A DNA stretch of 64,000 bases from positions 1-64,000 of the IMG/VR virus record IMGVR_UViG_3300022723_000184; one strand, written 5' to 3'. Below are positions 1-64,000 of this stretch, one piece after another. The stretch is from a virus. The notes below the pieces were generated by a model, which was not told where the DNA came from, did no database searches, and worked only from the letters and a program-made list of their open reading frames with translations. The first letter of the stretch is position 1, and the number at the start of each line of letters is the position of its first letter. The position numbers and the translations under genes are program-made.

Positions 1-282
1 TTCGACATTCCCAATTGGGTCCGCGACAACCCGTATACCGTGGGCGCCACCGGGGTCGGCCTGCTGGGAGGCGGCCTGCACGGGTACCTGGGTGCCGACG
101 AGGACCGGGACGAGAACCCGTGGATGCAAGCCCTTAGCGGTGCCGGGACGCTGGGCACCATGGGCCTGCTGGGCGGGGGCCTGGTCGACAGCGGCCGCCG
201 CAACCAACAGCTGATGGCCCGGATCCATGAGCTGGAGAACGAGGGCCTGCTCGACAGCCTTCGCCGCCAGTACGGCGGCTGA
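1..282 (+). CDS. Glycine-rich (glycine-zipper) protein, 3' part
   Basis: The frame is open from the first base, so the gene starts upstream and only about 93 C-terminal residues are visible. Two Gly/Leu-rich hydrophobic stretches flank a polar linker of the form GYLGADEDRDENPW and are followed by a charged helix ending HELENEGLLDSLRRQYGG. The same layout (GGYL, acidic linker, PW, Gly-rich stretch, charged helix) recurs in the protein at 59320-60261, so the two are probably related. No enzymatic motif is visible. It is probably a membrane-inserting or virion-internal protein, but that is inference. Confidence 0.6.
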   Translation, partial: FDIPNWVRDNPYTVGATGVGLLGGGLHGYLGADEDRDENPWMQALSGAGTLGTMGLLGGGLVDSGRRNQQLMARIHELENEGLLDSLRRQYGG

Positions 283-305
283 CACAGACCTGTACCTCCC
301 CCTTG

Positions 306-337
306 CCCCGATCGGTCCCACCACCGGTCGGGGCTTT
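306..337 (+). terminator. Hairpin, probable weak intrinsic terminator
   Basis: An 11-bp stem (306-316 with 323-333, one G-U pair) closes a 6-nt loop and is followed by CTTT. It lies between the end of the first gene and the ATG at 349. The U-tract is short, so it may attenuate rather than stop transcription. Confidence 0.5.
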
Positions 338-348
338 AGAGAGCCGGC

Positions 349-1461
349 ATGAACTGGACCAACCCCAACTTCAACCCGATGGGTATGACTGGCCGGGACC
401 AGAGTCCTCTGGGCCGTATTGGGATGGGGGTGACCGCGGTCCAACAGGCCAAGCCCAACCCAGTGAAGCAATTGCAGCCCCAAGTGCGGGGGAACGATTC
501 GATCTGGGCCAAGGCGCAGGGCGCCCGTGGGCGGACGTTCCCCGTGGGACAGATGGCTGGGGCTAAACAGGCCCTTGACGCACACCTGGCCGGGAAACTG
601 GCTGAATGTTGGACCAATGAGTTTCTTGGCCCGGGCTTAAAGACAGCGGGCGAAGCTAAAAAGTACTTTTTGGATCGGGAGGCCGGATCGACCGAGTCCC
701 GTCCGGCCCCTACCCCCTATAACCGGCCAAAAGCCCAAGCCACTAGCAAGAAGCTGGCGGGCGTCGGCCGGATCGCTCTCCGCAAGCATCTGATCAGGAA
801 ACTGGCCGGCGACATGCCGGTGGCGCTGAATCTGCGTATTTTGCCGAACCGGGCGATCGATCTTGGTCCCGGCGCCTCGCTCTCCGGAAGCCTGCGGTGG
901 CAAAACCCGGCGACGTTCGTCCCGACCGTGTACGAGCAGAGCCAGGCGAGCAAGCACGGCAACGACCAGTGGAGCCCGTCGGGATGGAAAAAGGTCACAG
1001 ACCAAGCTCCTCAACACCAAGGCCCTCGGGGCTGGAACCTGAGGGCCATCAAGGGCAAGGCCGGTCCAAAGACGACGATGGCCGCAATGTACAAGCAGGC
1101 CGTGCTCGAACCGATGTGGGGTGCGGCGGGCGGCGCCTACATCGCTCCCAAGGGGCAGCGGCTCGAAGGCATGCTGCGTGGTGCGGGGATCGGGGCGCTC
1201 AGCGGACTCGGGGGTCTGGGCACCGGCCTGGCCGGTTACAATCTTGGGCAGAGCTACCTGCCGGGTGCGGTGAACATCGGGGGCTATGATGTGCCCAAGG
1301 CTGCGTTGCTCGGCCTGGCCTCGATGCTGCCCGGCAACGCCGCCGGCTACATGCTGGGCAAGCGCCTGATGTGGCCGGGCGGCTGGCAGGATCCCGAGAC
1401 CGAAGTGCGCAGGCGGGCCCGGAGGCTGGTTGGACTCAACAACAAGGAAAGCGACCGATGA
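349..1461 (+). CDS. Hypothetical protein with glycine-rich C-terminal hydrophobic region
   Basis: 370 aa. The start is the ATG at 349, with GAGAG ten bases upstream. The first two thirds is polar and basic without a recognisable fold. Residues about 250-345 form hydrophobic Gly/Ala-rich segments (for example GAGIGALSGLGGLGTGLAG), as in the other virion-like proteins of this window. The stop overlaps the next start (ATGA at 1458), implying translational coupling. An AAAAAGTACTTTTT palindrome lies inside the frame at 658-671, encoding KKYF. Function is unknown; a particle-associated role is inferred only from composition and neighbours. Confidence 0.7.
   Translation: MNWTNPNFNPMGMTGRDQSPLGRIGMGVTAVQQAKPNPVKQLQPQVRGNDSIWAKAQGARGRTFPVGQMAGAKQALDAHLAGKLAECWTNEFLGPGLKTAGEAKKYFLDREAGSTESRPAPTPYNRPKAQATSKKLAGVGRIALRKHLIRKLAGDMPVALNLRILPNRAIDLGPGASLSGSLRWQNPATFVPTVYEQSQASKHGNDQWSPSGWKKVTDQAPQHQGPRGWNLRAIKGKAGPKTTMAAMYKQAVLEPMWGAAGGAYIAPKGQRLEGMLRGAGIGALSGLGGLGTGLAGYNLGQSYLPGAVNIGGYDVPKAALLGLASMLPGNAAGYMLGKRLMWPGGWQDPETEVRRRARRLVGLNNKESDR
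658..671. repeat. AT palindrome AAAAAGTACTTTTT, copy 1
   Basis: Perfect 14-nt palindrome inside the 349-1461 gene. Near-identical copies lie at 10519, 29721 and 46825, with a degraded one near 53637. An A/T block of this kind stands out in such GC-rich DNA. Confidence 0.7.
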
Positions 1462-4400
1462 GCAGGGACCGCTCGATCTTCAACCTCGTCTCGAAGCACG
1501 CGGCCCAGGACAGCTCGGCACCGCAACGCTCGGCGACCGGCGAATCCAAAGGCCTCCGGTACAACCACAAGTCCGACGACTACGCTCAGGGCCAGGACGC
1601 ATGGGCCAGCGTCGGCAAGTACTTCAAGAGCCACCTGCAGAACGGCACGCCGCCCAACCCCTTCCAGGCCAAGCACGCCATGGACGTGTCCAGCCAGCTC
1701 CGCGACCACTTCCTCAAGACTCTTGGCGTGGATACCAAGACCGGTCAGGCCCAGTGGCCCGGCGGTAACGTGCCCAAGACGGGTGCCGAGGCAGACGCCC
1801 TGTACGCCCGGGAGAAGGGCGCCGTGAGCCTGATCCCTGAGGCCATGCGTCAGGGCATCATCCCGGACCCCAGTGCCCCTCAGCAGCCCGCTCCGGCCCC
1901 TGCCGTGCCCCAGCAGCCGGCTCAGGGCCCCGTGGACCCTACGCAGAACGAGGTGGCCGGTGACGGCATGGCCACGGCCATTCAGCTGGCGGCGGCCAAG
2001 CAGGCGACCAGCTACCAGACGCCCGAGAGCACGGTATACGAGGATGCCGACGGCGACCCTGAGAAGGGCGACGAGGAGTGCAAGACGGCCGAGTCAGAGT
2101 CCTCAGGCCAGGATGCTGCGGCGTCCGGCAGCATGAGCACCGGTACCCTGCGGAGCCCGGCCGATCAGATCCCGACGAGCACCGGCCTCCAAGAACACAA
2201 CACGGCTCCCGACGGCCAGGTGGCTCCCAAGCTCAACGTGGGCGGCGGATTGGATTACCAGCAGGCCGCGGCCCGCACCGCCATGAACATCCCACAGACG
2301 CCCAACCCGCTGGCCAACCCCGGGCTCCAGACGACGACGGTCAAAGCGGCGATCGAGGATGTGACGGCAGTCGAACCGCCTTCGATCGGTGAACTGAAGT
2401 CCAAGGCCAACGGCATGCCCACGGCGGCCAAGGGCGTCAATCCCACGAACCAAATGCAGGGCAAGAGCATCCAGCCCAACGCCCACGCCACCAAGATCCG
2501 CCAGCAGCTCGACAAGGCAATTGCCGGCAGGGGCAAGATCGGCATGGACAAGGCCGGCCGATTCGGCTGGCTCGGCAAGATCTTGGGCAAAGGCAACCTG
2601 ACAGCCCGTCCTGGTACGGCGGTGGGCGCCGTTTTCGATTACGGGGCTCCGGCCGCGGTCGGCGGCTACACGTACCACAAGAGCCGTGAGGCCGGCCTCG
2701 ACCCGGTGACCAGCGCCTTGTTCGGGATCTCCGGCGGCTCGATTGCTGCTCCACGGGACATAGCGCGTGCGGTCCGCCTGGGCCGAGCCAGCAGCCTGGC
2801 CAGGGGCGAGAGCCCGGTGACCGGGTTCCTCAAGGAAATGATGCCGGCCGTCGGCCGCAAGGCGGGCTTTGCCGGCCTGGGTCTGGTCCCGGCGGTGGCC
2901 ACCAATGTGGCGCCGGCCGTCGCCAACATCCGCAAGACGACCGAGAACCTGGCCAAGAGCACTGAGCAGGGCGAGGGTGGTGCGAACCTAGGTCAGATCA
3001 TGGACCAGGTGCATGGTGCGATGAGCAACGTGGAACGGACGACCGGGGAAACAGCGCAGGCCGCAAGCGGCTTTAAGTACCTGCCGCACCTGCTGGCTGG
3101 CGGCCTGGGTCTTGGTGCTTTGGGTCTGGGCCACAGCATGTACAAAGACTGGCGTGATGAGCGTCAGGAGGCCGAGAAGGATGAGCGGCGCAAGGAGCGT
3201 CTGGCTGCTGGTCGAGCGTCCCGACGGAAGCGTGCCCCCAAGATCGTCCTCCGCAAGCCGGGTCAGTACACGATCGATTACCCCGATGAAGAATTCAAGG
3301 CGGCTGCGGCCCATGCCAAGGCCGCTGATTGCGGCGTGTGTCCCGAGGATATGGCGCAGGGCGTGGCCGAGGGCAGCCGTGGTCCGGTCAGCCAGTCCGA
3401 TGTCGAGGCGCTGGTCCGTAGCAAAAAGGACGACCGGCTGATGCCTCCGATGTTCGAGCAGGCCGACAAGCCCTCCAAGTGCCGTGTGACTGTTACCCGT
3501 CTTGTCAAAAAAGCTTACAGCGGCGGCGGGCCTGGTGCGGGCATAGGAACCAGCGGGATGACGACGGACGTCGGCATGACCGAGACCCAGGCTGATGACG
3601 CGGTGAGGCCCGATGCGGCTGAGCACCACCCGACGACGGAGAACGACCGGTTCAGTATGACCGGCGGCGGCACTCGGATTGCCAGCGACATCTCGCCTCT
3701 GGCCGTTGGTTTCCTGGATCATTGCGAAATGGCCGGGATGAACGCCATGCAGGTCAAGGAGGCCATCGACCGGATGGAGACGACGTTCGACGACCGGACG
3801 GTCGCCGAGCTGCGTGACGGCTTCCAGAAGCGTGCGTTCGGCGGCGTTCTGAATTTCGGGAGCAAGGCTCTGGGCGCCGGGGCCAAGGCCCTGGGTCTTG
3901 GCGGCCCGAAGATGTCGGAGGCCGGCCGACGCCTGGTGAACGCGGCGATGGGCGTCAAGGGACAGCGTCGTTTCAACCTGGGCTCGACGGCGGCCGGTGC
4001 CTTCGCCCCTGAGATCGGCAACGCACTCCAAGGACGAGGCTTCGAGAGCGAGATGGATTGGTTGGACCGGCGGCGGCTGCTGCTGGGCGCCGCGGGCCTC
4101 GGTGCCGGTCGCCTGGCTACCGGCTCGCCCGCCGCACGCCGGATGATCGCCAACCCGGCGGCCGGCGGGCTTACCGGCGGGTTTGTGGGGGGCGGTGTCG
4201 ACGCCTTGGCCCGTGCCGCGGGCTATGACACCGGGGGCATGGGATCGCGACTTGGAACCATGTTCGGCGCAGCCAGCCGTCTTCCGTGGGCCCGCCGCAT
4301 CGCCGCAGCCAACCGGGGCAATGTTGTGGGCCGGGGTCTGCGAGGTGCCGGACGACTCGCCAACTCCCCGTTGGGCGCCCGGGCCAAAGGTGTCGAGCCC

Positions 4401-5186
4401 CTGAACAGGGTTCGGACAGGCCTGGAGCTTGCTCCGATGTTTCCCGGCCTCTTGGCCACGGCTCCGGCCATGGCCGCCAACCTCCCGACGCTGACCAGCG
4501 ACATCCGTCAGGGCATGCAGGACACGGCCCGGGACACGCTGATGAACGCGGCCGGAGGCCCCAGCGGGATGATCGATGCGGTGCTCGCCGATCCCCAGCA
4601 GCGTGAGCAGGTCTTCAACCACCTGCAGCAGCGGATGGACGCCGATCCCCGTCTCAAGTCCGAGGTCTTCAACCGCTTCGCCCCGGGCATGGGGAACCTG
4701 GCGGTTGGTGCCCGCGGTTTCAGCGACTTCGTGGGCGGCGCCACCAGGATGATGGACCCGTTGCTCGCCACGATCTTTGGCCCCGAGCACGTGGGCCGGA
4801 TGACCACGACCCACAAGCTCATGCTGGGCCTGGGGCTGCTAAGCACAGTGACGGGCGGCGCCGGGATGGCCATGGGCGGAGGCGGTCTGAGTAAGGCCAT
4901 GACCCTCATGGGCCTGCTACTGGCGGCCGGCGGCGTGCTGGGCGGCAGGCAGAGGAACACCCAGACTCAGGGCGGCAACCACCCGGCCAACGCCGAGATC
5001 CAGCGAGCGCTGACGACCGGAGAGGTCAGTCCTCGGGCAGAAATCGAATACCAGATGCGGCAACAGGTGCCTGGTTTGGCTCAGCGACGAGCCCAACAGG
5101 ATCCTGTTGCCCGGATGGCCCAGCAGCAGACTCAGGACGCCGAGGCGGCCCAGGAGAGGGCCCGACAGTTCAACGCCGTCCGATGA
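1458..5186 (+). CDS. Large virion-like protein, Pro/Ala/Gly-rich
   Basis: 1242 aa from the ATG at 1458, which overlaps the previous stop. The N-terminal part (about 140-320) is Pro/Gln/Glu-rich and probably disordered. Residues about 400-570 and 800-1200 hold several Gly/Ala-rich hydrophobic stretches (for example LLAGGLGLGALGLGHSMY), and a highly charged basic segment follows the first of these. No catalytic motif was recognised. Length, low complexity and repeated glycine-zipper segments resemble internal head or ejection-type proteins of large phages, but this rests on composition alone. It ends 35 nt before the first copy of the dispersed 58-nt repeat. Confidence 0.75.
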   Translation: MSRDRSIFNLVSKHAAQDSSAPQRSATGESKGLRYNHKSDDYAQGQDAWASVGKYFKSHLQNGTPPNPFQAKHAMDVSSQLRDHFLKTLGVDTKTGQAQWPGGNVPKTGAEADALYAREKGAVSLIPEAMRQGIIPDPSAPQQPAPAPAVPQQPAQGPVDPTQNEVAGDGMATAIQLAAAKQATSYQTPESTVYEDADGDPEKGDEECKTAESESSGQDAAASGSMSTGTLRSPADQIPTSTGLQEHNTAPDGQVAPKLNVGGGLDYQQAAARTAMNIPQTPNPLANPGLQTTTVKAAIEDVTAVEPPSIGELKSKANGMPTAAKGVNPTNQMQGKSIQPNAHATKIRQQLDKAIAGRGKIGMDKAGRFGWLGKILGKGNLTARPGTAVGAVFDYGAPAAVGGYTYHKSREAGLDPVTSALFGISGGSIAAPRDIARAVRLGRASSLARGESPVTGFLKEMMPAVGRKAGFAGLGLVPAVATNVAPAVANIRKTTENLAKSTEQGEGGANLGQIMDQVHGAMSNVERTTGETAQAASGFKYLPHLLAGGLGLGALGLGHSMYKDWRDERQEAEKDERRKERLAAGRASRRKRAPKIVLRKPGQYTIDYPDEEFKAAAAHAKAADCGVCPEDMAQGVAEGSRGPVSQSDVEALVRSKKDDRLMPPMFEQADKPSKCRVTVTRLVKKAYSGGGPGAGIGTSGMTTDVGMTETQADDAVRPDAAEHHPTTENDRFSMTGGGTRIASDISPLAVGFLDHCEMAGMNAMQVKEAIDRMETTFDDRTVAELRDGFQKRAFGGVLNFGSKALGAGAKALGLGGPKMSEAGRRLVNAAMGVKGQRRFNLGSTAAGAFAPEIGNALQGRGFESEMDWLDRRRLLLGAAGLGAGRLATGSPAARRMIANPAAGGLTGGFVGGGVDALARAAGYDTGGMGSRLGTMFGAASRLPWARRIAAANRGNVVGRGLRGAGRLANSPLGARAKGVEPLNRVRTGLELAPMFPGLLATAPAMAANLPTLTSDIRQGMQDTARDTLMNAAGGPSGMIDAVLADPQQREQVFNHLQQRMDADPRLKSEVFNRFAPGMGNLAVGARGFSDFVGGATRMMDPLLATIFGPEHVGRMTTTHKLMLGLGLLSTVTGGAGMAMGGGGLSKAMTLMGLLLAAGGVLGGRQRNTQTQGGNHPANAEIQRALTTGEVSPRAEIEYQMRQQVPGLAQRRAQQDPVARMAQQQTQDAEAAQERARQFNAVR

Positions 5187-5221
5187 AGATCGTCGTGATC
5201 CTGGAGCACTGGCTGTAGGAG

Positions 5222-5279
5222 GTCTCATCTTCCAGGCCGATGAGCGGGCATTGCGACCCTGGTCAGTATAACTTTCAAC
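5222..5279 (+). repeat. Dispersed gene-end element, copy 1 (hairpin plus TATAAC box)
   Basis: Runs from GTCTCATC to TTTCAAC. CTCATC (5224-5229) and GATGAG (5239-5244) form a 6-bp stem around a 9-nt loop. It is followed by GGCATTGCG and by GGTCAG-TATAAC, with TATAAC at 5267-5272. Near-identical copies are at 7620, 46773 and 53583. Each follows or overlaps a stop codon and precedes a + strand gene set. No TTGACA-like -35 lies at 17 bp, so if this is a promoter it is not a plain sigma70 one. Confidence 0.8.
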
Positions 5280-5609
5280 GCACGTAGGAGTAAGAGACGG
5301 CTTCTCGACGTGGTAGGCCCTTCTTTGGACGCCTTGGACCATGGGAAGCCGTTAGGGCCAAGGTGGATGGCCGGGAACCGGACACCGCTGGCCTGGGTCA
5401 TGCCTGGCACAAAAGCCCACGTCGACCATGACCCCGGACCGCCGCCGTGCGGGTGGATCCACGGGAGACCATTAAGGTCGCCAGGGATCTCCTTCCTCCC
5501 CCACACTGGCACGAACCATCCTATCAGGGTGTAAATGGCTGAAACGCCGTGGTGCGGCGGTCCAGCTCCTGCCATGCGCCAGGACAGAGCCGGACACTCG
5601 ACTGACAAT

Positions 5610-5639
5610 TTGTAGGCACCTTGTAGGCGAGTTTGTAGG
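5610..5639 (+). promoter_or_regulatory. Three phased direct repeats TTGTAGG
   Basis: TTGTAGG occurs at 5610, 5621 and 5633, spaced 11 and 12 bp, which is close to one helical turn. This suits a multimeric DNA-binding protein. The array sits about 90 bp upstream of the palindrome and promoter that precede the gene at 5761. The rest of 5280-5700 shows no convincing gene, only two short opposed open frames with phage-atypical composition. Confidence 0.45.
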
Positions 5640-5710
5640 TGATCTCGTCTACCAAGGGATATCTCGGCGCACCGCCCGTGCCTCGGCGTACGAAGTGGCC
5701 CACACGTAAA

Positions 5711-5754
5711 TCCAGTGTTTACGCTTGCCTACACGTAAACACTGGACTTATGAT
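5711..5754 (+). promoter_or_regulatory. Promoter overlapped by a 13-bp perfect inverted repeat (operator-like)
   Basis: TCCAGTGTTTACG (5711-5723) is repeated inverted at 5734-5746 across a 10-nt spacer. Within and beside it lie a possible -35 (TTGCCT, 5725-5730) and a -10 (TATGAT, 5749-5754) with 18-bp spacing. A symmetric site covering the core promoter is typical of repressor operators. Transcription would begin at about 5760. Confidence 0.55.
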
Positions 5755-5760
5755 TACGGC

Positions 5761-6255
5761 ATGAGCACGGGACTCTCAGACAAACCGCGGTTGGCCCCCA
5801 GCAGGCCTAAAGCCCAGGAGGGCTGGGGACCGATCGAAGTCGGTGACCGCAATCTGAGAGACAAGGCGATGAAAGACCCTAAGGACTACATTTCGACCCG
5901 TGGCGAGACCTACGCTGAACCCCAGCGTATCGGCTTCCTGTCCGTCCCTGTCATGCCGGTCCTCTGGGGCAAGCCTTGGAACCGTGCTGCTCTGGGCTTC
6001 CTCAAGGGCCTGCGTCCCTCCAAGGTCCGGGTGACGACCGGCGAGGCGACCACGGACCACGTCGACTGGCGTGTGACCGTCCTGATCAGCTCCGACGGAG
6101 TCATCCGCAAGATCTACCAGGAGATCGAGGTGGGCCTGGAGACCAACGCCCGGCACGCTGCCGACATGCTCGCCCAGCTGTACGGACGGGACGGGGACGA
6201 TGCGCAGAGCGTCAACAAGACGTTCGAGAACGTGTCGCTGCCCAACGCCGGCTAA
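5761..6255 (+). CDS. Hypothetical protein
   Basis: 164 aa from the ATG at 5761. No Shine-Dalgarno site precedes this ATG, and the -10 box ends only 6 bp upstream, so the message may be leaderless. Alternatively the ATG at 5869, preceded by GAGAG, is the true start and gives a 128-aa protein. The C-terminal half (HVDWRVTVLISSDGVIRKIYQEIEVG) looks like alternating beta-strands. No family was recognised. It is the first gene of the unit that continues with a glycosyltransferase and a sulfotransferase. Confidence 0.65.
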   Translation: MSTGLSDKPRLAPSRPKAQEGWGPIEVGDRNLRDKAMKDPKDYISTRGETYAEPQRIGFLSVPVMPVLWGKPWNRAALGFLKGLRPSKVRVTTGEATTDHVDWRVTVLISSDGVIRKIYQEIEVGLETNARHAADMLAQLYGRDGDDAQSVNKTFENVSLPNAG

Positions 6256-6264
6256 ACTACCCGA

Positions 6265-7008
6265 ATGAAGTTGTGGCGTCTTTGGATGGGTCCGGAGCCC
6301 GAGTCGATCAAGTTGTTCGACGAACTGGCTCTGAAACGCAACCCCGATGCAGTTATCCTGCGCAACGACGACTGGCGTGAGTACGTCGGCCGGCATCGCG
6401 GTTTCGAGTTCAGCCCGGCCCGGACCTACGCCCAGCGGGCCGACGTCATCCGGTACATGCTGCTGTGCGCCCACGGCGGGATCTGGCTGGACGCCGACTG
6501 CATCGTCAACCGTAGCCTGTCGCCGATACTTCATGAGCTGAAGGGCAGCGACCTGCTGCTGTTCGAGGAAGAGTACCGCCGGGATGGTGGGCTGGTCCGG
6601 ATCCCTTACGACTGCGCCAACTATTTCATGGCGGCCAACCCACACACCGGCCCGATCCGGTCGTTGCGGAATCTGGCGATCGAGGTGTGTGAGGAGCTGG
6701 GCGACGACAGGGCTCCGCACGAGACGCTGAGCAAGCCGCTGATGCGGCGGATGTACAAGCACCACGGTGACCAGGTCAGGGCGTTGCCCGCTAAATCGTT
6801 CATGCCCATCCACTGGAAGGCCGGCCACCCGAAGGGGCTCTGGTTCCGGAGCGGGACCGACGCCCAGCACGCCGAGCGGTACGACCCACAGGCCTACACC
6901 TACATGCTGAGCAGGGGCGTGATCCACCACACGCGTAACTGGTCACGGCGTCGCTGGCTCAGCGGTGACGAGCTGATCTGTTACATTGTCCGTCGAGCAA
7001 TGGAGTAG
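6265..7008 (+). CDS. Glycosyltransferase, DXD sugar-binding type (GT32-like)
   Basis: 247 aa. Contains the signature of the Gly_transf_sug family, R-AD-x-x-RY-x-x-L-x-x-x-GG-x-WLDAD (about residues 58-80), where DAD is the metal- and nucleotide-sugar-binding DXD motif. These enzymes transfer hexoses from nucleotide sugars. The length is typical of a single GT-A catalytic domain with no signal peptide or membrane helix, so it would act in the host cytoplasm. A sulfotransferase gene follows after 5 nt, suggesting that a sugar is added and then sulfated. The acceptor is unknown. Confidence 0.82.
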   Translation: MKLWRLWMGPEPESIKLFDELALKRNPDAVILRNDDWREYVGRHRGFEFSPARTYAQRADVIRYMLLCAHGGIWLDADCIVNRSLSPILHELKGSDLLLFEEEYRRDGGLVRIPYDCANYFMAANPHTGPIRSLRNLAIEVCEELGDDRAPHETLSKPLMRRMYKHHGDQVRALPAKSFMPIHWKAGHPKGLWFRSGTDAQHAERYDPQAYTYMLSRGVIHHTRNWSRRRWLSGDELICYIVRRAME

Positions 7009-7013
7009 CTCCG

Positions 7014-7619
7014 ATGGTCGTTTGTGAAGATCCTCACTGGGCGTACTACGCGCCGCCCAAGACCGGGACACGCACGGTTCTCGACCGGCTCAAGCACTGC
7101 GGCTGGCGACAGCACGAGGGCAACAAGCACGAGATCGCCGTGCCCCCCGACTACAAGAAGTACTTTCACTTCGTCACGGTGCGTAACCCGTTCAGCCGGA
7201 TGGTGAGCATCTGGTCGCACCTCCAGAACAAGATCATCAGCAAGTGGCCGACGCCCCACCGGCAGCGGCTGCACGACGAGACGCAGGGCCTGAGCTTCGA
7301 CCAGTTCCTGCACGATGAGCGGTGGTCGGCTTGGGACATTGAGAAGACGGTTCGCATGCAGTGCGAGTACCTGAGTGCGATGCCCTTCGTCAACCACGTG
7401 ATCCGGCACGAGACTTTCGAGCAGGATTTCCGCCAGCTGCCGTTCGCCGGCCGCAGCGACAAGCCGTTGCCCCGGCTCAACAAGGGCCTGTACCGCAAGG
7501 ACAAGCCTTGGTGGGAGCATTACACGATGTCCGGCGAGCAGCTGGTGCGTGAGCGGTACGCCGAGGACTTCCAGGCGACCGGCTATTCGATGTCGTTGGA
7601 CGAGGCGATCGCTGTCTGA
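7014..7619 (+). CDS. Sulfotransferase family protein
   Basis: 201 aa. The 5'-phosphosulfate-binding loop is visible as PPKTGTRTV near residue 14, and the 3'-phosphate-binding motif as VRNPFSRMVSIW near residue 58. Both are hallmarks of PAPS-dependent sulfotransferases. The C-terminal pattern (KPWWEHY... ERYAEDFQATGYS) matches the small phage and bacterial members and the paralogue at 19068-19775. It probably transfers sulfate from PAPS to a glycan or protein acceptor. The stop codon directly abuts copy 2 of the dispersed repeat. Confidence 0.85.
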   Translation: MVVCEDPHWAYYAPPKTGTRTVLDRLKHCGWRQHEGNKHEIAVPPDYKKYFHFVTVRNPFSRMVSIWSHLQNKIISKWPTPHRQRLHDETQGLSFDQFLHDERWSAWDIEKTVRMQCEYLSAMPFVNHVIRHETFEQDFRQLPFAGRSDKPLPRLNKGLYRKDKPWWEHYTMSGEQLVRERYAEDFQATGYSMSLDEAIAV

Positions 7620-7677
7620 GTCTCATCTTCCAGGCCGATGAGCGGGCATTGCGACCCTGGTCAGTATAACTTTCAAC
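7620..7677 (+). repeat. Dispersed gene-end element, copy 2
   Basis: Nearly identical to copy 1 over the whole 58 nt, beginning at the first base after a TGA stop. The CTCATC/GATGAG hairpin, GGCATTGCG block and GGTCAGTATAAC box are all conserved. It lies upstream of the membrane/coiled-coil gene at 7792. Confidence 0.8.
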
Positions 7678-7751
7678 AAACTCGCGAGTAGGGCTAACTC
7701 CTAATAGAATGGGGGGTAGCAACGCCCATAGGTAGCTCGGGCGTTTCGGGC

Positions 7752-7757
7752 TACAAT
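7752..7757 (+). promoter_or_regulatory. Possible -10 box TACAAT
   Basis: TACAAT lies 35 bp upstream of the ATG at 7792. No convincing -35 is present. Other TACAAT/TATAAT boxes in the window occupy similar positions. Confidence 0.35.
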
Positions 7758-7791
7758 ACCCACATGTCCCGAAGACAAGGAAGTCTGGTGG

Positions 7792-8274
7792 ATGATGACC
7801 GATACCAACACGACCGGCCTGCCCAGTGGGGATGTGGCCGAGACCGCATACCGAAGCCTGATCGAGTTCGGGGTCGTCGGTGCCGTGCTGGCCATCATCT
7901 TGATGGCGATGCTCGGCATTATTTGGTGGAACCTGATCCAGGCGCGTAAGAAAGACCTGGAGCACCAGAAAGCAGCCAAGGACCAGAGCGAAAAGCACCG
8001 TGCGGCGATGACCCGGGTCATCGAAGATCACCGTGTGGCCATGACCGAGATGGCCGAGCAGTGCCGCGAAGAGCGGATGATCCTGGTCGCCGACTTCAAG
8101 GCCCGGATCGATAACTACGCACAGGTGCTTCGAGAGAAGGACGCGACCCTGGAGCGTATCCAGGAGAAGCGAGTCGAGATGGCGGAGACAGCCGTGGCCG
8201 CAATCACCAAGACCTCGGCCCAGATGGATCAGCTGATCGCCGCCATGGCCATCGACCCGAACGACCCAGGATGA
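7792..8274 (+). CDS. Membrane-anchored coiled-coil protein (spanin-like topology)
   Basis: 160 aa. The start ATG at 7792 has AAGGAAG 8 nt upstream. A short N-terminus precedes one strong transmembrane helix (about 25-47, GVVGAVLAIILMAMLGIIWW). The remainder is a long charged helix rich in Glu, Lys and Arg, likely a coiled coil. One N-terminal helix plus a periplasmic or cytoplasmic coiled coil is the shape of inner-membrane spanins and of several phage membrane anchors. The lipoprotein at 8702 could be a partner. No sequence family was recognised, so function is open. Confidence 0.7.
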   Translation: MMTDTNTTGLPSGDVAETAYRSLIEFGVVGAVLAIILMAMLGIIWWNLIQARKKDLEHQKAAKDQSEKHRAAMTRVIEDHRVAMTEMAEQCREERMILVADFKARIDNYAQVLREKDATLERIQEKRVEMAETAVAAITKTSAQMDQLIAAMAIDPNDPG

Positions 8275-8287
8275 GAGGAGCGACGCC

Positions 8288-8581
8288 ATGAGTCAGGGAC
8301 CTGTCCCGGGGGATAGCGGGAAGGCTGATTTGTGCGGCAGCACCGGTGTGTTCAATGCGTTGGCCGAGTCCCACGAACAGATCGTGGAAGAACACGACGC
8401 GACCGAGGCCGAAGCCCAGCTCAAGGAGCTGGCAAGCCGCAACGGACAGCACGACGCTGAGTTTCAGCAGAAGCTCGCGAAGCTCGACGGCGCGAAGAAG
8501 AAGGGCAGCTTCCAGCGGCTGGTCCGCAACTTGCGGAGGATGTCCGAAAGGGGAGGCGACCAGCAGAAGGTCGCAGGCTGA
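8288..8581 (+). CDS. Hypothetical charged helical protein
   Basis: 97 aa with a good Shine-Dalgarno site (GAGGAG) 8 nt before the ATG. Mostly polar and predicted helical, with a basic C-terminus (KKKGSFQRLVRNLRRM). It is followed by a strong intrinsic terminator at 8603, so it closes the unit begun at 7792. No family recognised. Confidence 0.65.
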   Translation: MSQGPVPGDSGKADLCGSTGVFNALAESHEQIVEEHDATEAEAQLKELASRNGQHDAEFQQKLAKLDGAKKKGSFQRLVRNLRRMSERGGDQQKVAG

Positions 8582-8602
8582 GGACTTCTTCTTCTCCATG
8601 GT

Positions 8603-8641
8603 GATGGCCCCGGCACGTACGTCGCTGGGGCCATCTTGTTT
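8603..8641 (+). terminator. Intrinsic terminator
   Basis: A perfect 9-bp stem, GATGGCCCC (8603-8611) with GGGGCCATC (8627-8635), is followed by TTGTTT. It lies 22 nt after the stop of the 8288 gene. Confidence 0.75.
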
Positions 8642-8701
8642 CCAGGGGCCGTGGTCGGGTAGGATTCTGGCGTAACCCCAACACCCTCTGGAGGATTCCC
8701 G

Positions 8702-8956
8702 ATGAACAAGTTGCTCGCCGTCACGGTCCTGGCCCTGATCCCCGTCGGCTGCTGCCCGCCCGGCACCATCCACGTCACCGCCCTGGACCCGGCGCTCAAG
8801 CCCGTGGTCGACGACTACGAGAAGTACGTGGCCACCGGCAAGAAGGCGGACGGCACCGACATGTCCCCCAACTACAAACAGGTCAGGGTCGACGCGATCA
8901 GGCGACTGCGTGAGGTCGTCGACGCGGCCAAGGCCAACGACCAGGCCGACAAGTAA
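8702..8956 (+). CDS. Small putative lipoprotein
   Basis: 84 aa with TGGAGGA upstream of the ATG and a possible TAGGAT -10 at 8660. The N-terminus has the Lys, hydrophobic core and Cys layout of a lipoprotein signal (MNKLLAVTVLALIPVGCC). Cleavage would be before Cys17 or Cys18. The lipobox is imperfect, with Pro where Leu is usual. The mature part is a short polar helix. With the 7792 membrane protein it could form an outer/inner membrane pair, but the two are separated by a terminator. Confidence 0.65.
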   Translation: MNKLLAVTVLALIPVGCCPPGTIHVTALDPALKPVVDDYEKYVATGKKADGTDMSPNYKQVRVDAIRRLREVVDAAKANDQADK

Positions 8957-9375
8957 TGGTCTGGTGGAACCCGTTCTCGTGGTTCAGCCTGCCGGTTGAA
9001 CCAGAACCCGAGCCGGACGTGAGCAACGGCGTGGCCTTCGGGCTGCGTTACGTGCATCCGCCGGAGACAAAGGAGCCCAAGGTGGACACCGACACCATTG
9101 CCGACGCAATCAAGGAAGTGATCGAGGAGGGCATCGACGAGATGACCTCGGAGGTCAAGGACAAGGTCCAGAATGAACTCCGGACGCTCGCACACCAGGC
9201 GGCCACGGCCGCGATGGAGGGCGATACTGACACGCTGGAGGTGCTCGCCGGCCAGGTGTTGCTGGTCGGGGAGATCGCCCGGATCACTGGAGATACCATC
9301 GCCCGTGAGAAGGCACGTAAGGTCATTGAAACGGCGTTCGCCACCGCGATGAAGATCGCCGTGGCCAGTCTGTGA
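8956..9375 (+). CDS. Hypothetical helical protein
   Basis: 139 aa. The ATG overlaps the preceding TAA (TAATG). A Trp/Phe-rich N-terminus (MVWWNPFSWFSLP) is followed by an acidic stretch and by long amphipathic helices (AIKEVIEEGIDEM, ATAAMEGDTDTLEVLAGQ). Not recognised. The stop overlaps the start of the next gene by one base. Confidence 0.6.
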   Translation: MVWWNPFSWFSLPVEPEPEPDVSNGVAFGLRYVHPPETKEPKVDTDTIADAIKEVIEEGIDEMTSEVKDKVQNELRTLAHQAATAAMEGDTDTLEVLAGQVLLVGEIARITGDTIAREKARKVIETAFATAMKIAVASL

Positions 9376-10520
9376 TGAACGGCGTCGACGACGTCCCTGA
9401 TCTTGGAAAAGCGGAAGGGATCTTCGCTTACTTCGATCGGCGTCGAGGAACCTGTAACCGCTTGCGAGGCCTTAGCGCCCTGTCGGTCATTGGCCTGGCG
9501 CTGGGCAAACCTGTCTACGTCACGTGGGCTTATAACGACCCTGACCAGAAGCTCTCTGACCTGTTGTATTGTCAGGATCTCATAGAGGTCCCTGTCGGCG
9601 GAGTACCGTTGGGCCCGATGTGGGTTGCCAATACTAAGACGGACCCGGGCCGAAACGCTCTCGACTTCTACCGGTTTATCGATAACCGGATGAGCCAGGA
9701 GCTGTTTTCGTTCCGGTGCGTTGCTGCTCGCCAGCGGTGGAGGCCCAGTGACCAGGTACAGAATCGGATCGACAGGGTTCACGCTCGCCACGGACGCAAC
9801 CTGTCCGAGGTACTAGGCGTGCACATCCGACGCACCGACTTCAACTGGAAGGGCCACGCACCTCTCGATGAGGACTTGTTGCGACTGGTCCTGGACGAAT
9901 TGGCTGATAGCGGTGCCGCCAGGGTCTTCCTGGCCACGGACAACCTAAAGGACCGGGAGATGTTCAAGGCCGAGTTCGGCGACAAGCTGTTTACGTCCGA
10001 GGCCGACTACGAACCCGGAGCGTTCAGGCAGACCAGCATGGTCGATGCCCTGGCCGACGTGTACCTGTTGTCCAGGTGTAAGTACGTCTACGGGACCCGG
10101 GGCAGTTCCTTCAGCGAGTACGCCTCTACCCTTGGCAACGTGCTGCTACGGCACATCGGCTCATCGGTCGACCAGGACCCAGGAACATCTCAGAACAAGA
10201 TAGTGTCGCGGTCACCGGTACCGGCGTCTAACGACGACCCGGACATGCGACCGTTGCCGGAGGTCACTCCCGAGAAGCAGGCCGAAAGGTTGGTCTGGAT
10301 CATGGGCAAGTTATGCCGTTCGGCACCTCGCACGATTGACATAACCAACAAAACGATCGGGGACGGTGGCTTCGACCCGGCCGATATCGCTGCCCATATG
10401 AGCAGAGAGCACCGCATCTTGTTCGATCGGTTCAAAGAACACATACTGGGCCTGACCAAGATCGGCCACGAACACTTCGACGGCAGGACGGTCAGGCCGG
10501 TGCAGTTCCCCGGAAGTTAA
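9375..10520 (+). CDS. Fucosyltransferase-like glycosyltransferase
   Basis: 381 aa from the ATG at 9375 (a GTG lies three bases earlier). Motifs resemble the GT11/GT23/O-fucosyltransferase superfamily: GTCNRLRGL near the N-terminus, HIRRTDF near 145 (the GDP-sugar-binding HxRRxD motif), ATDN near 190, and the C-terminal motif SRCKYVYGTRGSSFSEYA. The expected reaction is fucose (or a related sugar) transfer from a GDP-sugar. The C-terminal about 100 residues extend past the catalytic core and are unrecognised. A palindromic AT repeat overlaps the stop codon. Confidence 0.7.
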   Translation: MNGVDDVPDLGKAEGIFAYFDRRRGTCNRLRGLSALSVIGLALGKPVYVTWAYNDPDQKLSDLLYCQDLIEVPVGGVPLGPMWVANTKTDPGRNALDFYRFIDNRMSQELFSFRCVAARQRWRPSDQVQNRIDRVHARHGRNLSEVLGVHIRRTDFNWKGHAPLDEDLLRLVLDELADSGAARVFLATDNLKDREMFKAEFGDKLFTSEADYEPGAFRQTSMVDALADVYLLSRCKYVYGTRGSSFSEYASTLGNVLLRHIGSSVDQDPGTSQNKIVSRSPVPASNDDPDMRPLPEVTPEKQAERLVWIMGKLCRSAPRTIDITNKTIGDGGFDPADIAAHMSREHRILFDRFKEHILGLTKIGHEHFDGRTVRPVQFPGS

Positions 10521-10532
10521 AAAGTACTTTTT
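10519..10532. repeat. AT palindrome AAAAAGTACTTTTT, copy 2
   Basis: Perfect 14-nt palindrome that includes part of the stop codon of the fucosyltransferase-like gene and ends 3 nt before the next ATG. As in copy 4 it is followed by GAA. Confidence 0.7.
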
Positions 10533-10535
10533 GAA

Positions 10536-10688
10536 ATGACCACGGTGATGTCTTCCAGAGAGCGGCGGATGATCAACAACAAGTTGCAGCTGATGTACTG
10601 GCTCAAGCTCAAACGGTTTAGCATCCGCCCCGAGGCCCGGTTCTACGTCCAAGAGCTGCACGACGGGTCGTTGGTCTTCAGCCAGTGA
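10536..10688 (+). CDS. Small hypothetical protein
   Basis: 50 aa (MTTVMSSRERRMINNK...). Basic and helical at the N-terminus, then beta-like (ARFYVQELHDGSLVFSQ). The stop overlaps a GTG start (GTGA). No Shine-Dalgarno site stands out because the AT palindrome occupies that position. Confidence 0.5.
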   Translation: MTTVMSSRERRMINNKLQLMYWLKLKRFSIRPEARFYVQELHDGSLVFSQ

Positions 10689-10816
10689 AGCAGGACCAGG
10701 AAGACGTCCGGATCAAGATGCGGCGGACGCCTGAACTCCGGGAGACCGGCTTCCACACGCTGCTCGATGATTCCGGACACCAATTGGAACAAGCTGACCA
10801 AGGCCGGCAAGCGTGA
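10685..10816 (+). CDS. Small hypothetical protein, GTG start
   Basis: 43 aa. The GTG overlaps the preceding TGA. Charged (MKQDQEDVRIKMRRTPELRE). Supported only by the overlap typical of this genome. Its 3' end overlaps the next small frame by 50 nt, so one of the two may be spurious. Confidence 0.35.
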   Translation: MKQDQEDVRIKMRRTPELRETGFHTLLDDSGHQLEQADQGRQA

Positions 10817-10874
10817 CTTCGTCGACGACCGGAAGAAGGCCCTGAAACAAGAGCCTTACCAGAAGAAGATGTAG
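10767..10874 (+). CDS. Small basic hypothetical protein
   Basis: 35 aa, Lys-rich (MIPDTNWNKLTKAGKRDF...). It overlaps the previous frame. It ends just before a TATACT box that drives the Tat-signal gene. Confidence 0.35.
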   Translation: MIPDTNWNKLTKAGKRDFVDDRKKALKQEPYQKKM

Positions 10875-10878
10875 CCGC

Positions 10879-10884
10879 TATACT
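10879..10884 (+). promoter_or_regulatory. Possible -10 box TATACT
   Basis: Lies 37 bp upstream of the ATG of the Tat-signal protein and follows the end of the small gene cluster. No clear -35 is visible. Confidence 0.4.
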
Positions 10885-10920
10885 GCTTCGACCACGGCCA
10901 TGGAGGGCAAAGGAGCCGCC

Positions 10921-11253
10921 ATGAAACTGTGGACACCAAACAAAAAGATTATCCGCCCAGCCGGCATGAGCCGCAGAGGGTTTCTGCGTGCGCTGGGCGT
11001 TACTGCAACGACCGTCGTCATGGGGCCGACTGCCCTGTCCAACGCCATGGCGCAGTCTGCTTCTGGTTCTTGTCTCACGGAGTTCTACGCCTATGCGACG
11101 ACGGGTGTGACGATTCATGATAACGCTTCGCTGCAGTGGGCCAGGTTCTTGTTTCAAAGTAACGAATCCTTCCGGTACTCATTGGAGAAGGTTAAGGCGG
11201 GTCTGGAGCGTAGCCGGGTTTCCGGGCGGCTTCTGTTCGAGGATGTGGGTTAG
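10921..11253 (+). CDS. Protein with twin-arginine (Tat) signal peptide
   Basis: 110 aa. The ATG at 10921 has AAAGGAG 7 nt upstream, which decides against the earlier in-frame ATG at 10900. Residues about 17-45 are a classic Tat signal: SRRGFLRALG, a moderately hydrophobic core, then ALSNAMAQS with an AMA-QS type cleavage site. The mature protein is only about 65 aa (SGSCLTEFYAYATTG...) and unrecognised. The Tat system exports folded, often cofactor-bearing, proteins to the periplasm, so this product should leave the cytoplasm via host TatABC. Confidence 0.75.
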   Translation: MKLWTPNKKIIRPAGMSRRGFLRALGVTATTVVMGPTALSNAMAQSASGSCLTEFYAYATTGVTIHDNASLQWARFLFQSNESFRYSLEKVKAGLERSRVSGRLLFEDVG

Positions 11254-11261
11254 GGAGTGAC

Positions 11262-11552
11262 ATGGAAATGCTCCGGTCAAACATCGTGTACGACTACGCC
11301 TTCATCATCGGCTTCTGTGTGGGCGGCACGTTTATCGTGGTGCTCTGTTGTGTGATAATCGCCTTGGCCGTCAGGGCCATGTCGATTCTCGTCCGCGAGG
11401 CTAACTGGTCCTACTGCACACGGGACGAACTGGTACAGGAGCAAGCCGAGATCATCCGAAAGCTGTCGGACCGAATAGAACTGGACCCTGTAGACGACTT
11501 GCTGAAGCAGCAGGTGGAAACGGTACTCAAACATGTCCCTACTCGTCGCTGA
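11262..11552 (+). CDS. Small membrane protein
   Basis: 96 aa, GGGAGTG before the ATG. One long hydrophobic helix (about 12-42, YAFIIGFCVGGTFIVVLCCVI) is followed by a charged cytoplasmic or periplasmic coiled-coil tail (DELVQEQAEIIRKLSDRIEL). A holin-like or spanin-like role is possible on topology alone. Not recognised by sequence. Confidence 0.65.
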   Translation: MEMLRSNIVYDYAFIIGFCVGGTFIVVLCCVIIALAVRAMSILVREANWSYCTRDELVQEQAEIIRKLSDRIELDPVDDLLKQQVETVLKHVPTRR

Positions 11553-11712
11553 GTTCGTCGGACCGCTGCTGGACGAGCTGACCGAGGCAGTCGCCTTCCA
11601 CATGACACCCGCAGAGACCGGGCGATCTTGGCCCCGCTACGCTGCGGGACAGATAAGCCGGGTATGGTCGAGCAGATGTTCGTCCGGACACCGGTCAGTG
11701 ACGAGGACGTAA
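11533..11712 (+). CDS. Small hypothetical protein
   Basis: 59 aa (MSLLVAEFVGPLLDEL...), overlapping the previous gene by 20 nt. The first 40 residues look protein-like (GPLLDELTEAVAFHM). The C-terminus is Ser/Arg-rich and may be a shadow of the next gene. Confidence 0.4.
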   Translation: MSLLVAEFVGPLLDELTEAVAFHMTPAETGRSWPRYAAGQISRVWSSRCSSGHRSVTRT

Positions 11713-11762
11713 ACCGCATCGAGAAAGAGTTCAAAGGCAACAAAGGGTTGGTGCTGTTGTGA
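11664..11762 (+). CDS. Small hypothetical protein
   Basis: 32 aa (MVEQMFVRTPVSDEDV...). It ends by overlapping the next gene's GTG start by 4 nt (GTGA), the junction type common throughout this region. It overlaps the preceding frame by 49 nt. Confidence 0.4.
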   Translation: MVEQMFVRTPVSDEDVNRIEKEFKGNKGLVLL

Positions 11763-11965
11763 GCAAGCTGTTCCAGATCTACGAGGACGACCTGGCGACG
11801 TTGGAGGCCGACGTGCCCAAGCTCATCGAGGGACTGATCTCCCCGAACATGACCAACGCCCAGCGGGTGAAGATCCGTCGGGTCAAAGAGATACTCAGCA
11901 ACGTGCGGTGGAACTACGGTCCGCCCGGCGAGGTCGAGGAGATCCCTACAGGAGACGAACCATGA
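11759..11965 (+). CDS. Hypothetical protein
   Basis: 68 aa from a GTG overlapping the previous TGA. Acidic at both ends with a basic middle (NAQRVKIRRVKEILSNVRW), predicted helical. The stop overlaps the next ATG. Confidence 0.55.
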   Translation: MSKLFQIYEDDLATLEADVPKLIEGLISPNMTNAQRVKIRRVKEILSNVRWNYGPPGEVEEIPTGDEP

Positions 11966-12171
11966 TCCAGCGGATCGTGCGCAAGTGGAAGAACTGGTGG
12001 GCGCGTCGACGGTGGGCGAAGGCCGGCCAGGCTGAGTATCACCCGCTGGAGCTGCGCCCAGGCAGTCCGCCGCAACCGCAGCGGATCGTCGAGATCAAGA
12101 AGCCCGGCGACACTCCTCAGCAGTTCGAGGACAACAGCGACTACGCCAAGATCCTGCGGGGCGAGTTATGA
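11962..12171 (+). CDS. Hypothetical basic protein
   Basis: 69 aa, ATGA overlap at both ends. Very basic and Trp-rich N-terminus (MIQRIVRKWKNWWARRRW), then a Pro-rich polar tail. The N-terminal amphipathic helix could bind membrane or nucleic acid. Not recognised. Confidence 0.55.
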   Translation: MIQRIVRKWKNWWARRRWAKAGQAEYHPLELRPGSPPQPQRIVEIKKPGDTPQQFEDNSDYAKILRGEL

Positions 12172-12449
12172 AGCCTGAAGAGGCGAGTGACGAGCTTGTC
12201 GAGGCGGTCGGGAGGACCACGCTGGCCCGCCTCAAGCGGCTGGAGGCTGCTGCGGACAAGGCAGCGGACAAGTTTCACCGGGAACTGGCGTTGACGATGC
12301 AGGTCGGTAAGCCTGTGCGTTGGGAGTACAACGGCTACCCTCAGACTGGACATGTCGTGATGACGGGTTGCGGAAACCGGGTGAAGGTCGAGAACGAGCG
12401 GACCGGCAAAGAGGTCTGGATCACTTTCTACCAGCTGCTGCCGTATTGA
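12168..12449 (+). CDS. Hypothetical protein
   Basis: 93 aa. A helical N-terminal half (LARLKRLEAAADKAADKFHR) is followed by a small beta-rich half resembling an SH3-like barrel (VGKPVRWEYNGYPQTGHVV... NRVKVENERTGKEVWI). It contains the strand-turn pattern seen in many short phage proteins. Function unknown. Confidence 0.6.
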   Translation: MKPEEASDELVEAVGRTTLARLKRLEAAADKAADKFHRELALTMQVGKPVRWEYNGYPQTGHVVMTGCGNRVKVENERTGKEVWITFYQLLPY

Positions 12450-12451
12450 CG

Positions 12452-12607
12452 ATGCGTAAGAAGCTCTTATGCTGGATCTGGCGGTTCCGGATCGACCCCA
12501 ACGACGTCGAGGCCGTGCTCGGGCGGAAGACTTACCGTAGCCGGCACAACCACGGCCGGCGAGTAATCTCGCTGGCCGAGAACTCTTTTCCCTGGAGGAC
12601 ACGATGA
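12452..12607 (+). CDS. Small hypothetical protein
   Basis: 51 aa, starting two bases after the preceding stop. Basic with Trp and Cys near the N-terminus (MRKKLLCWIWRFRIDP). The stop overlaps the next ATG. Confidence 0.5.
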   Translation: MRKKLLCWIWRFRIDPNDVEAVLGRKTYRSRHNHGRRVISLAENSFPWRTR

Positions 12608-12873
12608 GCGAAGTGATGGAGAAGACCAAGCCCTTCCTGGGGGCTAAGGTCGAATGGACCAGCCAGGCGGGCGGCCACACCAAGACCAAGCAGGGCGAGG
12701 TGATCGCCGTGATTCCGGCCCTCGCCGACGTCCGCAACTTCTACCCCGCGGGCCGGAAGCTCAGCAACCCGGGCGATCCCCGGAACCATGAGAGCTACCT
12801 GATCCACGTGAAGGGTCACGCCCGGAGCCTGTACTGGCCCCGGGTCAGCAGGCTGAAGGTGATCGAGGACTGA
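12604..12873 (+). CDS. Hypothetical small beta-rich protein
   Basis: 89 aa with CTGGAGGA before the ATG. The sequence GAKVEWTSQAGGHTKTKQGEV...YLIHVKGHARSLYWPRV has the strand and turn spacing of small SH3-like or Tudor-like domains. Last gene of the + strand run, followed by a bidirectional terminator. Confidence 0.6.
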   Translation: MSEVMEKTKPFLGAKVEWTSQAGGHTKTKQGEVIAVIPALADVRNFYPAGRKLSNPGDPRNHESYLIHVKGHARSLYWPRVSRLKVIED

Positions 12874-12892
12874 TCGAACCGCCGACGAGCCC

Positions 12893-12930
12893 AAGGCCCT
12901 CTCAGGACATTGCGTCTGGGAGGGCCTTTT
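12893..12930. terminator. Bidirectional intrinsic terminator
   Basis: AAGGCCCTC-CAG pairs with CTG-GAGGGCCTT around a 10-nt loop, with TTTT on the + side and an A-run giving T's on the - side. It separates the convergent genes ending at 12873 (+) and 12934 (-). Confidence 0.75.
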
Positions 12931-12933
12931 GCA

Positions 12934-13683
12934 TTACAGCTTGTAGGGCTTCTCGCCGAGCAGGTCGACGTAGTTCTTGATAGGGTGGCTGCCGCCGTCC
13001 TTGCGGATGGTGCGGAGGGCCCGCAGGCCGAGGAAGAACGTGCCGAACCAGCCGCGACGCTTCTTCCACTTCTTGCCGTTCCACCAACGGACGGTGCCCA
13101 CGTGCCTGTACCGCCAGCTGAACGGGACCAGGGTGACCGGGTCGCTCTTGTAGATGTAGCGGAAGGTCTTGTCCCCGAGCATCTGCTTATAGACGTGGGC
13201 CGCCTCGCCATTGAAGCACCGGGGCTGGCCGAAGGTGACCACGCTGTCGATGTGGCACTTGATGCCGTCGTCGTTGTGACCGCTGTGCACGATCTGGTGC
13301 TGTAGGCGGCTGGCGAAGACCGCGGCCTCGGCGCCGCCCTTGGAGTGGCCCGTGATGTGGACGTGGGCCGACCCCGCCAGGTAGGCCCGGTTCATGAGCT
13401 TCGACCAGCCGCTGTCGACGCTGTCGTAAAAGCCCTTGTGGCATCGGCCCCAGACATGGAACGCCTGGACGATGGCCCTGGCGTCCTGCACGCCGTCGAG
13501 GATGTCGCTGGTCCCTCGGAACGCGTAGATCAGGTCGCGGCCCTTGGTCAGCACGTAGCACTCCAGGCCCATGCCGGTCTCGATGAACCGGACGGTGTCG
13601 TATTCGTCGGCATACTTTTCCTGGAACTCAGGCTCTTCGAGGTACGCGTCTTTGGCCAGGTAGGCCAGGGTGAGATGGTCCAT
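12934..13683 (-). CDS. Class 3 lipase-like alpha/beta hydrolase
   Basis: 249 aa. On the - strand an AAGGAGG site lies 7 nt before the ATG at 13683, which outweighs an upstream in-frame ATG. Lipase_3 features in order: AFRGTSD (oxyanion region, near 55), the nucleophile elbow GHSKGG (Ser near 109), SDPVTLVP (acid Asp near 175) and SHPIKNYVD near the C-terminus (His). The full Ser-Asp-His triad is therefore present. No signal peptide is visible. It could act on host lipids during lysis, or be a virion enzyme. It is one of only two - strand genes and has its own promoter and terminator. Confidence 0.82.
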   Translation of the reverse strand: MDHLTLAYLAKDAYLEEPEFQEKYADEYDTVRFIETGMGLECYVLTKGRDLIYAFRGTSDILDGVQDARAIVQAFHVWGRCHKGFYDSVDSGWSKLMNRAYLAGSAHVHITGHSKGGAEAAVFASRLQHQIVHSGHNDDGIKCHIDSVVTFGQPRCFNGEAAHVYKQMLGDKTFRYIYKSDPVTLVPFSWRYRHVGTVRWWNGKKWKKRRGWFGTFFLGLRALRTIRKDGGSHPIKNYVDLLGEKPYKL

Positions 13684-13721
13684 CGCAACGCCTCCTTGCA
13701 CGCGAGTGGTGTTCGACAATA

Positions 13722-13727
13722 ATTATA
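13722..13727 (-). promoter_or_regulatory. TATAAT -10 box for the lipase gene
   Basis: On the - strand this reads TATAAT, about 39 bp upstream of the lipase ATG. No strong -35 is visible. It is divergent from the + strand promoter at 13755. Confidence 0.5.
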
Positions 13728-13754
13728 AACGGCACTCAGGGCCTGGGAAGGTTA

Positions 13755-13784
13755 TTGACCGTGTGTCACCCGTTCGGGTATAAC
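13755..13784 (+). promoter_or_regulatory. Sigma70-like promoter TTGACC-18-TATAAC
   Basis: TTGACC (13755-13760) and TATAAC (13779-13784) are 18 bp apart. It would start a transcript near 13791 with an about 160-nt leader before the gene at 13951, the head of a long overlapping + strand run. Confidence 0.6.
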
Positions 13785-13800
13785 CGTTTTCGCCGATCGA

Positions 13801-13938
13801 TCGGGACACAACACCTCAGACGAGCTATGGAGGGCTGTCCGGCCACCGCAGGAGGCGGACCGAGGCGGTCATGGTCCACGCGGTGTCCCGAGCTTTTGCC
13901 GGCTCCGGGCCGCTCAGGGAGGGGCAGCCCGGAACCGG
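13801..13938 (+). ncRNA. Structured 5' leader (candidate cis-regulatory RNA)
   Basis: TCGGGACAC (13801-13809) pairs perfectly with GTGTCCCGA (13883-13891) and encloses about 73 nt with internal pairings such as GTCCG with CGGAC. A second strong hairpin follows: CCGGCTCCGGGC (13899-13910) with GCCCGGAACCGG (13927-13938). The latter ends 12 nt before the ATG, close enough to affect ribosome access. No known riboswitch class was recognised. Confidence 0.5.
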
Positions 13939-13950
13939 GCAAGGAAACAA

Positions 13951-14259
13951 ATGAGCGACTACGCCTACTTCAAGAAGGGTACCAAGGTCCGCTACGAGGG
14001 CCAGGAGTGCGAGGTCTACATCACGGCCCACAATTCGGCCAGCGTCTGCGTCAGGGTCCCCAACCCTACAGGCCGAGGCCATTTTTTCGACTGGGTGCCC
14101 GGCCACAAGCTGGAGGTGCTTAGCCGGCCCGACAACAACAAGTTCATCCCGCCGCCTACCGCCTTCGTGACCAAGGAGGAACTGGACCGGCGGAAGGCCG
14201 AGGCGAAAGAGGTCCGCGAGAGCGAGCAGCCCGACGAGATAGACCTGGAGACCACTTGA
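13951..14259 (+). CDS. Hypothetical protein
   Basis: 102 aa with AAGGA before the ATG, downstream of the structured leader. The N-terminal part (KKGTKVRYEGQECEVYITAHNSASVCVRV) looks like an SH3-type barrel. The C-terminal quarter is charged and helical. It is the first gene of the big + strand run, so its leader probably governs what follows. Confidence 0.65.
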   Translation: MSDYAYFKKGTKVRYEGQECEVYITAHNSASVCVRVPNPTGRGHFFDWVPGHKLEVLSRPDNNKFIPPPTAFVTKEELDRRKAEAKEVRESEQPDEIDLETT

Positions 14260-14924
14260 TCCGCTTCGTGATCACAGGCTGCGGACGGTCCGGCACGCTC
14301 TACGCGTCGCAGCTGTTCGACCGCGTGGGCATCTCCTGTGCCCACGAGCAAGTGTTTGGGCCGTTGGCCATGAAGACCGGGCGCCTCTCGAAGGTCCGGC
14401 GGAACAGGCAGGGCGAGGCCAGCTGGATTGCGGCAGGAATCCTTCCTGATCGGCACAGCCCTATACCCGACTTGAGCATCATCCACCTGGTGCGTAATCC
14501 GGTGGCCGTCATCCGGTCGATGATGGGCGTAGGCTCGTTCAGCCGACGCAGCAACTATCGCAAATTCATCTACGAGAAGTTGCCCCACCTCAAAACGATG
14601 CCTCCGCTGCACGCTTGCTGCGAGTTTTGGTGCGACTGGAACCGAAGGACATCGAAACTGCGTCGCGACTACGAGTTGTGTCGGGTGAAGGTGGAGCAAT
14701 TGAGCGATGATGCCGCCAATCTCGAATGGTTGGCCGGGTCGCTGGGCTATACGGTGTCCCGCAGCGACATCAGCGAGGCCATCCGGGCGCTGGGGACCAC
14801 GGTGCACGGCAGGAGCCGTGACGAAGGCGTCTGTTGGGACACGCTGCCCCGGGGGCTCCGCGATCAGGTGAGGGACCTGGCTGAGGTCTACGGCTACAGC
14901 CAGGAGGAGCTTGAGAATGCCTAA
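14256..14924 (+). CDS. Sulfotransferase-like protein
   Basis: 222 aa from a TTG that overlaps the previous TGA. The N-terminal FVITGCGRSGTLY matches the phosphosulfate-binding loop, and IHLVRNPVAVIRSM near residue 75 the 3'-phosphate-binding motif of sulfotransferases. The C-terminal half is divergent. Probably PAPS-dependent; substrate unknown. One of five sulfotransferase-like genes in the window. Confidence 0.72.
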   Translation: MIRFVITGCGRSGTLYASQLFDRVGISCAHEQVFGPLAMKTGRLSKVRRNRQGEASWIAAGILPDRHSPIPDLSIIHLVRNPVAVIRSMMGVGSFSRRSNYRKFIYEKLPHLKTMPPLHACCEFWCDWNRRTSKLRRDYELCRVKVEQLSDDAANLEWLAGSLGYTVSRSDISEAIRALGTTVHGRSRDEGVCWDTLPRGLRDQVRDLAEVYGYSQEELENA

Positions 14925-15423
14925 GCACAGGGAACGCATCAGGCCGACGCCTGCAGCCAAAGACAGTATCGCCCACATCATGCAGACTCGCTTTGGTGCC
15001 GGCGACATCCCCAACCGGGTGGCGCCGGGCAACTGTTTCCAGGCGACCGTCGCCTCGATCCTCGGCCTGCAGCTTGAGGATGTCCCGGACGAGGCCGATA
15101 CCATGAACCGGTTGCTTGACGAGGGCAAGAACCCGCAGATCCACCGGGACACCTGGGGCCCGTACTGGCTTGATCTGCAACAGTGGTTGGGCGGCGAGCA
15201 CGGTTGGCAGCTGGCAGACATCGAGAACAAGGTCCTGGAAGGTGTGGTCGACGACATGGTGTACATTGCCAACGGTCCGAGCCCCAGGGGCCTGACGCAC
15301 TCGACGGTGTACTACGGGGCCAACATGATTCACGACCCGCACCCGGACGGCGGCGGCATCAGACGTGTGGACCACCTCACGCTGTTGATCCCGGTGGCCC
15401 CGGCAAGGATGACGATCAAATGA
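14917..15423 (+). CDS. Papain-like cysteine peptidase family protein
   Basis: 168 aa from the ATG at 14917. The motif GNCFQATVASILGL near residue 38 supplies the candidate catalytic Cys, and HSTVYYG with MIHDPHPDG near residues 130-145 the His/Asp. This arrangement matches a small papain-fold family common in phage and planctomycete genomes, usually annotated only as hypothetical. It could be a peptidase or a transglutaminase-like enzyme. It overlaps its neighbours at both ends. Confidence 0.6.
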   Translation: MPKHRERIRPTPAAKDSIAHIMQTRFGAGDIPNRVAPGNCFQATVASILGLQLEDVPDEADTMNRLLDEGKNPQIHRDTWGPYWLDLQQWLGGEHGWQLADIENKVLEGVVDDMVYIANGPSPRGLTHSTVYYGANMIHDPHPDGGGIRRVDHLTLLIPVAPARMTIK

Positions 15424-15983
15424 AATTGGAAATCGGACCAGGCAGGCATCCGCAGCCCGGCTTTACCACGGTCGACGTCGACCCCGCCGTGAAGCCTGAT
15501 CTGCTCGTGGACGCCGCCGGCCGGATCCCGGTCGACGACGGCAGCTGTGAGATCGTGTTCGCCAGCCACATCCTGGAGCACATCCCGTGGTATCAGAGCC
15601 AGGATGCCTTGCGTGAGTGGGTGCGTGTCCTGAAGCCTGGCGGCCGGCTGGAGGTCTGGGTGCCCAACGGCCTGAAGATCTGCAAGGCGTTCGTCGCTGC
15701 CGAGGAGGCAGGCGACGACAGCGGGATGCGGGAGGACGGCTGGTACCGCAACAACCCCGACAAGATCCCGGCCGTGTGGGCCGCCGGCCGCATCTTCACG
15801 TACGGCGACGGTCGGGGCACGCTCAACCACCCCAACTGGCACCGGGCCCTGTTCAGTCCCAAGTACCTCAGGGGCCTGCTCAAGCGTGCGGGCCTCCGCG
15901 ACGTGCGGATGCTCGACCCGAAGACCGAACGCCGTGGGCCGTCCCACGGCTGGATCGACATGGGGGCGACCGGAACCCGATGA
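15420..15983 (+). CDS. SAM-dependent methyltransferase, class I
   Basis: 187 aa. The ATG at 15420 overlaps the previous stop. The SAM-binding motif I is LEIGPGRHPQPGF (residues 2-14), followed by DVDP, then ASHILEHIP and RVLKPGGRLEVWVPN (motif post-II). This is the Methyltransf_11 pattern. The gene lies among glycan-modifying genes, so a sugar methyltransferase is possible; that is inference. Confidence 0.82.
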   Translation: MKLEIGPGRHPQPGFTTVDVDPAVKPDLLVDAAGRIPVDDGSCEIVFASHILEHIPWYQSQDALREWVRVLKPGGRLEVWVPNGLKICKAFVAAEEAGDDSGMREDGWYRNNPDKIPAVWAAGRIFTYGDGRGTLNHPNWHRALFSPKYLRGLLKRAGLRDVRMLDPKTERRGPSHGWIDMGATGTR

Positions 15984-16171
15984 CGACCAAAGGCACTTTG
16001 CAGGAAATCGTTGAGGTTGAGAGGTACCAGGTGTTCGGTTGCGCCCGCCACTCCTACTCGGCAACGGTTCACCTGAAGTGCGGTTGCCGCCTGTGGTACA
16101 AGGCCTCCCAGGTCCCGAAGAGCCGGGCCCGTTGTGACGGCCGGTGCAAAGAGGACTGGAACTACGCATGA
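15980..16171 (+). CDS. Small Cys-rich protein (possible zinc-binding)
   Basis: 63 aa, ATGA overlap with the methyltransferase. CARHSYSATVHLKCGC and RCDGRC supply five Cys and a His in spacing compatible with a small zinc ribbon. Not recognised further. Confidence 0.6.
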   Translation: MTTKGTLQEIVEVERYQVFGCARHSYSATVHLKCGCRLWYKASQVPKSRARCDGRCKEDWNYA

Positions 16172-16245
16172 GCCGCGCCATCACCTTCATCGATCTGAAG
16201 AACGACCTGCCGTGCTGTGAGCTGGAGGAGCTGCAAGGTGCCTGA
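16168..16245 (+). CDS. Very small hypothetical protein
   Basis: 25 aa (MSRAITFIDLKNDLPCCE...), ATGA-coupled to the previous gene and overlapping the next GTG. Only junction style supports it. It also carries the GGAGGAG site for the next gene. Confidence 0.4.
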   Translation: MSRAITFIDLKNDLPCCELEELQGA

Positions 16246-16501
16246 CGCCAAACGACAAGAAGCCAGGCGGACGCACCGCGGCTACATCATCGAGGTGCAC
16301 CGTGACAAGTGCCTCGGCGGGTGGGGCCAGTGGTACTACACCGTCAGCCGACGCAGCGGCCTGATCGTGCTCGACAACTTCGAGGACTCCAACGAGACCC
16401 TCGACGACATGATCAAGAACATGAAGATCCGGATCGACAACGAACTGGCCAGCGACGACCCCTGGGGTCTGAAGGCCAAGAGGGCGGTGTACGGTGCTTG
16501 A
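16238..16501 (+). CDS. Hypothetical protein
   Basis: 87 aa from the GTG at 16238 (GGAGGAG upstream). Contains RGYIIEVHRDKCLGGWGQWYYTV, beta-rich, then a helical acidic tail. Not recognised. Confidence 0.55.
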   Translation: MPDAKRQEARRTHRGYIIEVHRDKCLGGWGQWYYTVSRRSGLIVLDNFEDSNETLDDMIKNMKIRIDNELASDDPWGLKAKRAVYGA

Positions 16502-16826
16502 GCTGCTCTGCCACCTCGTCGGCGACTACTGCCTCCAGAACCAGTGGATGGCCAGCAACAAGGTCAAGCGGTCGTGGCCCTGCCTCGTCCACTGTCTGTT
16601 GTACACGCTGCCGTTCTTGCTGCTGACGCAGGACTGGGCCGACCTGGCCATCATCTTCAGCACGCACTTCCTGATCGACCGGTTCAGGTTGGCGAGCTAC
16701 TGGGTCCACTGGTACGGGATTGGTAAGGGCGACAACGTCCCGGCGTTCCTTTCGGTGTGGTTGACGATCATCGTAGATAACACCGCGCACCTGGCTATCA
16801 ACCACGTGGTGCTGAACTATGTGTGA
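16494..16826 (+). CDS. DUF3307-like integral membrane protein
   Basis: 110 aa from GTG. The opening HLVGDYCLQNQWMASNKVKR and the later THFLIDRFRLASYW match the DUF3307 family of small phage and bacterial membrane proteins (HLxxDYxLQ...K and Hxx-IDR motifs). About three hydrophobic helices are visible. Function of the family is unknown. Overlaps both neighbours. Confidence 0.7.
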   Translation: MLELLCHLVGDYCLQNQWMASNKVKRSWPCLVHCLLYTLPFLLLTQDWADLAIIFSTHFLIDRFRLASYWVHWYGIGKGDNVPAFLSVWLTIIVDNTAHLAINHVVLNYV

Positions 16827-17118
16827 GCGCGGCGACATCGTCCACATACCGATCGGTGGTCGGGTGTGCGACATCGACCGGTGCATCAGCCACATCGTGG
16901 CGGCGCTCAACGCCGGCGGTCTCAAGACCGTGGCCTGCTGTTGCGGGCACGGACACCGGCCGGGCTCGATTATCTTGGAGGACGGTCGTGAACTGATCGT
17001 GATGCCGGACTGGGATTCGGCCAGGCTGCTCGACCCGCTCTACCCCGACATACACGGGGAGCGACTGGACAAGAGCCTGGGCGATCCGGTGAACGCCAAG
17101 CTGGTCCCCAAGATCTAG
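16819..17118 (+). CDS. Conserved phage hypothetical protein (CERGD / CCGHG family)
   Basis: 99 aa. The pattern MCERGDIV...IDRCISHIV...ACCCGHGHRPGSIILEDGR is a familiar small phage protein whose conserved Cys and His suggest metal binding. Function is not known. Starts inside the preceding gene's end. Confidence 0.65.
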   Translation: MCERGDIVHIPIGGRVCDIDRCISHIVAALNAGGLKTVACCCGHGHRPGSIILEDGRELIVMPDWDSARLLDPLYPDIHGERLDKSLGDPVNAKLVPKI

Positions 17119-17127
17119 GAAGCAGAC

Positions 17128-17964
17128 GTGAACAGCCGGACGATCGACGACATGAACGAGGCGATCAAGGCCAACCTGCACAAGGTGCCCTGGCATCCTC
17201 ACGTCGTGGCCGGCGTCCACAAGAGCGGGATGCTCGCCGCGTCGATCTGGGCCTCGCACCTCAACGTGCCGGTCGTCCCGCTCCGCCAGCTCTGGGAGGC
17301 GCCGTGGGTCTACGCAGGCCTGCGTGCCGGGATCAAGGACCAGGACACCTTCCTGATGAAGGCGACCCGGGTCTTGGTCCTGGAGGACGCCGCGGGCACC
17401 GGCAAGACCTCGGCCAAGGAGTTCGCCAAGCTCCCCAAGAAGTTCAAGTACTTCAAGGTCTGCGTGTTCGGCACCAAACCGGGCGTGCCGGGCTTCGACC
17501 TGGTGTGCGACGTGTGCTCCGGCCCCCGGATCTTCGAGTGGAACTGGCGGGACAACAAGCTGCTGGAGAGCAGCATCCTGGACATCGACGGTGTGCTGTG
17601 CCCGGACCCCCCGACGCCCGAGGAGCGGACCGGCCCCTACATCAAGCACATCCAGACGGCCCGCCCGCTCTACGTGCCGAAGCGGAAGGTGCTGGTCCTG
17701 GCCACCAGCCGCCTGGAGAAGTACCGCAAGCACACCGAGCAGTGGTTGGCCAAGAACAAGATCGAGTACGGCACGCTGTACATGGCACAGTTCGACACCC
17801 CGGCCGAGCGACGCAAGTTCGGCAACTTCCGGACCAAGGCCAACGTGTACGCCAACCGGAAGGATGCCCGCCTGTTTGTCGAGAGCCACGACAAACAGGC
17901 CGCTTGGATCCAGCGGGAGACCGGCCGGCCGGTGTTCAGCGTTGAGAGCAGGAGACTGGTTTGA
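17128..17964 (+). CDS. Phosphoribosyltransferase-like / HAD-like two-domain protein
   Basis: 278 aa from the GTG at 17128 (AGGAAG upstream). The N-terminal half has the type I PRTase layout: AGVHKSGMLAA near 30 and the PRPP loop VLVLEDAAGTGKT near 87. The C-terminal half begins with a HAD motif I, LDIDGVLC near 152 (nucleophile Asp), then VLATSRLEKYR near 190 as motif II. Nucleotide or base salvage coupled to dephosphorylation is plausible. A full-length paralogue is at 24065-24958. Confidence 0.7.
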   Translation: MNSRTIDDMNEAIKANLHKVPWHPHVVAGVHKSGMLAASIWASHLNVPVVPLRQLWEAPWVYAGLRAGIKDQDTFLMKATRVLVLEDAAGTGKTSAKEFAKLPKKFKYFKVCVFGTKPGVPGFDLVCDVCSGPRIFEWNWRDNKLLESSILDIDGVLCPDPPTPEERTGPYIKHIQTARPLYVPKRKVLVLATSRLEKYRKHTEQWLAKNKIEYGTLYMAQFDTPAERRKFGNFRTKANVYANRKDARLFVESHDKQAAWIQRETGRPVFSVESRRLV

Positions 17965-18209
17965 TGGATGAGCGGTTGGAAGCCTTGGCGAAGCAGTACC
18001 GCGACACCTGCGACGCCTTCGATAACGCCTGGTGCTCGGCGCCGCCGCGGGAGCCCGGCGGCAGCAACATGCCGGCCAACGACCATGAACGGATGGTCAT
18101 GGCCCGCAACTCCCGCAACGTGCTGGCCAGGATCCTGATCGAGAACCCCGACATCCGGCGGCGGGATCTACAGGATGCGATTCAGAGGACGGCGCTGTGC
18201 AAGAAGTAG
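17964..18209 (+). CDS. Hypothetical protein
   Basis: 81 aa from the ATG overlapping the previous TGA. Helical and charged (LEALAKQYRDTCDAFDNAW...RNSRNVLARILIENP). Not recognised. Confidence 0.55.
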   Translation: MDERLEALAKQYRDTCDAFDNAWCSAPPREPGGSNMPANDHERMVMARNSRNVLARILIENPDIRRRDLQDAIQRTALCKK

Positions 18210-18994
18210 TCGAACTACAACCCGGCCCCATCGACTGGTACGTAAAGCGACTGGGCCTCGGTCTTCCCACGTCGTTCAGCCGCTGGGGCGACGGCGAGTG
18301 GCGGAGCGTGCTGGCCGAGAACGACGCGTGCTGGGAGCGGCTGCGGAGCATCACGCCGGCCTGGCGCAAGGGCAAGACCAACAAGTCGGGCCACAGCTTT
18401 CCGACCAAGATGGGCGAGGAGATGCGGGCGATGCTTCGATCGCGGCCCAAGCACATCCTGCTGTTGGCCAACCGGTACGGCAACCCGAAGAGCCCCATGC
18501 CCCAGATCGGGCTGGCCCGGTGGATCAAGGAGTGGTTGACGGCCAACGGCCTCGATGACCTGCCGTGGGGTCCGGCCGACACCATCGTCCGTGCCCTGTA
18601 TCGGATGGAGTTCGAGCCGTTCATGGACGTGCTGCAGGACAAACGGATCCTGCTCGTGGGGCCCGGCCACCTCAAGGGCCTGGACGTGATCCCGGTCGAC
18701 GAGTTCATCGGCATCCCGCCCCGCGACGCGTACAAGGCCATCGACACGCTGTTCAAACAGATCAACCACTACTGCGAGAAGGCCGGCGAACCGGTGACCG
18801 TTTCGATCAGCATGGGACCGGCCAGCCCCCTGCTCATCGAGCGGCTGACCCGAGAGTGCCCGAGCCACTCGTTCATGGACCTTGGCTCGATCTGGGACGG
18901 GTTCGTGGGTCAACACAGCCGCAGTTACATGAAGGTGGACGACGTGCGTCGGTACACCGAGAAGCTCAAGAAGAAATACGGAGGCGCAGGATGA
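18197..18994 (+). CDS. GT-D fold glycosyltransferase-like protein
   Basis: 265 aa from GTG. The N-terminal SFSRWGDGEW matches the RxGDGE signature of the GT-D glycosyltransferases first described as DUF1792. LLVGPGHLKG and the final FMDLGSIWDGF fit the same fold. The family transfers sugars onto glycosylated serine-rich proteins in streptococci; the acceptor here is unknown. ATGA-coupled to a tiny gene and then a sulfotransferase. Confidence 0.7.
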   Translation: MQEVVELQPGPIDWYVKRLGLGLPTSFSRWGDGEWRSVLAENDACWERLRSITPAWRKGKTNKSGHSFPTKMGEEMRAMLRSRPKHILLLANRYGNPKSPMPQIGLARWIKEWLTANGLDDLPWGPADTIVRALYRMEFEPFMDVLQDKRILLVGPGHLKGLDVIPVDEFIGIPPRDAYKAIDTLFKQINHYCEKAGEPVTVSISMGPASPLLIERLTRECPSHSFMDLGSIWDGFVGQHSRSYMKVDDVRRYTEKLKKKYGGAG

Positions 18995-19068
18995 ACAAGC
19001 TGTTCGAGTACATGTACGAGGAGCAGGCCAAGAAGTTCCGCGAGGAATCGGAGAAGGCCGAGGCCTGA
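18991..19068 (+). CDS. Very small helical protein
   Basis: 25 aa (MNKLFEYMYEEQAKKFREES...), overlapping the preceding stop by 4 nt and sharing a base with the next start. Strongly amphipathic helix. Possible translational coupler rather than a functional protein. Confidence 0.45.
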   Translation: MNKLFEYMYEEQAKKFREESEKAEA

Positions 19069-19775
19069 TGTTCGTCAACCATGCCGAGCCCTGGTTTGTC
19101 TGCATGCTGCCCCCGAAGACGGGGACGAGCACGGTCGTCGCCACCCTCCGCATGCTGGTGGGTGGCGATGCCGACATGGAGATGACCGAGTATCGAGACA
19201 ACATCGCCAACCATCCGGGCCTTGCCCGGCAGCCGGTCACCAAGTTCCTGCCGCCGGCCGCCGCCTTGCTCAAGCATTCGTTGTCGTACAAGAACCGTCA
19301 GGGCTACAGCACGCTGGTCACCTGCCGAAACCCGTTCAGTCGAATGGTCAGCCTTTGGGCGTACACCTGGGACACGTACTACCCGGGCATGACGTTTCAA
19401 CAGTTCCTGCGGCACGAGGACATGCCGACGTTCAGCGCCAAGCATTGGATGTGCCTGCCCCAGTATGTCTGGGCATCTGCCTGCTGCCCTGAACACGTAG
19501 GTATGGGTTTCAAGCCGGTCGTGGACCACGTGGTTCGATGTGAGGACATAGTTGGCAGCCTGGAGCGGATCCCGTGGGTGAACCGTGAGATCCCTTCCCT
19601 GAAGATCAACGCCGCCCGGTATGCCCGCCGGGGCTGGTGGGAGTACTACGAGAAGGGCGATGCCGAGATCGTGACCGACCTTTACCTGCCGGACTTCGAC
19701 CTGTTCAGCTACTCGACGGACTTGGAGGACGCGATCGATGGCGATCGATGGCGACTGAAGGGCGGACCAAGGTAG
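19068..19775 (+). CDS. Sulfotransferase family protein
   Basis: 235 aa. LPPKTGTSTVVATL near 17 is the phosphosulfate loop and TCRNPFSRMVSLW near 85 the 3'-phosphate site. The tail RGWWEYYEKGDAEIV... DFDLFSYSTD parallels the 7014 protein (KPWWEHY...), so the two are paralogues. Expected PAPS-dependent sulfate transfer. Directly follows a GT-D glycosyltransferase, repeating the glycosyltransferase-then-sulfotransferase order seen at 6265-7619. Confidence 0.83.
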   Translation: MFVNHAEPWFVCMLPPKTGTSTVVATLRMLVGGDADMEMTEYRDNIANHPGLARQPVTKFLPPAAALLKHSLSYKNRQGYSTLVTCRNPFSRMVSLWAYTWDTYYPGMTFQQFLRHEDMPTFSAKHWMCLPQYVWASACCPEHVGMGFKPVVDHVVRCEDIVGSLERIPWVNREIPSLKINAARYARRGWWEYYEKGDAEIVTDLYLPDFDLFSYSTDLEDAIDGDRWRLKGGPR

Positions 19776-20080
19776 AGGCGTTCCGGGTGCGGGTCATGTG
19801 CGAGGTCGAACAGCCGGACAGCGGCCTGGTGTGCGGCGGCGAGCTGGAGTTCACCGGCACCGCTGCACGAAGTGTGGCAACGGGGAGTGGCTCAAGGACC
19901 AGTACCGTCATGATCCGTATCGACTACCACCGTGCCGGCGACAAGCTGGCAGAGCTGTGCGGCTACCAGATGTCCGGGACGTTCCGGACCTACCTTGGCC
20001 AGATGCGGACGCTGGGCCTGATCCCCAAGCGTGGCGACATCCGGGCCACCGAACTCGTTTTCCCGGAGGGAGTGGTATGA
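19751..20080 (+). CDS. Hypothetical protein; probably a frameshifted zinc-ribbon gene plus a second gene
   Basis: As one frame it gives 109 aa from the ATG at 19751. The first part (VMCEVEQPDSGLVCGGELEFTG) looks like the first half of a zinc ribbon. The second half, CTKCGNGEWLKDQY, is present but in another frame from about 19864. Adding one base near 19858 would restore C-x-n-C...C-x2-C. The frame then regains a protein-like stretch at an internal ATG (19910, MIRIDYHRAGDKLAELCGY), which may be a separate 56-aa gene. A sequencing error, a real lesion and a programmed shift cannot be told apart here. Confidence 0.5.
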   Translation, partial: ATEGRTKVEAFRVRVMCEVEQPDSGLVCGGELEFTGTAARSVATGSGSRTSTVMIRIDYHRAGDKLAELCGYQMSGTFRTYLGQMRTLGLIPKRGDIRATELVFPEGVV

Positions 20081-20154
20081 GTAAGAAAAATTCTGGGTAC
20101 AAGCCGCCGGACCTGCACATTTGTGTCGACTACTCCGGATGCTTTTGCCGCTGA
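20077..20154 (+). CDS. Very small Cys-containing protein
   Basis: 25 aa (MSKKNSGYKPPDLHICVDYS...), ATGA-coupled to the gene before, ending GCFCR. GGAGGG lies upstream. Four residues at the C-terminus include paired Cys, perhaps metal-binding. Confidence 0.45.
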   Translation: MSKKNSGYKPPDLHICVDYSGCFCR

Positions 20155-20260
20155 ATACCAGCACACGGAATTCTTACTTCTAGGTATGGCGGTTAAGTAC
20201 GCAGGCATCTACGGCGTTGAAGTCCTTATTATCGGCAAAAACAACGACACAACGAAATGA
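20123..20260 (+). CDS. Small hypothetical protein, GTG start
   Basis: 45 aa (MSTTPDAFAAEYQHTEF...). It reads well as protein through LLLGMAVKYAGIYGVEVLIIG and ends with an ATGA overlap to the glycosyltransferase. A shorter version from the ATG at 20186 is also possible. It overlaps the preceding tiny frame. Confidence 0.45.
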   Translation: MSTTPDAFAAEYQHTEFLLLGMAVKYAGIYGVEVLIIGKNNDTTK

Positions 20261-20955
20261 ACTCACCCATGGTCAGCGCCATCATGATCACCGGCAAGAC
20301 CCCGAAGCACGAGCGGATGGCTCGGCTCGCGGTCCAGGCCTTCATCGACCAGTCGTACGAGAACCGCGAGCTGGTGGTGATCAACGATGGCGAATACGAG
20401 CTGAAAGTAGGGCACCCGATGGTCCGGGAGGTGCCGGTGGGTAAGGGCCGGACCCTCGGCGAGCTGCGGAACATCGGCATGCTTAACGCCAAGGGCGAGT
20501 GGGTGATCCAGTGGGACGACGACGATCACCACCACCCGCATCGGATCCTCTACCAGATGGCGCACCGACGGCTGGGCTGTGCCGTTCTGCTTCGCAAGCA
20601 GATCAGGGTGGACGTGCTCAACGGTGAAGCGATCTGCATCGAGGACAAGAATGGGATCGCCGGTACCATCCTGCATCCGCATGAGCCATTGCGCAAGTAC
20701 CCGGACATCGAGCGGGCCGAGGACAAGGAGTTCCTCAAGCTGTTCGGCTCGGACAAGGTGCTGCTCGACAACAATTCCGACAGTTGGCCGGGGCCGGCCC
20801 TGTACGTCCGGTTCTACCACGGCAAGAACACGTGGAGCCGAGAGAACATCATGGGCGGCAAGGGGTCGTACTCCCGCCGCTGGAACCCGAACTCCGAGGA
20901 GCGGGCGTACATCGCCCATGTCCTCGAAACCTACGGGCTGAAAATCGCATGGTGA
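20257..20955 (+). CDS. Family 2 glycosyltransferase
   Basis: 232 aa. GT-A fold, GT2 type: SAIMITGKTPKHERMARLAVQAF, then ELVVINDGE near 48 and WVIQWDDDDHHHPHR near 90, where DDDD holds the metal/nucleotide-sugar DxD. The later AEDKEFLKLF matches the GT2 acceptor-side motif (ED). Soluble, no membrane helix. It overlaps the next GT2 gene by 7 nt, so the pair is co-translated and probably acts in sequence on one glycan. Confidence 0.85.
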   Translation: MNSPMVSAIMITGKTPKHERMARLAVQAFIDQSYENRELVVINDGEYELKVGHPMVREVPVGKGRTLGELRNIGMLNAKGEWVIQWDDDDHHHPHRILYQMAHRRLGCAVLLRKQIRVDVLNGEAICIEDKNGIAGTILHPHEPLRKYPDIERAEDKEFLKLFGSDKVLLDNNSDSWPGPALYVRFYHGKNTWSRENIMGGKGSYSRRWNPNSEERAYIAHVLETYGLKIAW

Positions 20956-21830
20956 GCGGCAAGATCAGTTGTGTCATGGTCACGAGGCCGGCCCGTGTCG
21001 GCCTGGCCCAGCGGGCGATCATCAACTTCCTGGATCAGGGCTACCCTGACAAGGAGCTGGTGGTTGTCGGTTGGAGCGCCCAGAAGCTCGACGAGGTGAT
21101 CTTGCCGATCAAGCATCTGGATCCGGACAACCGGGTCACGGTGATCGACGTCGATTTCAGCCGGCCGCTGTGGAGCTTGTTCAACGTGGCCGTTGAGCAG
21201 ACGACCGGCGAATGGATCACGGCCTGGGACGACGACAACCTGTCGCACCCCGGTCGTCTCCATCGGCAGATGCAAGAGGCTGAGCGGCAGCGGCCCATCC
21301 TGTTCGGATCCAGGCTCTACCATTTCATGGACAGCGACGAGCTGTTCGTGAGGGACCCGGGCAGGGCCGTGTTCGATGGCGACGCCCGGTCCAAGCCCCA
21401 CGCCTTCCTCACCCGGGTGAACCCGTACACGATGCTCGTCCACCGAGATCAGTTTTGTGGTATCCCTGAGGTCAAGGGCCATCCGTGGATCAACACGACC
21501 CTGGCCTTCTACACGATGGGCCTGACCCCCATCCTGATCCCGGGCGAGCCCGGTTGGCACAAGGTGGGTGTCCTGGGCGGCAACGTCATGGGCTACGATC
21601 ACCACCGCAACATGGTGACCGGCCGCGGCTCCGTGAGTTCCCGTGGCCTGATTGATCAGAGGCATTACCTGGACGAGATGCTCGATGCCTACCGGTGGGA
21701 CGGGCCGGTGACGGTTTGCGGGTCCGATCACATCGCTTACGAGTACCGGCCCGAGAAATTCTGGCTCCCGAGCCTGACCCCTGTGGAGCCGCCGATGGAC
21801 GGGGTGACCCGAATCAGCGAAGAGATCTGA
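20949..21830 (+). CDS. Family 2 glycosyltransferase
   Basis: 293 aa from the ATG at 20949. CVMVTRPARVGLAQRAIINFLDQGYPDKELVVV is the N-terminal GT2 strand-helix-strand, and EWITAWDDDNLSHPGRL near 95 carries the DDD metal-binding motif. The C-terminal about 120 residues are extra to the GT-A core and unrecognised. Paired with the preceding GT2 gene. Confidence 0.83.
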   Translation: MVSGKISCVMVTRPARVGLAQRAIINFLDQGYPDKELVVVGWSAQKLDEVILPIKHLDPDNRVTVIDVDFSRPLWSLFNVAVEQTTGEWITAWDDDNLSHPGRLHRQMQEAERQRPILFGSRLYHFMDSDELFVRDPGRAVFDGDARSKPHAFLTRVNPYTMLVHRDQFCGIPEVKGHPWINTTLAFYTMGLTPILIPGEPGWHKVGVLGGNVMGYDHHRNMVTGRGSVSSRGLIDQRHYLDEMLDAYRWDGPVTVCGSDHIAYEYRPEKFWLPSLTPVEPPMDGVTRISEEI

Positions 21831-22063
21831 TGGCCAAGAGGCGAAGCATGCCGAAGAAGGGCGCCCCGCTCTCCCCCAGGGAGAAGCAGGTGGCTATCCG
21901 GCTGACCACGGGCCTTACGACCCGGGAGATCGCCGAAGAGCTTGGCTTGAGCTACGACACGGTTAAACTGCACCTGGCGAGGATCCGCCGGAAGCTGGGT
22001 GTGCAGCGAAGCACACAGGTCGCCGTCTGGGCGGCCAGGAACTTATTGAAAGGCCGGCGATGA
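21830..22063 (+). CDS. LuxR/GerE-type HTH DNA-binding protein
   Basis: 77 aa. Nearly the whole protein is a GerE domain: LSPREKQVAIRLTTGLTTREIAEEL, then the recognition helix SYDTVKLHLARIRRKLGV. There is no receiver or ligand domain, so it is a stand-alone effector like GerE. A phage transcription regulator is likely. The first base of its ATG is the last base of the GT2 stop. Confidence 0.85.
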   Translation: MAKRRSMPKKGAPLSPREKQVAIRLTTGLTTREIAEELGLSYDTVKLHLARIRRKLGVQRSTQVAVWAARNLLKGRR

Positions 22064-22539
22064 ACTCGCTGACACTGCTCAAGAGTGAAGAGGACTGGTC
22101 CAGGTACCGGCAGATGTTCGCCGAGGCCTCGGGGATCGTCGGCGGCTACATGGGTTGGGGTGACGGTCCCAAGAGCTACCCGTGCCTGGTCTCCTCGTAC
22201 AAGGAGACCGGCGAGATACTCACCGACTTCAAGGTGGTCAGCTGCTTCGTTTACGTGAGCGACGCCCTGTCGCTGATGCGTGCCCACGGCGCTGAGATCA
22301 CCGAGGTGTCGAAGGACGTTCAGGCGGTGAACACCGTTGGCCCGCAGCAGGACGGATTCAACCGGGGCGTCGCCTGCCACATCGGTGCGATCCTCGACAT
22401 CCTGCGGGACACCGGGATCATCACGCCCGAGAAGTACAAGGAGTATTACCTGCGGACGGTGAGCGAGGTGGACCAGAACGTGGAGCGGGATCACCAAAAG
22501 ATCCTGGAGCACGCTTTCGGAGGCAAGAAGAAGTCATGA
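22060..22539 (+). CDS. Hypothetical protein
   Basis: 159 aa, ATGA overlap. Mixed alpha/beta with SYPCLVSSYKETGEILTDFKVVSCFVYVSD in the middle and a charged C-terminal helix. Not recognised. Confidence 0.6.
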   Translation: MNSLTLLKSEEDWSRYRQMFAEASGIVGGYMGWGDGPKSYPCLVSSYKETGEILTDFKVVSCFVYVSDALSLMRAHGAEITEVSKDVQAVNTVGPQQDGFNRGVACHIGAILDILRDTGIITPEKYKEYYLRTVSEVDQNVERDHQKILEHAFGGKKKS

Positions 22540-22787
22540 AGATCAAAGAGGTCCACATCGAGCTGCTGCCCAATGACACCGACGTCAACTGCAGCGCCTG
22601 GGTCAAGGACGAGGGTTTCCACGAAGAGACCAACACCGTCAGCTGCGACACCCGGGCTCGCTACCGAACTACGTACGAGCACTTCGACGGAGAAGGCTTG
22701 AAGTCCAAGACGCACCGGGACTGGTGCAAGAACTGTTTGCCGGCCAAGTTTGATGGACCGGCCAAGGAGCTGGAAGAAAAGTCATGA
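22536..22787 (+). CDS. Hypothetical protein
   Basis: 83 aa, ATGA overlaps at both ends. KIKEVHIELLPNDTDVNCSAWV suggests a beta-sandwich start. C-terminal WCKNCLPAKF gives a CxxC pair. Not recognised. Confidence 0.6.
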   Translation: MKIKEVHIELLPNDTDVNCSAWVKDEGFHEETNTVSCDTRARYRTTYEHFDGEGLKSKTHRDWCKNCLPAKFDGPAKELEEKS

Positions 22788-23056
22788 ACATCTTTGTTGC
22801 CAACCTGCCGTACAGCGCACAGGAACACGAGCTGAAATCTGCTTTCGAGCAGTACGGCGAAGTGGAAAGCGCTAAGATCATCACCGATCGCGAAACCAAC
22901 CGAAGCCGCGGTTTCGGGTTCGTGGAGATGCCCAACGACGATGAGGCCCGTGCGGCCATCGACGGCCTGAACGAGGCCGACTTCGGCGGTCGCCCGCTGA
23001 AGGTCAACGAGGCCAAGCCCAAGGAGCCCCGCAGCCAGGGCTACGGTCGCCGCTAA
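22784..23056 (+). CDS. RRM-type RNA-binding protein
   Basis: 90 aa and essentially one RNA recognition motif: RNP2 is IFVANLPY (residues 3-10) and RNP1 is RGFGFVEM (residues 44-51), with the Phe/Tyr residues that stack on RNA. Spacing matches the short glycine-tailed bacterial RRM proteins of cyanobacteria and planctomycetes, and the tail SQGYGRR is similar. It would bind single-stranded RNA. Such proteins are unusual in phages. It overlaps the previous stop and precedes a thermonuclease gene. Confidence 0.92.
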   Translation: MNIFVANLPYSAQEHELKSAFEQYGEVESAKIITDRETNRSRGFGFVEMPNDDEARAAIDGLNEADFGGRPLKVNEAKPKEPRSQGYGRR

Positions 23057-23070
23057 ACCAGAAGGACCAC

Positions 23071-23517
23071 ATGAACAAGTTCGTATACCCCGTGCTCAGC
23101 TACGAGGTCGTTGACGGCGACACGGTCAAGACCGTCCTCGATCTGGGCTTCCAGACCACCAAGTTCGTTTCGGTCAGGATCCAAGACATCGACACGCCCG
23201 AGAAGCGGACCCGCGACAAGCTGGAGAAGCAGGCCGGGCTCTCCGCTACCTTCGCCGTGAAGAAGTGGTTGGAGTGTCGGGTCAAGAACCACGGCTACAC
23301 GTTGATGGTCATCTCGACCGAGTTGGGCAAATACGCCGGCCGGATCGTGGGCGACATCTACTCCCTTGAGCAGGACGCGGCCACGCTCTCGTCCTACATG
23401 CTCAGGCGTGGCTGGGCACGGGTGTACGACGGTGGTCGCAAGAAGAAGTGGTCCAGGGCCGAGCTGAAGGAGATTATCAAGCAGGCGGAGCTGGACTGGC
23501 CCGAGCTGGTGATCTGA
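23071..23517 (+). CDS. Staphylococcal nuclease (thermonuclease) homologue
   Basis: 148 aa. SNase signatures: VVDGDTVK near 12, VRIQDIDTPEKR near 35 (Asp and Glu for calcium and catalysis, Arg), GKYAGRIVGDIY near 88 (second catalytic Arg), and LRRGWARVYDGG near 112. Cleaves DNA or RNA non-specifically. No signal peptide, so it should act in the cytoplasm, perhaps on host nucleic acid or with the adjacent RRM protein. Confidence 0.88.
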   Translation: MNKFVYPVLSYEVVDGDTVKTVLDLGFQTTKFVSVRIQDIDTPEKRTRDKLEKQAGLSATFAVKKWLECRVKNHGYTLMVISTELGKYAGRIVGDIYSLEQDAATLSSYMLRRGWARVYDGGRKKKWSRAELKEIIKQAELDWPELVI

Positions 23518-23717
23518 TGAGCAAGAACAAGAGCAGGACGATGCAAGAAGCGGTCAGGGTGCTCGACATGTTCCTGGCCCTGGACACTGCCGACCCGCAC
23601 GCCCTGCCCGGTTCTTCGATCGGCCACGTGAAGGCTGCGAAGAAGCAGCTGCTGAGGGACATCCGAAAGCGGCGAGACAAACGCGAGCGAGAGTTCGCAC
23701 GACGGAGGATCGAGTAG
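23517..23717 (+). CDS. Hypothetical basic protein
   Basis: 66 aa. The ATG overlaps the nuclease stop. The C-terminus is very basic (KKQLLRDIRKRRDKRERE), suggesting nucleic-acid contact. Not recognised. Confidence 0.55.
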   Translation: MSKNKSRTMQEAVRVLDMFLALDTADPHALPGSSIGHVKAAKKQLLRDIRKRRDKREREFARRRIE

Positions 23718-23920
23718 TGACGACGGGCGAGCCGCTTACGGACGGGCGACAGGGACTCATGGCTCAACGACGGATCGACGGGGCCAAACGGTTCTTCCCG
23801 TTCATGGACGACGGGAAGATCGACGTGAAGGCACTGGAGGCGTGGTCGAAGGGCGGTGACGTTCATGGCTTCCCAACAAATCAACCTCGACGACAAGGTC
23901 ACCATCCCGATCCACGATAA
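23717..23920 (+). CDS. Hypothetical protein
   Basis: 67 aa from GTG one base after TA of the previous stop. The first 50 residues are protein-like (RRIDGAKRFFPFMDDGKIDVKALEAW). The last 17 are His/Pro/Arg-rich and overlap the next gene, so the real end may be compromised. Confidence 0.45.
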   Translation: MTTGEPLTDGRQGLMAQRRIDGAKRFFPFMDDGKIDVKALEAWSKGGDVHGFPTNQPRRQGHHPDPR

Positions 23921-24068
23921 GGAGTCGGTGGTCATTGGTCGTCAGGACGATTGGTTCCTTTGCGAAGTCAAGGATCCTAGCGGTGTCGACTGGGGCGGCT
24001 GGAACCCCAAGGAAAATCCGTACCCCAGATGCTGGTTCCCGGCCAGCAAACTCAGGAAGTTGCCGTGA
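23865..24068 (+). CDS. Hypothetical protein
   Basis: 67 aa. Compact beta-rich sequence (INLDDKVTIPIHDKESVVIG...DWFLCEVKDPSGVDWGGW). Overlaps the previous frame by 56 nt and the next GTG by 4 nt. Confidence 0.55.
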   Translation: MASQQINLDDKVTIPIHDKESVVIGRQDDWFLCEVKDPSGVDWGGWNPKENPYPRCWFPASKLRKLP

Positions 24069-24958
24069 TTCACTACCGGACCGTTGCCGATCTCAACTGG
24101 ACCATCCGCAACAACCTACACAAGGTGCCCGGGGGCACCGAGGTAATTGCCGGCGTCCACCGCAGTGGTCAGCTGGCTGCTCAGATCCTGGGCGCCCACC
24201 TGAACCTGCCGGTGATCAGCTTCCGCAACCTGCGAGAGACGCACTGGATCTACGCCGGCTACCGCAGCTACATTGAGGCCGAGGAGCAGGACGAATACCT
24301 CCGCAAGATCCGCAAGGTGCTGGTCGTCGACGACGCGAATACCAGCGGCCAGACGATGATCACCGAGCGGCAGCTTTTCGAGAAGGCGGCCGAGGAGAAA
24401 CGGTTGCCGGCGCACAGCGTTACCTACATGTCGATCTACCCGGCGGCGGCCAAGGTCCCGGGCATCGACCTGCACATGGAAGTGGTGCCCGGCCCCAGGA
24501 TCTTTGAGTGGAACTGGGTAAATCACAGCCTGTTGGCCAAATCGTGCGTGGACATGGACGGCGTACTTTGTCACGACCCGTCGCCGGCCGAGTGGGATGA
24601 GCCTGACGGGGCAAAGCAGTACCAGGCGTTCATGAAGACGGCTAGGCCCTTGTTTCTGCCCAAGCGTGGGTTGAGGCACGTGGTGACCAGCCGGCTGGAG
24701 AAGTGGCGGGACCTGACGGTCGATTGGTTCCGCAAGCACCACTTCGACTACGGCAACCTGCACATGATGCCGGTCGACTCACCGGAGGCCCGAGACGCTT
24801 ACGGCCGGGCCAAGTGGAAGGCCGAAGTCTACAGCCATCTGTCGGAGACCAAGCTCTTTTTTGAGTCGGATCGGGAAGAGGCGATGGAGATCTACGCACG
24901 CACCGGCCGCCCGGTGTTCTGCGTCGGTACGCGGGAGATGTTCCAAGATGGCTACTGA
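24065..24958 (+). CDS. Phosphoribosyltransferase-like / HAD-like protein, paralogue of 17128
   Basis: 297 aa from the GTG at 24065. Shares with the 17128 protein NLHKVP, AGVHRSGQLAA, a PRPP-type loop VLVVDDANTSGQT, VPGPRIFEWNW and the HAD nucleophile CVDMDGVLCHDP, then VTSRLEKWR. Here the PRPP loop has the classical DDxxxSG form, whereas the other copy has EDAAGTGKT. Likely binds PRPP or a nucleotide and a phosphate ester. Duplicated in the same run, so the two may be specialised or form a heteromer. Confidence 0.7.
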   Translation: MIHYRTVADLNWTIRNNLHKVPGGTEVIAGVHRSGQLAAQILGAHLNLPVISFRNLRETHWIYAGYRSYIEAEEQDEYLRKIRKVLVVDDANTSGQTMITERQLFEKAAEEKRLPAHSVTYMSIYPAAAKVPGIDLHMEVVPGPRIFEWNWVNHSLLAKSCVDMDGVLCHDPSPAEWDEPDGAKQYQAFMKTARPLFLPKRGLRHVVTSRLEKWRDLTVDWFRKHHFDYGNLHMMPVDSPEARDAYGRAKWKAEVYSHLSETKLFFESDREEAMEIYARTGRPVFCVGTREMFQDGY

Positions 24959-25286
24959 CCCGCAAAACATTGTTTCTGACGACCTGTTGGGTGCGGCGCA
25001 AAGCGAATTGCTTTCGACGAGTACGCTCTTGGGTAAGTTTGGTCTGGACCCCAGCGAGGAACTCAAGAAGGCGACCGAGGAGCAGATCAAGCTGCAGCGA
25101 GAGGCCCGTAAGAAGAAGCCGCTCCTGAAGGGCCTGACCCCCAGGCAGAAGACCAAGGTCCTGGGCAACCAGTTCATGGAGCAGATCGAGCTGGGGCCGG
25201 TGCCCCGCAAGATGCCCAGACGCAACGTGGTTGAGCACCCCTGCGACAAGCCGCGGCAACGACGCAAGATCCGGAGGGTGCAGTGA
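24948..25286 (+). CDS. Hypothetical charged protein
   Basis: 112 aa from the ATG at 24948, overlapping the previous end. Highly basic C-terminal half (KLQREARKKKPLLKGLTPRQK, KPRQRRKIRRVQ). The acidic N-terminus is helical. Possibly nucleic-acid-binding. Not recognised. Confidence 0.6.
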   Translation: MATDPQNIVSDDLLGAAQSELLSTSTLLGKFGLDPSEELKKATEEQIKLQREARKKKPLLKGLTPRQKTKVLGNQFMEQIELGPVPRKMPRRNVVEHPCDKPRQRRKIRRVQ

Positions 25287-25987
25287 GGCGTGTGTCTCTG
25301 CGGACCATGGGCGATCGGTTTGTGATCGCCGCCGTGCCCCGGTGCGGTGGTGGGATGATCGGTTCGGCCCTGGCCTCCCGCCCCGGCACTCGCTGCGTCC
25401 TCGATCTGGCGGCCGCGCCTGAAGATGCCTGGGGCAAGGTCTGGAACCCGAGCGACATGCTCAAGCATCGGGGCGGTGTGGGCTGTGTCCTCGACGCGAC
25501 GCTGGCCCAGACCCACGGCTTCTGGGACATGATCGCCGAGCAGCCCGACATCCGGGTGATCGTGGTCGGTCGCCACAACCAGCTCAAACGGTTCGTGTCC
25601 GAGAAGCTCATGGCCGCGACCGGCGTCGGCCGGCGGTTCAAGCACGCGACGCTGGAGCAGAGCCAGACGCTCGATGTGGACGTGGACGAGCTTCGCCGCG
25701 ACGTGACGTACTATTGGGAGACGGTCAACTATCTCGACGAGCTGTTCCAGGGCCACCGGGTGTTGAGGCTGCAGTACGAGGACGTGGTGTTCAAGCCCAA
25801 CGTCTGGTTCAACCGGGTCCAGGAGTTCCTGGGCCTGGAGCCCTGCAAGATCACGCCGTGGACCGGCAAGCTGCAGCACCGGAAGTTGTCGCAGGTGATC
25901 AACAACTACCACCGCCTGCTCAAGCACATCATGTGGCTGCCCCGGTTTGGGGCCCCGGACTTCGAGCGACCGGAGCCCGAGGCGTGA
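25283..25987 (+). CDS. Sulfotransferase-like protein
   Basis: 234 aa from GTG. VIAAVPRCGGGMIGSAL is a divergent phosphosulfate loop, VIVVGRHNQLKRFVSEK corresponds to the 3'-phosphate region, and VLRLQYEDVVFKPNVWFNRVQEFLGL is the C-terminal pattern of sulfotransferases. The P-loop lacks the usual Ser/Thr-Gly-Thr order, so activity is less certain. Overlaps the downstream GT8-like gene by 4 nt. Confidence 0.65.
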   Translation: MRRVSLRTMGDRFVIAAVPRCGGGMIGSALASRPGTRCVLDLAAAPEDAWGKVWNPSDMLKHRGGVGCVLDATLAQTHGFWDMIAEQPDIRVIVVGRHNQLKRFVSEKLMAATGVGRRFKHATLEQSQTLDVDVDELRRDVTYYWETVNYLDELFQGHRVLRLQYEDVVFKPNVWFNRVQEFLGLEPCKITPWTGKLQHRKLSQVINNYHRLLKHIMWLPRFGAPDFERPEPEA

Positions 25988-26757
25988 GGACCGTCATTTT
26001 CACCATTGCGACAGGGGACAAGTGGCGGGGCCTGGCTGGGCTCTTGATCGCCACGCTCCGCCGATTCGGGGGATACCAGGACGACGTCGTGGCGTTCGCC
26101 GATGGCCCGGTGGACGGGGCTCGGGTGCTGCCGGTCTCCGAGATCTACGAGGAGGCGATGGACGGTGAGGCGGCGATCACCAACATCCACGCATGCCGGA
26201 TTGGTGGCGCCCGCAAGATGCTGGAGGCCGGCTACGACCGGATCTTCTATTGCGATGCCGACTGCCTGGCCGTCCGGCCGATCGGCGAGCTGTTGGAGCT
26301 GGTGGACGGCGATCATCTGGTCGTGAACCCGGACAACGCCTGGGTTGAGGGAACGCTGGCCATCGAATCCCGGTGGCATAGCGGCTTCATCCGCACGCCT
26401 GAGGAGCGGCAGCGGTGTAGGGATCTAAGCATGCCGACGATCAACGCCGGCACCTGGCTCGGTACGGCGAGCGCCCTGGGCGAGCTGCTCGACGACTACT
26501 ACAAGATCTGGCGGTACGGCCACTACTCGTCGGCGGCCTCTGAACGGTGCCGGGAGCAGGCGGCGTTCAACTACTGGTGCCTACGGAACCACGAGCGGAT
26601 CCGGTACATGCCGCACCGGTGGATCTTCTGCAACGTGGTGGGGACCTGGGTGAAGCCGCCGGCCTGCACGCGTATCGTTCACTTCTTCCACCAGAACGTG
26701 GGCATGATGCCCGAGTATTACGAACGGATGTTGAGCGGCGACCATGGCCTTCGGTAA
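25984..26757 (+). CDS. GT8-like glycosyltransferase
   Basis: 257 aa from the GTG overlapping the previous stop. VIFTIATGDKW at the N-terminus, YDRIFYCDADCLAVRPI near 85 (DAD metal-binding motif) and INAGTWLG near 157 are the ordered features of GT8-type enzymes. A later H-F-F-H near the end fits the family's distal metal-binding His. Transfers a hexose from a nucleotide sugar; acceptor unknown. Confidence 0.78.
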   Translation: MRTVIFTIATGDKWRGLAGLLIATLRRFGGYQDDVVAFADGPVDGARVLPVSEIYEEAMDGEAAITNIHACRIGGARKMLEAGYDRIFYCDADCLAVRPIGELLELVDGDHLVVNPDNAWVEGTLAIESRWHSGFIRTPEERQRCRDLSMPTINAGTWLGTASALGELLDDYYKIWRYGHYSSAASERCREQAAFNYWCLRNHERIRYMPHRWIFCNVVGTWVKPPACTRIVHFFHQNVGMMPEYYERMLSGDHGLR

Positions 26758-27001
26758 CAAGAAGAAAAAGAAGAAGACCAAGGCCCCGGCCACCGTCCTG
26801 TTCACCAGTGAGAAGAACGAGAACGGCCGGCGGCAGAAGTGCGTGTTCGCCCAGTGCCACTTCAGCGGGTACGGCGCCGGCCCCGTCTGGGGCCACGGCG
26901 ACAACTCGGTCAAGAAGGTGTTGGCCCAGCTCACCGCCGAGTGCGACTGCCCGGCCCGCTACCACCAGAACAAAGAGCAGCAGGGAAAGCGTATAATCTG
27001 A
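26744..27001 (+). CDS. Hypothetical protein with Lys-rich N-terminus
   Basis: 85 aa. Begins MAFGNKKKKKKTK, then a compact part with several Cys and His (KCVFAQCHFSGYG, CDCPARYH) that could bind metal. It contains the TATAAT box for the downstream RNA region near its 3' end. Confidence 0.6.
   Translation: MAFGNKKKKKKTKAPATVLFTSEKNENGRRQKCVFAQCHFSGYGAGPVWGHGDNSVKKVLAQLTAECDCPARYHQNKEQQGKRII
26992..26997 (+). promoter_or_regulatory. TATAAT -10 box upstream of the tRNA-like element
   Basis: Perfect TATAAT 19 bp before the 5' end of the tRNA-like structure. The -35 region is not recognisable. Confidence 0.5.
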
Positions 27002-27015
27002 CGCCTACAGTGTGC

Positions 27016-27135
27016 CGATCGGTAGCTCAGAGGGCGGATGGAGGACGGGTGGGTAAGCACACCCAGATTCCGATGCCCGCGGCAGAGCGGCGGGGACTAA
27101 CCCGAGAGTCGCAGGTTCGAGTCCTGCCCGATCGA
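27016..27135 (+). tRNA. tRNA-like element with enlarged central region
   Basis: CGATCGG (27016-27022) pairs perfectly with CCGATCG (27128-27134), giving a 7-bp acceptor stem with discriminator A27135. A perfect 5-bp T stem GCAGG/CCTGC (27111-27127) carries the canonical loop TTCGAGT. TA-GCTC (27023-27028) looks like the start of a D stem, with GAGC at 27085-27088. But 88 nt separate acceptor and T arm, about twice normal. The excess falls in the D loop, includes the hairpin GGGTG/CACCC, and no canonical 7-nt anticodon loop with U33 is evident. No CCA is encoded. It could be an inserted, decayed or unusual class II tRNA. Confidence 0.5.
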
Positions 27136-27231
27136 TTTGACAGCCGGAGAGACGGCACCCCTGCACGGCCAAGCACAGCGGGTAGAGCCTGACAGCTGGG
27201 AAAAGACCGGCCGAGTCTGGTTTCTCCTCCG

Positions 27232-27268
27232 CCCTGCGGTCCCAACCCTACGGGACCACAGGGTTTTT
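27232..27268 (+). terminator. Strong intrinsic terminator
   Basis: CCCTG-x-GGTCCC (27232-27243) pairs with GGGACC-x-CAGGG (27252-27263), followed by TTTTT. It ends the transcript carrying the tRNA-like element. The 90 nt between (27139-27231) contain a further 82-nt segment with matching ends (GGAGAGA at 27146, TTTCTCC at 27221), but no clear tRNA fold. Confidence 0.85.
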
Positions 27269-27271
27269 CAT

Positions 27272-27301
27272 TTGGCTGGTTCCCGGCCCTGGTGCTACAA
27301 T
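27272..27301 (+). promoter_or_regulatory. Sigma70-like promoter TTGGCT-18-TACAAT
   Basis: TTGGCT (27272-27277) and TACAAT (27296-27301) lie immediately after the terminator, so the sequence downstream is a separate transcript. Confidence 0.55.
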
Positions 27302-27307
27302 CCCGGT

Positions 27308-27514
27308 GAAAGGCTTTGCCGAGGGCGCCGGCAGGTAGGAGTGGCTCGGGTAGGCATGAGGCCGAACCCGGCCCGGCACGGCAGCATGGCGAGAAGGCCG
27401 GCTGTTAGGTGGAGCGGCGGGGCGCCCGGTAATTCCCGTCGCATTTGGCTCAGACTCGCCCGCGGCGACCTGGGTCACGGACCTGAGGGTAGGGGATCCT
27501 CAGGGGGCCTTTTC
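27308..27514 (+). ncRNA. Candidate structured non-coding RNA
   Basis: About 205 nt between a sigma70-like promoter and a terminator-like hairpin (CCTGAGG at 27482-27488 with CCTCAGG at 27498-27504, then GGGCCTTTT). Dense complementary G/C segments, for example CGGGT with ACCCG near 27340-27370, suggest stable folding. No long frame is open. It does not match tmRNA, RNase P or 6S by eye. It may alternatively be the 5' leader of the gene at 27546. Confidence 0.4.
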
Positions 27515-27545
27515 TTCTGAACAGGAAGTCAGGAGCGAGCCGTCG

Positions 27546-28094
27546 GTGACGCTACTCACAGTCCAGGACGGACCTTCTCGGCATCAGCAGCAAGCCTACG
27601 AGCTTGGGCTCAAGATCGCGTCTGCCCCGGAACCGGCCGTTAACCTGGCCGGGACCTTCTACGTCTCTGAGCACAAAGAACGACCGTGGGGACTGCTGTC
27701 GGTGCCGAATGCACTTGTCCGGGGCGTGTTTCAGGCGATGAGCGAGCCGGGCGTTGAGCTACCTCCGCAGAGCGACGGCGGGCTGAACGCACACATCTCC
27801 GTGATGCGCCCTGAAGAAATAGAACTGCTGGGCGGACCCAAGGCCTTGAAGGCGGATCGGGGCAAGCAGTTCGCCTACACCATCCGACGCCTGGAGTCTG
27901 TGAACCCGGCCGGGTGGGAAGAGATGTCCAGGTGTTGGATGCTCCGCGTGCACAGCCCTGCCCTGCAAGACCTTCGCAGGAGCTACGGCCTGACGCCGAA
28001 GCCCAAGGACAACAAGTTCGACTTCCACATCACGGTCGCCGTGCGGAGGAAGAACGTCCTGCGGAACAACGAGGTCTCCAAGGTCGGCGCATGA
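27546..28094 (+). CDS. 2H phosphoesterase-like protein
   Basis: 182 aa from a GTG (CAGGAG upstream). Two histidine motifs spaced as in the 2H superfamily are visible: AHISVM near residue 83 and FHITVAV near 165. Each is H-x-S/T-x, the pair that holds catalytic His residues in LigT/CPD-type RNA phosphodiesterases and RNA-repair proteins. Context next to a tRNA-like element fits RNA end processing or repair. The N-terminal about 75 residues are unassigned. It ends within the bidirectional terminator. Confidence 0.62.
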   Translation: MTLLTVQDGPSRHQQQAYELGLKIASAPEPAVNLAGTFYVSEHKERPWGLLSVPNALVRGVFQAMSEPGVELPPQSDGGLNAHISVMRPEEIELLGGPKALKADRGKQFAYTIRRLESVNPAGWEEMSRCWMLRVHSPALQDLRRSYGLTPKPKDNKFDFHITVAVRRKNVLRNNEVSKVGA

Positions 28095-28124
28095 AAAAGG
28101 CCACCCCCGAAGGGGTGGCCTTTT
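28094..28124. terminator. Bidirectional intrinsic terminator
   Basis: GGCCACCCC (28099-28107) pairs with GGGGTGGCC (28112-28120) around a 4-nt loop, flanked by A5 on the left and T4 on the right. It serves both the + gene ending at 28094 and csrA on the - strand. Confidence 0.85.
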
Positions 28125-28143
28125 GGCACTACCGGAGGGTTTA

Positions 28144-28332
28144 TCATCCGGTCTGGGTGTCACGGCCTTCCGCCAGGATCTCTTCGTAGACCTCTTTGCG
28201 GTTGATCGGGATGTTCTTGGGAGCGGTGATGCCGAGTCTGACCTTATCGCCCCGGATGTCCACGACGGTCACCTCGATCTCGCCATCGCCGATGACGATG
28301 GTCTTTCCTTTCTCACGGCTGAGCACGAGCAT
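28144..28332 (-). CDS. csrA: Carbon storage regulator CsrA
   Basis: 62 aa, the full usual length. An AAAGGAG site precedes the ATG at 28332, so an in-frame ATG eight codons upstream is not used. The sequence MLVLSREKGKTIVIGD, VRLGITAPKNIPINRKEVY contains the conserved N-terminal strand (Leu4) and the Arg of INRKE (equivalent to Arg44) that contact GGA-containing RNA. CsrA dimers repress or stabilise target mRNAs by masking ribosome sites. It is on the - strand with its own promoter and terminator, so it is expressed independently of the phage + strand units. It may redirect host translation or act on phage messages. Confidence 0.95.
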   Translation of the reverse strand: MLVLSREKGKTIVIGDGEIEVTVVDIRGDKVRLGITAPKNIPINRKEVYEEILAEGRDTQTG

Positions 28333-28370
28333 GGTTGGACTCCTTTCCAGGGGCATCTTGAACGCACGGC

Positions 28371-28376
28371 ATTATA
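28371..28376 (-). promoter_or_regulatory. TATAAT -10 box for csrA
   Basis: On the - strand this reads TATAAT, 38 bp upstream of the csrA ATG. The same bases overlap a TATACT (28373-28378) in + orientation upstream of the 28390 gene, so expression in the two directions may compete. Confidence 0.5.
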
Positions 28377-28389
28377 CTTGATCACCGGC

Positions 28390-29763
28390 ATGAGCAGCGG
28401 ATCAAAAATCATCGACATTGGCCTGCCTGTCGAGAAGACGGCGGAGACCCCCGCAGCCCTCAAGAAACGGGTTGACGAGGGGGCCAGCGGGGCGCAAACC
28501 CGGCTGACCGCCGAGCAGAAGGAGACCGGCCGCTACAAGAAGGGCCGGCTGAGCCTGCACGGCCTCCGCATTGCCGTCGAGAACCCCCGGGGCTCCACCC
28601 GATCTGGCACCTCGCCGGACGGCACCACCTGGTCCAACAAGATGCACGCCCACTACGGGTACATCGTGGGCACCAAGGGTAAGGATACGGACCCGGTCGA
28701 CGTGTTCGTCGGCGACGAGCCGCACTCCGAGTACGTGGTGGTCATCAACCAGGTCGACCCGAAGACTAAGAAGTTTGATGAACATAAGGTGCTTCTTGGT
28801 TACACCTCCAGGAAAGCTGCCGAGAAGTGTTACCTGAAAAACTACGACCCCGGGTGGCAGGGCCTTGGTCACTCGTCAGCGATGACCATGGACCAGTTCA
28901 AGTGGTGGTTGGAAAACCAAGACACCAAGAAAGAGATCAAGGGCGGGACGTTTGCCTCGCCGAACTTACGCAAAGAGGCCGCAGACAAGAAGGACGACGA
29001 TGGTTGCGATCATCAACCCACCGTGGCCGTCGACCTCGACGGCACTCTCGCACGGCACTACGAGCAGTACGATGCCGACAGCATCCCCGACCCACGGCCG
29101 GGGGCGCGGAAGGCTATGGCAGAGTTCCGACGAGACGGATACCGAATCATCATCAACACAGTCCGTGGTGACCGAAAGCTGGTCGGCGAGTGGCTCCAAC
29201 GACACGACATCGAGTTCGACCACATCAACGAGAACCCAGACCAGCCGGACGGTTCGTCTGACAAGGTCTACGCCGACGTCTACGTTGATGACCGAGGAGT
29301 CGACGCCCGAAAGTCCTGGAAGCAGATCACGCAGGAGGTGGGCCGACGGGTCAAGGCCTCGGAGGCCGGCGTCTGGTACACGGCGGAATCGACCATTCAC
29401 GGTTGGGGCGTGTTCGCCGGTCGGGATCTTAAGGCGGGCGAGCGCATTGGCCAGGCGGTAGAACGCAAGGGCGTCGACAAGTTCGATCGCGACGAGCTGG
29501 AACTGACGCAGCTCGGCCTCAAGCTCAACTACGGCAGCCGGGCGACCGTCGAGCTGGTCAAGACCTCCAAGGGTTTCGACCTGGTGGCGAAGGACCGGAT
29601 CACGGAGGGCGACGAGTTCATCGCGTCCAACAACTACCACGCCGAACACAAGGCCATGGGCCTGCCGAACGATGCCGTGCTGCTCAACGGGACCAATCCC
29701 GAGAAGAAGGCCGACGATCCAAAAAGTACTTTTGAGATGTGTGACGTGGAACTGTTCCAGTGA
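28390..29763 (+). CDS. Three-domain protein: inorganic pyrophosphatase-like, HAD-like, SET-like
   Basis: 457 aa from the ATG at 28390. Residues about 35-195 match the phage-type inorganic-pyrophosphatase-like domain (GRLSLHGLRIAVENPRGS, AHYGYIVGTKGKDTDPVDVF, LGYTSRKAAEKCYLKNYDPGW). Residues about 208-315 are HAD-like, with VAVDLDGTLARHYE as motif I (DxD) and TVRGD as motif II. Residues about 325-440 look like a SET domain: TIHGWGVFAGRDLKAGERI at the start and ITEGDEFIASNNYH at the end, as in lysine methyltransferases. The combination is uncommon and its substrate unknown. The last codons contain copy 3 of the AT palindrome and overlap the next GTG. Confidence 0.72.
   Translation: MSSGSKIIDIGLPVEKTAETPAALKKRVDEGASGAQTRLTAEQKETGRYKKGRLSLHGLRIAVENPRGSTRSGTSPDGTTWSNKMHAHYGYIVGTKGKDTDPVDVFVGDEPHSEYVVVINQVDPKTKKFDEHKVLLGYTSRKAAEKCYLKNYDPGWQGLGHSSAMTMDQFKWWLENQDTKKEIKGGTFASPNLRKEAADKKDDDGCDHQPTVAVDLDGTLARHYEQYDADSIPDPRPGARKAMAEFRRDGYRIIINTVRGDRKLVGEWLQRHDIEFDHINENPDQPDGSSDKVYADVYVDDRGVDARKSWKQITQEVGRRVKASEAGVWYTAESTIHGWGVFAGRDLKAGERIGQAVERKGVDKFDRDELELTQLGLKLNYGSRATVELVKTSKGFDLVAKDRITEGDEFIASNNYHAEHKAMGLPNDAVLLNGTNPEKKADDPKSTFEMCDVELFQ
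29721..29733. repeat. AT palindrome AAAAAGTACTTTT, copy 3
   Basis: AAAAGTACTTTT is perfect; it lies inside the end of the pyrophosphatase-like/HAD/SET gene and is read there as PKSTFEM. Confidence 0.6.
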
Positions 29764-30518
29764 GGATGTTGCTTGTAGGCATGCAGTCCGGCGGCAGCTC
29801 GATCGTAGCGACGCTCCTCGGCCAACGGTCCGGCGCCTTGACCATCCCCGACGCCTGGCTGACGCATCCGTGGGAACGCCACCACGCCATGCGTCCGCCG
29901 GTCCCCGAGTTCCCCAGGCTTCTGGTCAAGACGACCGTCCAATACTGGGACCCGTTTGCTTACATCGATTGGTTCCGAGAGGTGTTCTCGATCGAGCACA
30001 CGATGCTCCTGCTCCGCAACCCGTACTGCACGTTTGTTTCGTTGTGCCAGAAAAAGTGGGGCAAGAGGATTCCGGAGAAGTTCTCGGCCATGGAGCGGTT
30101 GGTGCTCTCCGGGAAGTACCCGGTGGCCTTCTTCGAGGACGCCTTGTTCAGCCCCATGCTGTTTCTTGAACGGTTTGCGTTCTGGGGTCTGGAGCCTCAC
30201 CACTTTATGTTCCCGAAGACGCCTTCGGAGATGGCCGACGAGGCGGCCGAGCAGATCGCTTGGTGCGCCCGGAACAAGGACCGGTGGGGCCTGGGCAATC
30301 AGCACACCAGCCTGCCGTGGGCCAAGGGCCGGGCGTCGCTTAAGTTCGAGTCGGTCTATCGGCCCGCGAGGCCCCAGGACATTGAGAGGGTAGATGAACT
30401 GGCCCCTGAACTGGTAAAGTGGTACTTCGATCGTCGGCCTGAGTATCGGTCGCTGGCAGACCCTGAGCCTACAATGTCTGGATCAGCCACGGAGGGCGTC
30501 TGTGACCCAAGCACTTAA
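29760..30518 (+). CDS. Sulfotransferase-like protein
   Basis: 252 aa from a GTG overlapping the previous TGA (an ATG at 29766 is an alternative). LLVGMQSGGSSIVATLL is a P-loop-like phosphosulfate site and HTMLLLRNPYCTFVSL the 3'-phosphate region (RNP...S). The remaining sequence is divergent from the other four copies. The C-terminus overlaps the next gene by 17 nt and carries its TACAAT box (30470-30475). Confidence 0.65.
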   Translation: MRMLLVGMQSGGSSIVATLLGQRSGALTIPDAWLTHPWERHHAMRPPVPEFPRLLVKTTVQYWDPFAYIDWFREVFSIEHTMLLLRNPYCTFVSLCQKKWGKRIPEKFSAMERLVLSGKYPVAFFEDALFSPMLFLERFAFWGLEPHHFMFPKTPSEMADEAAEQIAWCARNKDRWGLGNQHTSLPWAKGRASLKFESVYRPARPQDIERVDELAPELVKWYFDRRPEYRSLADPEPTMSGSATEGVCDPST

Positions 30519-31770
30519 AAGCGTCGACCAGCTCGCGGCCGAATACAAGGAAGCCGGTTGGGACTGCCTCCCGGACATCGTCGATCAGATGTTCGAGGAT
30601 TGCCTGGTGCCCGCCGTCGACATCAAGCAGGCTGCGGCCGACGTCTTCACCTCGGTGCCCTGCGGCTACTATTATGCCCCCGCCGACAACCTGGCCGCGG
30701 TCCATGCCCCCGAGGGTGCGACCCGGCAGGACGTGGCCCTGTGCAAGGCGGCCATCGACCGGGCGGGGTACGTCGACTTCCCGGGGACCCTGGACAACGA
30801 ACAGCTGATCGGCGGGGCCTGGGTGAAGGTCGCCTACTCGCCGACCGTCAACCGGGCGGCCACCTACCTCAACTTCCTGCCCGGCAAGTACCCCGGCGGC
30901 ATCCCCAACCTCCCGGGCCCGATCAGCTCGATGTTGACCACCGGGCTGCTGGGCGCCGGCCTCGGCTACGGTGCCGGTTGGCTCGGCGAGAAGCTGATGC
31001 CCGGGCGGTGGGAGCGGGGCAAGCTCCGCAAGACGCTGGCCGCCTTGGGCGGTCTGGCCGGTGCGGTGCCCGGTGCGGCGTGGGCCGGGTTCAACGTGGC
31101 CGCGGGCAAGCCCTGGTACTCCAGTGAGCTGTTGCAGGCCCTGCCCCGGCACCCGACCACCGGCAAGCCGATCGAGGTGCCGCTCCACAGCTTCGACCCG
31201 GACCAGCGAGCCCGGTACGAGCAGCAGGCCTTCGAGCAGGCCGGCAAGCAGGGCAGCTACTACGGCCGGCTGGCCGACGAACTGCCCGGGGAGCTGGGCA
31301 AGCAGTACAAAGCGGCCATCGAGAAGGTCGCCCGCGATTGGGGCGCCGAGGCCCGTGCCTTGACCGGCGAGGAAGCCTTCCTGGTCAAGCACGCATTCGG
31401 CCCCGACACGTTCGGCCCTAACCTCTACCAACCCAAGCGGCCCAAGGGCCCGCTGGACGTGGACGTCGACGCCCTGGGCAACGTGCTGTGGGAGGTGGGC
31501 GCCAAGCCCCAGGAGGCGGCCATGACCATGGGCGCCCTGCACGCGGCTCAGCAGATGCCCGGCGGCACGAGCGAGCCGGGGTGGGTGACGCCCAAGCAGA
31601 TGGCCCACCTGGCGGCAAACATGGGCGCGGGCTACGTTTCGGGTGCGTTGGTCGGCTCGGCCCTCGGCCTGCTGACCGGGATGCCCAGGAGCACACAGCA
31701 GACGCTCAAGAACACGGGCATGTACATGGGCATCGTCAACTCGGTAGTGCCCAGGCTGTTCGGGCAGTAG
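30502..31770 (+). CDS. Virion-like protein with glycine-zipper segments
   Basis: 422 aa from the GTG at 30502. A polar N-terminal domain (1-140) is followed by two hydrophobic Gly/Ala-rich segments (about 140-165, LLGAGLGYGAGWLG; about 180-205, LGGLAGAVPGAAWAGF), a helical charged region (220-320), and a final hydrophobic segment (380-405). Not recognised by family. Lies upstream of the RNAP genes with other proteins of similar composition, so it may be packaged in the particle. Confidence 0.7.
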   Translation: MTQALKSVDQLAAEYKEAGWDCLPDIVDQMFEDCLVPAVDIKQAAADVFTSVPCGYYYAPADNLAAVHAPEGATRQDVALCKAAIDRAGYVDFPGTLDNEQLIGGAWVKVAYSPTVNRAATYLNFLPGKYPGGIPNLPGPISSMLTTGLLGAGLGYGAGWLGEKLMPGRWERGKLRKTLAALGGLAGAVPGAAWAGFNVAAGKPWYSSELLQALPRHPTTGKPIEVPLHSFDPDQRARYEQQAFEQAGKQGSYYGRLADELPGELGKQYKAAIEKVARDWGAEARALTGEEAFLVKHAFGPDTFGPNLYQPKRPKGPLDVDVDALGNVLWEVGAKPQEAAMTMGALHAAQQMPGGTSEPGWVTPKQMAHLAANMGAGYVSGALVGSALGLLTGMPRSTQQTLKNTGMYMGIVNSVVPRLFGQ

Positions 31771-31799
31771 AATGTGCTGAACCCGAGGGAGACACACGT

Positions 31800-32183
31800 A
31801 TGAGCACAGCGTCCGTCCCGATCATCGGTGACAACTCCGTGGTCAAGTTCCAGGGCTACCGCTGGTGGGCGGAGCGGGGCATGATCCACTGGGAGAACAT
31901 GAACACGGGGGACTACGGTTCCCAGTCGGTGCGGGTGACGCTTCAACGTCTCCGCGGCCTGAACGACATGGTGAAGAACTCGCTGGACGACGTGAACAAG
32001 TCCGGCCAGAAGCTCTTCTACCACGACGAGGTCGAGGAGCATCAGCGGTACATCGAGTCGATGACCGAGCTGGTTAAGATGGCCCAGGCCCAGGGCACGC
32101 CCGGCGACTCCGGCGTCGCTCGTGACGCCAGACGCCGCCGCAAGAAGACGGTGGTCATGCCCGGGACCCGGGCCAAGTTCTAG
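31800..32183 (+). CDS. Hypothetical protein
   Basis: 127 aa. The ATG at 31800 is preceded by GAGGGAG, and a TAGAAT box sits at about 31769. The first 60 residues look beta-rich (KFQGYRWWAERGMIHWEN), followed by a helix (LKGLNDMV type) and a basic tail. Not recognised. Confidence 0.6.
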   Translation: MSTASVPIIGDNSVVKFQGYRWWAERGMIHWENMNTGDYGSQSVRVTLQRLRGLNDMVKNSLDDVNKSGQKLFYHDEVEEHQRYIESMTELVKMAQAQGTPGDSGVARDARRRRKKTVVMPGTRAKF

Positions 32184-32194
32184 GAGAAGCACGG

Positions 32195-32593
32195 ATGCTC
32201 ACTGACCGCCAGAACTTCAAGCTCGCCTTCATGTCCCGCTGCATCGAGGACGGCATCACGACGCCGGCCGAGATCCATGAGCGGGTGAAGCGGGCGATCG
32301 ACGAGCTGAACAACGGCCCGGAGAAGCAGGCCCTGGTCGGCGAGGTCCTGGACTTCGCCGGCCGCCTCGGCGGCATGGCCTTGCCTATCGCCTTCGCGGC
32401 GCCCCCGGTCCTCGGGGCCGGTGCCGGGTACCTGGCGGCCAGGGCCACGGATGTGGATGACGCGGACATCGAAGAGGTCAAGCGTCAGGAACTGATCGAC
32501 GAACTGCGTCGCCAGACCGCAAAGGCCCGGCGACGCCACGCGGTAAAGGATTACCGCCAAACCGTTGCGCCATTCGGGAGGGCGGCAGGTTAA
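32195..32593 (+). CDS. Hypothetical protein with one glycine-rich hydrophobic segment
   Basis: 132 aa. Helical N-terminus, then GRLGGMALPIAFAAPPVLGAG (about 57-80), which may insert in membrane, and a charged helix ending in basic residues. Similar in style to the other glycine-zipper proteins of the window. Confidence 0.6.
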   Translation: MLTDRQNFKLAFMSRCIEDGITTPAEIHERVKRAIDELNNGPEKQALVGEVLDFAGRLGGMALPIAFAAPPVLGAGAGYLAARATDVDDADIEEVKRQELIDELRRQTAKARRRHAVKDYRQTVAPFGRAAG

Positions 32594-32604
32594 GGTGGTA
32601 ACCG

Positions 32605-33060
32605 ATGTCAGAGGGATCGAGTCTCGTCCGGTTCATGAACGAGCGGGGCGAGCAGGACGACAGAGGGAAGTACTTTTGGAGCAGGGCGAGCATCGACGGC
32701 GCCCCGTTCCGTGGCCACTCGCCCCCGATGCTCCGCGACGAGGAGTACGAAAATCGGGTCGTCAGGGTCGGAGATCCGAAGGTCCGGATCTTCAACATCA
32801 ACGACGCTGACGAGCGGCGAGAGTACCAGGGAATCCTGGCCAAGGTCGTCAACGGCGGCTGGGGTCAGGTCCTCCACGTGGACCGGCAGTTCGACTCCGA
32901 ACAGCGGGTCTGGCTGGTTTACCTGGAGTGGGTCGAATGGTTCATGGAAGACGGCAGCCCCGATGCTGCCCAGGCTCAAAGGACGGAGCCCACGAATGGA
33001 CAACAACAAGTCAAAATGCCACCACCTGGCCTCCTCCCTGGCCAAACAGGCCAGCCCTGA
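32605..33060 (+). CDS. Hypothetical protein
   Basis: 151 aa. Contains a beta-rich core (ENRVVRVGDPKVRIFNI... QVLHVDRQFDSEQRVWLVYLEWV). The C-terminal 25 residues are Pro/Gln-rich and overlap the next gene by 65 nt. Not recognised. Confidence 0.6.
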   Translation: MSEGSSLVRFMNERGEQDDRGKYFWSRASIDGAPFRGHSPPMLRDEEYENRVVRVGDPKVRIFNINDADERREYQGILAKVVNGGWGQVLHVDRQFDSEQRVWLVYLEWVEWFMEDGSPDAAQAQRTEPTNGQQQVKMPPPGLLPGQTGQP

Positions 33061-33790
33061 CCAGCGGGTTCTGCGGGCCTCGGCCGCCAAGGATCTCCAA
33101 AACATCCTCTTGACCGGCCTGGGCATCGGTGCTGGCGCCCGCGGTCTCTACGGCCTCTACAACCTCGCCCAGCGGTCCGGCCGCGGTCCCGAGCAGCCCA
33201 GGACCCCTGGCCCCTTGGTCCTCGACTATCCGATCCCGACCCGGGAAGAGGAAGACGAGCTGCGGCCCAAGCTGGCGGCGGACGACGAGAGCTTCTGGGA
33301 CTCGCAGAGCAAGACCGGGATCCCCTGGTACCTGCCCGGCGGTCTGGCGGCGGGGGCCGGCGGCGTGTACGGCGGCTGGAAGCTGATGGACATGATCCTC
33401 GACCGCCGCCGCAACCAGGAGCAGGAGGACGACCTGGAGCAGGCCCGTGCCGAGTTTCGGGCGGCTCTGACGGGTGGCGGCCCCAAGCTGGCGTCGGACG
33501 GCGGCAACACGCTGGGCCACGACCTGGACCGGCTCTACGACATGCTCCAGGAGAAGCAGGCCGAGTTCGAGAAGACCTCGTCGAGCGCCGTGGGCGATAT
33601 CTGGGGCAAGATCAAGGGCGGCTACGGGGTGTACAGCGGTCTGACCAGTCTGGCGGCCGGGCTCTGGATGTACAATCGAGCCAAGAAGATGCAGCGACGC
33701 ACGCTGCTCGAAAAGGCCAAGAAGGAGCGGGAGCGTCAGCGGTTCGAGCGACGTCCCCCTGCGATCGAGGCACTGCCCACCCCCGCGTGA
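32996..33790 (+). CDS. Membrane-associated virion-like protein
   Basis: 264 aa from the ATG at 32996. Three hydrophobic Gly-rich stretches (LLTGLGIGAGARGLYGLYNL; PGGLAAGAGGVYGGW; GGYGVYSGLTSLAAGLWMY) alternate with long charged helices. It ends 18 nt before the RNAP beta gene, so it is very likely co-transcribed with it. Confidence 0.65.
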   Translation: MDNNKSKCHHLASSLAKQASPDQRVLRASAAKDLQNILLTGLGIGAGARGLYGLYNLAQRSGRGPEQPRTPGPLVLDYPIPTREEEDELRPKLAADDESFWDSQSKTGIPWYLPGGLAAGAGGVYGGWKLMDMILDRRRNQEQEDDLEQARAEFRAALTGGGPKLASDGGNTLGHDLDRLYDMLQEKQAEFEKTSSSAVGDIWGKIKGGYGVYSGLTSLAAGLWMYNRAKKMQRRTLLEKAKKERERQRFERRPPAIEALPTPA

Positions 33791-33808
33791 GGCGTATAAG
33801 GGGCGAGC

Positions 33809-36800
33809 GTGACGACCATCTCGAACAACCTGTTCGACCAGGACCCTGCCAACTCGATCCTCCCGGATCCGAGTTTTCCACAGCCCGTCCCCAAACCGGC
33901 TCCTCAGGAGGAAGAGCCGGAAATGCGGCGTTTTGGCGACCCGATTGCCACACGCCGCGCCATTTACGACAGGGTTTTCCAGGCGGCCCAGGAGATGGAG
34001 CCGGTCGTGGGCCAGACCCACACGCTGCGACTGTCCAACCTCAACTGGGCGGATCCCGAGGAATACTCCAAGCGGAAGCGGAAGGAAGCGATCCTCTCCG
34101 GCCAGACGCTTGGTCGCCGTCTTCGCGGGACCTGGGAGTTGGTCAACAACGAGACCGGTGAGGTCCAGGACCGCACGGACAAGACGGTCGCTCGCATCCC
34201 TTACGTGACGGGCAGCGGGACGTTCGTCCACCGGGGCAACGAGTACGCGATCAAGAACCAGCAGCGGCTGCGGGCCGGCGTGTTTACCCGGGTCAAGGAC
34301 AACGGGGAGGTCGAGGCCCACGCCAACATCCTCCGCGGCGGCCCGAGCCACCGGTACTTCCTGGACCCGGCCAAGGGTGTGTTCTACATGCGCCTCGGCC
34401 AGGCCAAGATCCCAATGATGCCCCTGCTCAAGGCGATGGGTGCGACCGACGCCCAGCTGCGTGAGGCTTGGGGCCCGGAGATCCACGCCGCCAACTACGG
34501 GGCCAACGACGCCAGCGCCCTGGTCAAGCTCAAGGAGAAGATCCTCAAGGACCGCTCGGCGAAGCAGGAGGAACTGGTCTCGGCCTTCAACCAGATGGAG
34601 CTGGACCCGGAGGTCACGCAGCGGACGCTGGGCCAGCCGTACGAGAACATGGGCCTCGACACGCTGCTCGACACGTCCAAGAAGCTGCTGGCGGTCAGCC
34701 GGCAGGAGGCAGACGTCGACGACCGCGACCACCTGGCCTACCAGACGTTCCTGGGTCCCGAGGATCTGCTCGCCGAGCGGATCCGCAAGGACCGGGGCGG
34801 CGTCCGCCGCAAGCTGCTGTGGAAGCTGGCCCGAGAGGGCAACCTGAGCAAGTTGCCGGCCGCCGTGCTCCAGGACCAGGTGGACAGCGCCCTGCTCGAA
34901 TCGGGCCTGGGTCAGGCCCTCGAAGAGATCAACCCGGCCGAGGTCTTCGACAAGCAGACCCAGATCAGCCGGATGGGTGAGGGCGGCATCCCGTCGCTGC
35001 AGGCGGTGCCCGACGAGGCCCGCGGCGTACAGCCCAGCCACATGGGCTTCATGGACCCGCTGCGCACCCCCGAGTGTTACGACGAGCAGACGGAGGTCAT
35101 GACGAAGCAGGGATGGAAACCGTGGCCTTCCGTTACCGAGAGTGATGAGTTCGCTTGTCTGGTGGACGGTCGTCTGGAGTTTCATCTCGCAGACAAACTG
35201 GTGTCGTACCGGTACGTCGGGCAGATGTGTGGCGCGAAGACAGCCTTGGTCGACTACCTGGTCACGCCGGACCACCGCATGTACGTTCGCCGCGGTTACG
35301 ATACACCTCACTGGCGGATCGAGACGGCGAACGAGACGCATGAGGCTCATGTTCGGATTTTGAAATGCGGCGGCCACTCGCCTTACGTCGGGATGGCGTT
35401 CGATCCCGGTCTACCTGTCTTTGAGTCGCGGTCGAACAACAGCAAGGCGATCGACCTGGCGACCACGGACCCGTGCGACTGGGCGGAGTTTGTCGGGTGG
35501 TACCTGTCGGAAGGCAACTTGGCTGTTTCCGAGTCTAGACAGTCTTATAAGGTCATGATCACTCAGAGCCCGGAAGCGAACCCGGAGAACCATACCCGGA
35601 TCCGGGACTTGTTGGATCGTCTACCGTTCGACTGGTCTTTCTGTAACCACGAGAAAGCATTTGTCGTGAGCCGCCGCCACCTTTATGAGTGGGCCAAACC
35701 GCTAGGAAAGTGTGACGACAAATTCATTCCCGCTCGTTGCTTCGATTGGCCCGAGGAAGCTCGTCGATCGTTGTTGGAGGGTCTGTTACTGGGCGACGGC
35801 CGTAAGGCAGTTAAAGGCGGCAGAGTGGGCCGGCCCACACAGTACTGTTCGACTAGCCGCAGGCTGGCTTATGACGTTCAGAGGCTGTTGTTCACCCTTG
35901 GTGTCTCGTCCCGGGTGGTATTCGAGCCGGACGAACGGGAGGATCACTATCTCGGATGCTGGGTCGTGCATATCCACGCGAGAACGCAGCGGCGAGTTGG
36001 TCGTGCTCATGCAGCTAAAGAAAGCGATTTCCACCTGGAGAGTTACGACGGTCATGTCTACTGCGCTTCTGTTCCTGGTGGGCTTTTGTACGTGCGTCGC
36101 AACGAGAGCTGCGGCATTTGGTGCGGCAACAGCTTCCGGGTCGGTGTCGACGTGCACCTGGCCCGCAATGCCCGCAAGGGGCGTGACGGCAAGCTCTACG
36201 CCCAGTTCCGTGACGCCCGGTCGGGCAAGGACGTGTGGCGCACGCCGCAGGACGTCGCCGACCTGGCCGTGGCGTTCCCCGGCTCCATGAAGTCGGAGGC
36301 CAGGCGGGTGCCGGCCATGAAGAACGGCCGGATCCGGTGGGTGCCCAAGGAGAAGGTTGACCTGGTGCTCAGCACCTTCGAGAACGCCTTCAGCCCGTTG
36401 GGCAACATGGTCCCGCTCAAGAGCATGGTGAAGGGCCAGCGGGTGGCGATGGCCAGCCGGATGAGCGTAACGGGTGACGCCTGGGTTGTAGTGCTGCGAA
36501 AATCTGGTGACGCCTATTACGGCCCGATACGAGATTACGTGTGGAGGAAAGGCGACAAGTCTCCGTCTATCGATAAGGTTACGCACCGGCTGGTGTGGAA
36601 ACCGGTGCGAGCTAAGCTAGTACACCGGAACACGAAACGTCTTATGCGGGTGACGGTTGATAGCGGTAGGAGCTTTGTTGCTACTGAGGATCACAGTTGC
36701 GTTACGCTAGGTAAATCTGGACGTCTTGAAAAGATTAAAACCGGTGATTTATCTAAAGGCCTACCCGTTCCTTATGCCGCGACGCTTGATTGCCCCGAGA

Positions 36801-39800
36801 CGTACCAGAAAACGTGGAATGTGCCGAACGGAAACAAGCACAACGCCCATCCGGGTGTCGCGTTTCCGTTAACACGGGATGTAGGCTGGTTTTTGGGGTT
36901 GTACGTTGCCGAGGGTTACGGGGTCGGCAAAGATGCTCGCGCTGTGGCGCTTGCTAACATCTCTCCCGAAGTGCAGACCAGGGTTTGCCGGTTTATGGCT
37001 GACATTGGTTTGTGCGTGAAGCCGTCTTCCGGCAGCGACGGGGTGAACGACCGGGTTGTTATCAACTGGCTGCAGTTATACAGAAAGTTGCGAGAGGATT
37101 TCGGGGACGGGGCTTATAACAAAAGGCTTCCCGCCTGGGTGCATTTTTCGCCGAAAGCGTTCCGGGAAGGTCTGTTGTCGGGATACATGGCTGGCGATGG
37201 GATCGTATCGAAACCAGTAGCCCGTTCAACAACAACCGGCGGCGGCAGCCGCAGCCTGGACCTGGTCAACGGGTTGACGCTTCTTTGTGCGTCACTCGGT
37301 ATTTCAACGTCTGTGTCCTCGCCCTGGGTTAATACCGGCCCGGGAGGATCCCGGGTGCAACAACACAAGTTCACGATACGTAAAGAGCACCAACATCTAC
37401 TCCCCGTGATCGGCCACCCGGAAAAAGACAAAAAAATGCAACGGTCGTCGTGGTCGGGCAAGCGGTCTTACGACTGGATACCGATTTTCGACGACCTTAG
37501 ACCTATGTTTAATCGGCGAACGCAGCGTCGCGACAACCGCCGCCGGCGGCTGGATAACCGTTATATGGGTCGCTTGGATCGCCGCGACGTAATCGACTTA
37601 TTTGGGGATGACGCGGAGTGGGCTACCAGGGGTTGGTCGTCGTCGTCTGTCTGGTGGGATCGGGTGAAGCGGGTGGACGAAGTCAGTTCGGACCATGAAT
37701 TCGTTTATGACCTTGACATGGAAGACAACGTGTTCCTGGCCAACGGCGTGTTTGTGCACAATACAACGCAGGCCCTGCCCGTGGCTAACCCCGAGGCGCC
37801 ACTCGTCCAGTCGGCGGTTCCCGGCAGCGGCGGGGCAATCAGCTTCGAGGACGAGTACGGATCGCACATGGGTGCGGTGCGTGCCGATCAGCCCGGTCGC
37901 GTGGTGGCGGTCACCGACGACGAGATCACCGTGCAGTACGCCGACAACAGCCGGGCGAACATCGAGCTGTACAACAACCATCCGTACAACCGTAAGAGCG
38001 TGACCGGTGACACCGAGATTCTGATCCGCAGAAGGGCGGAATCTGGGCGGTCGAGGCAAGGGCTTTACATCTGGCGAGGCCCGATTCGCGAGTATCAGTG
38101 GCGAGACGACGACTACGTCCTTTCGGTGTGTCCGAAAACGAAGCAGTCTGCGTGGAAGAAGGTCATCGCGAAAACGGCTCATCCCAACGACAAACGTCTG
38201 TTGCGGGTGAAGACAGCGTCCGGCCGTCATGTTGTGGTGACCGAAGACCACAGCCTGGTGACGATGGGTAGCGATGGAACACTCGTGCCTATCTATCCGG
38301 ACGATTGCCAGGTCGGCAAGACACGGTTGCCTGTGGCTAAGATCCCCGAAATGGTCTCGTCGAAGACGTATCCGGGCAAGTCTCGTAACGACGGTCGCGT
38401 GGTCGGCCTATACCTTGCGGAAGGGCACTGCCCGCCCAGTCAGCCAAACCTGGTGACGATTTCGGTTGAGCCGGACGATCGGGCAGAGACGGTACTGGCT
38501 TTGTTGAGAACCGTTTCGGAGGGCTACGAGCCGTTCCGAAACGGCGGTACCGTTTGTATGACGGCGCCGAAACTGGTCAAGAGGTTGGTGAAACAGTTCG
38601 GACACCGGTCACACAACAAGAAGATCCCGTCGCGATTCCTTCGGTACCCAGCCGAGTTCCGAGAAGGACTGGTCGAAGGGTACATGGGTGGCGACGGTTG
38701 CTTTTGGAAGGACGGAAACGGCGGGACTAATTTGGAGGCGACCAGTGTTTCGCGGGAGCTTCGGGACAACCTCGTCGACCTGCTGCTGTCGTTGGACGTG
38801 TTCACGACGCTGAAGACGTCGCCAAGGAAAAAGTACAAGGATGCGTGGCGGGACGGGTATCGCTTCCGCGTCTTGTCCGGGGAGCTACACAAGCTGCCCC
38901 GATGGTTCGTGTACGACGATCGAGAGGAACGGTTGAACGAATCCATCGATTCGCAGTACCGAGCTTCCGTGTACGAGATGGTTCCGGTCCCCGATAAAGA
39001 AGCCAGGACGCTCGTCTATGCCGGCTTCGACAAGACGCCGCTGCAAGGAAAAGTTGCCAAGCACAGGCTGGCCGGATCCAAAAGCGTGTTCGGCAAGTGG
39101 GGTGTCTCTGACGTCATGTGGGATGAGATCGTGGCGATCGAATCGGCGGACCACGAAGAGGAGGTCTACGACCTTTCCGTGCAAGACTCGGAGATGTTCG
39201 CTGTTTGTCACGGCCTGGTCGTACACAACACATACATCCATCAGACGCCGACGGTCCGGCCTGGCCAGTCCTTCAAGGCCGGAGACCTGCTTGCCCGGTC
39301 GAACTACACCAACGACCAGGGCGCGACGGCCCTGGGCGTCAACGCCCGCGTTGCTTACGTGCCGTGGGGCGGCAAGAACTTTGAAGACGCCATCGTGATC
39401 TCGGACTCCATGGCCAAGCGGTTGAGTTCCGAGCACATGTACCAGCACGACCTTGAGATCAGCGCCCGGACCCGCACTGGCAAGAACACCTACCTCTCGC
39501 TGTTCCCCGGCAAGTACGACAAGAAGACCCTGGAAAACATGGACGCTGACGGCGTCGTCAAACCAGGCACAGTCGTGCAACACGGGGATCCGCTAATCCT
39601 GGCTGCCGAAGAGCGGAGCCGGGCGCTGAACAAGGTTCACAAGAAGCGTCAGCCTGGCTTCCAAGACAACAGCATCACGTGGAAGCATCACGACGAAGGC
39701 GTGGTGACCGATGTGGTGAAGACCAAGAACGGCCCGGTCGTCTTGGTCAAGGGCCGGCAGGAGATGAAGGTCGGCGACAAGATGTGTTACGACCCGGAGA

Positions 39801-40831
39801 CTAGCCTACTCACGCGGCAAGGTTGGAAGCCTGTTGCGGAGGTTACGCTCGACGACGAGTTGGCGACGCTGAACCCGGAAACGGAAGAACTGGAGTACCA
39901 CAAACCAACTCACGTGCACTCGTTTGCTCACACGGGGGAGATGTACTACCTGAATACCAAGCACCTCAACATGCTGGTGACGCCGGAGCATCGCTTGTGG
40001 GTTGCTCGTCCGGGCCAGACCTACGGCGAGGTGACGGCTAAAGACTTCTACGAGTCGAAGGGCGAATGGCAGTTCAAGAAAGACTGCAAGTGGGTTGGCG
40101 AAGAACGCTTGTTGATGGAGTTCGAGCCGTACATCGCGAGGAACAGTCGAGAGCAAGTCCTGGAATCTGTACCCATGGACATTTGGCTCAGGTTCATCGG
40201 GTATTACCTGTCAGAGGGTCGAACTTGTCGTACTTCGAGCGGCGGGTATCAGGTGCAGATCAGCCAGTTCCGAACGTCTTCGGTTTGGGAGGACATTCAC
40301 GACACGCTGGTCGAGCTTGGTCTGCGTTTCTCGTACCGAGAAAACGAAAATAGGTTTGAGATCAACTCCAAGTGGTTGTACGGGGTGTTGCTGCCGTTGG
40401 GCAGCGATGCGTACTCGAAGCGAGTGCCGGAATACGTACAAGAACTGTGCTCTCGCCAGATCTCCGTCTTGTTCGATTCTTACATGGAAGGAGACGGACA
40501 TAAGGGGGCGTGCTGGGAGTTTGGAACGTCGAGCGAGCAGTTGGCTTTCGACCTTCAAGTGTTGTGTTTGAAGTTGGGCTGGTGTGTCAAGTTGAAGCCC
40601 GTCGACCGTGAAGACAACCTTCAAAAGAACCCTCACTGGCGGGGCCGAGTTAATCGTTCTCATCTGCGGCCTTGGTGGAAGAAAGGGCAGGCAAAGACCT
40701 ACGCGTCCAACGAAGAGAAGATGGTGCAGTACGACGGCGAGGTCTACTGCGTGACAGTTCCCAATCACATCGTTTATTGCAAGAGGGAGGACAAAACGTA
40801 CTGGTCGCTGAACAGCGGCCGGTACGGCTAG
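33809..40831 (+). CDS. RNA polymerase beta subunit, N-terminal and central part, with four inteins
   Basis: 2340 aa, of which about 800 are extein. GTG start with AAGGGG upstream. Beta landmarks in order: PSHMGFMDPLRTPE|SFRVGVD (equivalent of the HYGRxCPIETPEG motif), TTQALPVANPEAPLV (QAVP region), TYIHQTPTV, PWGGKNFEDAIVIS (the conserved MPWxGxNFEDAI) and EMKVGDKM|SGRYG (GDKMxGRHGNKG). Inteins occupy residues 423-774, 886-1318, 1397-1807 and 1993-2335. The frame stops at TAG 40829, five codons after intein 4, exactly where beta should read on into DKGVV. That sequence follows in another frame after a 5-nt insertion. The encoded beta is thus truncated at a catalytic-core motif unless rejoined. 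Confidence 0.93.
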   Translation: MTTISNNLFDQDPANSILPDPSFPQPVPKPAPQEEEPEMRRFGDPIATRRAIYDRVFQAAQEMEPVVGQTHTLRLSNLNWADPEEYSKRKRKEAILSGQTLGRRLRGTWELVNNETGEVQDRTDKTVARIPYVTGSGTFVHRGNEYAIKNQQRLRAGVFTRVKDNGEVEAHANILRGGPSHRYFLDPAKGVFYMRLGQAKIPMMPLLKAMGATDAQLREAWGPEIHAANYGANDASALVKLKEKILKDRSAKQEELVSAFNQMELDPEVTQRTLGQPYENMGLDTLLDTSKKLLAVSRQEADVDDRDHLAYQTFLGPEDLLAERIRKDRGGVRRKLLWKLAREGNLSKLPAAVLQDQVDSALLESGLGQALEEINPAEVFDKQTQISRMGEGGIPSLQAVPDEARGVQPSHMGFMDPLRTPECYDEQTEVMTKQGWKPWPSVTESDEFACLVDGRLEFHLADKLVSYRYVGQMCGAKTALVDYLVTPDHRMYVRRGYDTPHWRIETANETHEAHVRILKCGGHSPYVGMAFDPGLPVFESRSNNSKAIDLATTDPCDWAEFVGWYLSEGNLAVSESRQSYKVMITQSPEANPENHTRIRDLLDRLPFDWSFCNHEKAFVVSRRHLYEWAKPLGKCDDKFIPARCFDWPEEARRSLLEGLLLGDGRKAVKGGRVGRPTQYCSTSRRLAYDVQRLLFTLGVSSRVVFEPDEREDHYLGCWVVHIHARTQRRVGRAHAAKESDFHLESYDGHVYCASVPGGLLYVRRNESCGIWCGNSFRVGVDVHLARNARKGRDGKLYAQFRDARSGKDVWRTPQDVADLAVAFPGSMKSEARRVPAMKNGRIRWVPKEKVDLVLSTFENAFSPLGNMVPLKSMVKGQRVAMASRMSVTGDAWVVVLRKSGDAYYGPIRDYVWRKGDKSPSIDKVTHRLVWKPVRAKLVHRNTKRLMRVTVDSGRSFVATEDHSCVTLGKSGRLEKIKTGDLSKGLPVPYAATLDCPETYQKTWNVPNGNKHNAHPGVAFPLTRDVGWFLGLYVAEGYGVGKDARAVALANISPEVQTRVCRFMADIGLCVKPSSGSDGVNDRVVINWLQLYRKLREDFGDGAYNKRLPAWVHFSPKAFREGLLSGYMAGDGIVSKPVARSTTTGGGSRSLDLVNGLTLLCASLGISTSVSSPWVNTGPGGSRVQQHKFTIRKEHQHLLPVIGHPEKDKKMQRSSWSGKRSYDWIPIFDDLRPMFNRRTQRRDNRRRRLDNRYMGRLDRRDVIDLFGDDAEWATRGWSSSSVWWDRVKRVDEVSSDHEFVYDLDMEDNVFLANGVFVHNTTQALPVANPEAPLVQSAVPGSGGAISFEDEYGSHMGAVRADQPGRVVAVTDDEITVQYADNSRANIELYNNHPYNRKSVTGDTEILIRRRAESGRSRQGLYIWRGPIREYQWRDDDYVLSVCPKTKQSAWKKVIAKTAHPNDKRLLRVKTASGRHVVVTEDHSLVTMGSDGTLVPIYPDDCQVGKTRLPVAKIPEMVSSKTYPGKSRNDGRVVGLYLAEGHCPPSQPNLVTISVEPDDRAETVLALLRTVSEGYEPFRNGGTVCMTAPKLVKRLVKQFGHRSHNKKIPSRFLRYPAEFREGLVEGYMGGDGCFWKDGNGGTNLEATSVSRELRDNLVDLLLSLDVFTTLKTSPRKKYKDAWRDGYRFRVLSGELHKLPRWFVYDDREERLNESIDSQYRASVYEMVPVPDKEARTLVYAGFDKTPLQGKVAKHRLAGSKSVFGKWGVSDVMWDEIVAIESADHEEEVYDLSVQDSEMFAVCHGLVVHNTYIHQTPTVRPGQSFKAGDLLARSNYTNDQGATALGVNARVAYVPWGGKNFEDAIVISDSMAKRLSSEHMYQHDLEISARTRTGKNTYLSLFPGKYDKKTLENMDADGVVKPGTVVQHGDPLILAAEERSRALNKVHKKRQPGFQDNSITWKHHDEGVVTDVVKTKNGPVVLVKGRQEMKVGDKMCYDPETSLLTRQGWKPVAEVTLDDELATLNPETEELEYHKPTHVHSFAHTGEMYYLNTKHLNMLVTPEHRLWVARPGQTYGEVTAKDFYESKGEWQFKKDCKWVGEERLLMEFEPYIARNSREQVLESVPMDIWLRFIGYYLSEGRTCRTSSGGYQVQISQFRTSSVWEDIHDTLVELGLRFSYRENENRFEINSKWLYGVLLPLGSDAYSKRVPEYVQELCSRQISVLFDSYMEGDGHKGACWEFGTSSEQLAFDLQVLCLKLGWCVKLKPVDREDNLQKNPHWRGRVNRSHLRPWWKKGQAKTYASNEEKMVQYDGEVYCVTVPNHIVYCKREDKTYWSLNSGRYG
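35075..36130 (+). mobile_element. Intein 1 (beta, TPE|S site)
   Basis: 352 codons. N-terminal block CYDEQTEVMTKQGW (Cys1) and C-terminal ...IWCGN followed by Ser+1. LAGLIDADG-type motifs FVGWYLSEGN and LLEGLLLGDG mark a homing endonuclease. The penultimate residue is Gly, not His. Related to inteins 4, 5 and 6. Confidence 0.9.
36464..37762 (+). mobile_element. Intein 2 (beta, RM|TTQALP site)
   Basis: 433 codons, the longest here. Begins SVTGDAWVVVLRKSG (Ser1), ends NGVFVHN before Thr+1. Block B ATEDHS; LAGLIDADG-type motifs FLGLYVAEGYG and LLSGYMAGDG. Its codons are visibly richer in A and T than the flanking extein, a sign of later arrival. Confidence 0.9.
37997..39229 (+). mobile_element. 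Intein 3 (beta, YNRK|TYIHQTP site)
   Basis: 411 codons. Begins SVTGDTEILIRRR (Ser1), ends HGLVVHN before Thr+1. Block B VTEDHS; endonuclease motifs VVGLYLAEG and LVEGYMGGDG. Sister of intein 2. Confidence 0.9.
39785..40813 (+). mobile_element. Intein 4 (beta, VGDKM|SGRYG site)
   Basis: 343 codons. Begins CYDPETSLLTRQGW, ends KTYWSLN before Ser+1; penultimate Leu. Endonuclease motifs FIGYYLSEGR and LFDSYMEGDG. The beta frame is broken 16 nt downstream of its end. Confidence 0.88.
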
Positions 40832-43800
40832 GTGATAAAGGAGTTGTTGCCGCGATCATCCCCGACAACCAGATGCCCCACGACAAAGCGGGCAGCCCGT
40901 ACGAGGTGCTGCTCAACCCCCTTGGGGTCATCAGCCGCTGTTACGACGAGCAGACTGAGTTCTTGACGGATCGAGGCTGGGTGTTTGGTCGTGACGTTCA
41001 TCAAGACGACCAGTTCGTTTGCTACCACGTCTGGACCGAGAACCTGTACACAATGCCACAGTTGGAGAAGTTTCACGTTGCGGACTACACAGGCAAAATG
41101 CTGAAGTTTGAGAACAAGCTCATGGACTTCTGCGTCACGCCGAATCACCGCATGTGGGCTGCTTGTGGATACCCCGGCGCGCCATGGCAGGAAGTGACGG
41201 CCGAGCGAATTTTCGACCGAAACGGGTGGAAGGTGCCTGTGGCCGGAAACCCGGTACCCGGTGAAGATCGGGACTTCGTGTTGCCGCAGATCGAGCGCCA
41301 CGTGAAGGATACGCAGTCGTCTGTAGAAGAAATTGTGATTGAAGCCGGGGACTGGGCCGAGTTCCTTGGTTGGTACGTGGCCGAAGGTAACGCCGACGAG
41401 AAAGTCCACATCTCTCAGAGTATCGAGGCTAATCCGGAAAACTGTAGCCGGATCGAGGAGCTGTTGAATCGCCTTCCGTTCGCCTGGAACTACAACGCGA
41501 AGAACACGCAGTTCCACATCACATCGAAGCGTCTTTGTGAGCACCTGAAACCGTTGGGGCTGTGTGATGAGAAGCACGTCCCGGACTGGGTCTTCTCGCA
41601 GAGCCCAGAGACACGGCAGCGGTTCCTAGATAGCTATCTGGCCGGTGACGGCGACAAAGATCAGACGAACAGAGACCATGCGTATTGGGGCGCCGGTACA
41701 ACGTCAAAACAGTTGGCGCAGGACCTCCAGCGACTGCTTATCTACCAAGGCTATTCGGCGAATACGTCGAAGCAGCCTTCGGGTATGTGGCGGGTCGGTA
41801 TTCACGCTAAACGGCACCGAATCTTGGAGAAACAGAACTGGGCCGAAGTTGACTACGACGGTAAGATCTATTGCCCGACGGTGCCAACCGGGTACATCGT
41901 GACTCGCCGCAACGGAAAGGTTTTGATCGCGGGCAACACCAACCCGGCCCAGATGGTGGAGGCCGCGTTGGGCAAGCTCGCCAAGCACCGCGGCCAGCCG
42001 ATCAAGGTCGAGGACTTCGACGAGAACATCGAGGACATGACTGAGTGGGCCAGGGATCAGCTGCGTAAGGCGGGGCTCTCGGACACCGAGGACATTGTCG
42101 ACCCTAGCACCGACAAGAAGATCAAGGGGATCAACACCGGCAACCGCTTCTTCATGAAGCTGCACCACACGGCGGAATGTTTTGACGATCAAACCGAGGT
42201 ACTTACAAAGCGAGGGTGGGTCTCGTGGGTTGATGCGCGAGACGATGATGAGTTCGCGACGCTTGATGGCGGCGACCTTGTTTATGAGCAGGCCGAGCGG
42301 GTAGTTCGCAGCGAGTACTACGGGCAATTGTGTTGTTTTGAGGGCAGATACCTTGACTATGCCGTTACCCCGAATCACCGACTCTGGTTGAAATCTTATA
42401 ACTGGCAAAAGGAGTGGGGGTTTCGCGAGGCCGGTGAGGTTCATGGGCGGCGGTTCTCTGTGCAACAATTCGGTCCCTCGGCGGCAGGTAACAATCCCGC
42501 AACCACTAAGATCGGCGATGACGACGTGGATTGGGATGATTACGCGGAGCTTGTTGGGTGGTGGGTCACTGAGGGGTACGCCAAGGTTACGCGTCGCCGG
42601 GCCTGCGTGATGATCTATCAAAGTGAATCCGCGAACCCGGAAAAACTTGCTAGGATTGAGGAGCTTGTGGCTCGTTTGCCGTGGCCCTGGCATTATTACA
42701 AAGTAAAAGGCGAGATTTTCGGTGTTGGCATTAGTAGTAGGGCACTTGCTGAGCATTTGAAGCAGTACGGAACACATTCACACAATAAGCGCTTACCGCG
42801 GCATCTCCTTGAGGGAGGATTGACCGGGCGACAGCGACTATTCGCGTCGATGATGGATGGCGACGGCAATCGGCAGACCACGCCGACTGGAAACATGGAA
42901 AGATTCACGACGACCTCTAAGGGGTTGGCAGATGATTTTCAGGAGTTGTGTGTTCGATCCGGATTCGGTGCGGTTATCCGCCCGGTTAAGCCGAGGAAAG
43001 AGACGCATTATTTGCCTGCGTGGACTTGCGGCGTCGCGTTGTCGCGAACAACCGCCCAGATCGACGGTGACCGCAATCTGGGCGGGTTCTCCCTTCGCAT
43101 GTACAAAGGCGTTGTTTATTGCGCAACGATGCGAACGGGGATGCTATATGTTCGGCGTAACGGTAAGCCGATGTGGAGCGGTAACTCCAAAGGACAGGGA
43201 CGTGGATCCGGAGGTTATACGGCTGAGGATGCACCGGCGAAGGGCGGCGAGACGGGCAGCAAGAGAATTGCGCTGCTCGATGTTAACGCCCTCCTCTCCC
43301 ACGGCGCTACAGAGGTTCTTCGGGATGCTTCTGCGATTCGCGGGCAGAAAAACGAAGACTACTGGCTGCAGTTCATGCAGGGCTACACACCTAAGCAGCC
43401 GAAGGTCCCGCTCGTCTACGAGAAGTTCGTCAACGAGCTGAAGGGCGCCGGGATCAACGTGGTGCGTGACGGGACGCAGACCAACATCATGGCGCTGACC
43501 GATGACGACATCGATCAGCTGGCCGGCGACCGCACGATCAAGTCGGGCGAGACCGTCCACTTCGACAAGGACCTCAAGCCGATCCCGGGCGGCCTGTTCG
43601 ACCCGGCGGTGACCGGCGGTCACCACGGTCGGCGGTGGGCCGCGATCAAGCTGGCCGAGCCCATGCCCAACCCGGTGATGGAAGAGCCGATCCGTCGAGT
43701 GCTCGGGCTGACTGGCAAGAAGTTCCAGGACATTATCGCGGGCAAGGACACGCTGCCCCGTTACGGCACCGGGCTGCGGGCGATTTCCGAGGCACTCGAA

Positions 43801-44877
43801 AACATCAACCTCGACCGCGAGATCCTGAGGACGCAGGGCGAGATCAAGAACGGGACGAAGGCGGCACGCGACGCCGCCGTGCGAAGGCTCGGCTACCTGA
43901 AGAGCGCCAAGCGGCTCAACATCCACCCGCGACAGTGGATGCTCAAGAAGGCCCCGGTCCTGCCTCCGCAGTTCCGCCCGGTCAGCGTGATGACCGACAA
44001 AGAGATCCCGCTCGTCGCCGATCCCAACTTCCTCTACAAGGAGTTGATCGAGGCGAACAACAACCTCATCGACATGAAAGGTGCGGTCGGCGATGAAGTG
44101 GGTGACGAGCGGCTGGCGGTCTACAACGCGTTCAAGGCGGTGACAGGGCTCGGCGACCCGATCACGCAGGAGTCGAAAGAGAAGAACGTCCGCGGCATCC
44201 TCAAGAGCGTGTTCGGCTCCAGCCCGAAGTTCGGCACCGCGCAGCGGAAGCTCATCGGGACGACGGTCGATAACGTGGGGCGTGCGGTGATCACGCCGAA
44301 CCCCTCGCTCGACATGGACAGCGTCGGCCTGCCCGAGGACCGGGCGTTCGAGGTGTACAAGCGGTTCCTGGTCCGCCGGCTCAAGCGGAAGGGGATGCCT
44401 GTGGCCCAGGCCATGCGGCACGTCAACGAGAAGTCGAGCTTGGCCCGAGACGTCTTGATTGAGGAGATGGAGCAGCGGCCGGTGATCATCAACCGGGCGC
44501 CCGTCCTCCACCGGTTCGGGATCATGGCCTTCAAGCCTCGCCTGGTGAAGGGCAGCACCCTGCAGGTGAGCCCGCTGGTCGTGAAGGGGTTCAACGCTGA
44601 CTTCGACGGCGACGCCATGAACTACCACGTGCCGACGGACGAGGAGGCCCGCAAAGAGGCTCTCGACCGGATGCTCCCCAGCCGCCAGTTGCTGAGCCCG
44701 TCCGACTTTAAGTCGCCGGTCCACGCTCCGAGCCAGGAGTACGTCGGCGGTCTGTACCACGCCACCGCAAGCAAGAGCGAGCGGCCGGTTCGGACGTTCG
44801 CCAGCCAGAAGGACGCGATCGCCGCGTACAGGCGAGGCGAGATCAGCATCGACGACCAGGTGCAGATCATCGGGTAG
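40831..44877 (+). CDS. RNA polymerase beta C-terminus fused to beta' N-terminal half, with two inteins
   Basis: The homologous frame resumes at GGT 40831 and is open upstream to 40672, but no good start is visible: an AAAGGAG at 40837 has no in-frame ATG/GTG/TTG behind it until ATG 40873. About 680 extein residues. Beta part: DKGVVAAIIPDNQMP, LNPLGVISR, TGSKRIALLDVNALLSHGA. Beta' part: GGLFDPAVTGG, RWAAIKLAEPM, PPQFRP, VIINRAPVLHRFGIMAF, and the catalytic NADFDGDAM whose three Asp bind Mg. It ends at RRGEISIDDQVQIIG, just before the beta' TVGR segment that begins the 46858 gene. No beta' zinc-finger cysteines are seen. Confidence 0.92.
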   Translation, partial: GDKGVVAAIIPDNQMPHDKAGSPYEVLLNPLGVISRCYDEQTEFLTDRGWVFGRDVHQDDQFVCYHVWTENLYTMPQLEKFHVADYTGKMLKFENKLMDFCVTPNHRMWAACGYPGAPWQEVTAERIFDRNGWKVPVAGNPVPGEDRDFVLPQIERHVKDTQSSVEEIVIEAGDWAEFLGWYVAEGNADEKVHISQSIEANPENCSRIEELLNRLPFAWNYNAKNTQFHITSKRLCEHLKPLGLCDEKHVPDWVFSQSPETRQRFLDSYLAGDGDKDQTNRDHAYWGAGTTSKQLAQDLQRLLIYQGYSANTSKQPSGMWRVGIHAKRHRILEKQNWAEVDYDGKIYCPTVPTGYIVTRRNGKVLIAGNTNPAQMVEAALGKLAKHRGQPIKVEDFDENIEDMTEWARDQLRKAGLSDTEDIVDPSTDKKIKGINTGNRFFMKLHHTAECFDDQTEVLTKRGWVSWVDARDDDEFATLDGGDLVYEQAERVVRSEYYGQLCCFEGRYLDYAVTPNHRLWLKSYNWQKEWGFREAGEVHGRRFSVQQFGPSAAGNNPATTKIGDDDVDWDDYAELVGWWVTEGYAKVTRRRACVMIYQSESANPEKLARIEELVARLPWPWHYYKVKGEIFGVGISSRALAEHLKQYGTHSHNKRLPRHLLEGGLTGRQRLFASMMDGDGNRQTTPTGNMERFTTTSKGLADDFQELCVRSGFGAVIRPVKPRKETHYLPAWTCGVALSRTTAQIDGDRNLGGFSLRMYKGVVYCATMRTGMLYVRRNGKPMWSGNSKGQGRGSGGYTAEDAPAKGGETGSKRIALLDVNALLSHGATEVLRDASAIRGQKNEDYWLQFMQGYTPKQPKVPLVYEKFVNELKGAGINVVRDGTQTNIMALTDDDIDQLAGDRTIKSGETVHFDKDLKPIPGGLFDPAVTGGHHGRRWAAIKLAEPMPNPVMEEPIRRVLGLTGKKFQDIIAGKDTLPRYGTGLRAISEALENINLDREILRTQGEIKNGTKAARDAAVRRLGYLKSAKRLNIHPRQWMLKKAPVLPPQFRPVSVMTDKEIPLVADPNFLYKELIEANNNLIDMKGAVGDEVGDERLAVYNAFKAVTGLGDPITQESKEKNVRGILKSVFGSSPKFGTAQRKLIGTTVDNVGRAVITPNPSLDMDSVGLPEDRAFEVYKRFLVRRLKRKGMPVAQAMRHVNEKSSLARDVLIEEMEQRPVIINRAPVLHRFGIMAFKPRLVKGSTLQVSPLVVKGFNADFDGDAMNYHVPTDEEARKEALDRMLPSRQLLSPSDFKSPVHAPSQEYVGGLYHATASKSERPVRTFASQKDAIAAYRRGEISIDDQVQIIG
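40939..41937 (+). mobile_element. Intein 5 (beta C-terminal region, GVISR|T site)
   Basis: 333 codons. CYDEQTEFLTDRGW start, KVLIAGN end before Thr+1. Endonuclease motifs FLGWYVAEGN and FLDSYLAGDG. Shares EANPEN and RIEELLNRLP with inteins 1 and 6, so these are paralogous insertions. Confidence 0.9.
42178..43185 (+). mobile_element. Intein 6 (beta C-terminal region, HHTAE|SKGQG site)
   Basis: 336 codons. CFDDQTEVLTKRGW start, KPMWSGN end before Ser+1. Endonuclease motifs LVGWWVTEGY and LFASMMDGDG. Codons richer in A/T than the extein. Confidence 0.9.
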
Positions 44878-44880
44878 TGC

Positions 44881-44909
44881 TTCACTCGCCTAAAGTTGTG
44901 AGGTACACT
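44881..44909 (+). promoter_or_regulatory. Sigma70-like promoter TTCACT-17-TACACT
   Basis: TTCACT (44881-44886) and TACACT (44904-44909) are 17 bp apart, directly after the stop of the beta/beta' gene and 28 bp before the next ATG. It gives the genes between the two beta' halves their own start. Confidence 0.55.
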
Positions 44910-44936
44910 GACAGGATCACCACGGAAGGGCCCAAC

Positions 44937-45605
44937 ATGAGCAACCACCAGGTCAACCCTCAGCTGCACACCATGGCCATGCAGGCCGTCGCCGGTTACA
45001 TCGGCAAGGTGGCTGCGGAGGAGAAGAAAGCGTTTATCCCGGGCAGCGATCCGGCGATGGGCGGTGGCGGCATGCCCCCTGGCGGGGACCCGATGGCGGC
45101 GGCCGGCGGCGGCATGCCGATGGACCCTGCGATGATGGGTGGCGGCATGCCCATGGACCCCGCGATGATGGGCGGCGCCATGCCCCCGGCTCCCCCTGCG
45201 GCACCTGCTCCGGCGCCCGCCGCGCCCGCCGCGGCCCCCGAGCAGGTCAAGCCCAAGATCGACGTCAACGTCGAGATCATGCAGATCAAGCACATGCTGG
45301 CCCGCCTCGCCGACGCGATGGGCGTCCAGCTCTCGGCCGCCGAGATGGCGACCACTCCCGAGAAGCTCACCGAGATGGCACAGGGAGGCGGCCCTGGTGG
45401 TGCGGTGGGCGGCGGTGATCCTTCGGCGATTCAGCCCCCGCAACCGATCGATCCCATGCAGGCGGCGACGCCCGCTGAGAAAGGCGCGTCGATCCACGAC
45501 CGCACCGGCTTCAACACGCCGGACACCGCGGGCCTCGGCGAGACCGCCAGCCGGGCCTCCGCGATCTTGGCCATCAGGGGGCGGTCGAACGGTAGCGCTG
45601 CGTGA
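44937..45605 (+). CDS. Gly/Met/Pro-rich repetitive protein
   Basis: 222 aa with GGAAGGG before the ATG. After a helical N-terminus (VNPQLHTMAMQAVAGYIGKVA) comes a low-complexity region (35-105) with tandem GGGMPMDPAMM units and Pro-Ala runs. Then a helix NVEIMQIKHMLARLADAMGV and a disordered tail follow. Not recognised. Sits between the two beta' halves, so it may be a virion protein or an RNAP-associated factor. Confidence 0.65.
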   Translation: MSNHQVNPQLHTMAMQAVAGYIGKVAAEEKKAFIPGSDPAMGGGGMPPGGDPMAAAGGGMPMDPAMMGGGMPMDPAMMGGAMPPAPPAAPAPAPAAPAAAPEQVKPKIDVNVEIMQIKHMLARLADAMGVQLSAAEMATTPEKLTEMAQGGGPGGAVGGGDPSAIQPPQPIDPMQAATPAEKGASIHDRTGFNTPDTAGLGETASRASAILAIRGRSNGSAA

Positions 45606-45868
45606 TCGTCGAAATCATCAGCGACGGCAAACCGCTACGCATCCCGGCGAGTCAGTTGGTCGTCTTTGACGACAACGGCACGCCGATTTGCGTTGCGGGC
45701 GAGTACGGGCCGGACGGTGCGTACAAGGTCTCGCACGCGGCCGACGAAGACTTCAACCAAAGCCTGCGTGCCTTCGGGGTTGGAAGGCACCAGGTCGTCA
45801 CAGATTTCCTAGAGCCACCTCCCGTTCCCGGCGGGGCGAGGCCGCTTACAGGACCATCGAAAGGATGA
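45602..45868 (+). CDS. Hypothetical small protein
   Basis: 88 aa from a GTG overlapping the previous stop. Beta-rich N-terminal half (MIVEIISDGKPLRIPASQLVV). Overlaps the next ATG. Not recognised. Confidence 0.6.
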   Translation: MIVEIISDGKPLRIPASQLVVFDDNGTPICVAGEYGPDGAYKVSHAADEDFNQSLRAFGVGRHQVVTDFLEPPPVPGGARPLTGPSKG

Positions 45869-46794
45869 GCGTCATGTCCGATCACCCCAAGAACACGAAC
45901 CACATCTACGGCAGCAACAACAAATCGGTCGTCGACAACCGGCATGGTGACCGAAAGGGCAGACCGGGTCAGCCATTGAAAGCGAACCCGAGTTACCTAA
46001 CGAACAAGGACAACCCGTCGGCCGACAAGTACTACCGCAACCCGACGGAGGGCGGCCAGGAGGTGGCCCCGAACTCCAACGTTTCGACCAGCTCTTACCT
46101 CCACCCGCAGAGCACGGCTCCCCTCTCGCTCACGAACGAAGCGGACATGGGCGGGGTCTTCGACCTGATCCTCGGCCGCCTGCGTTCGGGCCAGGCCAAG
46201 GTGATCGTCCAGGTGACCGACGCCAACCTGGAGCGGCGTCTCGACGCCCGCCTCGACATGGCCCAGGCCCGCCAGCAAATTGACAACCGACAGCGTGCCG
46301 CCGTCCAGATCGGGCGCCCCGCTGCCTTGTCCGCGGCTACCGTGGCCGCCCCGACGCCCACCCCGACCACCGAGCGTCAGGCCGACGACGACCTGGCGTC
46401 CGACATCGACCCGGAGGCCTACGTGAACGGCGAGCTGCCCGAAGACGCGATCGACACCAACGCCTCGGCCGTGGCCGTCATCGAGGGCCCGGAGGCAGGC
46501 ACCGACGAGGGCGAGGACCTGGGCGAGGAGCCCGGGCCCGAGGGCGAGCCCGGCGAACCGCAGGCCTCGGACGGGGACGGCGGGGACGATGACGACGATG
46601 ACGACGACGGCGATGACGGGGACGACGATGACGACGAGGAGGAGGATGACGACGATGGCGAAGAAGAAGCTCCGGAAGGCGAGGAAGACGAAGAGGACGA
46701 GTTCGGCGACGTGCTAGACGACGTCGAAGAAGAACTCGACGACGACCTGGCGGACCTCGACGAAGAGCCCGAGTCTCATCTTCCAAGCCGATGA
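45865..46794 (+). CDS. Protein with extreme acidic C-terminal tail
   Basis: 309 aa from the ATG at 45865. Residues about 85-135 form a folded-looking segment (GGVFDLILGRLRSGQAKVIVQVTDANLE). From about residue 200 to the end the protein is dominated by Asp and Glu, including runs of eight or more acidic residues, a composition typical of DNA mimics or histone/RNAP-binding tails. The last residues (SHLPSR) are encoded by copy 3 of the dispersed repeat. Lies between the two halves of beta'. Confidence 0.65.
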   Translation: MSVMSDHPKNTNHIYGSNNKSVVDNRHGDRKGRPGQPLKANPSYLTNKDNPSADKYYRNPTEGGQEVAPNSNVSTSSYLHPQSTAPLSLTNEADMGGVFDLILGRLRSGQAKVIVQVTDANLERRLDARLDMAQARQQIDNRQRAAVQIGRPAALSAATVAAPTPTPTTERQADDDLASDIDPEAYVNGELPEDAIDTNASAVAVIEGPEAGTDEGEDLGEEPGPEGEPGEPQASDGDGGDDDDDDDDGDDGDDDDDEEEDDDDGEEEAPEGEEDEEDEFGDVLDDVEEELDDDLADLDEEPESHLPSR

Positions 46795-46837
46795 GCAGGC
46801 ATTGCGCCCGGTCAGTATAACTTCAAAAGTACTTTTT
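46773..46837 (+). repeat. Dispersed gene-end element, copy 3, fused to AT palindrome copy 4
   Basis: GTCTCATC to TATAACTTCAA, with the hairpin CTCATC/GATGAG conserved and the spacer to TATAAC (46816-46821) two bases shorter than in copies 1 and 2. AAAAGTACTTTTT follows at once (46825-46837). It overlaps the end of the acidic-tail gene and lies 21 bp before the beta' ATG. Confidence 0.8.
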
Positions 46838-46857
46838 GAATCGGGGCACGGAGGCCC

Positions 46858-49800
46858 ATGAAGGCGACGGTCGGTCAACTTCTGGTGAACGACGCACTCC
46901 CGGAGGACATGCGGGACTACCAAATGGTCCTCGACAAAAAGGGTGTGCGGAATCTCATGGCCGACCTGGCCCGTAAGCACCCGGAGGATTACCGGGAGGT
47001 CAGCCACAAGCTCTCACAGATCGGTTGGCGTTCGGCCCAGGAATCCGGCGGCTACAGCTTCGGCTTGGAGCACATGCTCAAAAGCAAGACCGGCCGAGAG
47101 ACCCGCCAACGCATCCAGAAAAAGATCAACGAGATCCTCGCCGACGACCGGCTCACCGACGAGCAGCGTGAGCAGCTGATCCTCAAGCACATCGGCAAGG
47201 AACGCGAGGCCATGCAGTCGGGGATCTTCGACGAGGCCCGCGCCGCGAAGAACCCGCTGGCCATGCAGGTGTTGGGCTCGGGCCGCGGCAACCCGATGAA
47301 CCTGTCGAGCCTGTTGGGCTCGGACCTGCTGTACACCGACCAGCGTGACCGGCTGATTCCGATCCCCGTGCTCCGCAGTTACAGCGAGGGCCTGAGCCCC
47401 GCCGAGTACTGGGCCGGGACCTACGGCGCCCGCAAGGGCGTGATGTGTTTGGCTAAAGGAACTCAGGTGCTGATGGCCGATTACACGGACAAGCCGATCG
47501 AGAAGGTGAAACCTGGTGACTGGGTGATGGGATCTGATCGTCAAGGGCGGATGACGCCTGTGAGGGTTATCCGTCGTTACTACAACGGTGTGCAGCCTTG
47601 CTACCGCTACCGATTTCGCAAAAATAGTTGCCGTTTGCCGTCCTCGCATCGAACACTCGTGGCGACCGAAAAGCATAAGGTCCTTGCCACCGTAAAAGCC
47701 GGACGACCCGGTTCAACCTATGCACACCGGTCAATCTACGTCCCGACACCATTACCGCTTGAAGCGGCGCGTCTGCTTAAAAATCCAGTAAAGAATGAAT
47801 ACGTGGCGACGCCGGCGGCCGGGGAGGCGGGCGAGCAGTCCCGAGTGCGAGAACCGTCGGCCTTGTTGTATGGGTTGATGCTCGGCGACGGGTGTATGGC
47901 AGAATCGACCCGTGGGCGGTATTTGTTGTCGTGCAATGACCCGCTCCTTTTGGACGACCTGCGTGAGTACATCTCATTGTTCGACGTGTTTTTGGACAAA
48001 GCAGGCGGTGATAATTACAACTATACGCTGGCGGGCGATGGGGGGGCTGCGGTTGCGGTCGATTTGAAGACGCGTCTCGGCGAGAAATTGGCCCACGATA
48101 AGGAGCTTCCAGAGGGTTGTTTCGCATGGGACGATGTTTCGGTTGGTCAGTTGCTCGGAGGATTGTTTTCCACCGACGGCTCGATTACTGGCCGAAACGG
48201 TAACGCAACAATTAAGTTGACACTTTCTTCCCGGCGTATGGTGGAACAAGTGCAACGACTGTTGGAACTCCGGTTGGGTATATGGTCCGGCGGGCTGATC
48301 TTCACAGCTAAAGAAAAGAAGAAGAACGCAACGCACGACCAATGGGGTTTTGCGGTGTCACACGCTGCGTCGGTTGCCAGGTTTTTCGCGCGGGTCCCCT
48401 TGTACGGCAAGAAGAGGGTTCAGGCGAAGCGTATCGCGGCTACCATGAAACCGGACCACTCAAACGGGTCACCGGGGTTTAAGATCTACGATCGAGAACC
48501 GGCTGGCGAAATTGCTACATATGATTTGGAGGTTGATCACCCAGACCACCTGTTTGTGCTTTCTAGCGGCCTGGTCGTGTCCAACAGCACGAAGTTCGCC
48601 ACCCAGGAGGCGGGCTTCCTCTCTAAGCAGCTCAACCAGATGGGCCACCGCCTGGTGGTCACAGATGAGGACGGGGACGGCGAGCCCGATTCGCTCCGCG
48701 GCCTGCCGGTGGATGTCGACGACCCGGACTCCGCGGGAAGCCTGCTGGCCCACGACGCCGGCGGCTACAAGCGGAATACGGTGATCACGCCCAAGATCCT
48801 GCACAACCTTCGCCGCCAAGGTCTCAAGCGGATACTGGTCCGCAGCCCCACGGTCGGTGGTAGCCCTGAGGGTGGTATCTACAGCCGTGACGCCGGCGTC
48901 CGCGAGAAGGGCGGGCTCCCGGGTCGCGGCGAGAACATCGGCCTGGCCGCTGCCCAGGCGTTGTGTTTGTCTGGAGGGACGAGAGTCCAGATGGCCAACG
49001 GAGAGGTCAAAGCGGTGGAGGACGTTAAGCCCGGAGATGTAGTTCTGGGATGCAGTGTCGACGGGGTGTTGCGGCCTGTTCCTGTGCTTGACGCTTGTTT
49101 CAGCGGCATTAAATCGTGTGTGAAGGCCCTGTTCAGGCGGGGCACGGGTAAGGCCGCCAAAGACAATCTGCTAGAGCTGGTCGCGACTCCAGAGCACAAA
49201 ATACTCTCCGAGATTGTTGTTCGTTCGGGTAGGGGTTCGGTAAAACGTGTTCCTTACTTCGATCCGGTTGCCGTTCGCCCGCTCGGAACCAAAATCCCAC
49301 ATGAAAAGCGATCAGGGGGCGATCGGTTCTGCGCTAAACTGGCGTCGTCCTTTGACGATACCGGGCTTGGTGTTCAACCTTTAGCTTTTCTTTTGGGTCT
49401 GGTAATCGGTGATGGTTGCTATAGCGGATCAGCGAACTGCGTAGGGTTCAGCTGTTATGATCCGGTGCTCGCCGCTGACGTCGGTGCGTATCTCAAGCCG
49501 TTGAACTTCGAGATCAAAAACAACACGGATAACGAGTACCGCGTTGTCGATACAACGCACCGCCAAGTGAAGCGACGCGAAGATGGTAGCTGGTATCGCA
49601 GCCGTCTTATTGAGCTGCTTCGTGTCGAGGGAATGTTCGGGCAGACGAGCAGTATTAAGACTTTGCCGAAGTCCGTGCACTCGTGGGATAACGCGTCTGT
49701 GGCTGCGCTGATCGCCGGTCTGCTCGTAACGGACGGGTACGTGATATCGACGGGCGGTTTGGGGTTCGGATCGAACTCTAAGTGCTTGCTGGATGGCGTT

Positions 49801-52800
49801 CGGCAGCTTCTAGGGTTGCGGTGGGGCGTCTGGGGTTCGTCGGTTATATCTTCCACGAAGAAGCGTGCTGATGGTGATGAGTACGCCCCTAACTGGCGGT
49901 TTACGGTTAATCGCAGAGACGATGTTAATCTTCTTCGTTCTATTCTTCCTGTCGCTGGCGTGAAACGTGGTCGGCTAGACTCGCTGTTATCGAAGTGGAA
50001 CTCGAAACGGCGTTCGGCAAGAGGCGCGCCTAGAGTCAAGGGTCGGTGTACTCGTATTTCATTGGAACGGGTCGGCGAGTTGCCGACATACGACCTGTAC
50101 ATCGCACACCCTGATCACCTTTTCGTGTTGGCCAACGGACTGGTTGTTTCCAACTCCGAGCCCCTGAGTCAGGCTCAGCTTTGCCTTGCAGCAGGGACTC
50201 TAGTGCGGATGGCCGACTGGACGGTGAAACGGATCGAGCAGGTCCGGGCTGACGAACAAATCATGGGAGCCGACAAATCCGGGCGGCTGTTTCCGGTGCG
50301 CGTTGTCCGGGTCTACGACAACGGAGAGCGGGAGTGTGTTCGGACGGTATTCCGGGAAGCCAAAACGAAGCAACACGTCGATCTGGTCAGCACCGGAGAC
50401 CACAAACTCTTGTCCAAGACAAGGCATTGGGCGATACCGTCCGAGCGAGTGGAACACGGCGTGTTTCCGGTCGCCCGGAAATGTGTTGGCTACTCGGCCA
50501 AGATGCCGTTCGCGGTCGTAAACGATCACGGCTGTGCAGAACCGTTTGCCGGCCTGTGCGGTCTGCTGCTGGGTGATGGAGGGTATACTGTCAGCGTTCA
50601 CGGGGTTCACTGGTCTTGTTTCGAGCCGGACCTGGTGGAAGAGATGCAGCCTTACCTGGCAGGACTGGGTTTGAAGGCTACGAAGCTCCAAGGGCACGAA
50701 GGGCACGAAGGCTATTACCGAATCAGCCAGGTCGAAGACGCGATTCGGCAAGACCCGGAGACCGGACGAGTGCTGCCCGGAGACCGTAATCCGGCACTGA
50801 TCTGGTTGAAGCAGCACCGGATGTACGGCAAGTACGCACACGAGAAAGAGATTCCCGAGGAGATTTGGAGTTGGGACCAAAACTCGGTTGCACGATTGCT
50901 GGGCTGCCTGTTTGCGACAGACGGTAGCGTTTATCCGCCGACGCAGCGACCCGATGAACTCTATATCAACTTCAGCTCAACTTCTTTGGAGCTTGCGAAG
51001 CAGGTCAAGGAACTAATTCAGGTCCGCTTTGCGATTCATAGCTCGTCGATCGGAAGCCACAAGGGAAAACGCAAGCGGAAGCTTTATTCGTTCACGATCA
51101 CCCGCAAAGAACAGGTCAGACGGTTCGCGTCTCGGATCGCGGTTCCGGCGCGTAAAGGACAGATGCTGGCCGACTATCTGCCAAAACTCCAGGAAGACGA
51201 GTCCACCGAGTATTTCCATCGCCAGCGGCAGGAACCCGTGGGCACGGTTGCGACATACGATCTCGAAGTCGACCATCCGGACCATCTTTTCGTGCTGGCC
51301 AACGGTCTGATTGTTTCTAACTCGGCCAAGCACTCGGGCGGCGTGGCCGGCAGCGAGAAGGCGGTCTCCGGGTTCGACTACATCAACCAGCTGATCCAGG
51401 TGCCCAAGAAGTTCAAGGGTGGTGCGGCCCATGCCCAGGTCGACGGCATCGTGAGCCGGATCGAAGAGGCTCCGGCCGGTGGCAAGTACGTCGTGATCAA
51501 TAACGAGAAGCACTACGTCGGTCCGGACTTCTCGTTGAAGGTTAAGCGAGGCGACGAGATTGAGGCGGGCGACGTCCTGAGCGAGGGCATCCCGAACCCG
51601 TCGGAGGTCGTGCGCCACAAGGGCGTTGGCGAAGGTCGGCGGTACTTCACCCAGGCCTTCCGCCAGGCGATGCATGAAGCTGGGATACACGCCAGCCGCC
51701 GCAACGTGGAACTGTTGGGTCGGGGCCTGATCGACCATGTGCGGATGACGGATGAGTACGATCAGTACGTCCCGGACGATGTGGTACCCTACAGTGCACT
51801 GGAGCACCGGTGGCAACCCCGGGAAGGGAGCCGCCGGGTCCCGTACAAGCAGGCGGTTGGCAAGTACCTGGAGCGTCCGGTCCTCCACTACACGATCGGC
51901 ACGAAGATCCGGAAATCGATGCTCAAGGACTTCGAGGACTTCGGGGTCGAGGAGCTGGAGACCCATGACGAGCCGCCGCCGTTCGAGCCCGAGATGATCC
52001 GGGGCATGTACTCGGTCCAACACGATCCCGACTGGATGACCAGGATGTACGGCTCAGGCCAGAAGAAGAGCTTGCTGAGTGCCGTGCACCGTGGCGGGAC
52101 CAGTGACGAGCTGGGCACCTCGTTCGTCCCGGGCCTGGCCCGTGGCGTCGACTTCGGCCGGCAGGGCCTGGTCACGCCGCCCGCCCCACCCCAGAAGATG
52201 GGCAGCGACATGCAGAAGGAAGCGGAGGGCATGTGGGGAACCGGGGCCATCCCGGGCTCACCCAACTTCAACCTGCAGCAGCAGGCCCGCCAGTCGTACA
52301 ACGTCGGCAACAGCATGCTCAGCAGTATGCGTGGCGGCGGTGGCGTGGGTCCGGCAACGGCCGGCGACGCCAACCGGTTCCGACAGTACCTCTCGTCTTT
52401 CGCCGCTGCCCCCGGCCCCACCGGGGCACCTGCCGGTCAGGCTGCTGCGTCCGTGGCCCGCCCGGCGGCTGCTACGGCCGGCAGTGCCGCGACCGGCAAC
52501 GGCCTGACCACCGCCGACTGGCACGCGTGGAGTGCTGGACCGATGGGGGCGGGCGCCGCGACCAAGGCCGGGACCCGTCCGCTGGCCGCTGCTGCCCTGC
52601 GGTACGCACCGGCCGTGGCCAAGGCCCCGGGCATCCGCAACCTGGTGGGCGCTATGGCCCGGCCCTCGGCCGCCGCCCAGGCGTTGAGCGGGGTGAAGCC
52701 GCAGATGCCGGGCACCGTCTCGAAGTGGCTGCGGCCCGGCTACCACCAGTACGCGACCAAGGTCCTGGGTCAGTCCCACAACCTGGCTCAGGGTGCCGGC

Positions 52801-53604
52801 AAGTTCGGGCGGTTCGCGGGCAAGGCTGGGCGACTCGCTGGTCCGTTGGGCCTGGCGGTCGCCCCGCTGGAGTTCGGGATCCGTGGCGGCAGCGAGCTTT
52901 ACGACATGGCCACGGGTCAGGACACCTTCGGGAACATGGTCGACCAGCGGCTGCGGGACGCTGGCAACTGGCAGGGGCCGACGGGTTATGCGGGCGCCGT
53001 GCTCAACACACCGTTCAGTCCGTCGAGCGTGGCGGCCTTGGGCAAAGCCAAATACGACCTGGCGATGGCCCCCATCCAATCGTTTGCCCAACGACGCCAA
53101 TCGCTGGCCGCGGGCAACCGGCTCAACGAGCAGCTGGCCGAGAACCGCGAGGCGGCGGGTGGCGTCGACGAGCTGCTGCAGCACGCTCCGAAGGACATCG
53201 CCAGCCGGTACGCCCGGAAATACGTGGACGACACGCCCTGGTACGGTCTGGGCGGGTTCAATCCGTTCGTGAACGATCAGGGCCGCATGACGTGGGTCGA
53301 CAAGGGGACCGGCGAGGAAGCTGGTTCCGGGGCCATGCAGGCGATCGAGCAGGTCAAACAGCAGAACCAAGATCGTGAAGCGGCACAGGAGGCCGCGAGG
53401 TACGCGAGGCAAAAACCGCAGCAGGCCGCGGTGGTCCAGGCGAAACCGGCTGCTCCGGCACCCGCTCAAGAGGCCCGTGCGGCGTCGCTCCTCGGCAACC
53501 CGATCTACCGACAAGTGCTCAGCCAGGTCAGCGCCCAGAGCCCGGAAATGGGAGCGATGCTCCTGCTGTCAGGTGCCGATCCGTCTCATCTTATGGGCCG
53601 ATGA
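46858..53604 (+). CDS. RNA polymerase beta' C-terminal half with three inteins and a virion-like extension
   Basis: 2248 aa, about 1090 extein. CGGAGG precedes the ATG. Beta' landmarks: MKATVGQLLVNDALPE (TTVGR region), SYSEGLSPAEYWAGTYGARKGVM|STKFATQEAGFLSKQL (bridge-helix/trigger-loop motif FREGL..YF...HGARKGL.DTALKTA), GENIGLAAAQAL|SEPLSQAQL|SAKHSGG (GExVGxIAAQSxGEPxTQxTxxTFH), and FRQAMHEAGIHASRRNVELLGRGL (C-terminal Rpb1_5). Inteins occupy residues 197-576, 703-1099 and 1109-1488. From about residue 1785 a 460-aa Ala/Gly-rich tail resembles the structural proteins nearby, so the enzyme may be packaged. The last codons (SHLMGR) are encoded by repeat copy 4. Confidence 0.93.
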   Translation: MKATVGQLLVNDALPEDMRDYQMVLDKKGVRNLMADLARKHPEDYREVSHKLSQIGWRSAQESGGYSFGLEHMLKSKTGRETRQRIQKKINEILADDRLTDEQREQLILKHIGKEREAMQSGIFDEARAAKNPLAMQVLGSGRGNPMNLSSLLGSDLLYTDQRDRLIPIPVLRSYSEGLSPAEYWAGTYGARKGVMCLAKGTQVLMADYTDKPIEKVKPGDWVMGSDRQGRMTPVRVIRRYYNGVQPCYRYRFRKNSCRLPSSHRTLVATEKHKVLATVKAGRPGSTYAHRSIYVPTPLPLEAARLLKNPVKNEYVATPAAGEAGEQSRVREPSALLYGLMLGDGCMAESTRGRYLLSCNDPLLLDDLREYISLFDVFLDKAGGDNYNYTLAGDGGAAVAVDLKTRLGEKLAHDKELPEGCFAWDDVSVGQLLGGLFSTDGSITGRNGNATIKLTLSSRRMVEQVQRLLELRLGIWSGGLIFTAKEKKKNATHDQWGFAVSHAASVARFFARVPLYGKKRVQAKRIAATMKPDHSNGSPGFKIYDREPAGEIATYDLEVDHPDHLFVLSSGLVVSNSTKFATQEAGFLSKQLNQMGHRLVVTDEDGDGEPDSLRGLPVDVDDPDSAGSLLAHDAGGYKRNTVITPKILHNLRRQGLKRILVRSPTVGGSPEGGIYSRDAGVREKGGLPGRGENIGLAAAQALCLSGGTRVQMANGEVKAVEDVKPGDVVLGCSVDGVLRPVPVLDACFSGIKSCVKALFRRGTGKAAKDNLLELVATPEHKILSEIVVRSGRGSVKRVPYFDPVAVRPLGTKIPHEKRSGGDRFCAKLASSFDDTGLGVQPLAFLLGLVIGDGCYSGSANCVGFSCYDPVLAADVGAYLKPLNFEIKNNTDNEYRVVDTTHRQVKRREDGSWYRSRLIELLRVEGMFGQTSSIKTLPKSVHSWDNASVAALIAGLLVTDGYVISTGGLGFGSNSKCLLDGVRQLLGLRWGVWGSSVISSTKKRADGDEYAPNWRFTVNRRDDVNLLRSILPVAGVKRGRLDSLLSKWNSKRRSARGAPRVKGRCTRISLERVGELPTYDLYIAHPDHLFVLANGLVVSNSEPLSQAQLCLAAGTLVRMADWTVKRIEQVRADEQIMGADKSGRLFPVRVVRVYDNGERECVRTVFREAKTKQHVDLVSTGDHKLLSKTRHWAIPSERVEHGVFPVARKCVGYSAKMPFAVVNDHGCAEPFAGLCGLLLGDGGYTVSVHGVHWSCFEPDLVEEMQPYLAGLGLKATKLQGHEGHEGYYRISQVEDAIRQDPETGRVLPGDRNPALIWLKQHRMYGKYAHEKEIPEEIWSWDQNSVARLLGCLFATDGSVYPPTQRPDELYINFSSTSLELAKQVKELIQVRFAIHSSSIGSHKGKRKRKLYSFTITRKEQVRRFASRIAVPARKGQMLADYLPKLQEDESTEYFHRQRQEPVGTVATYDLEVDHPDHLFVLANGLIVSNSAKHSGGVAGSEKAVSGFDYINQLIQVPKKFKGGAAHAQVDGIVSRIEEAPAGGKYVVINNEKHYVGPDFSLKVKRGDEIEAGDVLSEGIPNPSEVVRHKGVGEGRRYFTQAFRQAMHEAGIHASRRNVELLGRGLIDHVRMTDEYDQYVPDDVVPYSALEHRWQPREGSRRVPYKQAVGKYLERPVLHYTIGTKIRKSMLKDFEDFGVEELETHDEPPPFEPEMIRGMYSVQHDPDWMTRMYGSGQKKSLLSAVHRGGTSDELGTSFVPGLARGVDFGRQGLVTPPAPPQKMGSDMQKEAEGMWGTGAIPGSPNFNLQQQARQSYNVGNSMLSSMRGGGGVGPATAGDANRFRQYLSSFAAAPGPTGAPAGQAAASVARPAAATAGSAATGNGLTTADWHAWSAGPMGAGAATKAGTRPLAAAALRYAPAVAKAPGIRNLVGAMARPSAAAQALSGVKPQMPGTVSKWLRPGYHQYATKVLGQSHNLAQGAGKFGRFAGKAGRLAGPLGLAVAPLEFGIRGGSELYDMATGQDTFGNMVDQRLRDAGNWQGPTGYAGAVLNTPFSPSSVAALGKAKYDLAMAPIQSFAQRRQSLAAGNRLNEQLAENREAAGGVDELLQHAPKDIASRYARKYVDDTPWYGLGGFNPFVNDQGRMTWVDKGTGEEAGSGAMQAIEQVKQQNQDREAAQEAARYARQKPQQAAVVQAKPAAPAPAQEARAASLLGNPIYRQVLSQVSAQSPEMGAMLLLSGADPSHLMGR
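47446..48585 (+). mobile_element. Intein 7 (beta', ARKGVM|STKFA trigger-loop site)
   Basis: 380 codons. CLAKGTQVLMADYTDK start, DHPDHLFVLSSGLVVSN end before Ser+1; penultimate Ser. Endonuclease motifs LYGLMLGDG and LLGGLFSTDG. Closely related to inteins 8 and 9. Confidence 0.92.
48964..50154 (+). mobile_element. Intein 8 (beta', AAQAL|SEPLSQ site)
   Basis: 397 codons. CLSGGTRVQMANGEVK start, HPDHLFVLANGLVVSN end before Ser+1. Endonuclease motifs LLGLVIGDG and LIAGLLVTDG. Confidence 0.92.
50182..51321 (+). mobile_element. Intein 9 (beta', SQAQL|SAKHSGG site)
   Basis: 380 codons. CLAAGTLVRMADWTVK start, HPDHLFVLANGLIVSN end before Ser+1. Endonuclease motifs LCGLLLGDG and LLGCLFATDG. Only nine extein codons (50155-50181) separate it from intein 8. 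Confidence 0.92.
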
Positions 53605-53638
53605 GCAGGCATTGCGATCTCGGTCAGTGTACCCTCAA
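53583..53638 (+). repeat. Dispersed gene-end element, copy 4
   Basis: The most diverged copy: GTCTCATC and the 6-bp hairpin with GATGAG are intact, and GGCATTGCG and GGTCAG are intact, but TATAAC reads TGTACC. A degraded palindrome (AAAAGCACTTTC) follows at 53637, as in copy 3. It overlaps the end of the beta' gene. Confidence 0.7.
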
Positions 53639-53686
53639 AAGCACTTTCGAAAAGACGTATGCCGACGCAAAGCCCCGAAGTAGAGC

Positions 53687-53716
53687 TTGGCAATCGTTTC
53701 AGAGCGGGTTTATAAT
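53687..53716 (+). promoter_or_regulatory. Sigma70-like promoter TTGGCA-18-TATAAT
   Basis: TTGGCA (53687-53692) and TATAAT (53711-53716), 18 bp apart and 31 bp before the ATG at 53747. The best consensus-like promoter in the window. It sits where repeat copy 4 has lost its TATAAC box. Confidence 0.7.
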
Positions 53717-53746
53717 CGCTGAGACGGACAAAATCAGGAGAGCGGC

Positions 53747-56284
53747 ATGGAAGCGACGGCTCAACTTGGCAAGGTAGCCAGCCGTGAGGACTTGGAGCGC
53801 CTGAAGAAGGCTTGTCTCAAGTTCAATCCGAACGAGAAAATGGCGAGCTTGGGTGGTGAGCAGGAGGCCGGCTTCGAGCAGGCGTTCAGCTCGCTGGCCT
53901 ACGCCTACCTCAAGGACAAGGCTCCCCGTCTGCTCGATTACATCGTCGGGTTCCAGCTCGTCGATCGCAACGAGGACAACACCAAGGCCATGGGCGTCTT
54001 CGGGTTCAAGATCGGAGAGCGGTGGCTCTACGCCCCGGTTTTCTTCCTGAACGGCGACCTGAAGGGGCACGAGCTGCTGTACGTTAAGCGGCAGGACATG
54101 TTCGTGCCTATGAAGGAGAACTGGGTCAACTACCTGATGGCCAAAAAGCCGCACACCTTAGGCGAGCGGTCGCCTAAGGACACGTTCCAGCTCGGCGGTA
54201 TGGCCCCGAACATCGAGCAATTGGCGTGGCCCCCGGAGCAAAGCAAGTTCGGGTCCGACCGCGGTGGTCGTCGGATTGCTGACTGGGCCCAGGGCGTCAT
54301 GCCCATGATCGGGGCCGGCGCCACGAAGAAGGCCCGGTTCATGTACCGCGGTCAGGAGTGGGGCCGAGGCCTGCTACTCGACAAGGTCGCTAGCAGGCCG
54401 ATGCATGCGGCGATGGCCGGCATCAAGCTCGACTTGCCCGGACTGCTCCGGTCCAACGTCCACATCGCGAAGCGTGCCCACATGTTGTCGCAGACCTACC
54501 CCGGCATCAAGAAGGCCTTCGATCGGTTCTACGGTAAGGACTTCTTCAAGGACGTGGCCCTCGACATCAAGAAGGCCTACGACCGCGAGCAGAAGAACAT
54601 CGTCCCCCGCACCAAGAAGGCGGCGGCACCCGCACGCGGCAAGTTCCTGATCCCCGAGGAGCAGGAGAAGAAGGCCGCCGGCCCGCCGGTCAAGGTCATC
54701 ACCCGCGACGACGTGGCCACGGTCCAGAACCTGCCTGACCTGACGGAAGAGGAGCGGCGAAAACTGCTCAACGACGGTGTGCTCATTGTCGACCGCCGGA
54801 AGGGTGACGAGGTCAGTGTCTCGTACAACACGCAGGCCTCGCCGCAGCGGCTGGTGAATCCGGCGGAGACAGGGCTCTACGACATCCTGGAGAAACCGGC
54901 CGAGTGGAACGAGTTCCTCGTGATCTCGAACCCCTACTCCAACCGTCGGCAGCACAACGCCGTGGTCGCCGTGCGTCTGGCCGACGGCGGCAACCAGGCC
55001 TGGCAGTGCATCAGCCGCCAGGCCCTGTGGTCTCGCCACGCCTCGACCCGCGAGGACTTCCAGAAGTGGTTCGACGGCCTGGACGACAAGGAGACGCTGC
55101 AGAAGGGCGGCACGTACCTGGCGATCGGTGAGCGTGGTCAGGGCACCGTCCCGTTCAAGGTCACCGCGGTCTACGACGACGGCTGCTACAAGGTCAACTT
55201 CCTGGACAACTTCCAGCATGGCCCCAAGCACCCCGGCGATCTGTCGCACACGTTCTACGACGACTTCAACAACCACGACGGCGGCTACGTTTCGTCGTAT
55301 GGCGCCAAGCTGTTCATCAACAAGCGTCCCGACGCCGAGATCCGGGCGATTGCCGGCGAGCTGCACATCCCAGACAAGTGCAAGATCATCCAGCTCAAGA
55401 GCCCGCCCAGACCCCGAAAGGCCGAGAACAATATTGTTACCGAGGTCGGCTCAGACGAGTACGAACCGGGCGCCAGCGACCCGCCGCCGATCAAGCCCGG
55501 CAACATCGCAGACATCCAGCTGAGCTTCACGCAGAAGACGGCTCGGATGAAGATCTACGCCGACCACAACGAGGTGACGATTACCACCGAGAAGACGGGC
55601 AGCGACCGGATGAGCGCCCGCCAAGGTCTGATCGAGCTGGTGCGTCGCCACGGCCTGGCCGAGAAGCAGGCCCGGGAGATGCTCAAGCAGGCCCAGACCA
55701 AGGGCAGCAGGATCTTCCGCATCAAGTACGCGATGCCCTTCCCGTTCGCCGAGACGGTGGGCGCTGGTCCCGGCAGCCCGCAGTTCCCGGCCCCCGAGAT
55801 GGGCAGTGAGCAGCGAGGCTACGGCAGCACTCCGGCCATCTACCCGCAGGAAGAGTTCATCCCGGTCGAAGGGCTGCAGTCGGACATGACCGATCCGCAG
55901 ATTTACGATCCGTTCATGATGCCCGATCCGCACGCGGTTAGCATGGCCGAGCAGGCCGGGGCCTCGGGGCAGAAGGAAGTGTTCGACGTCGGCATGATCA
56001 GCGGCCTGCTCAAGGCCGTGCGACAGGACAGCCTGGTCGACCGGTACCTCGGCGACCTCATGAAGGCCCTGGACCGTCTGGGGCGCATGCTGTTCCTGTT
56101 CTACTGGCACCAGGAGGAGTTCGAGGACCGCTACGGCAAGGCCGACTTGCCGGAGCTGGAGGACTCCATCCGCAACGCGTTCGAGACGCTCGGTGACGTG
56201 ACGCTCTTCCTCAAGGAGAAGACGATCGGCGCCGGCCGGGACGAGCTTGGCGATCCTTCGATCGAGGAAGCAGCGAGGAACTAA
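53747..56284 (+). CDS. Large hypothetical protein, probably structural
   Basis: 845 aa, AGGAGA before the ATG. Soluble-looking, with mixed alpha/beta content. Segments include FQLVDRNEDNTKAMGVFGFKIGE, a Lys-rich central stretch (about 280-310), and a helical C-terminus (LVDRYLGDLMKALDRLGRMLFLFYWH...LEDSIRNAFETLGDVTLFLKEK). No catalytic motif found. Follows beta' and precedes shorter structural-like genes, all overlapping or closely spaced. Probably a virion or head-assembly protein. Confidence 0.7.
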   Translation: MEATAQLGKVASREDLERLKKACLKFNPNEKMASLGGEQEAGFEQAFSSLAYAYLKDKAPRLLDYIVGFQLVDRNEDNTKAMGVFGFKIGERWLYAPVFFLNGDLKGHELLYVKRQDMFVPMKENWVNYLMAKKPHTLGERSPKDTFQLGGMAPNIEQLAWPPEQSKFGSDRGGRRIADWAQGVMPMIGAGATKKARFMYRGQEWGRGLLLDKVASRPMHAAMAGIKLDLPGLLRSNVHIAKRAHMLSQTYPGIKKAFDRFYGKDFFKDVALDIKKAYDREQKNIVPRTKKAAAPARGKFLIPEEQEKKAAGPPVKVITRDDVATVQNLPDLTEEERRKLLNDGVLIVDRRKGDEVSVSYNTQASPQRLVNPAETGLYDILEKPAEWNEFLVISNPYSNRRQHNAVVAVRLADGGNQAWQCISRQALWSRHASTREDFQKWFDGLDDKETLQKGGTYLAIGERGQGTVPFKVTAVYDDGCYKVNFLDNFQHGPKHPGDLSHTFYDDFNNHDGGYVSSYGAKLFINKRPDAEIRAIAGELHIPDKCKIIQLKSPPRPRKAENNIVTEVGSDEYEPGASDPPPIKPGNIADIQLSFTQKTARMKIYADHNEVTITTEKTGSDRMSARQGLIELVRRHGLAEKQAREMLKQAQTKGSRIFRIKYAMPFPFAETVGAGPGSPQFPAPEMGSEQRGYGSTPAIYPQEEFIPVEGLQSDMTDPQIYDPFMMPDPHAVSMAEQAGASGQKEVFDVGMISGLLKAVRQDSLVDRYLGDLMKALDRLGRMLFLFYWHQEEFEDRYGKADLPELEDSIRNAFETLGDVTLFLKEKTIGAGRDELGDPSIEEAARN

Positions 56285-56287
56285 ACC

Positions 56288-56917
56288 ATGGCGACGCCAT
56301 ACGAACGCGAGTTTTACGAAGCATGGACCGCGGGCGAGGTCAAGGCCCTGGACTTCCCCGGCCGGTGCGAGATCACCAAGATCGCCATCGTCCGGATCGG
56401 GACCGGGGCGATCGCTGCGGACATCTACAACCGCCTGTTCGAGGGCCCGACGCACGACGTCTTCGAGATCGTCGACGACGGCAGCGGCAACGTCCAGATC
56501 AACCTGGCGGCCGGCGCCGCGGACCTCGACGACGTGAAGGTCGGCGACGTCCTGGAGGTGGCTGGCAGCTCGGTCGGTGGCTACAACGTCGCCACCCACC
56601 GCATCACGTCGATTGCCGAAGACCTTCGGTCGGTCGTGACCAGCGAGTCGTTCACCTCGGTGGGCACCGGCGGTACGGTGAAGCTCAACATCCCGACCGC
56701 CGAGCAGCCGGCGTACCAGGTGATGCCGCAGATCACGGGCACGGACAGCGTGCTGACCATTCCGCCGGGCACCGGCGACCGGGTCATCTATGTGAACCAG
56801 GACCCGCTGCCCAACGTGAACATCGGCGTCAACCGCAAGCTCTACCTGAAGATGGCCGACGCCGGCACATACCGCGTGCTGGTCAGTGCCGGCCTCAGCG
56901 TGGCGGGTGAGGGCTAA
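56288..56917 (+). CDS. Putative beta-rich structural protein
   Basis: 209 aa with GAGGA upstream. Long runs of alternating hydrophobic and polar residues with Gly and Asp turns (VFEIVDDGSGNVQINLAAG, NVATHRITSIAEDLRSVV, YVNQDPLPNVNIGVNRKLYL) fit a beta-sandwich, as in phage head decoration or tail proteins. No homologue recognised by eye. Confidence 0.65.
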   Translation: MATPYEREFYEAWTAGEVKALDFPGRCEITKIAIVRIGTGAIAADIYNRLFEGPTHDVFEIVDDGSGNVQINLAAGAADLDDVKVGDVLEVAGSSVGGYNVATHRITSIAEDLRSVVTSESFTSVGTGGTVKLNIPTAEQPAYQVMPQITGTDSVLTIPPGTGDRVIYVNQDPLPNVNIGVNRKLYLKMADAGTYRVLVSAGLSVAGEG

Positions 56918-56929
56918 GCAGACCACCGC

Positions 56930-57979
56930 ATGCAACACATCGGCTTCAACAAGTTCCACCCCTTCCGTGAGCCGGACTGGCGTTACAAGCGAGTCCTGCA
57001 AATGGTTGACACGTTGGGTAACCCCGGTCGGTCGACGAAGCACGACGACGACTGGGTGCGTGGTCTGCGCAACTTCATCCTGCGGTACCGCAACGGAACG
57101 CGTGAAGCCCGCCGGCGGCTGTCGTACGAGAACCACGACCTCTACTTCGCCTGGACCATCCACGAGCGGGCGGACGACGACTTCGAGACGGCGTTCATGA
57201 TCGAGGCCAGGCTTCTGGCCCAACAGTCGTCCGAGGACATCGCCAAGGAGTGCCACACGCTCCCCGGGGCGATCGACTGGTACGAGGCCCTGTTCTTCAA
57301 CGTCCGTGACCGGATCCACGCACACGACTGGATCCTGAAGCACGTGCTGATGAAGGCCATCTCGCAGAGTGCCGAGCGCCTCAAGGAGGAGGGCGGCGCC
57401 GAGGCCCGATTCACACGAGCACCGTTGTCTGAGCCGTTCTGGGATTCGAGCCTGAAGTTCATGGGCTACTTCGGCGGCCCGATCATGATCGACTTCATGC
57501 TCACCGGCTACCGCCGCGGCGTGCACGCCAACAGCATGGACGACGTCTCGAACTGGCTGACCGATTACGTGGCCCACCAGGTCCACCGCCGGACGGGCAT
57601 GGCTGTTGGCCACTTCGAGGTCAACAAGTACAACGTCCTGGAGCTGGTCGGGCACCACACGCAGCTGGTGCAGCTGCAGAAGGCTCTGGCCGACCAGGGC
57701 GGTGCCCAGAACACGTTCGAGAAGAACGTCGAGCAGTTCCTGTCCGACATCCCGTGGAGCGTGGGCAAGGACGGGGCCACCAACTTCCAGGGGACCCCGG
57801 TCGCCGAGTTCGACGGGGGTGCGGCGGAACTACGAGACGACGAGTTGTTGCTGCTGTCCTCGGGCGAGTCTGCCGATACAATCAGCAAGGAAGTGGCGTC
57901 GATGAGCTTGCCGGCTGCCAAGCCGATGGAAAAGCGTGGTCAGGAGGACCAAGATGCAGACCCTCAGCAAGGAGCGTGA
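56930..57979 (+). CDS. Hypothetical protein
   Basis: 349 aa, mostly helical, Trp/His/Arg-rich N-terminal half (DWRYKRVLQMVD, WVRGLRNFILRYRNGTREARRR). The C-terminal 70 residues are polar and disordered and overlap the next gene by 26 nt. Not recognised. Confidence 0.65.
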   Translation: MQHIGFNKFHPFREPDWRYKRVLQMVDTLGNPGRSTKHDDDWVRGLRNFILRYRNGTREARRRLSYENHDLYFAWTIHERADDDFETAFMIEARLLAQQSSEDIAKECHTLPGAIDWYEALFFNVRDRIHAHDWILKHVLMKAISQSAERLKEEGGAEARFTRAPLSEPFWDSSLKFMGYFGGPIMIDFMLTGYRRGVHANSMDDVSNWLTDYVAHQVHRRTGMAVGHFEVNKYNVLELVGHHTQLVQLQKALADQGGAQNTFEKNVEQFLSDIPWSVGKDGATNFQGTPVAEFDGGAAELRDDELLLLSSGESADTISKEVASMSLPAAKPMEKRGQEDQDADPQQGA

Positions 57980-59333
57980 GGAAGCGCTGGTCGAGGGCGT
58001 GAAGCGGGCCGTGGACCTGGTGGACAACCAAGGCCTGACGCCCGACGCCGCAATCGAGAAGGTGGCCCGGTCGAACAAGTGGGGCGAAGGGATGATCCGC
58101 TTCGCCTCGCACGCCTACAACACCGGCCGGCAAACCGCTCAACGTGAGACCAACACCAGCATCCTCGACAAGTTCGCCGAGTTCCCCCTGGCCGATCCGG
58201 CCAAGGTGATCGAGGCCATCTACCCGTCGAGCGTGAAGTCGGCCGCCGATCTCCAGCAGGAGACCGGCGTCTCGTCCGACTACATCGCCCCGCCCGCCTG
58301 GCTGGGCCGGCGTCGCAAGGTCGCTTCGATGGAGAAGGCTGCTGCGGCAGACGACCTGCTCGCCAGGCAGCCGCGGCCCGAGCCCTACCAGCCCGACCCG
58401 CGGGTCAAGATGGCCAAGACGCACAGCCAGTACGTCGAGCTGCAGAAGGAGGCCGAGGAGGCCCGCCACCAGGCGGCCGTGGCCCACGAGAGCCTGATCG
58501 GCTCGATGGGCCGCCTCGCCGAGTACTTCAAGAAGCAGGCCCGCGACCGCTACCCGTTCCACGTGGTGGAGCACGCGGTGCAAACGTACTACCCCGAGTC
58601 GGCCGGGACCCTGATGGACTTCGCCTACAAGCGGAGCCGCCTGAAGGAGGCCCGGGCCAAGGACACCAAGCTCCCCCACGTGGCGATCGATCATGACGCC
58701 GCGCCGTTCAACCTGATCAAGGAGTGCATCGACCAGGGCGGCCGTGTCGTGCGACTCCGCGAACACCACAAAGAGGCGCAGGACGCCGTCGCTCGCTTCA
58801 AGGAGGGCGAGCTTGCCCCTTTTGTGGCAGCGCCTCCGGCGTCGCCGGAGGAAGTCAAGACGGCTTCCTCTCGCTATCTGATTGACGAGGAGCCCGCCCC
58901 CGCGAAGGAGGCCGGGTTCATGTCGTCGGTGGCCGGCTCGTCGGTGGCCGACCGGACCAAGAGCATTCTGGATCGGGCCATGTCCGATGCCCCGGTGCAG
59001 GAGGCGAACTACGCGACCCTGGAGGAACTCTCCGACCCGTCGCACGAGGCTGAGCTGAGGAAGATCCGGGCCCAGTCGTTGCTCTCGGAGATGATGGACG
59101 ACGAGGTGATCGGCGGCTATCGGCCTGAGCAGGTGTTGCAGGCGTACAACGAGATCTCGCAGCTCTCGCCCCGGGGGGCCATGCAGCCGCTGATCGCACG
59201 TTCGCTTCTCCGCCGGCACCTGCAAGGCAACATGGAGCCGTTCGAGGCCAAGGAGATCACGGACATCGAGAAAGGGGTCGGCGCCACCGAGGGGCCGAAC
59301 CTGTTGGGGCAACCTGCCAATGCACTCGTCTGA
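57954..59333 (+). CDS. Hypothetical helical protein
   Basis: 459 aa from the ATG at 57954 (CAGGAGG 6 nt upstream). Helical throughout, Ala/Glu/Lys-rich, with a coiled-coil-like region (VELQKEAEEARHQAAVAHES). Its N-terminus, TLSKEREEALVEGVKRAVDLVDNQ, may be a helical scaffold. Could be a scaffold or head-assembly protein given the protease gene two positions downstream, which is inference. Confidence 0.65.
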   Translation: MQTLSKEREEALVEGVKRAVDLVDNQGLTPDAAIEKVARSNKWGEGMIRFASHAYNTGRQTAQRETNTSILDKFAEFPLADPAKVIEAIYPSSVKSAADLQQETGVSSDYIAPPAWLGRRRKVASMEKAAAADDLLARQPRPEPYQPDPRVKMAKTHSQYVELQKEAEEARHQAAVAHESLIGSMGRLAEYFKKQARDRYPFHVVEHAVQTYYPESAGTLMDFAYKRSRLKEARAKDTKLPHVAIDHDAAPFNLIKECIDQGGRVVRLREHHKEAQDAVARFKEGELAPFVAAPPASPEEVKTASSRYLIDEEPAPAKEAGFMSSVAGSSVADRTKSILDRAMSDAPVQEANYATLEELSDPSHEAELRKIRAQSLLSEMMDDEVIGGYRPEQVLQAYNEISQLSPRGAMQPLIARSLLRRHLQGNMEPFEAKEITDIEKGVGATEGPNLLGQPANALV

Positions 59334-60261
59334 CGAACAACTCGACATGGCTTCGATGACGCTCGCCAAGCGGGCGGCCGTCGTGCGCATGCTCCCCCCG
59401 ACCCGAGAGAAGCGGGCCCAGACCGGGTCCAACAGTTTCCTGAGCAACCTGGGCGCGATGTGGGCGGCGACCCCCGACGCGGCCAAAGGTGCCCTGATGG
59501 GTGCGGGTCTCGGCGGGGTGGGCGGTTACCTGAGCCAGGCGGGCCGGGACGAGGAAGACAGGCGGCCATGGGGCTCGGCGTTGACCGGGGCCCTGGCCGG
59601 CGGCGCCCTCGGCGGTGGCATGGGCTTGGCGGCACCCCGTCTCCGCGAGCTGTACGACACGCATCAGCTGGACCGTCAGATCGCCGAACTTGAGGCGAAG
59701 ACTCAGCCCGGCGTGGCCAACGAACTGGGACACAAGGCGGTGGGCGCAGTGAGCGGCGCTGCCCCCGGCCTCCTGGGCCTCGGCGCGTACCACGCCCACC
59801 GTAACCTGCCGGAGTACGTTGGGCAGGGCCGCTGGTTCGGCGGGCGTATGGTGAACCCCGACGACCTGGCGGCCAGGGTCCAGGCCGGCACGGCCAGTGC
59901 CGCCGACCGGAAGTTCGTTGAGCGGATCACTGAAGGAGGCCGCAAGTCGCTTTCCGAAACGCTCAAGAGCGGTTACGGCGCGTCGGGAGGTAAGGGCGGT
60001 CCGTGGTCCGCGACCAAGTTCACGCCGGGCGGGGCCCCGTACCTTCGTCGTGAGCACGGCTTCCTTCAAAAACTCCTCGGCAGCGGTCGGTACTACCCGA
60101 CTGGTACTGGACGGGCCAAGATACGGGGATCGCTCGGATCCATCGCCGCGTTCGCCCTGCCGATGCTCTTGCAGCGGATGGGTGAAAAGGCCATGCCCAG
60201 CGACGATTCGCGGCAGCTTCAGGAGCTGTACCGACAGCGTGCGGCGGCAGTCGCCAGGTAA
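59320..60261 (+). CDS. Glycine-zipper membrane-type protein
   Basis: 313 aa; starts inside the preceding gene. Two Gly/Ala-rich hydrophobic segments (about 60-80 and 92-112, GGALGGGMGLAAP) flank the linker GRDEEDRRPW, followed by a charged helix LDRQIAELEAK. The arrangement copies the partial protein at 1-282. A third hydrophobic segment lies near 145-160 and a fourth near 283-298. Not an enzyme by motif. Confidence 0.65.
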   Translation: MHSSDEQLDMASMTLAKRAAVVRMLPPTREKRAQTGSNSFLSNLGAMWAATPDAAKGALMGAGLGGVGGYLSQAGRDEEDRRPWGSALTGALAGGALGGGMGLAAPRLRELYDTHQLDRQIAELEAKTQPGVANELGHKAVGAVSGAAPGLLGLGAYHAHRNLPEYVGQGRWFGGRMVNPDDLAARVQAGTASAADRKFVERITEGGRKSLSETLKSGYGASGGKGGPWSATKFTPGGAPYLRREHGFLQKLLGSGRYYPTGTGRAKIRGSLGSIAAFALPMLLQRMGEKAMPSDDSRQLQELYRQRAAAVAR

Positions 60262-60273
60262 AGGAATACCGAC

Positions 60274-63200
60274 ATGTCCATGGTGAAAATCGTCGACCCT
60301 CGTGGCTGGAACTGGGACCGTCCCGTGGCCCAGGCCATCAAGGTTTCGAGTCGAGGTCTGATCGGCAACGACCGGTCTGACTTCCTCAAGACCGCGAGCC
60401 ATGAGTTCGTGGACATGATCGACAACATGAAGGTGGCCAAGGACGAGCAGCCGGTGCATTTGATTGCGCTCGGCGCCAGTGAGGCATATGGCTGCTTTCC
60501 TGCCGGTACCCCTGTCCGAATGTCTGACGGAACACTAAAGGCAATCGATCAAATTGCTGAAAACGAGTACGTTGTTGATCGTCTTGGTCGACCAGCCAAA
60601 GTGCTAAAAACATGGCAGAAACCGTGGGACGGTCCTGGAATCTCGCTGAAGGTAGAAGGGCTGTTAGACAATCTGGTGCAGACAGCTGATCATCGTTTTT
60701 ACGTGATCAAAGGGTCGCAGGTTGAATGTCTAATAGACAAGGCCAAGCACTGTAAACCGGATACCTGCCAACAGAACAAGATCTGTTCGACGCGTAATTG
60801 TGCCCGCGCATCGGTGTCGTACGACCCTGGGTGGGTAGAAGCCAAGGACATCGTGGCAGGTGATTACGTGTTGGCGGCTGTTCCGGACCGCGGTGTAGGC
60901 GAGCAAACATGGGGTTGGTCGAAGCCGTTGGCCCGCGTCATCGGCTACTTCCTGGCAGAAGGCTCTTACGAGAAATCTAAAAGCGACGGTACCCGGAAAG
61001 CACTGAGATTCGATTTTGGATTCGACGATGAACCCCATATTATCCCGGACTTTTTGGATTGCGCTTCGGCCCTCCTCGAAGACTATGACGGGCTGACGAT
61101 CAAAGGCCCATACCGCAGCGAAGACAAGCACACTATTACATACGCTCTTCGGCACGACGCTCTGGTGTCGCGAGTGCATGCTGCTGTCGGAGAGTACTCT
61201 ACCGGGAAGCGATTGTATGGGTCTGTTTTCTCACAACACCCGGACATAATTGCCGAAATGGTCGGGGCCTATCTGGACGGGGACGGTACTTGTCCTCGCT
61301 ACGCCAGGCGGGATTTGGGTACCGACGAAGGTAGGTTCGCGTGTGGTACGGCTTCACGCGATCTCGCGATCGATCTTCAATGGCTCCTTGGAAGGCTGGG
61401 CGTACCGGCGACGGTCTGTGCTGTGTCCGAAGACGCTTTGGCCGAAAACGCCTCGGGATTTTATCACGTAGGTTTTTCTAATACCGCCGGCTCGTTCTTG
61501 CAAGGGCGGTGCTCCAAGTACCGGCGGGAGGAACCTCGACAGAGTAAGCAGAGATCGTTCGCTTGGAATGGTTACATTGCTCGCCCGGTACGTGAGGTGA
61601 ATCCGGTGAGGTTGGAAGAGCCTGTGTTCAACCTGGAAGTGGAAGGTGATCATACTTACACCGTCGGTAACGGCGTGGTTGTTCACAACTCAAACCGAAA
61701 CGGCGACGGCTTCAAGGAGGCCACCTGCAAGAAGTACCACCACACGTTCAAGAAACACGCACGGTGGTACCGTAACCACCGCAACAAGAACCCCGAAAAG
61801 TCCTACGGCTACATCAAGGCCTCGGCCTACAACCATCCGATGCGTCGTGTCGAGTTGCTGACGATGCTCAACAAGACCAAGGAGGCCGCGGAGCGGAACG
61901 GCGGCCTGGTCGCCGACAAGGAGATGGCCAAGATCGCGGCCGGTGACGACATACCCGTAAGTATGGCTTGCTTTCCGGGGGATACGTTGGTGCGTAGGTG
62001 GACCGGAGAACACGTACCCATCGCTGAAATTTGCCACGGCGATCGGGTGCGGACTCATCACGGGAATGAGGGGGAAGTGACGCTGACGTCTCGCCGCCTT
62101 TACGCCGGGGATTTCGCGAGAATTTACGCTTACGGTCTGCCTGACGCGTTGTCGGCGACTGAAAATCACAGGATTTGGGTTCGCCCCGCGCTGAAAGGAA
62201 AAACACCTCGGTGTCCGGTGTGTGGAAAGCAATTCAAATCTTTGGGGTGCCATTTCCGAGAACAGAAGGACGCGCAGCACGCGTTGGCTGCGGCAAACTA
62301 CGGCCGGTACGCCGAGGGCTGGGTAGAGGCAGGCCAGGTCGTAGCCGGCGATTTTGTCCGCGTTCCGATCGACCAGGAAGTGCTCGAAGAGGGCGACGCG
62401 ACCTATGCGGCCTTGCTGGGTCTCTACTTGGCGGAAGGTAACACTTGGCAATACGCAAGGTACGAGAAGTCTCCGCTAGACACCTATCGCGGTGTCGATT
62501 TCTCGTTCCACCGAGAAGAAAAGGAACTGGCGGACAAAACGATCGGACTGCTTCACGAACTGGGTTATCGTCGTACGCACGTATATTTGAGGAAGAACAA
62601 CGTGCGACTGGTTCGTGTTTGCTCGGCAGAGTTGGCGGATCGTCTGGAGGTTGACGGAGGCAAAGGAGCCTGGGGCAAGCGAATTTCTCCGGGCATCATG
62701 AAGTGGTCGCCCCCGACGCAAAAGCTGATCCTTGAGAACTGGCTGGAAGGTGACGGTACGTTCAGCCGCCAACACCAAACGGTAGTCGGCGTGTCGGTAT
62801 CCCGCGAACTATGTCGGCAGATGGCGGAGATCGGCTGGCGCAACGGTATTTGCGTCAAACTCGGGAGACAAAAAAGAGGGAAAGGGTGCGACACCTGTAC
62901 GATTCGTCGCTCCGAAGTGAGTAGGCTTTCGTTGTCTAAGGTCCCGGCCGATTTCTTTCCGCCTTCGCCTGTGTCTGTTTCCTGCGGGCACCTGAAAAAC
63001 CAGGCAACGGCCGCCACGACTAAGCCACGTATTTCTTCCAAACCGATGACGTTTATCGAAAACGGTTTCCTTTACTTGCGGGTAAGGAAAGTAGAGCGGT
63101 TCTACGACGAGACGTATGTGTACAACATGACCGTCGAGTCGGACCACTCGTACACTGCCAACGACGTGGGCGTGTCCAACTGCCGCGTCCCTTACGACGA

Positions 63201-64000
63201 GTGCAGCGGTTGTGGTAACAAGGCCAGGACCCGCGACGAGTATTGCACCAGTGCCACCTGCAAGTACGGCGGGTGCCGCGACAACCTGACGAAGGTGGCG
63301 GCCGATGGTCACATCCTTCACGTCGACAACCCGAATCCCAACTGGTTCGACATTTCCAACGTCTACCGCCCGGCCGACCGGATCGCTTACGGCGGTGCCG
63401 CCGACTACCTGCAGAAGGCGGCGAGCGCCATCGACTTCATGGGCGGTGCCGAGCTGGCGCAGCACCTGGGCGTGACCGCCCCGCTCAACGTGATCCTCAA
63501 CCAGGACGAGCCGTACCACTGGAACACGGCGATCGACGGACAGATCAAGCTCGCCTACGGCCTGGCCATGCTGGAGAAGAAGGGCCACAACGTGCCCAGC
63601 GAAACCCTCCGGGCTTTCGCCGCTCCGGTCCAGCCCCAGATGAACCAGGAGATGTTCTTGCTCCTGGGAAGCCCGGGCACCGAGAAGTCGGCCACGGCCC
63701 TCGCCGCCTTGGCCGATCGGAAGGTGGTCCTGCCCCTCCGTGAGTTTGCTCGCTGGACCGGCAAGTCGGCTTCGGCCGATGCCGCTGAGGCCCTGCTCCC
63801 TGGCGTGTTCGGACGCCTGGTGGAGCGTGGCGATCTCGAAAGTCGCTTGACGGTCAACCGTTACGCGACTACCGAGAAGACGGCGTCGATCGCCCAGCGG
63901 ACCCTGGCCACCAACCTGGAGGGCGGTTACGGTCTGACCTCGACTGCGGTCAGGGACCGGGCCATGCGGTCCTCGATCCGGCAGGCTCCGGCCCCGGATT
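60274..64000 (+). CDS. Putative capsid-maturation protease with two inteins, 3' end beyond window
   Basis: Open from the ATG at 60274 (AAAGGAA upstream) to the last base, 1242 codons so far, about 439 extein. The extein reads VHLIALGASEAYG|SNRNGDGFKEATCKKYH, HARWYRNHRNKNPEKSYGYIKASAYN, GDDIPVSMA|CRVPYDECSGCGNKARTRDEYC, then NWFDISNVYRPADRIAYGG. This is a conserved phage protein often annotated as a prohead or maturation protease. NRNGDGF recalls the N-x-R-x-D motif of XkdF/S78-type proteases, and His84-type residues (RNHRN) follow. The Cys cluster may bind zinc. Inteins lie at residues 74-472 and 566-969, the second with Cys+1. Assignment as a protease is moderate. Confidence 0.72.
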   Translation, partial: MSMVKIVDPRGWNWDRPVAQAIKVSSRGLIGNDRSDFLKTASHEFVDMIDNMKVAKDEQPVHLIALGASEAYGCFPAGTPVRMSDGTLKAIDQIAENEYVVDRLGRPAKVLKTWQKPWDGPGISLKVEGLLDNLVQTADHRFYVIKGSQVECLIDKAKHCKPDTCQQNKICSTRNCARASVSYDPGWVEAKDIVAGDYVLAAVPDRGVGEQTWGWSKPLARVIGYFLAEGSYEKSKSDGTRKALRFDFGFDDEPHIIPDFLDCASALLEDYDGLTIKGPYRSEDKHTITYALRHDALVSRVHAAVGEYSTGKRLYGSVFSQHPDIIAEMVGAYLDGDGTCPRYARRDLGTDEGRFACGTASRDLAIDLQWLLGRLGVPATVCAVSEDALAENASGFYHVGFSNTAGSFLQGRCSKYRREEPRQSKQRSFAWNGYIARPVREVNPVRLEEPVFNLEVEGDHTYTVGNGVVVHNSNRNGDGFKEATCKKYHHTFKKHARWYRNHRNKNPEKSYGYIKASAYNHPMRRVELLTMLNKTKEAAERNGGLVADKEMAKIAAGDDIPVSMACFPGDTLVRRWTGEHVPIAEICHGDRVRTHHGNEGEVTLTSRRLYAGDFARIYAYGLPDALSATENHRIWVRPALKGKTPRCPVCGKQFKSLGCHFREQKDAQHALAAANYGRYAEGWVEAGQVVAGDFVRVPIDQEVLEEGDATYAALLGLYLAEGNTWQYARYEKSPLDTYRGVDFSFHREEKELADKTIGLLHELGYRRTHVYLRKNNVRLVRVCSAELADRLEVDGGKGAWGKRISPGIMKWSPPTQKLILENWLEGDGTFSRQHQTVVGVSVSRELCRQMAEIGWRNGICVKLGRQKRGKGCDTCTIRRSEVSRLSLSKVPADFFPPSPVSVSCGHLKNQATAATTKPRISSKPMTFIENGFLYLRVRKVERFYDETYVYNMTVESDHSYTANDVGVSNCRVPYDECSGCGNKARTRDEYCTSATCKYGGCRDNLTKVAADGHILHVDNPNPNWFDISNVYRPADRIAYGGAADYLQKAASAIDFMGGAELAQHLGVTAPLNVILNQDEPYHWNTAIDGQIKLAYGLAMLEKKGHNVPSETLRAFAAPVQPQMNQEMFLLLGSPGTEKSATALAALADRKVVLPLREFARWTGKSASADAAEALLPGVFGRLVERGDLESRLTVNRYATTEKTASIAQRTLATNLEGGYGLTSTAVRDRAMRSSIRQAPAPD
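60493..61689 (+). mobile_element. Intein 10 (protease, SEAYG|SNRNGDG site)
   Basis: 399 codons. CFPAGTPVRMSDGTLK start, TVGNGVVVHN end before Ser+1. Block B TADHR; endonuclease motifs VIGYFLAEGS and MVGAYLDGDG. A Cys-rich insert (CKPDTCQQNKICSTRNC) lies between block B and the endonuclease. Confidence 0.92.
61969..63180 (+). mobile_element. Intein 11 (protease, PVSMA|CRVPYD site)
   Basis: 404 codons. CFPGDTLVRRWTGEHV start, TANDVGVSN end before Cys+1. A zinc-finger-like insert (CPVCGKQFKSLGCHF) precedes the endonuclease motifs LLGLYLAEGN and ILENWLEGDG. Confidence 0.92.

Follow-up and report, generated by a model that had tools for sequence, protein, structure and literature searches.

The 64,000 nucleotides of viral DNA analyzed here (the window, taken from record IMGVR_UViG_3300022723_000184) raise the question of how a phage obtains a working RNA polymerase (RNAP) from genes that are packed with inteins and, at one point, interrupted by a stop followed by a brief gap. 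The reading favored, at a probability of about 0.6, is that the region holds an intein-packed RNAP and a prohead-protease-like gene, together with intein alleles that home to their sites and a ribosomal bypass cassette. An earlier note on this DNA had drawn attention to the inteins and overlooked the apparent need for a ribosomal jump in making the polymerase. The features discussed are collected in Table 1.

Table 1. Positions of the features in the window, except where the record is named; a slash marks an intein border.
Feature	Position	Strand	Remarks
RPOA, fused RNAP beta and beta' N-terminal part	33809..44877	+	six inteins, one stop-plus-gap
Intein 1	35075..36130	+	PLRTPE/C...GN/SFRVG; same-site alleles in many phages
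Intein 2	36464..37762	+	Ser1; ASRM/S...HN/TTQAL; Intein_splicing E=3.8e-12; allele in L099
Intein 3	37997..39229	+	Ser1; YNRK/S...HN/TYIHQ; Intein_splicing E=3.1e-15; alleles in L018, L021, L027
Intein 4	39785..40813	+	VGDKM/C...N/SGRYG; bears 5' arm of junction hairpin
Hairpin 5' arm, CGTACTGGTCGC	40797..40808	+	last codons of intein 4
Hairpin 3' arm, GCGGCCGGTACG	40815..40826	+	extein codons for SGRYG
Proposed take-off codon GGC, Gly of SGRYG	40826..40828	+	GGY then stop in 5/5 alleles
Conserved in-frame stop	40829..40831	+	TAG in the window; other alleles have TGA or TAA
Proposed landing codon GGT, +5 nt	40831..40833	+	reading would resume at GAT 40834
Intein 5	40939..41937	+	GVISR/C...GN/TNPAQ; 68% identical allele in L088
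Intein 6	42178..43185	+	HHTAE/C...GN/SKGQG; allele in L090
RPOC2, RNAP beta' C-terminal part	46858..53604	+	bridge helix, trigger loop; three inteins
Intein 7	47446..48585	+	bridge helix, GARKGVM/C...SN/STKFAT; allele in L027
Intein 8	48964..50154	+	AAAQAL/C...SN/SEPLSQ
Intein 9	50182..51321	+	SQAQL/C...SN/SAKHSGG; 27 bp downstream of intein 8
Prohead-protease-like gene (label tentative)	60274..63999, running to record 64167	+	two inteins
Intein 10	60493..61689	+	EAYG/C...HN/SNRNGDGF; profile match and splice-block alignment
Intein 11	61969..63180	+	VSMA/C...SN/CRVPYD; same-site insertion in L027 contig
Twelfth intein	record 141208-142299	-	in terminase, outside the window

Inteins of the RNA polymerase and protease-like genes

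Eleven inteins are found where they had been claimed, nine in a two-gene phage RNAP and two in the prohead-protease-like gene. Delimited at residue level they measure 333-433 aa each and 12,504 nt in all, in agreement with the earlier figure of about 12.5 kb, whereas the extein of the intein-bearing genes amounts to 3,009 codons (9.0 kb) and not to the 3 kb assumed. The four genes counted in the earlier note are four ORFs but three genes, the ORFs 33809-40831 and 40672-44877 being parts of a single RNAP gene. The splice blocks and paired LAGLIDADG motifs attributed to each insert were recovered in alignments: all eleven display Cys or Ser at position 1, block A, a TxxH block B, a terminal Asn and Ser, Thr or Cys at +1, and each has a pair of LAGLIDADG motifs, the acidic residue being retained in all eleven. 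The penultimate residue is His in inteins 2, 3, and 10, Gly or Leu in inteins 1, 4, 5, and 6, and Ser in inteins 7-9 and 11, a variation that is familiar among inteins. When the intervals were searched against Pfam and NCBIfam, intein, Hint or LAGLIDADG models were matched; inteins 7 and 9 were recognized by profile within their ORF as well as by similarity to intein 8. Intein 4 is weak by profile, yet it shows an intein fold in the AlphaFold model (mean pLDDT 95.2), which matches endonuclease-bearing inteins of the PDB, namely TliVMA (E=4.9e-19) and PI-SceI. At the level of sequence, each of the eleven is thus shown to combine a Hint splicing domain with a LAGLIDADG homing endonuclease, and all would be expected to excise themselves.

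Both the RNAP and the protease-like gene carry the inserts in frame within conserved proteins that have homologs with empty sites, and close relatives (60-65% identical) possess intact RNAP genes in which the sites are empty. After removal of the inteins, the exteins align with bacterial beta and beta' and with intein-free relatives, continuously across every RNAP insertion site. Ordinary lineage-specific insertions do occur in the RNAP gene of relatives, around residue 250; that the inserts described here are of this kind is scarcely credible in view of their splice blocks, endonuclease motifs, predicted fold, empty sites and same-site alleles. In a tree, inteins of different phages group according to insertion site and not by genome, which identifies them as mobile site-specific alleles and rules out local duplication as the origin of so many. 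Each would have been drawn from a pool of alleles that home to set positions throughout this group of phages. A search of the region against Rfam gave no match, so that known group I introns play no part here.

The polymerase is of the bacterial multisubunit type; its conserved beta/beta' motifs include NADFDGD as well as the bridge helix and trigger-loop region, and RPOC2 carries an additional C-terminal extension. The beta/beta'-N part has six large insertions, compared to a maximum of five in 54 relatives with a complete gene, and beta'-C has three, compared to a maximum of one in 28 such relatives. Nine RNAP inteins are the highest count seen among relatives with complete genes; the earlier note had called such density exceptional. 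The dependence of phage transcription on intein splicing, already proposed in the earlier note, is a sound inference, since the KMxGRHGNKG motif, bridge helix and trigger-loop region are where insertion sites 4, 7, 8, and 9 are located. If all nine inteins must splice, the phage's own transcription would be gated after translation.

With respect to the two-intein gene, of which intein-free homologs exist in relatives, its sole profile match is phrog_2774, a family without assigned function, and a major-head-protein gene lies 2.7 kb downstream (66854-67792). The two inteins assigned to a likely maturation protease are indeed there, while the protease label itself is tentative.

A conserved stop and gap after intein 4

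The ORFs resembling RNAP "beta" and "beta-prime" constitute one gene, RPOA, which is broken by a stop and a short gap five codons past intein 4 and whose coding picks up at the next conserved residue. In relatives RPOA is one unbroken ORF (45-61% identity); spliced and bypassed, the product would have 1479 aa. Its exteins align to bacterial beta with no gaps at the junction, and rpoB and rpoC models match. Five distinct alleles share the arrangement SGRYG-stop-gap-DKG: the window, L147, L088 (counted once, its near-copies L087 and L089 coming from other samples), L086, and L152. In that order the stops are TAG, TGA, TGA, TAA, and TAA, the net inserts are 5, 7, 6, 9, and 7 nt, thus covering all three frames, and the triplets preceding the resumed frame are GGT, GGC, GGT, AGC, and GAT. 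The triplet is therefore GGY in three of the five alleles; those of L086 and L152 differ from the take-off codon, each being one A-for-G change away from GGY. Owing to their relatedness, the five alleles do not count as independent samples.

Considering that the sequences are metagenomic assemblies and that the window by itself shows a +5 indel, an error of sequencing or assembly comes to mind, and its probability is next to negligible, as contigs of several metagenomes bear differing gaps at the same position. The inserts of +6, +7, and +9 elsewhere also exclude that the break in the window is a -1 frameshift or a sequence error. An exact-pattern search detected no near copy of the window's junction; two pattern hits (L168, L169) are due to chance, with no RNAP or intein there, and a scan of genome contigs for the junction gave 11 hits, all of them chance by translation.

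Ordinary recoding, i.e., stop readthrough or a -1/+1 frameshift, is another candidate, and in L088 and L086, where the frame is kept, readthrough would suffice. It is nevertheless very improbable. At one and the same site three different stops occur and the net shift can be -1, 0, or +1; no slippery heptamer was found, the record contains no detectable tRNA gene and hence no suppressor tRNA, and any added residues would lengthen a motif whose length never varies.

The stop-plus-gap accompanies every intein of the intein 4 type found and was absent from all the empty alleles and sister-type site-4 inteins compared. The phages that carry intein 4 with its stop-plus-gap do not form one clade, and in L147 about 120 nt past site 4 are divergent from the near relative L091, whose site 4 is empty.

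Directly after the stop, pN is 0.14-0.38 and pS 0.38-1.01, evidence of purifying selection, so that the downstream segment is probably translated. Codon identity is elevated near the junction (9/13 vs 13/115; Fisher p=1.2e-5), and upstream of the stop the motif R.DKTYWS.N-SGRYG is conserved. A competing proposal is that the gene has undergone fission, in which the stop ends a first polypeptide, the remainder starts by non-standard or coupled initiation near DKG, and the halves assemble. Phage RNAPs are often split (PMC7598289), one relative has a split intein within its RPOA gene, and the identity of the stop varies freely, as expected if termination is what counts; start codons upstream in the downstream frame do exist in the window and in L152. 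In L147, L088, and L086, however, no ATG, GTG or TTG precedes DKG in its frame, and the first downstream start would lose 8-13 residues that are under purifying selection. The break would moreover cut the active-site motif KMSGRYGDKG, and the gap leaves the outcome of reading exact in all three frames. Fission is on balance unlikely.

A hairpin across the intein border and the proposed bypass

A 12-bp RNA hairpin spans the border of intein 4 and extein, half on each side, and ends at the Gly codon before the stop. It folds in all five alleles (z -3.1 to -4.8) with 60 of 60 pair cells intact, including one G-C/A-U double change, and only 0-13 of 2000 synonymous shuffles fold equally well. When 100 intein junctions are ranked by the length of their stems, these five alleles moreover take the first five places. 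A single pair covaries, a level that shuffled controls match in 352 of 500 cases because 11 of the 12 pairs never vary. Downstream of the junction no conserved structure was found (z 1.22 to -0.44); a take-off hairpin after the stop, like that of T4, was rejected, as there is no stable conserved structure there and the gap is too short.

The 5' hairpin could also act at the DNA level. A rival view takes the insert as a scar in the DNA or a mark that confers immunity to homing endonucleases, or else as a deactivating change, with the RNAP copies non-functional. It lies some 15 bp from a homing site and moves together with a homing intein, and the 50-nt bypass insert of T4 is believed to guard against a nuclease (PMC5009743). 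This reading is nevertheless decidedly unlikely, given that the downstream frame stays open for at least about 460 codons in all alleles and is under purifying selection, that there is one RNAP copy per genome (no second copy was found in the five genomes or fragments carrying the stop-plus-gap), and that a dead gene would not retain the hairpin; protection and bypass are also compatible, as proposed for T4.

Programmed ribosomal bypassing at SGRYG-stop, similar to that of T4 gene 60 and carried with a mobile intein, is the reading inferred from these sequences. According to this model, a ribosome with peptidyl-tRNA-Gly on GGY would leave the take-off codon, slide forward 5-9 nt across the stop and land on the triplet preceding GAT, so that SGRYG/DKG would be made without added residues and the beta active-site motif restored; peptides of the type YGDKGVVAAIIPDNQMPHDK would be the mark of the bypassed junction. 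Refolding of the hairpin behind the ribosome may favor the forward slide, a role also suggested for the stem-loop on the 5' side in T4 gene 60. Taking splicing and bypass together, a working polymerase would need nine splicing events and one bypass.

Intein 4, hairpin and gap may move as one cassette, by homing with co-conversion. It is tentatively suggested that this mobile cassette, made up of intein 4, the stop-plus-gap and the hairpin at the junction, secures its own retention, the host gene having been made dependent on the intein via the ribosome. If so, with the bypass signal lying partly within the intein, a gene from which the intein was precisely lost would keep the stop but have no means of bypassing it, killing the polymerase.

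Comparison with known intein and bypass systems

The inteins share with TliVMA, PI-SceI and the inteins of mycobacteriophage TerL (PMC5050341) the Hint and LAGLIDADG domains, the insertion into active sites and the allelic homing sites, and differ from phage and archaeal LAGLIDADG inteins in their density, a single polypeptide carrying six and a single enzyme nine, and in that one intein is tied to a stop-plus-gap. Several inteins per conserved gene are also known from the ribonucleotide reductase of Trichodesmium (four), the RFC of M. jannaschii (three) (PMC1635734) and the haloarchaeal MCM, a multiple-intein gene (PMC10643990), whereas here eleven occupy three genes, the closest two are 27 bp apart and the LAGLIDADG acids are all intact. 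Neighboring inteins have been reported to impede each other's homing (PMC10643990); nine inteins with intact endonuclease motifs in one enzyme, including this close pair, offer a natural test of such interference. As in jumbo phages (PMC7598289) and the mReC lineage (PMC7481178), the beta/beta' enzyme is phage-encoded, in this case with beta and beta' N fused and beta' C separate; inteins are unmentioned in the text of both papers.

Natural bypassing is very rare, being known from T4 gene 60 and yeast mitochondria, with a possible case in a Streptomyces phage (PMC5009743). If the present reading is true, a new case is added to this mode of gene reading, the intein-linked bypass joins two kinds of mobile genetic parasite, and the five natural variants, with their different stops, gap lengths and landing triplets, would open the minimal requirements of bypass to direct testing. 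Short non-coding inserts are bypassed in the byp elements of Magnusiomyces capitatus mitochondria and, as has been suggested, in Streptomyces phage Hau3, and landing in mitochondria does not always involve a perfect match either (PMC5009743). The byp elements, in contrast, use mitochondrial ribosomes with relaxed coding constraints, and in the Hau3 terminase a UUA codon and not a stop is thought to be used, with no intein described (PMC5009743).

The bypass of T4 gene 60 and its neighboring homing endonuclease have been reviewed (PMC5009743), and its kinetics are described in PMC11194080. Both systems have a Gly take-off codon with a stop immediately after it, a stem-loop just 5' of take-off that is selected beyond the protein sequence, an associated homing endonuclease and a gap that is, or in our case would be, removed without trace. 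In the phage studied here the gap adds 5-9 nt instead of 50, the landing codon is matched in only three of five alleles, and no conserved structure lies past the stop, where T4 has its take-off stem-loop. The gene encodes an RNAP and not a topoisomerase, its bypass is a proposed one, and the endonuclease belongs to an intein that shares the reading frame and holds half of the hairpin.

Inteins and exteins of the polymerase and protease-like genes

Four long ORFs were translated from the window, which spans the opening 64 kb of an IMG/VR virus record of 201,946 bp, and profile searches revealed RNA polymerase beta/beta' domains together with intein, Hint and LAGLIDADG domains. The eleven inteins proposed in the earlier note were borne out and their ends placed to the residue (lengths of 333-433 aa, 12,504 nt in total); the alignments evidenced Cys1 or Ser1, a TxxH block B, a terminal Asn and a +1 Ser/Thr/Cys in all eleven, each with two LAGLIDADG motifs in which the acidic residue is retained. 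Inteins 1 and 4-6, which constitute one subfamily, gave the weakest profile matches. The AlphaFold model of intein 4 (mean pLDDT 95.2) had as top PDB matches the endonuclease-bearing inteins TliVMA, PhoVMA, PI-PkoII and PI-SceI. The eleven elements are probably self-splicing. Their exteins amount to 3,009 codons (9.0 kb) and not to the 3 kb claimed previously, a figure that seems to be a residue count.

Phages of this group encode a fusion of beta with the N-terminal part of beta' (approximately 1,480 aa; RPOA in the window), and a second gene (RPOC2) supplies the C-terminal part of beta'. When viral contigs were scanned with the beta' part as query, 27 loci were recovered, and the closest phages (L007, L008 and L016, 60-65% identical) contain both genes, each as one uninterrupted ORF without inteins. 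The window exteins with inteins removed aligned to bacterial beta/beta' through every insertion site: site 4 interrupts GDKM/SGRYGDKG (GDKM/AGRHGNKG in bacteria), site 7 the bridge helix GARKG, and sites 8 and 9 break up AAQSIGEPGTQLTMRTFH, a region leading up to the trigger loop. Between the full-length inteins 8 and 9, members of the same subfamily, just nine extein codons (SEPLSQAQL) remain. In the window, the product of the beta' C gene ends in a long Ala/Gly-rich extension; this ORF is also long in L007 (1064 aa) and L008 (1208 aa), and in most relatives it stops near 615-680 aa.

The two inteins attributed to a likely maturation protease are present; that gene has intein-free homologues and lies just upstream of a major-head-protein gene. 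The protease label is tentative since no profile match names the gene a protease. Elsewhere in the window, an unusual fusion was noted: in a 546-aa ORF, a first part with matches to families of large virion and antirestriction proteins is followed by a second part matching phosphoheptose isomerase.

A stop and gap after intein 4

The ORF that begins RPOA stops five codons past intein 4 (...N/SGRYG-stop) and the conserved continuation, DKGVV, lies in a different frame; SGRYGDKG is unbroken in intein-free relatives. An error in the window was dropped as an explanation, as other alleles of intein 4 show the same layout. In all five alleles the stop directly follows the Gly codon, its identity varies (TAG, TGA or TAA), and the inserts cover all three frames. 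The stop accompanies every intein of the intein 4 type found and is absent from the sister-type site-4 inteins (L078, L079, L099, L135 and L145) and from all empty alleles compared.

Coordinates and junction sequences of the features (slashes, splice points)
Feature	Position	Strand	Sequence or remark
ORF ending after intein 4	33809-40831	+	
Hairpin 5' arm, window	40797-40808		last intein codons
Hairpin 3' arm, window	40815-40826		extein SGRYG codons
Window allele, DNA after TAC			GGC TAG GT GAT, insert 5 nt
L147 allele, DNA after TAC			GGT TGA AGGC GAT, insert 7 nt
L088 allele (also L087, L089, other samples), DNA after TAC			GGC TGA GGT GAT, insert 6 nt
L086 allele, DNA after TAC			GGT TAA CTAAGC GAT, insert 9 nt
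L152 allele, DNA after TAC			GGC TAA CGAT GAT, insert 7 nt
546-aa ORF	28123-29763		
SEPLSQAQL codons	50155-50181		between inteins 8 and 9
Ala/Gly-rich extension	52300-53604		
Twelfth intein, terminase large subunit	141208-142299 of whole record, outside window	-	ADQN/CFVGD...LTHN/CYDEVQ
Split intein, L090 and L092	~9520-10010		GGEMG/CFLGDTVL...DDLMEC-stop; GVLVSN/SKRLSM
L148 insert	~13316-14850		after GGDYDGD; ends LSN/T

The downstream frame is under selection and is probably translated: the 27 codons directly past the gap showed pN of 0.14-0.38 vs pS of 0.38-1.01 between alleles, and the frame is open and homologous up to the gene end, the contig end or the next insertion. No in-frame ATG, GTG or TTG precedes DKG in L147, L088 and L086, where the first downstream start codon would drop 8-13 conserved residues. 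Each genome examined has one RPOA copy, and no tRNA genes were found in the record. Simple readthrough or frameshifting is excluded by the variable frame and the variable stop identity. A ribosome that leaves the Gly codon and lands on the triplet preceding GAT would yield SGRYG/DKG in all five alleles. This triplet (GGT in the window, GGC in L147, GGT in L088, AGC in L086 and GAT in L152) matches the proposed take-off codon by wobble in three alleles and is one A-for-G change off in two; this supports landing by codon match but does not prove it, because the ancestral extein already carried GGN at this position.

A hairpin crosses the intein/extein junction in the five alleles, with a stem of 12-13 bp (5'-CGUACUGGUC[G/A]C ... 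G[C/U]GGCCGGUACG-3') whose last paired base is the first of the Gly codon. Each of the 60 pair cells holds a standard pair, and in two alleles one G-C pair is replaced by A-U; taken by itself, the amount of covariation does not reach significance, because 11 of the 12 pairs are invariant. Synonymous recodings of the same peptide folded as well in 13, 4, 6, 5 and 0 of 2,000 trials, and among 100 intein junctions compared the five stop-bearing ones contain the five longest junction-crossing stems (the others ≤10 bp). Codon identity was 9/13 across the junction vs 13/115 in the remaining intein (p = 1.2e-5). The hairpin may participate in the jump, and the polymerase would depend on both bypass and intein splicing.

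Mobility, origin and density of the inteins

Intein 4 is mobile: its alleles form a single clade in the trees and the host polymerases do not. L091, a close neighbour of L147, lacks both the stop and any intein at site 4. On the upstream side, identity between the two is mostly 0.65-0.93 and is 0.92 in the bin bordering the site; along ~120 nt just downstream, identity drops to 0.72 and 0.63 and returns to ~0.83, a dip expected from homing in which the downstream flank is co-converted together with the gap.

Pairwise comparison distributed the eleven inteins into four subfamilies ({1,4,5,6}, {2,3}, {7,8,9} and {10,11}; ~27-36% identity), and the same sites are occupied by inteins in other phages. 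The tree of {1,4,5,6} grouped them by insertion site, with full support at most sites; therefore, recent duplication in place was rejected as the source of the window's inteins. Each window intein is an allele with its own homing site across a phage population.

The exceptional density claimed previously holds against every relative measured: RPOA has six inteins (maximum of five large insertions among 54 complete genes) and RPOC2 three (maximum of one among 28); the counts in relatives include some non-intein insertions. Among the known multi-intein genes that the consulted sources name, the number per gene is three or four (PMC1635734), and the most densely loaded crAss-like phage cited contains 3 inteins alongside 14 introns (PMC7886860). 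This would be the highest number of inteins in one enzyme only against the literature searched, as newer records may exist beyond the open literature.

Other insertions were observed. The splice ends of the terminase intein are in frame and its main frame is open; its LAGLIDADG-type endonuclease (LLLGCLLGDA ... IAY-stop-LMDDG) is encoded in the +1 frame, is interrupted by a TAG and looks dead. In L090 and L092 the RPOA gene holds a naturally split intein whose C-part has its own ATG, which implies a fractured gene presumably joined by trans-splicing. Large insertions occur at or inside the catalytic beta' NADFDGD motif (extein residues 1386-1393) in L148, L074, L075 and L084, that of L148 being intein-like. 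Inteins in L027 (near extein residue 834), L104 and L132 lie two residues off site 5 (GIP/C vs GVISR/C), so two distinct homing sites would overlap at this motif. Non-intein insertions were detected in beta of L020, L021, L023 and L025 (extein residue ~245-270), those of L020 and L021 resembling HAD phosphatases (VAIDLDGTIATMY...).

Comparison with T4 gene 60

A literature search produced no relevant paper combining "intein" and "translational bypass". As in T4 gene 60, the proposed take-off codon is a Gly codon with an adjacent stop, accompanied by a 5' stem-loop. In T4, synonymous removal of the 5' stem-loop is among the changes that lower bypassing, and the ribosome's forward slide is considered to be aided by structures that form behind it (PMC11194080). 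Unlike gene 60, the gap is very short, the landing match is imperfect in two alleles and the structure test detected no take-off hairpin holding the stop; for these reasons the stop-gap is not classed as the same element, though it probably works like gene 60 bypassing. The origin of gene 60 has been tied to a homing endonuclease, its insert possibly protecting against cleavage (PMC5009743), and the intein 4 case is likewise linked to a homing endonuclease.

Follow-up and report, generated by a model that had tools for sequence, protein, structure and literature searches.

A conserved, intein-linked recoding site in a phage RNA polymerase gene, most likely a short programmed translational bypass

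Known bypass systems and the polymerase site

Efficient programmed bypassing is documented in essentially one well-studied phage case, gene 60 of T4, whose gap has been reported in T4 alone and is missing from T4-related phages (PMC3014915). In this gene, the ribosome hops from one GGA codon to another over a UAG located directly 3′ of the take-off codon, helped by a 5′ stem-loop acting as a motor and by an SD-like sequence (PMC5009743, PMC11194080, PMC3014915). The 5′ stem-loop re-zips and pulls the mRNA (PMC5009743, PMC11194080), and a protective role against a homing endonuclease has been proposed for the gap (PMC5009743). The synthetic stop-hops obtained in E. coli (Weiss et al. 1987, cited in PMC5009743) were, in that review's account, constructs with matched codons around a stop and short hops, and no natural in-frame stop-hop was then known according to the same 2016 review (PMC5009743). 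In Magnusiomyces capitatus mitochondria, short non-coding inserts are skipped and imperfect matches between take-off and landing codons are tolerated, while a bypass linked to a UUA codon has been proposed for the terminase of Streptomyces phage Hau3 (PMC5009743).

The site described here, located in a phage RNA polymerase (RNAP) gene, is judged from its sequence to be a conserved, intein-linked recoding site, most likely a short programmed bypass, sharing the logic of T4 gene 60 with different parts. As in gene 60, a Gly codon proposed for take-off is directly followed by a stop (GGA UAG in T4; GGY UAG, UGA or UAA here, in all five sequences), the landing codon encodes Gly (in three of five sequences), the downstream ORF may lie in any frame, an SD-like sequence is present and a homing endonuclease is a neighbor (mobA in T4, a LAGLIDADG intein here). 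Unlike gene 60, the gap measures 5-9 nt instead of 50 nt, the conserved 12-bp hairpin that corresponds to the 5′ stem-loop is nearer to the take-off codon, which it abuts and whose first base it takes in, and the site is intein-linked, resides in RNA polymerase and recurs in five divergent sequences. A KKYK-type motif, expected about 25-30 aa from the P site and the only type of nascent-peptide signal sought, was absent by inspection from the last 35 residues, and neither a take-off stem-loop in the A site nor any other conserved structure containing the stop was predicted. As both elements were looked for and not found, the site is not classed as a gene-60-type member.

The resemblance to the synthetic E. 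coli stop-hops lies in the matched codons flanking the stop and in the shortness of the hop, but the in-frame hops of two of our sequences (L026 and L022) would be natural ones, equipped with a dedicated hairpin. In contrast with the bypass elements of M. capitatus, which are context-independent and occupy 81 places, each phage here has just one such site, marked by an RNA structure that is conserved. The Hau3 terminase is likewise a phage gene with suspected bypassing, but shows no link to a stop, a hairpin or an intein. In the literature searched, which lay mostly outside subscription journals, we found no report of an intein-linked bypass. Recoding would here be coupled to a mobile intein that resides in a core enzyme, in a compact module of about 60 nt whose natural variation in stop, gap length and landing codon across five divergent phage sequences offers a ready series for studying what a hop needs.

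The break and its recurrence among related phages

The window, i.e. the whole stretch of 64,000 nt analysed, corresponds to bases 1-64000 of a 201,946-bp IMG/VR virus record. The RNAP gene of this window comprises the following features:

33809-40831, + strand: ORF1, beta subunit with inteins 1-4, ending in SGRYG-TAG; RNA_pol_Rpb2_6 up to profile position 228
39785-40813, + strand: intein 4, 343 aa, N-terminal Cys and C-terminal Asn, inserted at GDKM^SGRYG
40814-40828, + strand: extein codons S-G-R-Y-G, 3′ of intein 4
40826-40828, + strand: GGC (Gly), proposed as take-off codon; each of the five sequences has GGC or GGT here
40829-40831, + strand: stop TAG, immediately 3′ of the take-off codon; TAG, TGA or TAA in relatives
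40829-40833, + strand: gap TAGGT, 5 nt, proposed to be bypassed
40831-40833, + strand: proposed landing codon GGT (Gly), sharing the last base of the stop
40834-44877, + strand: ORF2, from GAT AAA (DKGVV); rest of beta fused to N-terminal beta′ (RNA_pol_Rpb1_2), with inteins 5 and 6

Frame A of RNAP beta reads DKTYWSLN|SGRYG and then TAG at 40829-40831, as a preliminary description of this one contig had reported. The continuation DKGVVAAIIPDNQMP begins at 40834 in a different frame, which remains open for 1347 codons and runs into the remaining beta and the N-terminal part of beta′. The insertion of 5 nt that the description had proposed, placed there as CTAGG, was recovered in the equivalent placement TAGGT (40829-40833), which represents exactly the bases in excess of intein-less relatives. 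A protein that is continuous in relatives is hence encoded by two disjoint ORFs and a non-coding gap, of 5-9 nt across the family. The break also falls, as described, within the conserved GDKM-x-GR-x-G-x-KG motif: in an ungapped phmmer alignment, the lysine of GDK corresponds to K1065 of E. coli beta and that of DKG to K1073, and the break is located between the two. We take K1065 and K1073 to be active-centre lysines.

Regarding the gene layout, one ORF joins beta in frame to N-terminal beta′ (Rpb2_6 + Rpb1_2, 40834-44877), while C-terminal beta′ is encoded separately some 2 kb further downstream (46858-53604), in an ORF that carries a long extension rich in Ala and Gly. Between 33809 and 53604, the RNAP genes contain about nine inteins, of which the gene for beta and N-terminal beta′ accounts for six and the ORF for C-terminal beta′ for three. 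By eye, all of those other than intein 4 are in frame.

The use of intein 4 as a query retrieved four contigs, and a degenerate pattern (YWSxN-SGRYG-stop) two more. The intein family is therefore present in seven contigs including the window, representing five distinct sequences with intein identities of 56-66% and the intein at the same site in all. The comparison with sister contigs, suggested in the preliminary description, showed that the six additional contigs, which represent four distinct sequences, have the same break; the stop codon and the length vary, but the stop always lies exactly 3′ of SGRYG:

Window: GGC-TAGGT-GAT, gap of 5 nt
L026: GGC-TGAGGT-GAT, gap of 6 nt, in contigs with three different metagenome numbers
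L027: GGT-TGAAGGC-GAT, gap of 7 nt
L023: GGC-TAACGAT-GAT, gap of 7 nt
L022: GGT-TAACTAAGC-GAT, gap of 9 nt

The metagenomic origin of the contig (IMG/VR) could point to a sequencing or assembly error, one of the options raised previously. This option is excluded by recurrence, since five distinct sequences have their stop at one position but differ in the bases there, and since the identical 6-nt version occurs in three contigs with the metagenome numbers 3300029911, 3300029913 and 3300030020 in their names. The break is genuine, and it is a reminder that a gene with inteins may look interrupted in a viral assembly though it is intact.

Neither an alignment-based search nor two looser patterns detected further members or a member without the stop; the pattern devoid of the stop gave four extra matches, none of them in the frame of a polymerase or of an intein. 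The exact 25-mer of the window site had no second copy in viral_contigs, and neither the module nor the intein family at the RpoB site was found in the isolate phage and GTDB genome collections. A distant Lak-phage intein, located in another gene, lacks the stop. A covariance-model search of the window contig and the related loci recovered the module once in each, the other matches being antisense or due to chance. As controls, 80 further phage beta loci were analysed. The intact motif was matched in 76 of them, and L106 is intact by eye (SGRMGDKG), giving 77 intein-less loci, all intact. The remaining three were two known module carriers (L041 and L050) and L080, where the same position is occupied by a different intein.

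Gaps of 5, 6, 7, 7 and 9 nt cover all three frames and are preceded by three different stops. Readthrough could serve the in-frame versions L026 and L022, and a -1 slip (GGC UAG to CUA GGU) could serve the window. But where readthrough calls for one stop and context with the same downstream frame, three stops and three net frames coexist at one conserved module, so that no single mechanism of this kind serves all five sequences, and the slippery heptamer of ordinary frameshifting is absent. Stop readthrough or +1/-1 frameshifting at the GGY-stop is thus very unlikely. Given the three stops and the need to shift into each of the three frames, one mechanism would suffice for all members only if the skip did not depend on frame. 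No tRNA gene able to suppress a stop was detected in the 202-kb contig. Transcriptional slippage was rejected, as there is no homopolymer run.

A hairpin ahead of the stop and the proposed hop

In addition to the recurrence and the matched Gly codons, two elements located upstream of the stop extend the preliminary description:

40786-40790, + strand: SD-like GGAGG, 6 nt (ACAAAA) upstream of the hairpin
40797-40826, + strand: 12-bp hairpin CGUACUGGUCGC-UGAACA-GCGGCCGGUACG, 5′ arm in the intein and 3′ arm in the extein

The SD-like stretch reads GGAGG in four sequences and GAGG in the fifth, and is separated from the stem by an A-rich spacer ending with ACAAAA in all five. Each of the five sequences forms a perfect 12-bp stem with a six-base loop, the last pair of which involves the first G of the Gly take-off codon; the window and L027 can also form 13 bp with a four-base loop. 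Folding energies of the module range from -20.9 to -23.7 kcal/mol, with z values from -5.3 to -5.5 for the three sequences tested. The L080 junction folds weakly (-7 kcal/mol), and the eight other intein ends of the window range from -7.5 to -17.8 kcal/mol. When codons were sampled according to the usage of the gene while the peptide was kept constant, about 1.6% of draws per sequence contained a perfect 12-bp stem. One compensatory pair was identified (G-C to A-U in L022 and L023), the other stem pairs being invariant, and the covariation score was equalled in 51 of 500 shuffles. Conservation also extends to synonymous positions: over the last 13 intein codons, 7 of the 11 codons for residues common to all five sequences are invariant, versus 9 of 112 over the remainder of the intein (Fisher 4e-5). 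All Arg codons of the purine-rich SD-like stretch belong to the AGR class, which is in the minority in other parts of these inteins.

Rfam yielded nothing relevant, the one sub-threshold hammerhead match being on the opposite strand. An intrinsic terminator was considered and rejected, given the lack of a U tract. A weak stem (GGUGAU with AUCAUC) can form just past the landing site (40831-40860 of the window) and is partly kept in relatives; it may possibly represent a 3′ stem-loop like that of T4 gene 60.

The DNA sequence, with a stable hairpin ending at the gap, is also compatible with removal of the gap from the mRNA before translation, by a mini-intron, editing, or cleavage and ligation. 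However, the gaps, of 5-9 nt, share no boundary sequence except the stop, and we know of no phage process that removes such short gaps from mRNA, which makes this explanation highly improbable.

Analysis of the first 13 codons past the gap gave pS values of 0.32-1.09 and pN values of 0.10-0.32, with ratios of 0.13-0.53. These codons are under purifying selection, which argues against a dead gene; a defect of either kind, error or decay, has a negligible probability. From the last stop to DKG, no in-frame ATG, GTG or TTG is present in L022, L026 and L027, and the first in-frame ATG lies 13 residues further, where initiation would lose the K1073-equivalent lysine. The conserved residues and the lack of a canonical start together imply that DKGVV is reached either by ribosomes already translating or through an unprecedented start.

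This result bears on the possibility of a gene in pieces, in which an N-terminal beta fragment would end at the stop and a separately translated C-terminal fragment would assemble with it, as for the split NrdA of phage Aeh1. Working split phage enzymes do exist beside homing endonucleases (PMC2988022), a variable gap length and frame would also be tolerable, and the SD-like stretch and hairpin could serve re-initiation. Yet DKGVV, with its K1073-equivalent lysine, is under purifying selection in a family of which three members have no start before it, although a start codon would easily have evolved if needed. We therefore consider separate translation unlikely. Among the options of the preliminary description (split, recoding or error), recoding is strongly favored, a plain split being disfavored by the missing start codons.

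From the stop, the gap, the hairpin and their conservation, which are observed, we infer a hop, what drives it and how efficient it is. Our preferred reading, with a probability of roughly 0.8, is accordingly a stop-hop: a programmed translational bypass over a short range, associated with a single intein family. The ribosome would translate intein 4 and SGRYG, then pause with the stop in the A site while peptidyl-tRNA-Gly occupies GGC in the P site. The 12-bp hairpin, melted by the ribosome on its way, would re-zip behind it, perhaps with the aid of the SD-like stretch located 6 nt upstream, and would draw the mRNA out backwards, breaking the codon-anticodon pairing. The ribosome would thereby be shifted 5-9 nt forward, beyond the stop, and tRNA-Gly would re-pair just before GAU AAA. 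Translation would resume with DKGVV and proceed to the remainder of beta and beta′, and the later splicing of intein 4 would restore GDKM-SGRYG-DKGVV. If base pairing can reach to within nine bases of the P site, 8 bp could re-form during a 5-nt hop and the full 12 bp during a 9-nt hop (-13 to -21 kcal/mol). Such a geometry, in which the hairpin is nearer to the P site than the 5′ stem-loop of T4, would agree with the spread of gap lengths.

The codon preceding GAT is GGT in the window and L026 and GGC in L027, a full match to tRNA-Gly(GCC) in three of five sequences; a GGY codon is expected by chance with a frequency of 1/32 each, and three of five at about 3e-4. After leaving GGC or GGU, tRNA-Gly(GCC) would thus re-pair fully in these three phages. 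The codons of L022 (AGC) and L023 (GAT) each carry one mismatch, which counts against the bypass, and landing there would depend on two-of-three pairing. Minimal pairing can reportedly be enough for coding resumption (Herr et al. 2004, listed in PMC3014915).

Intein 4 and its insertion site

Intein 4 displays the hallmarks of a LAGLIDADG intein: Cys1, a C-terminal Asn followed by Ser, Thr or Cys, two motifs with acidic residues (GYYLSEG and DSYMEGDG) and in-frame extein junctions, the 3′ extein being in frame only as far as SGRYG. Intein and extein trees conflict, each data set rejecting the best topology of the other (AU p 0.004 and 0.021, with five taxa only), which is what a mobile intein would be expected to produce.

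The L080 intein (GDKL^CYSPDTE...GN^SGRYG) shares the insertion point GDK[LM]^SGRYG in a related phage polymerase, but it is a different intein with the C-terminus GKPVWCGN, and its junction reads directly into DKG with neither stop nor hairpin. The RpoB GDK[LM]^SGRYG site has thus probably been invaded at least twice, by the intein 4 family and by this unrelated intein.

We tentatively put forward, as a speculation that we hold to be somewhat doubtful, that intein, hairpin and stop constitute one selfish cassette making the intein hard to lose, an addiction through recoding. On this cassette reading, the gap would be tolerable only thanks to the SD-like stretch and the 5′ hairpin arm, supplied by the intein, with which ribosomes skip it, and a clean loss of the intein would leave the RNAP cut between its active-site lysines. 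Against a bypass carried as a co-mobile cassette, the gap sequences pair as in the extein tree (window with L026, L022 with L023), which is unexpected if the cassette were strictly co-mobile.

L022 and L023 share TAAC after the Gly codon and, unlike the other three sequences, have no GGY landing codon. Intein 5 (NPLGVISR^CYD, 40955-41937 of the window) is also present at the same site in the L026 lineage (L026/L050), and not in L022, L023 or L027.
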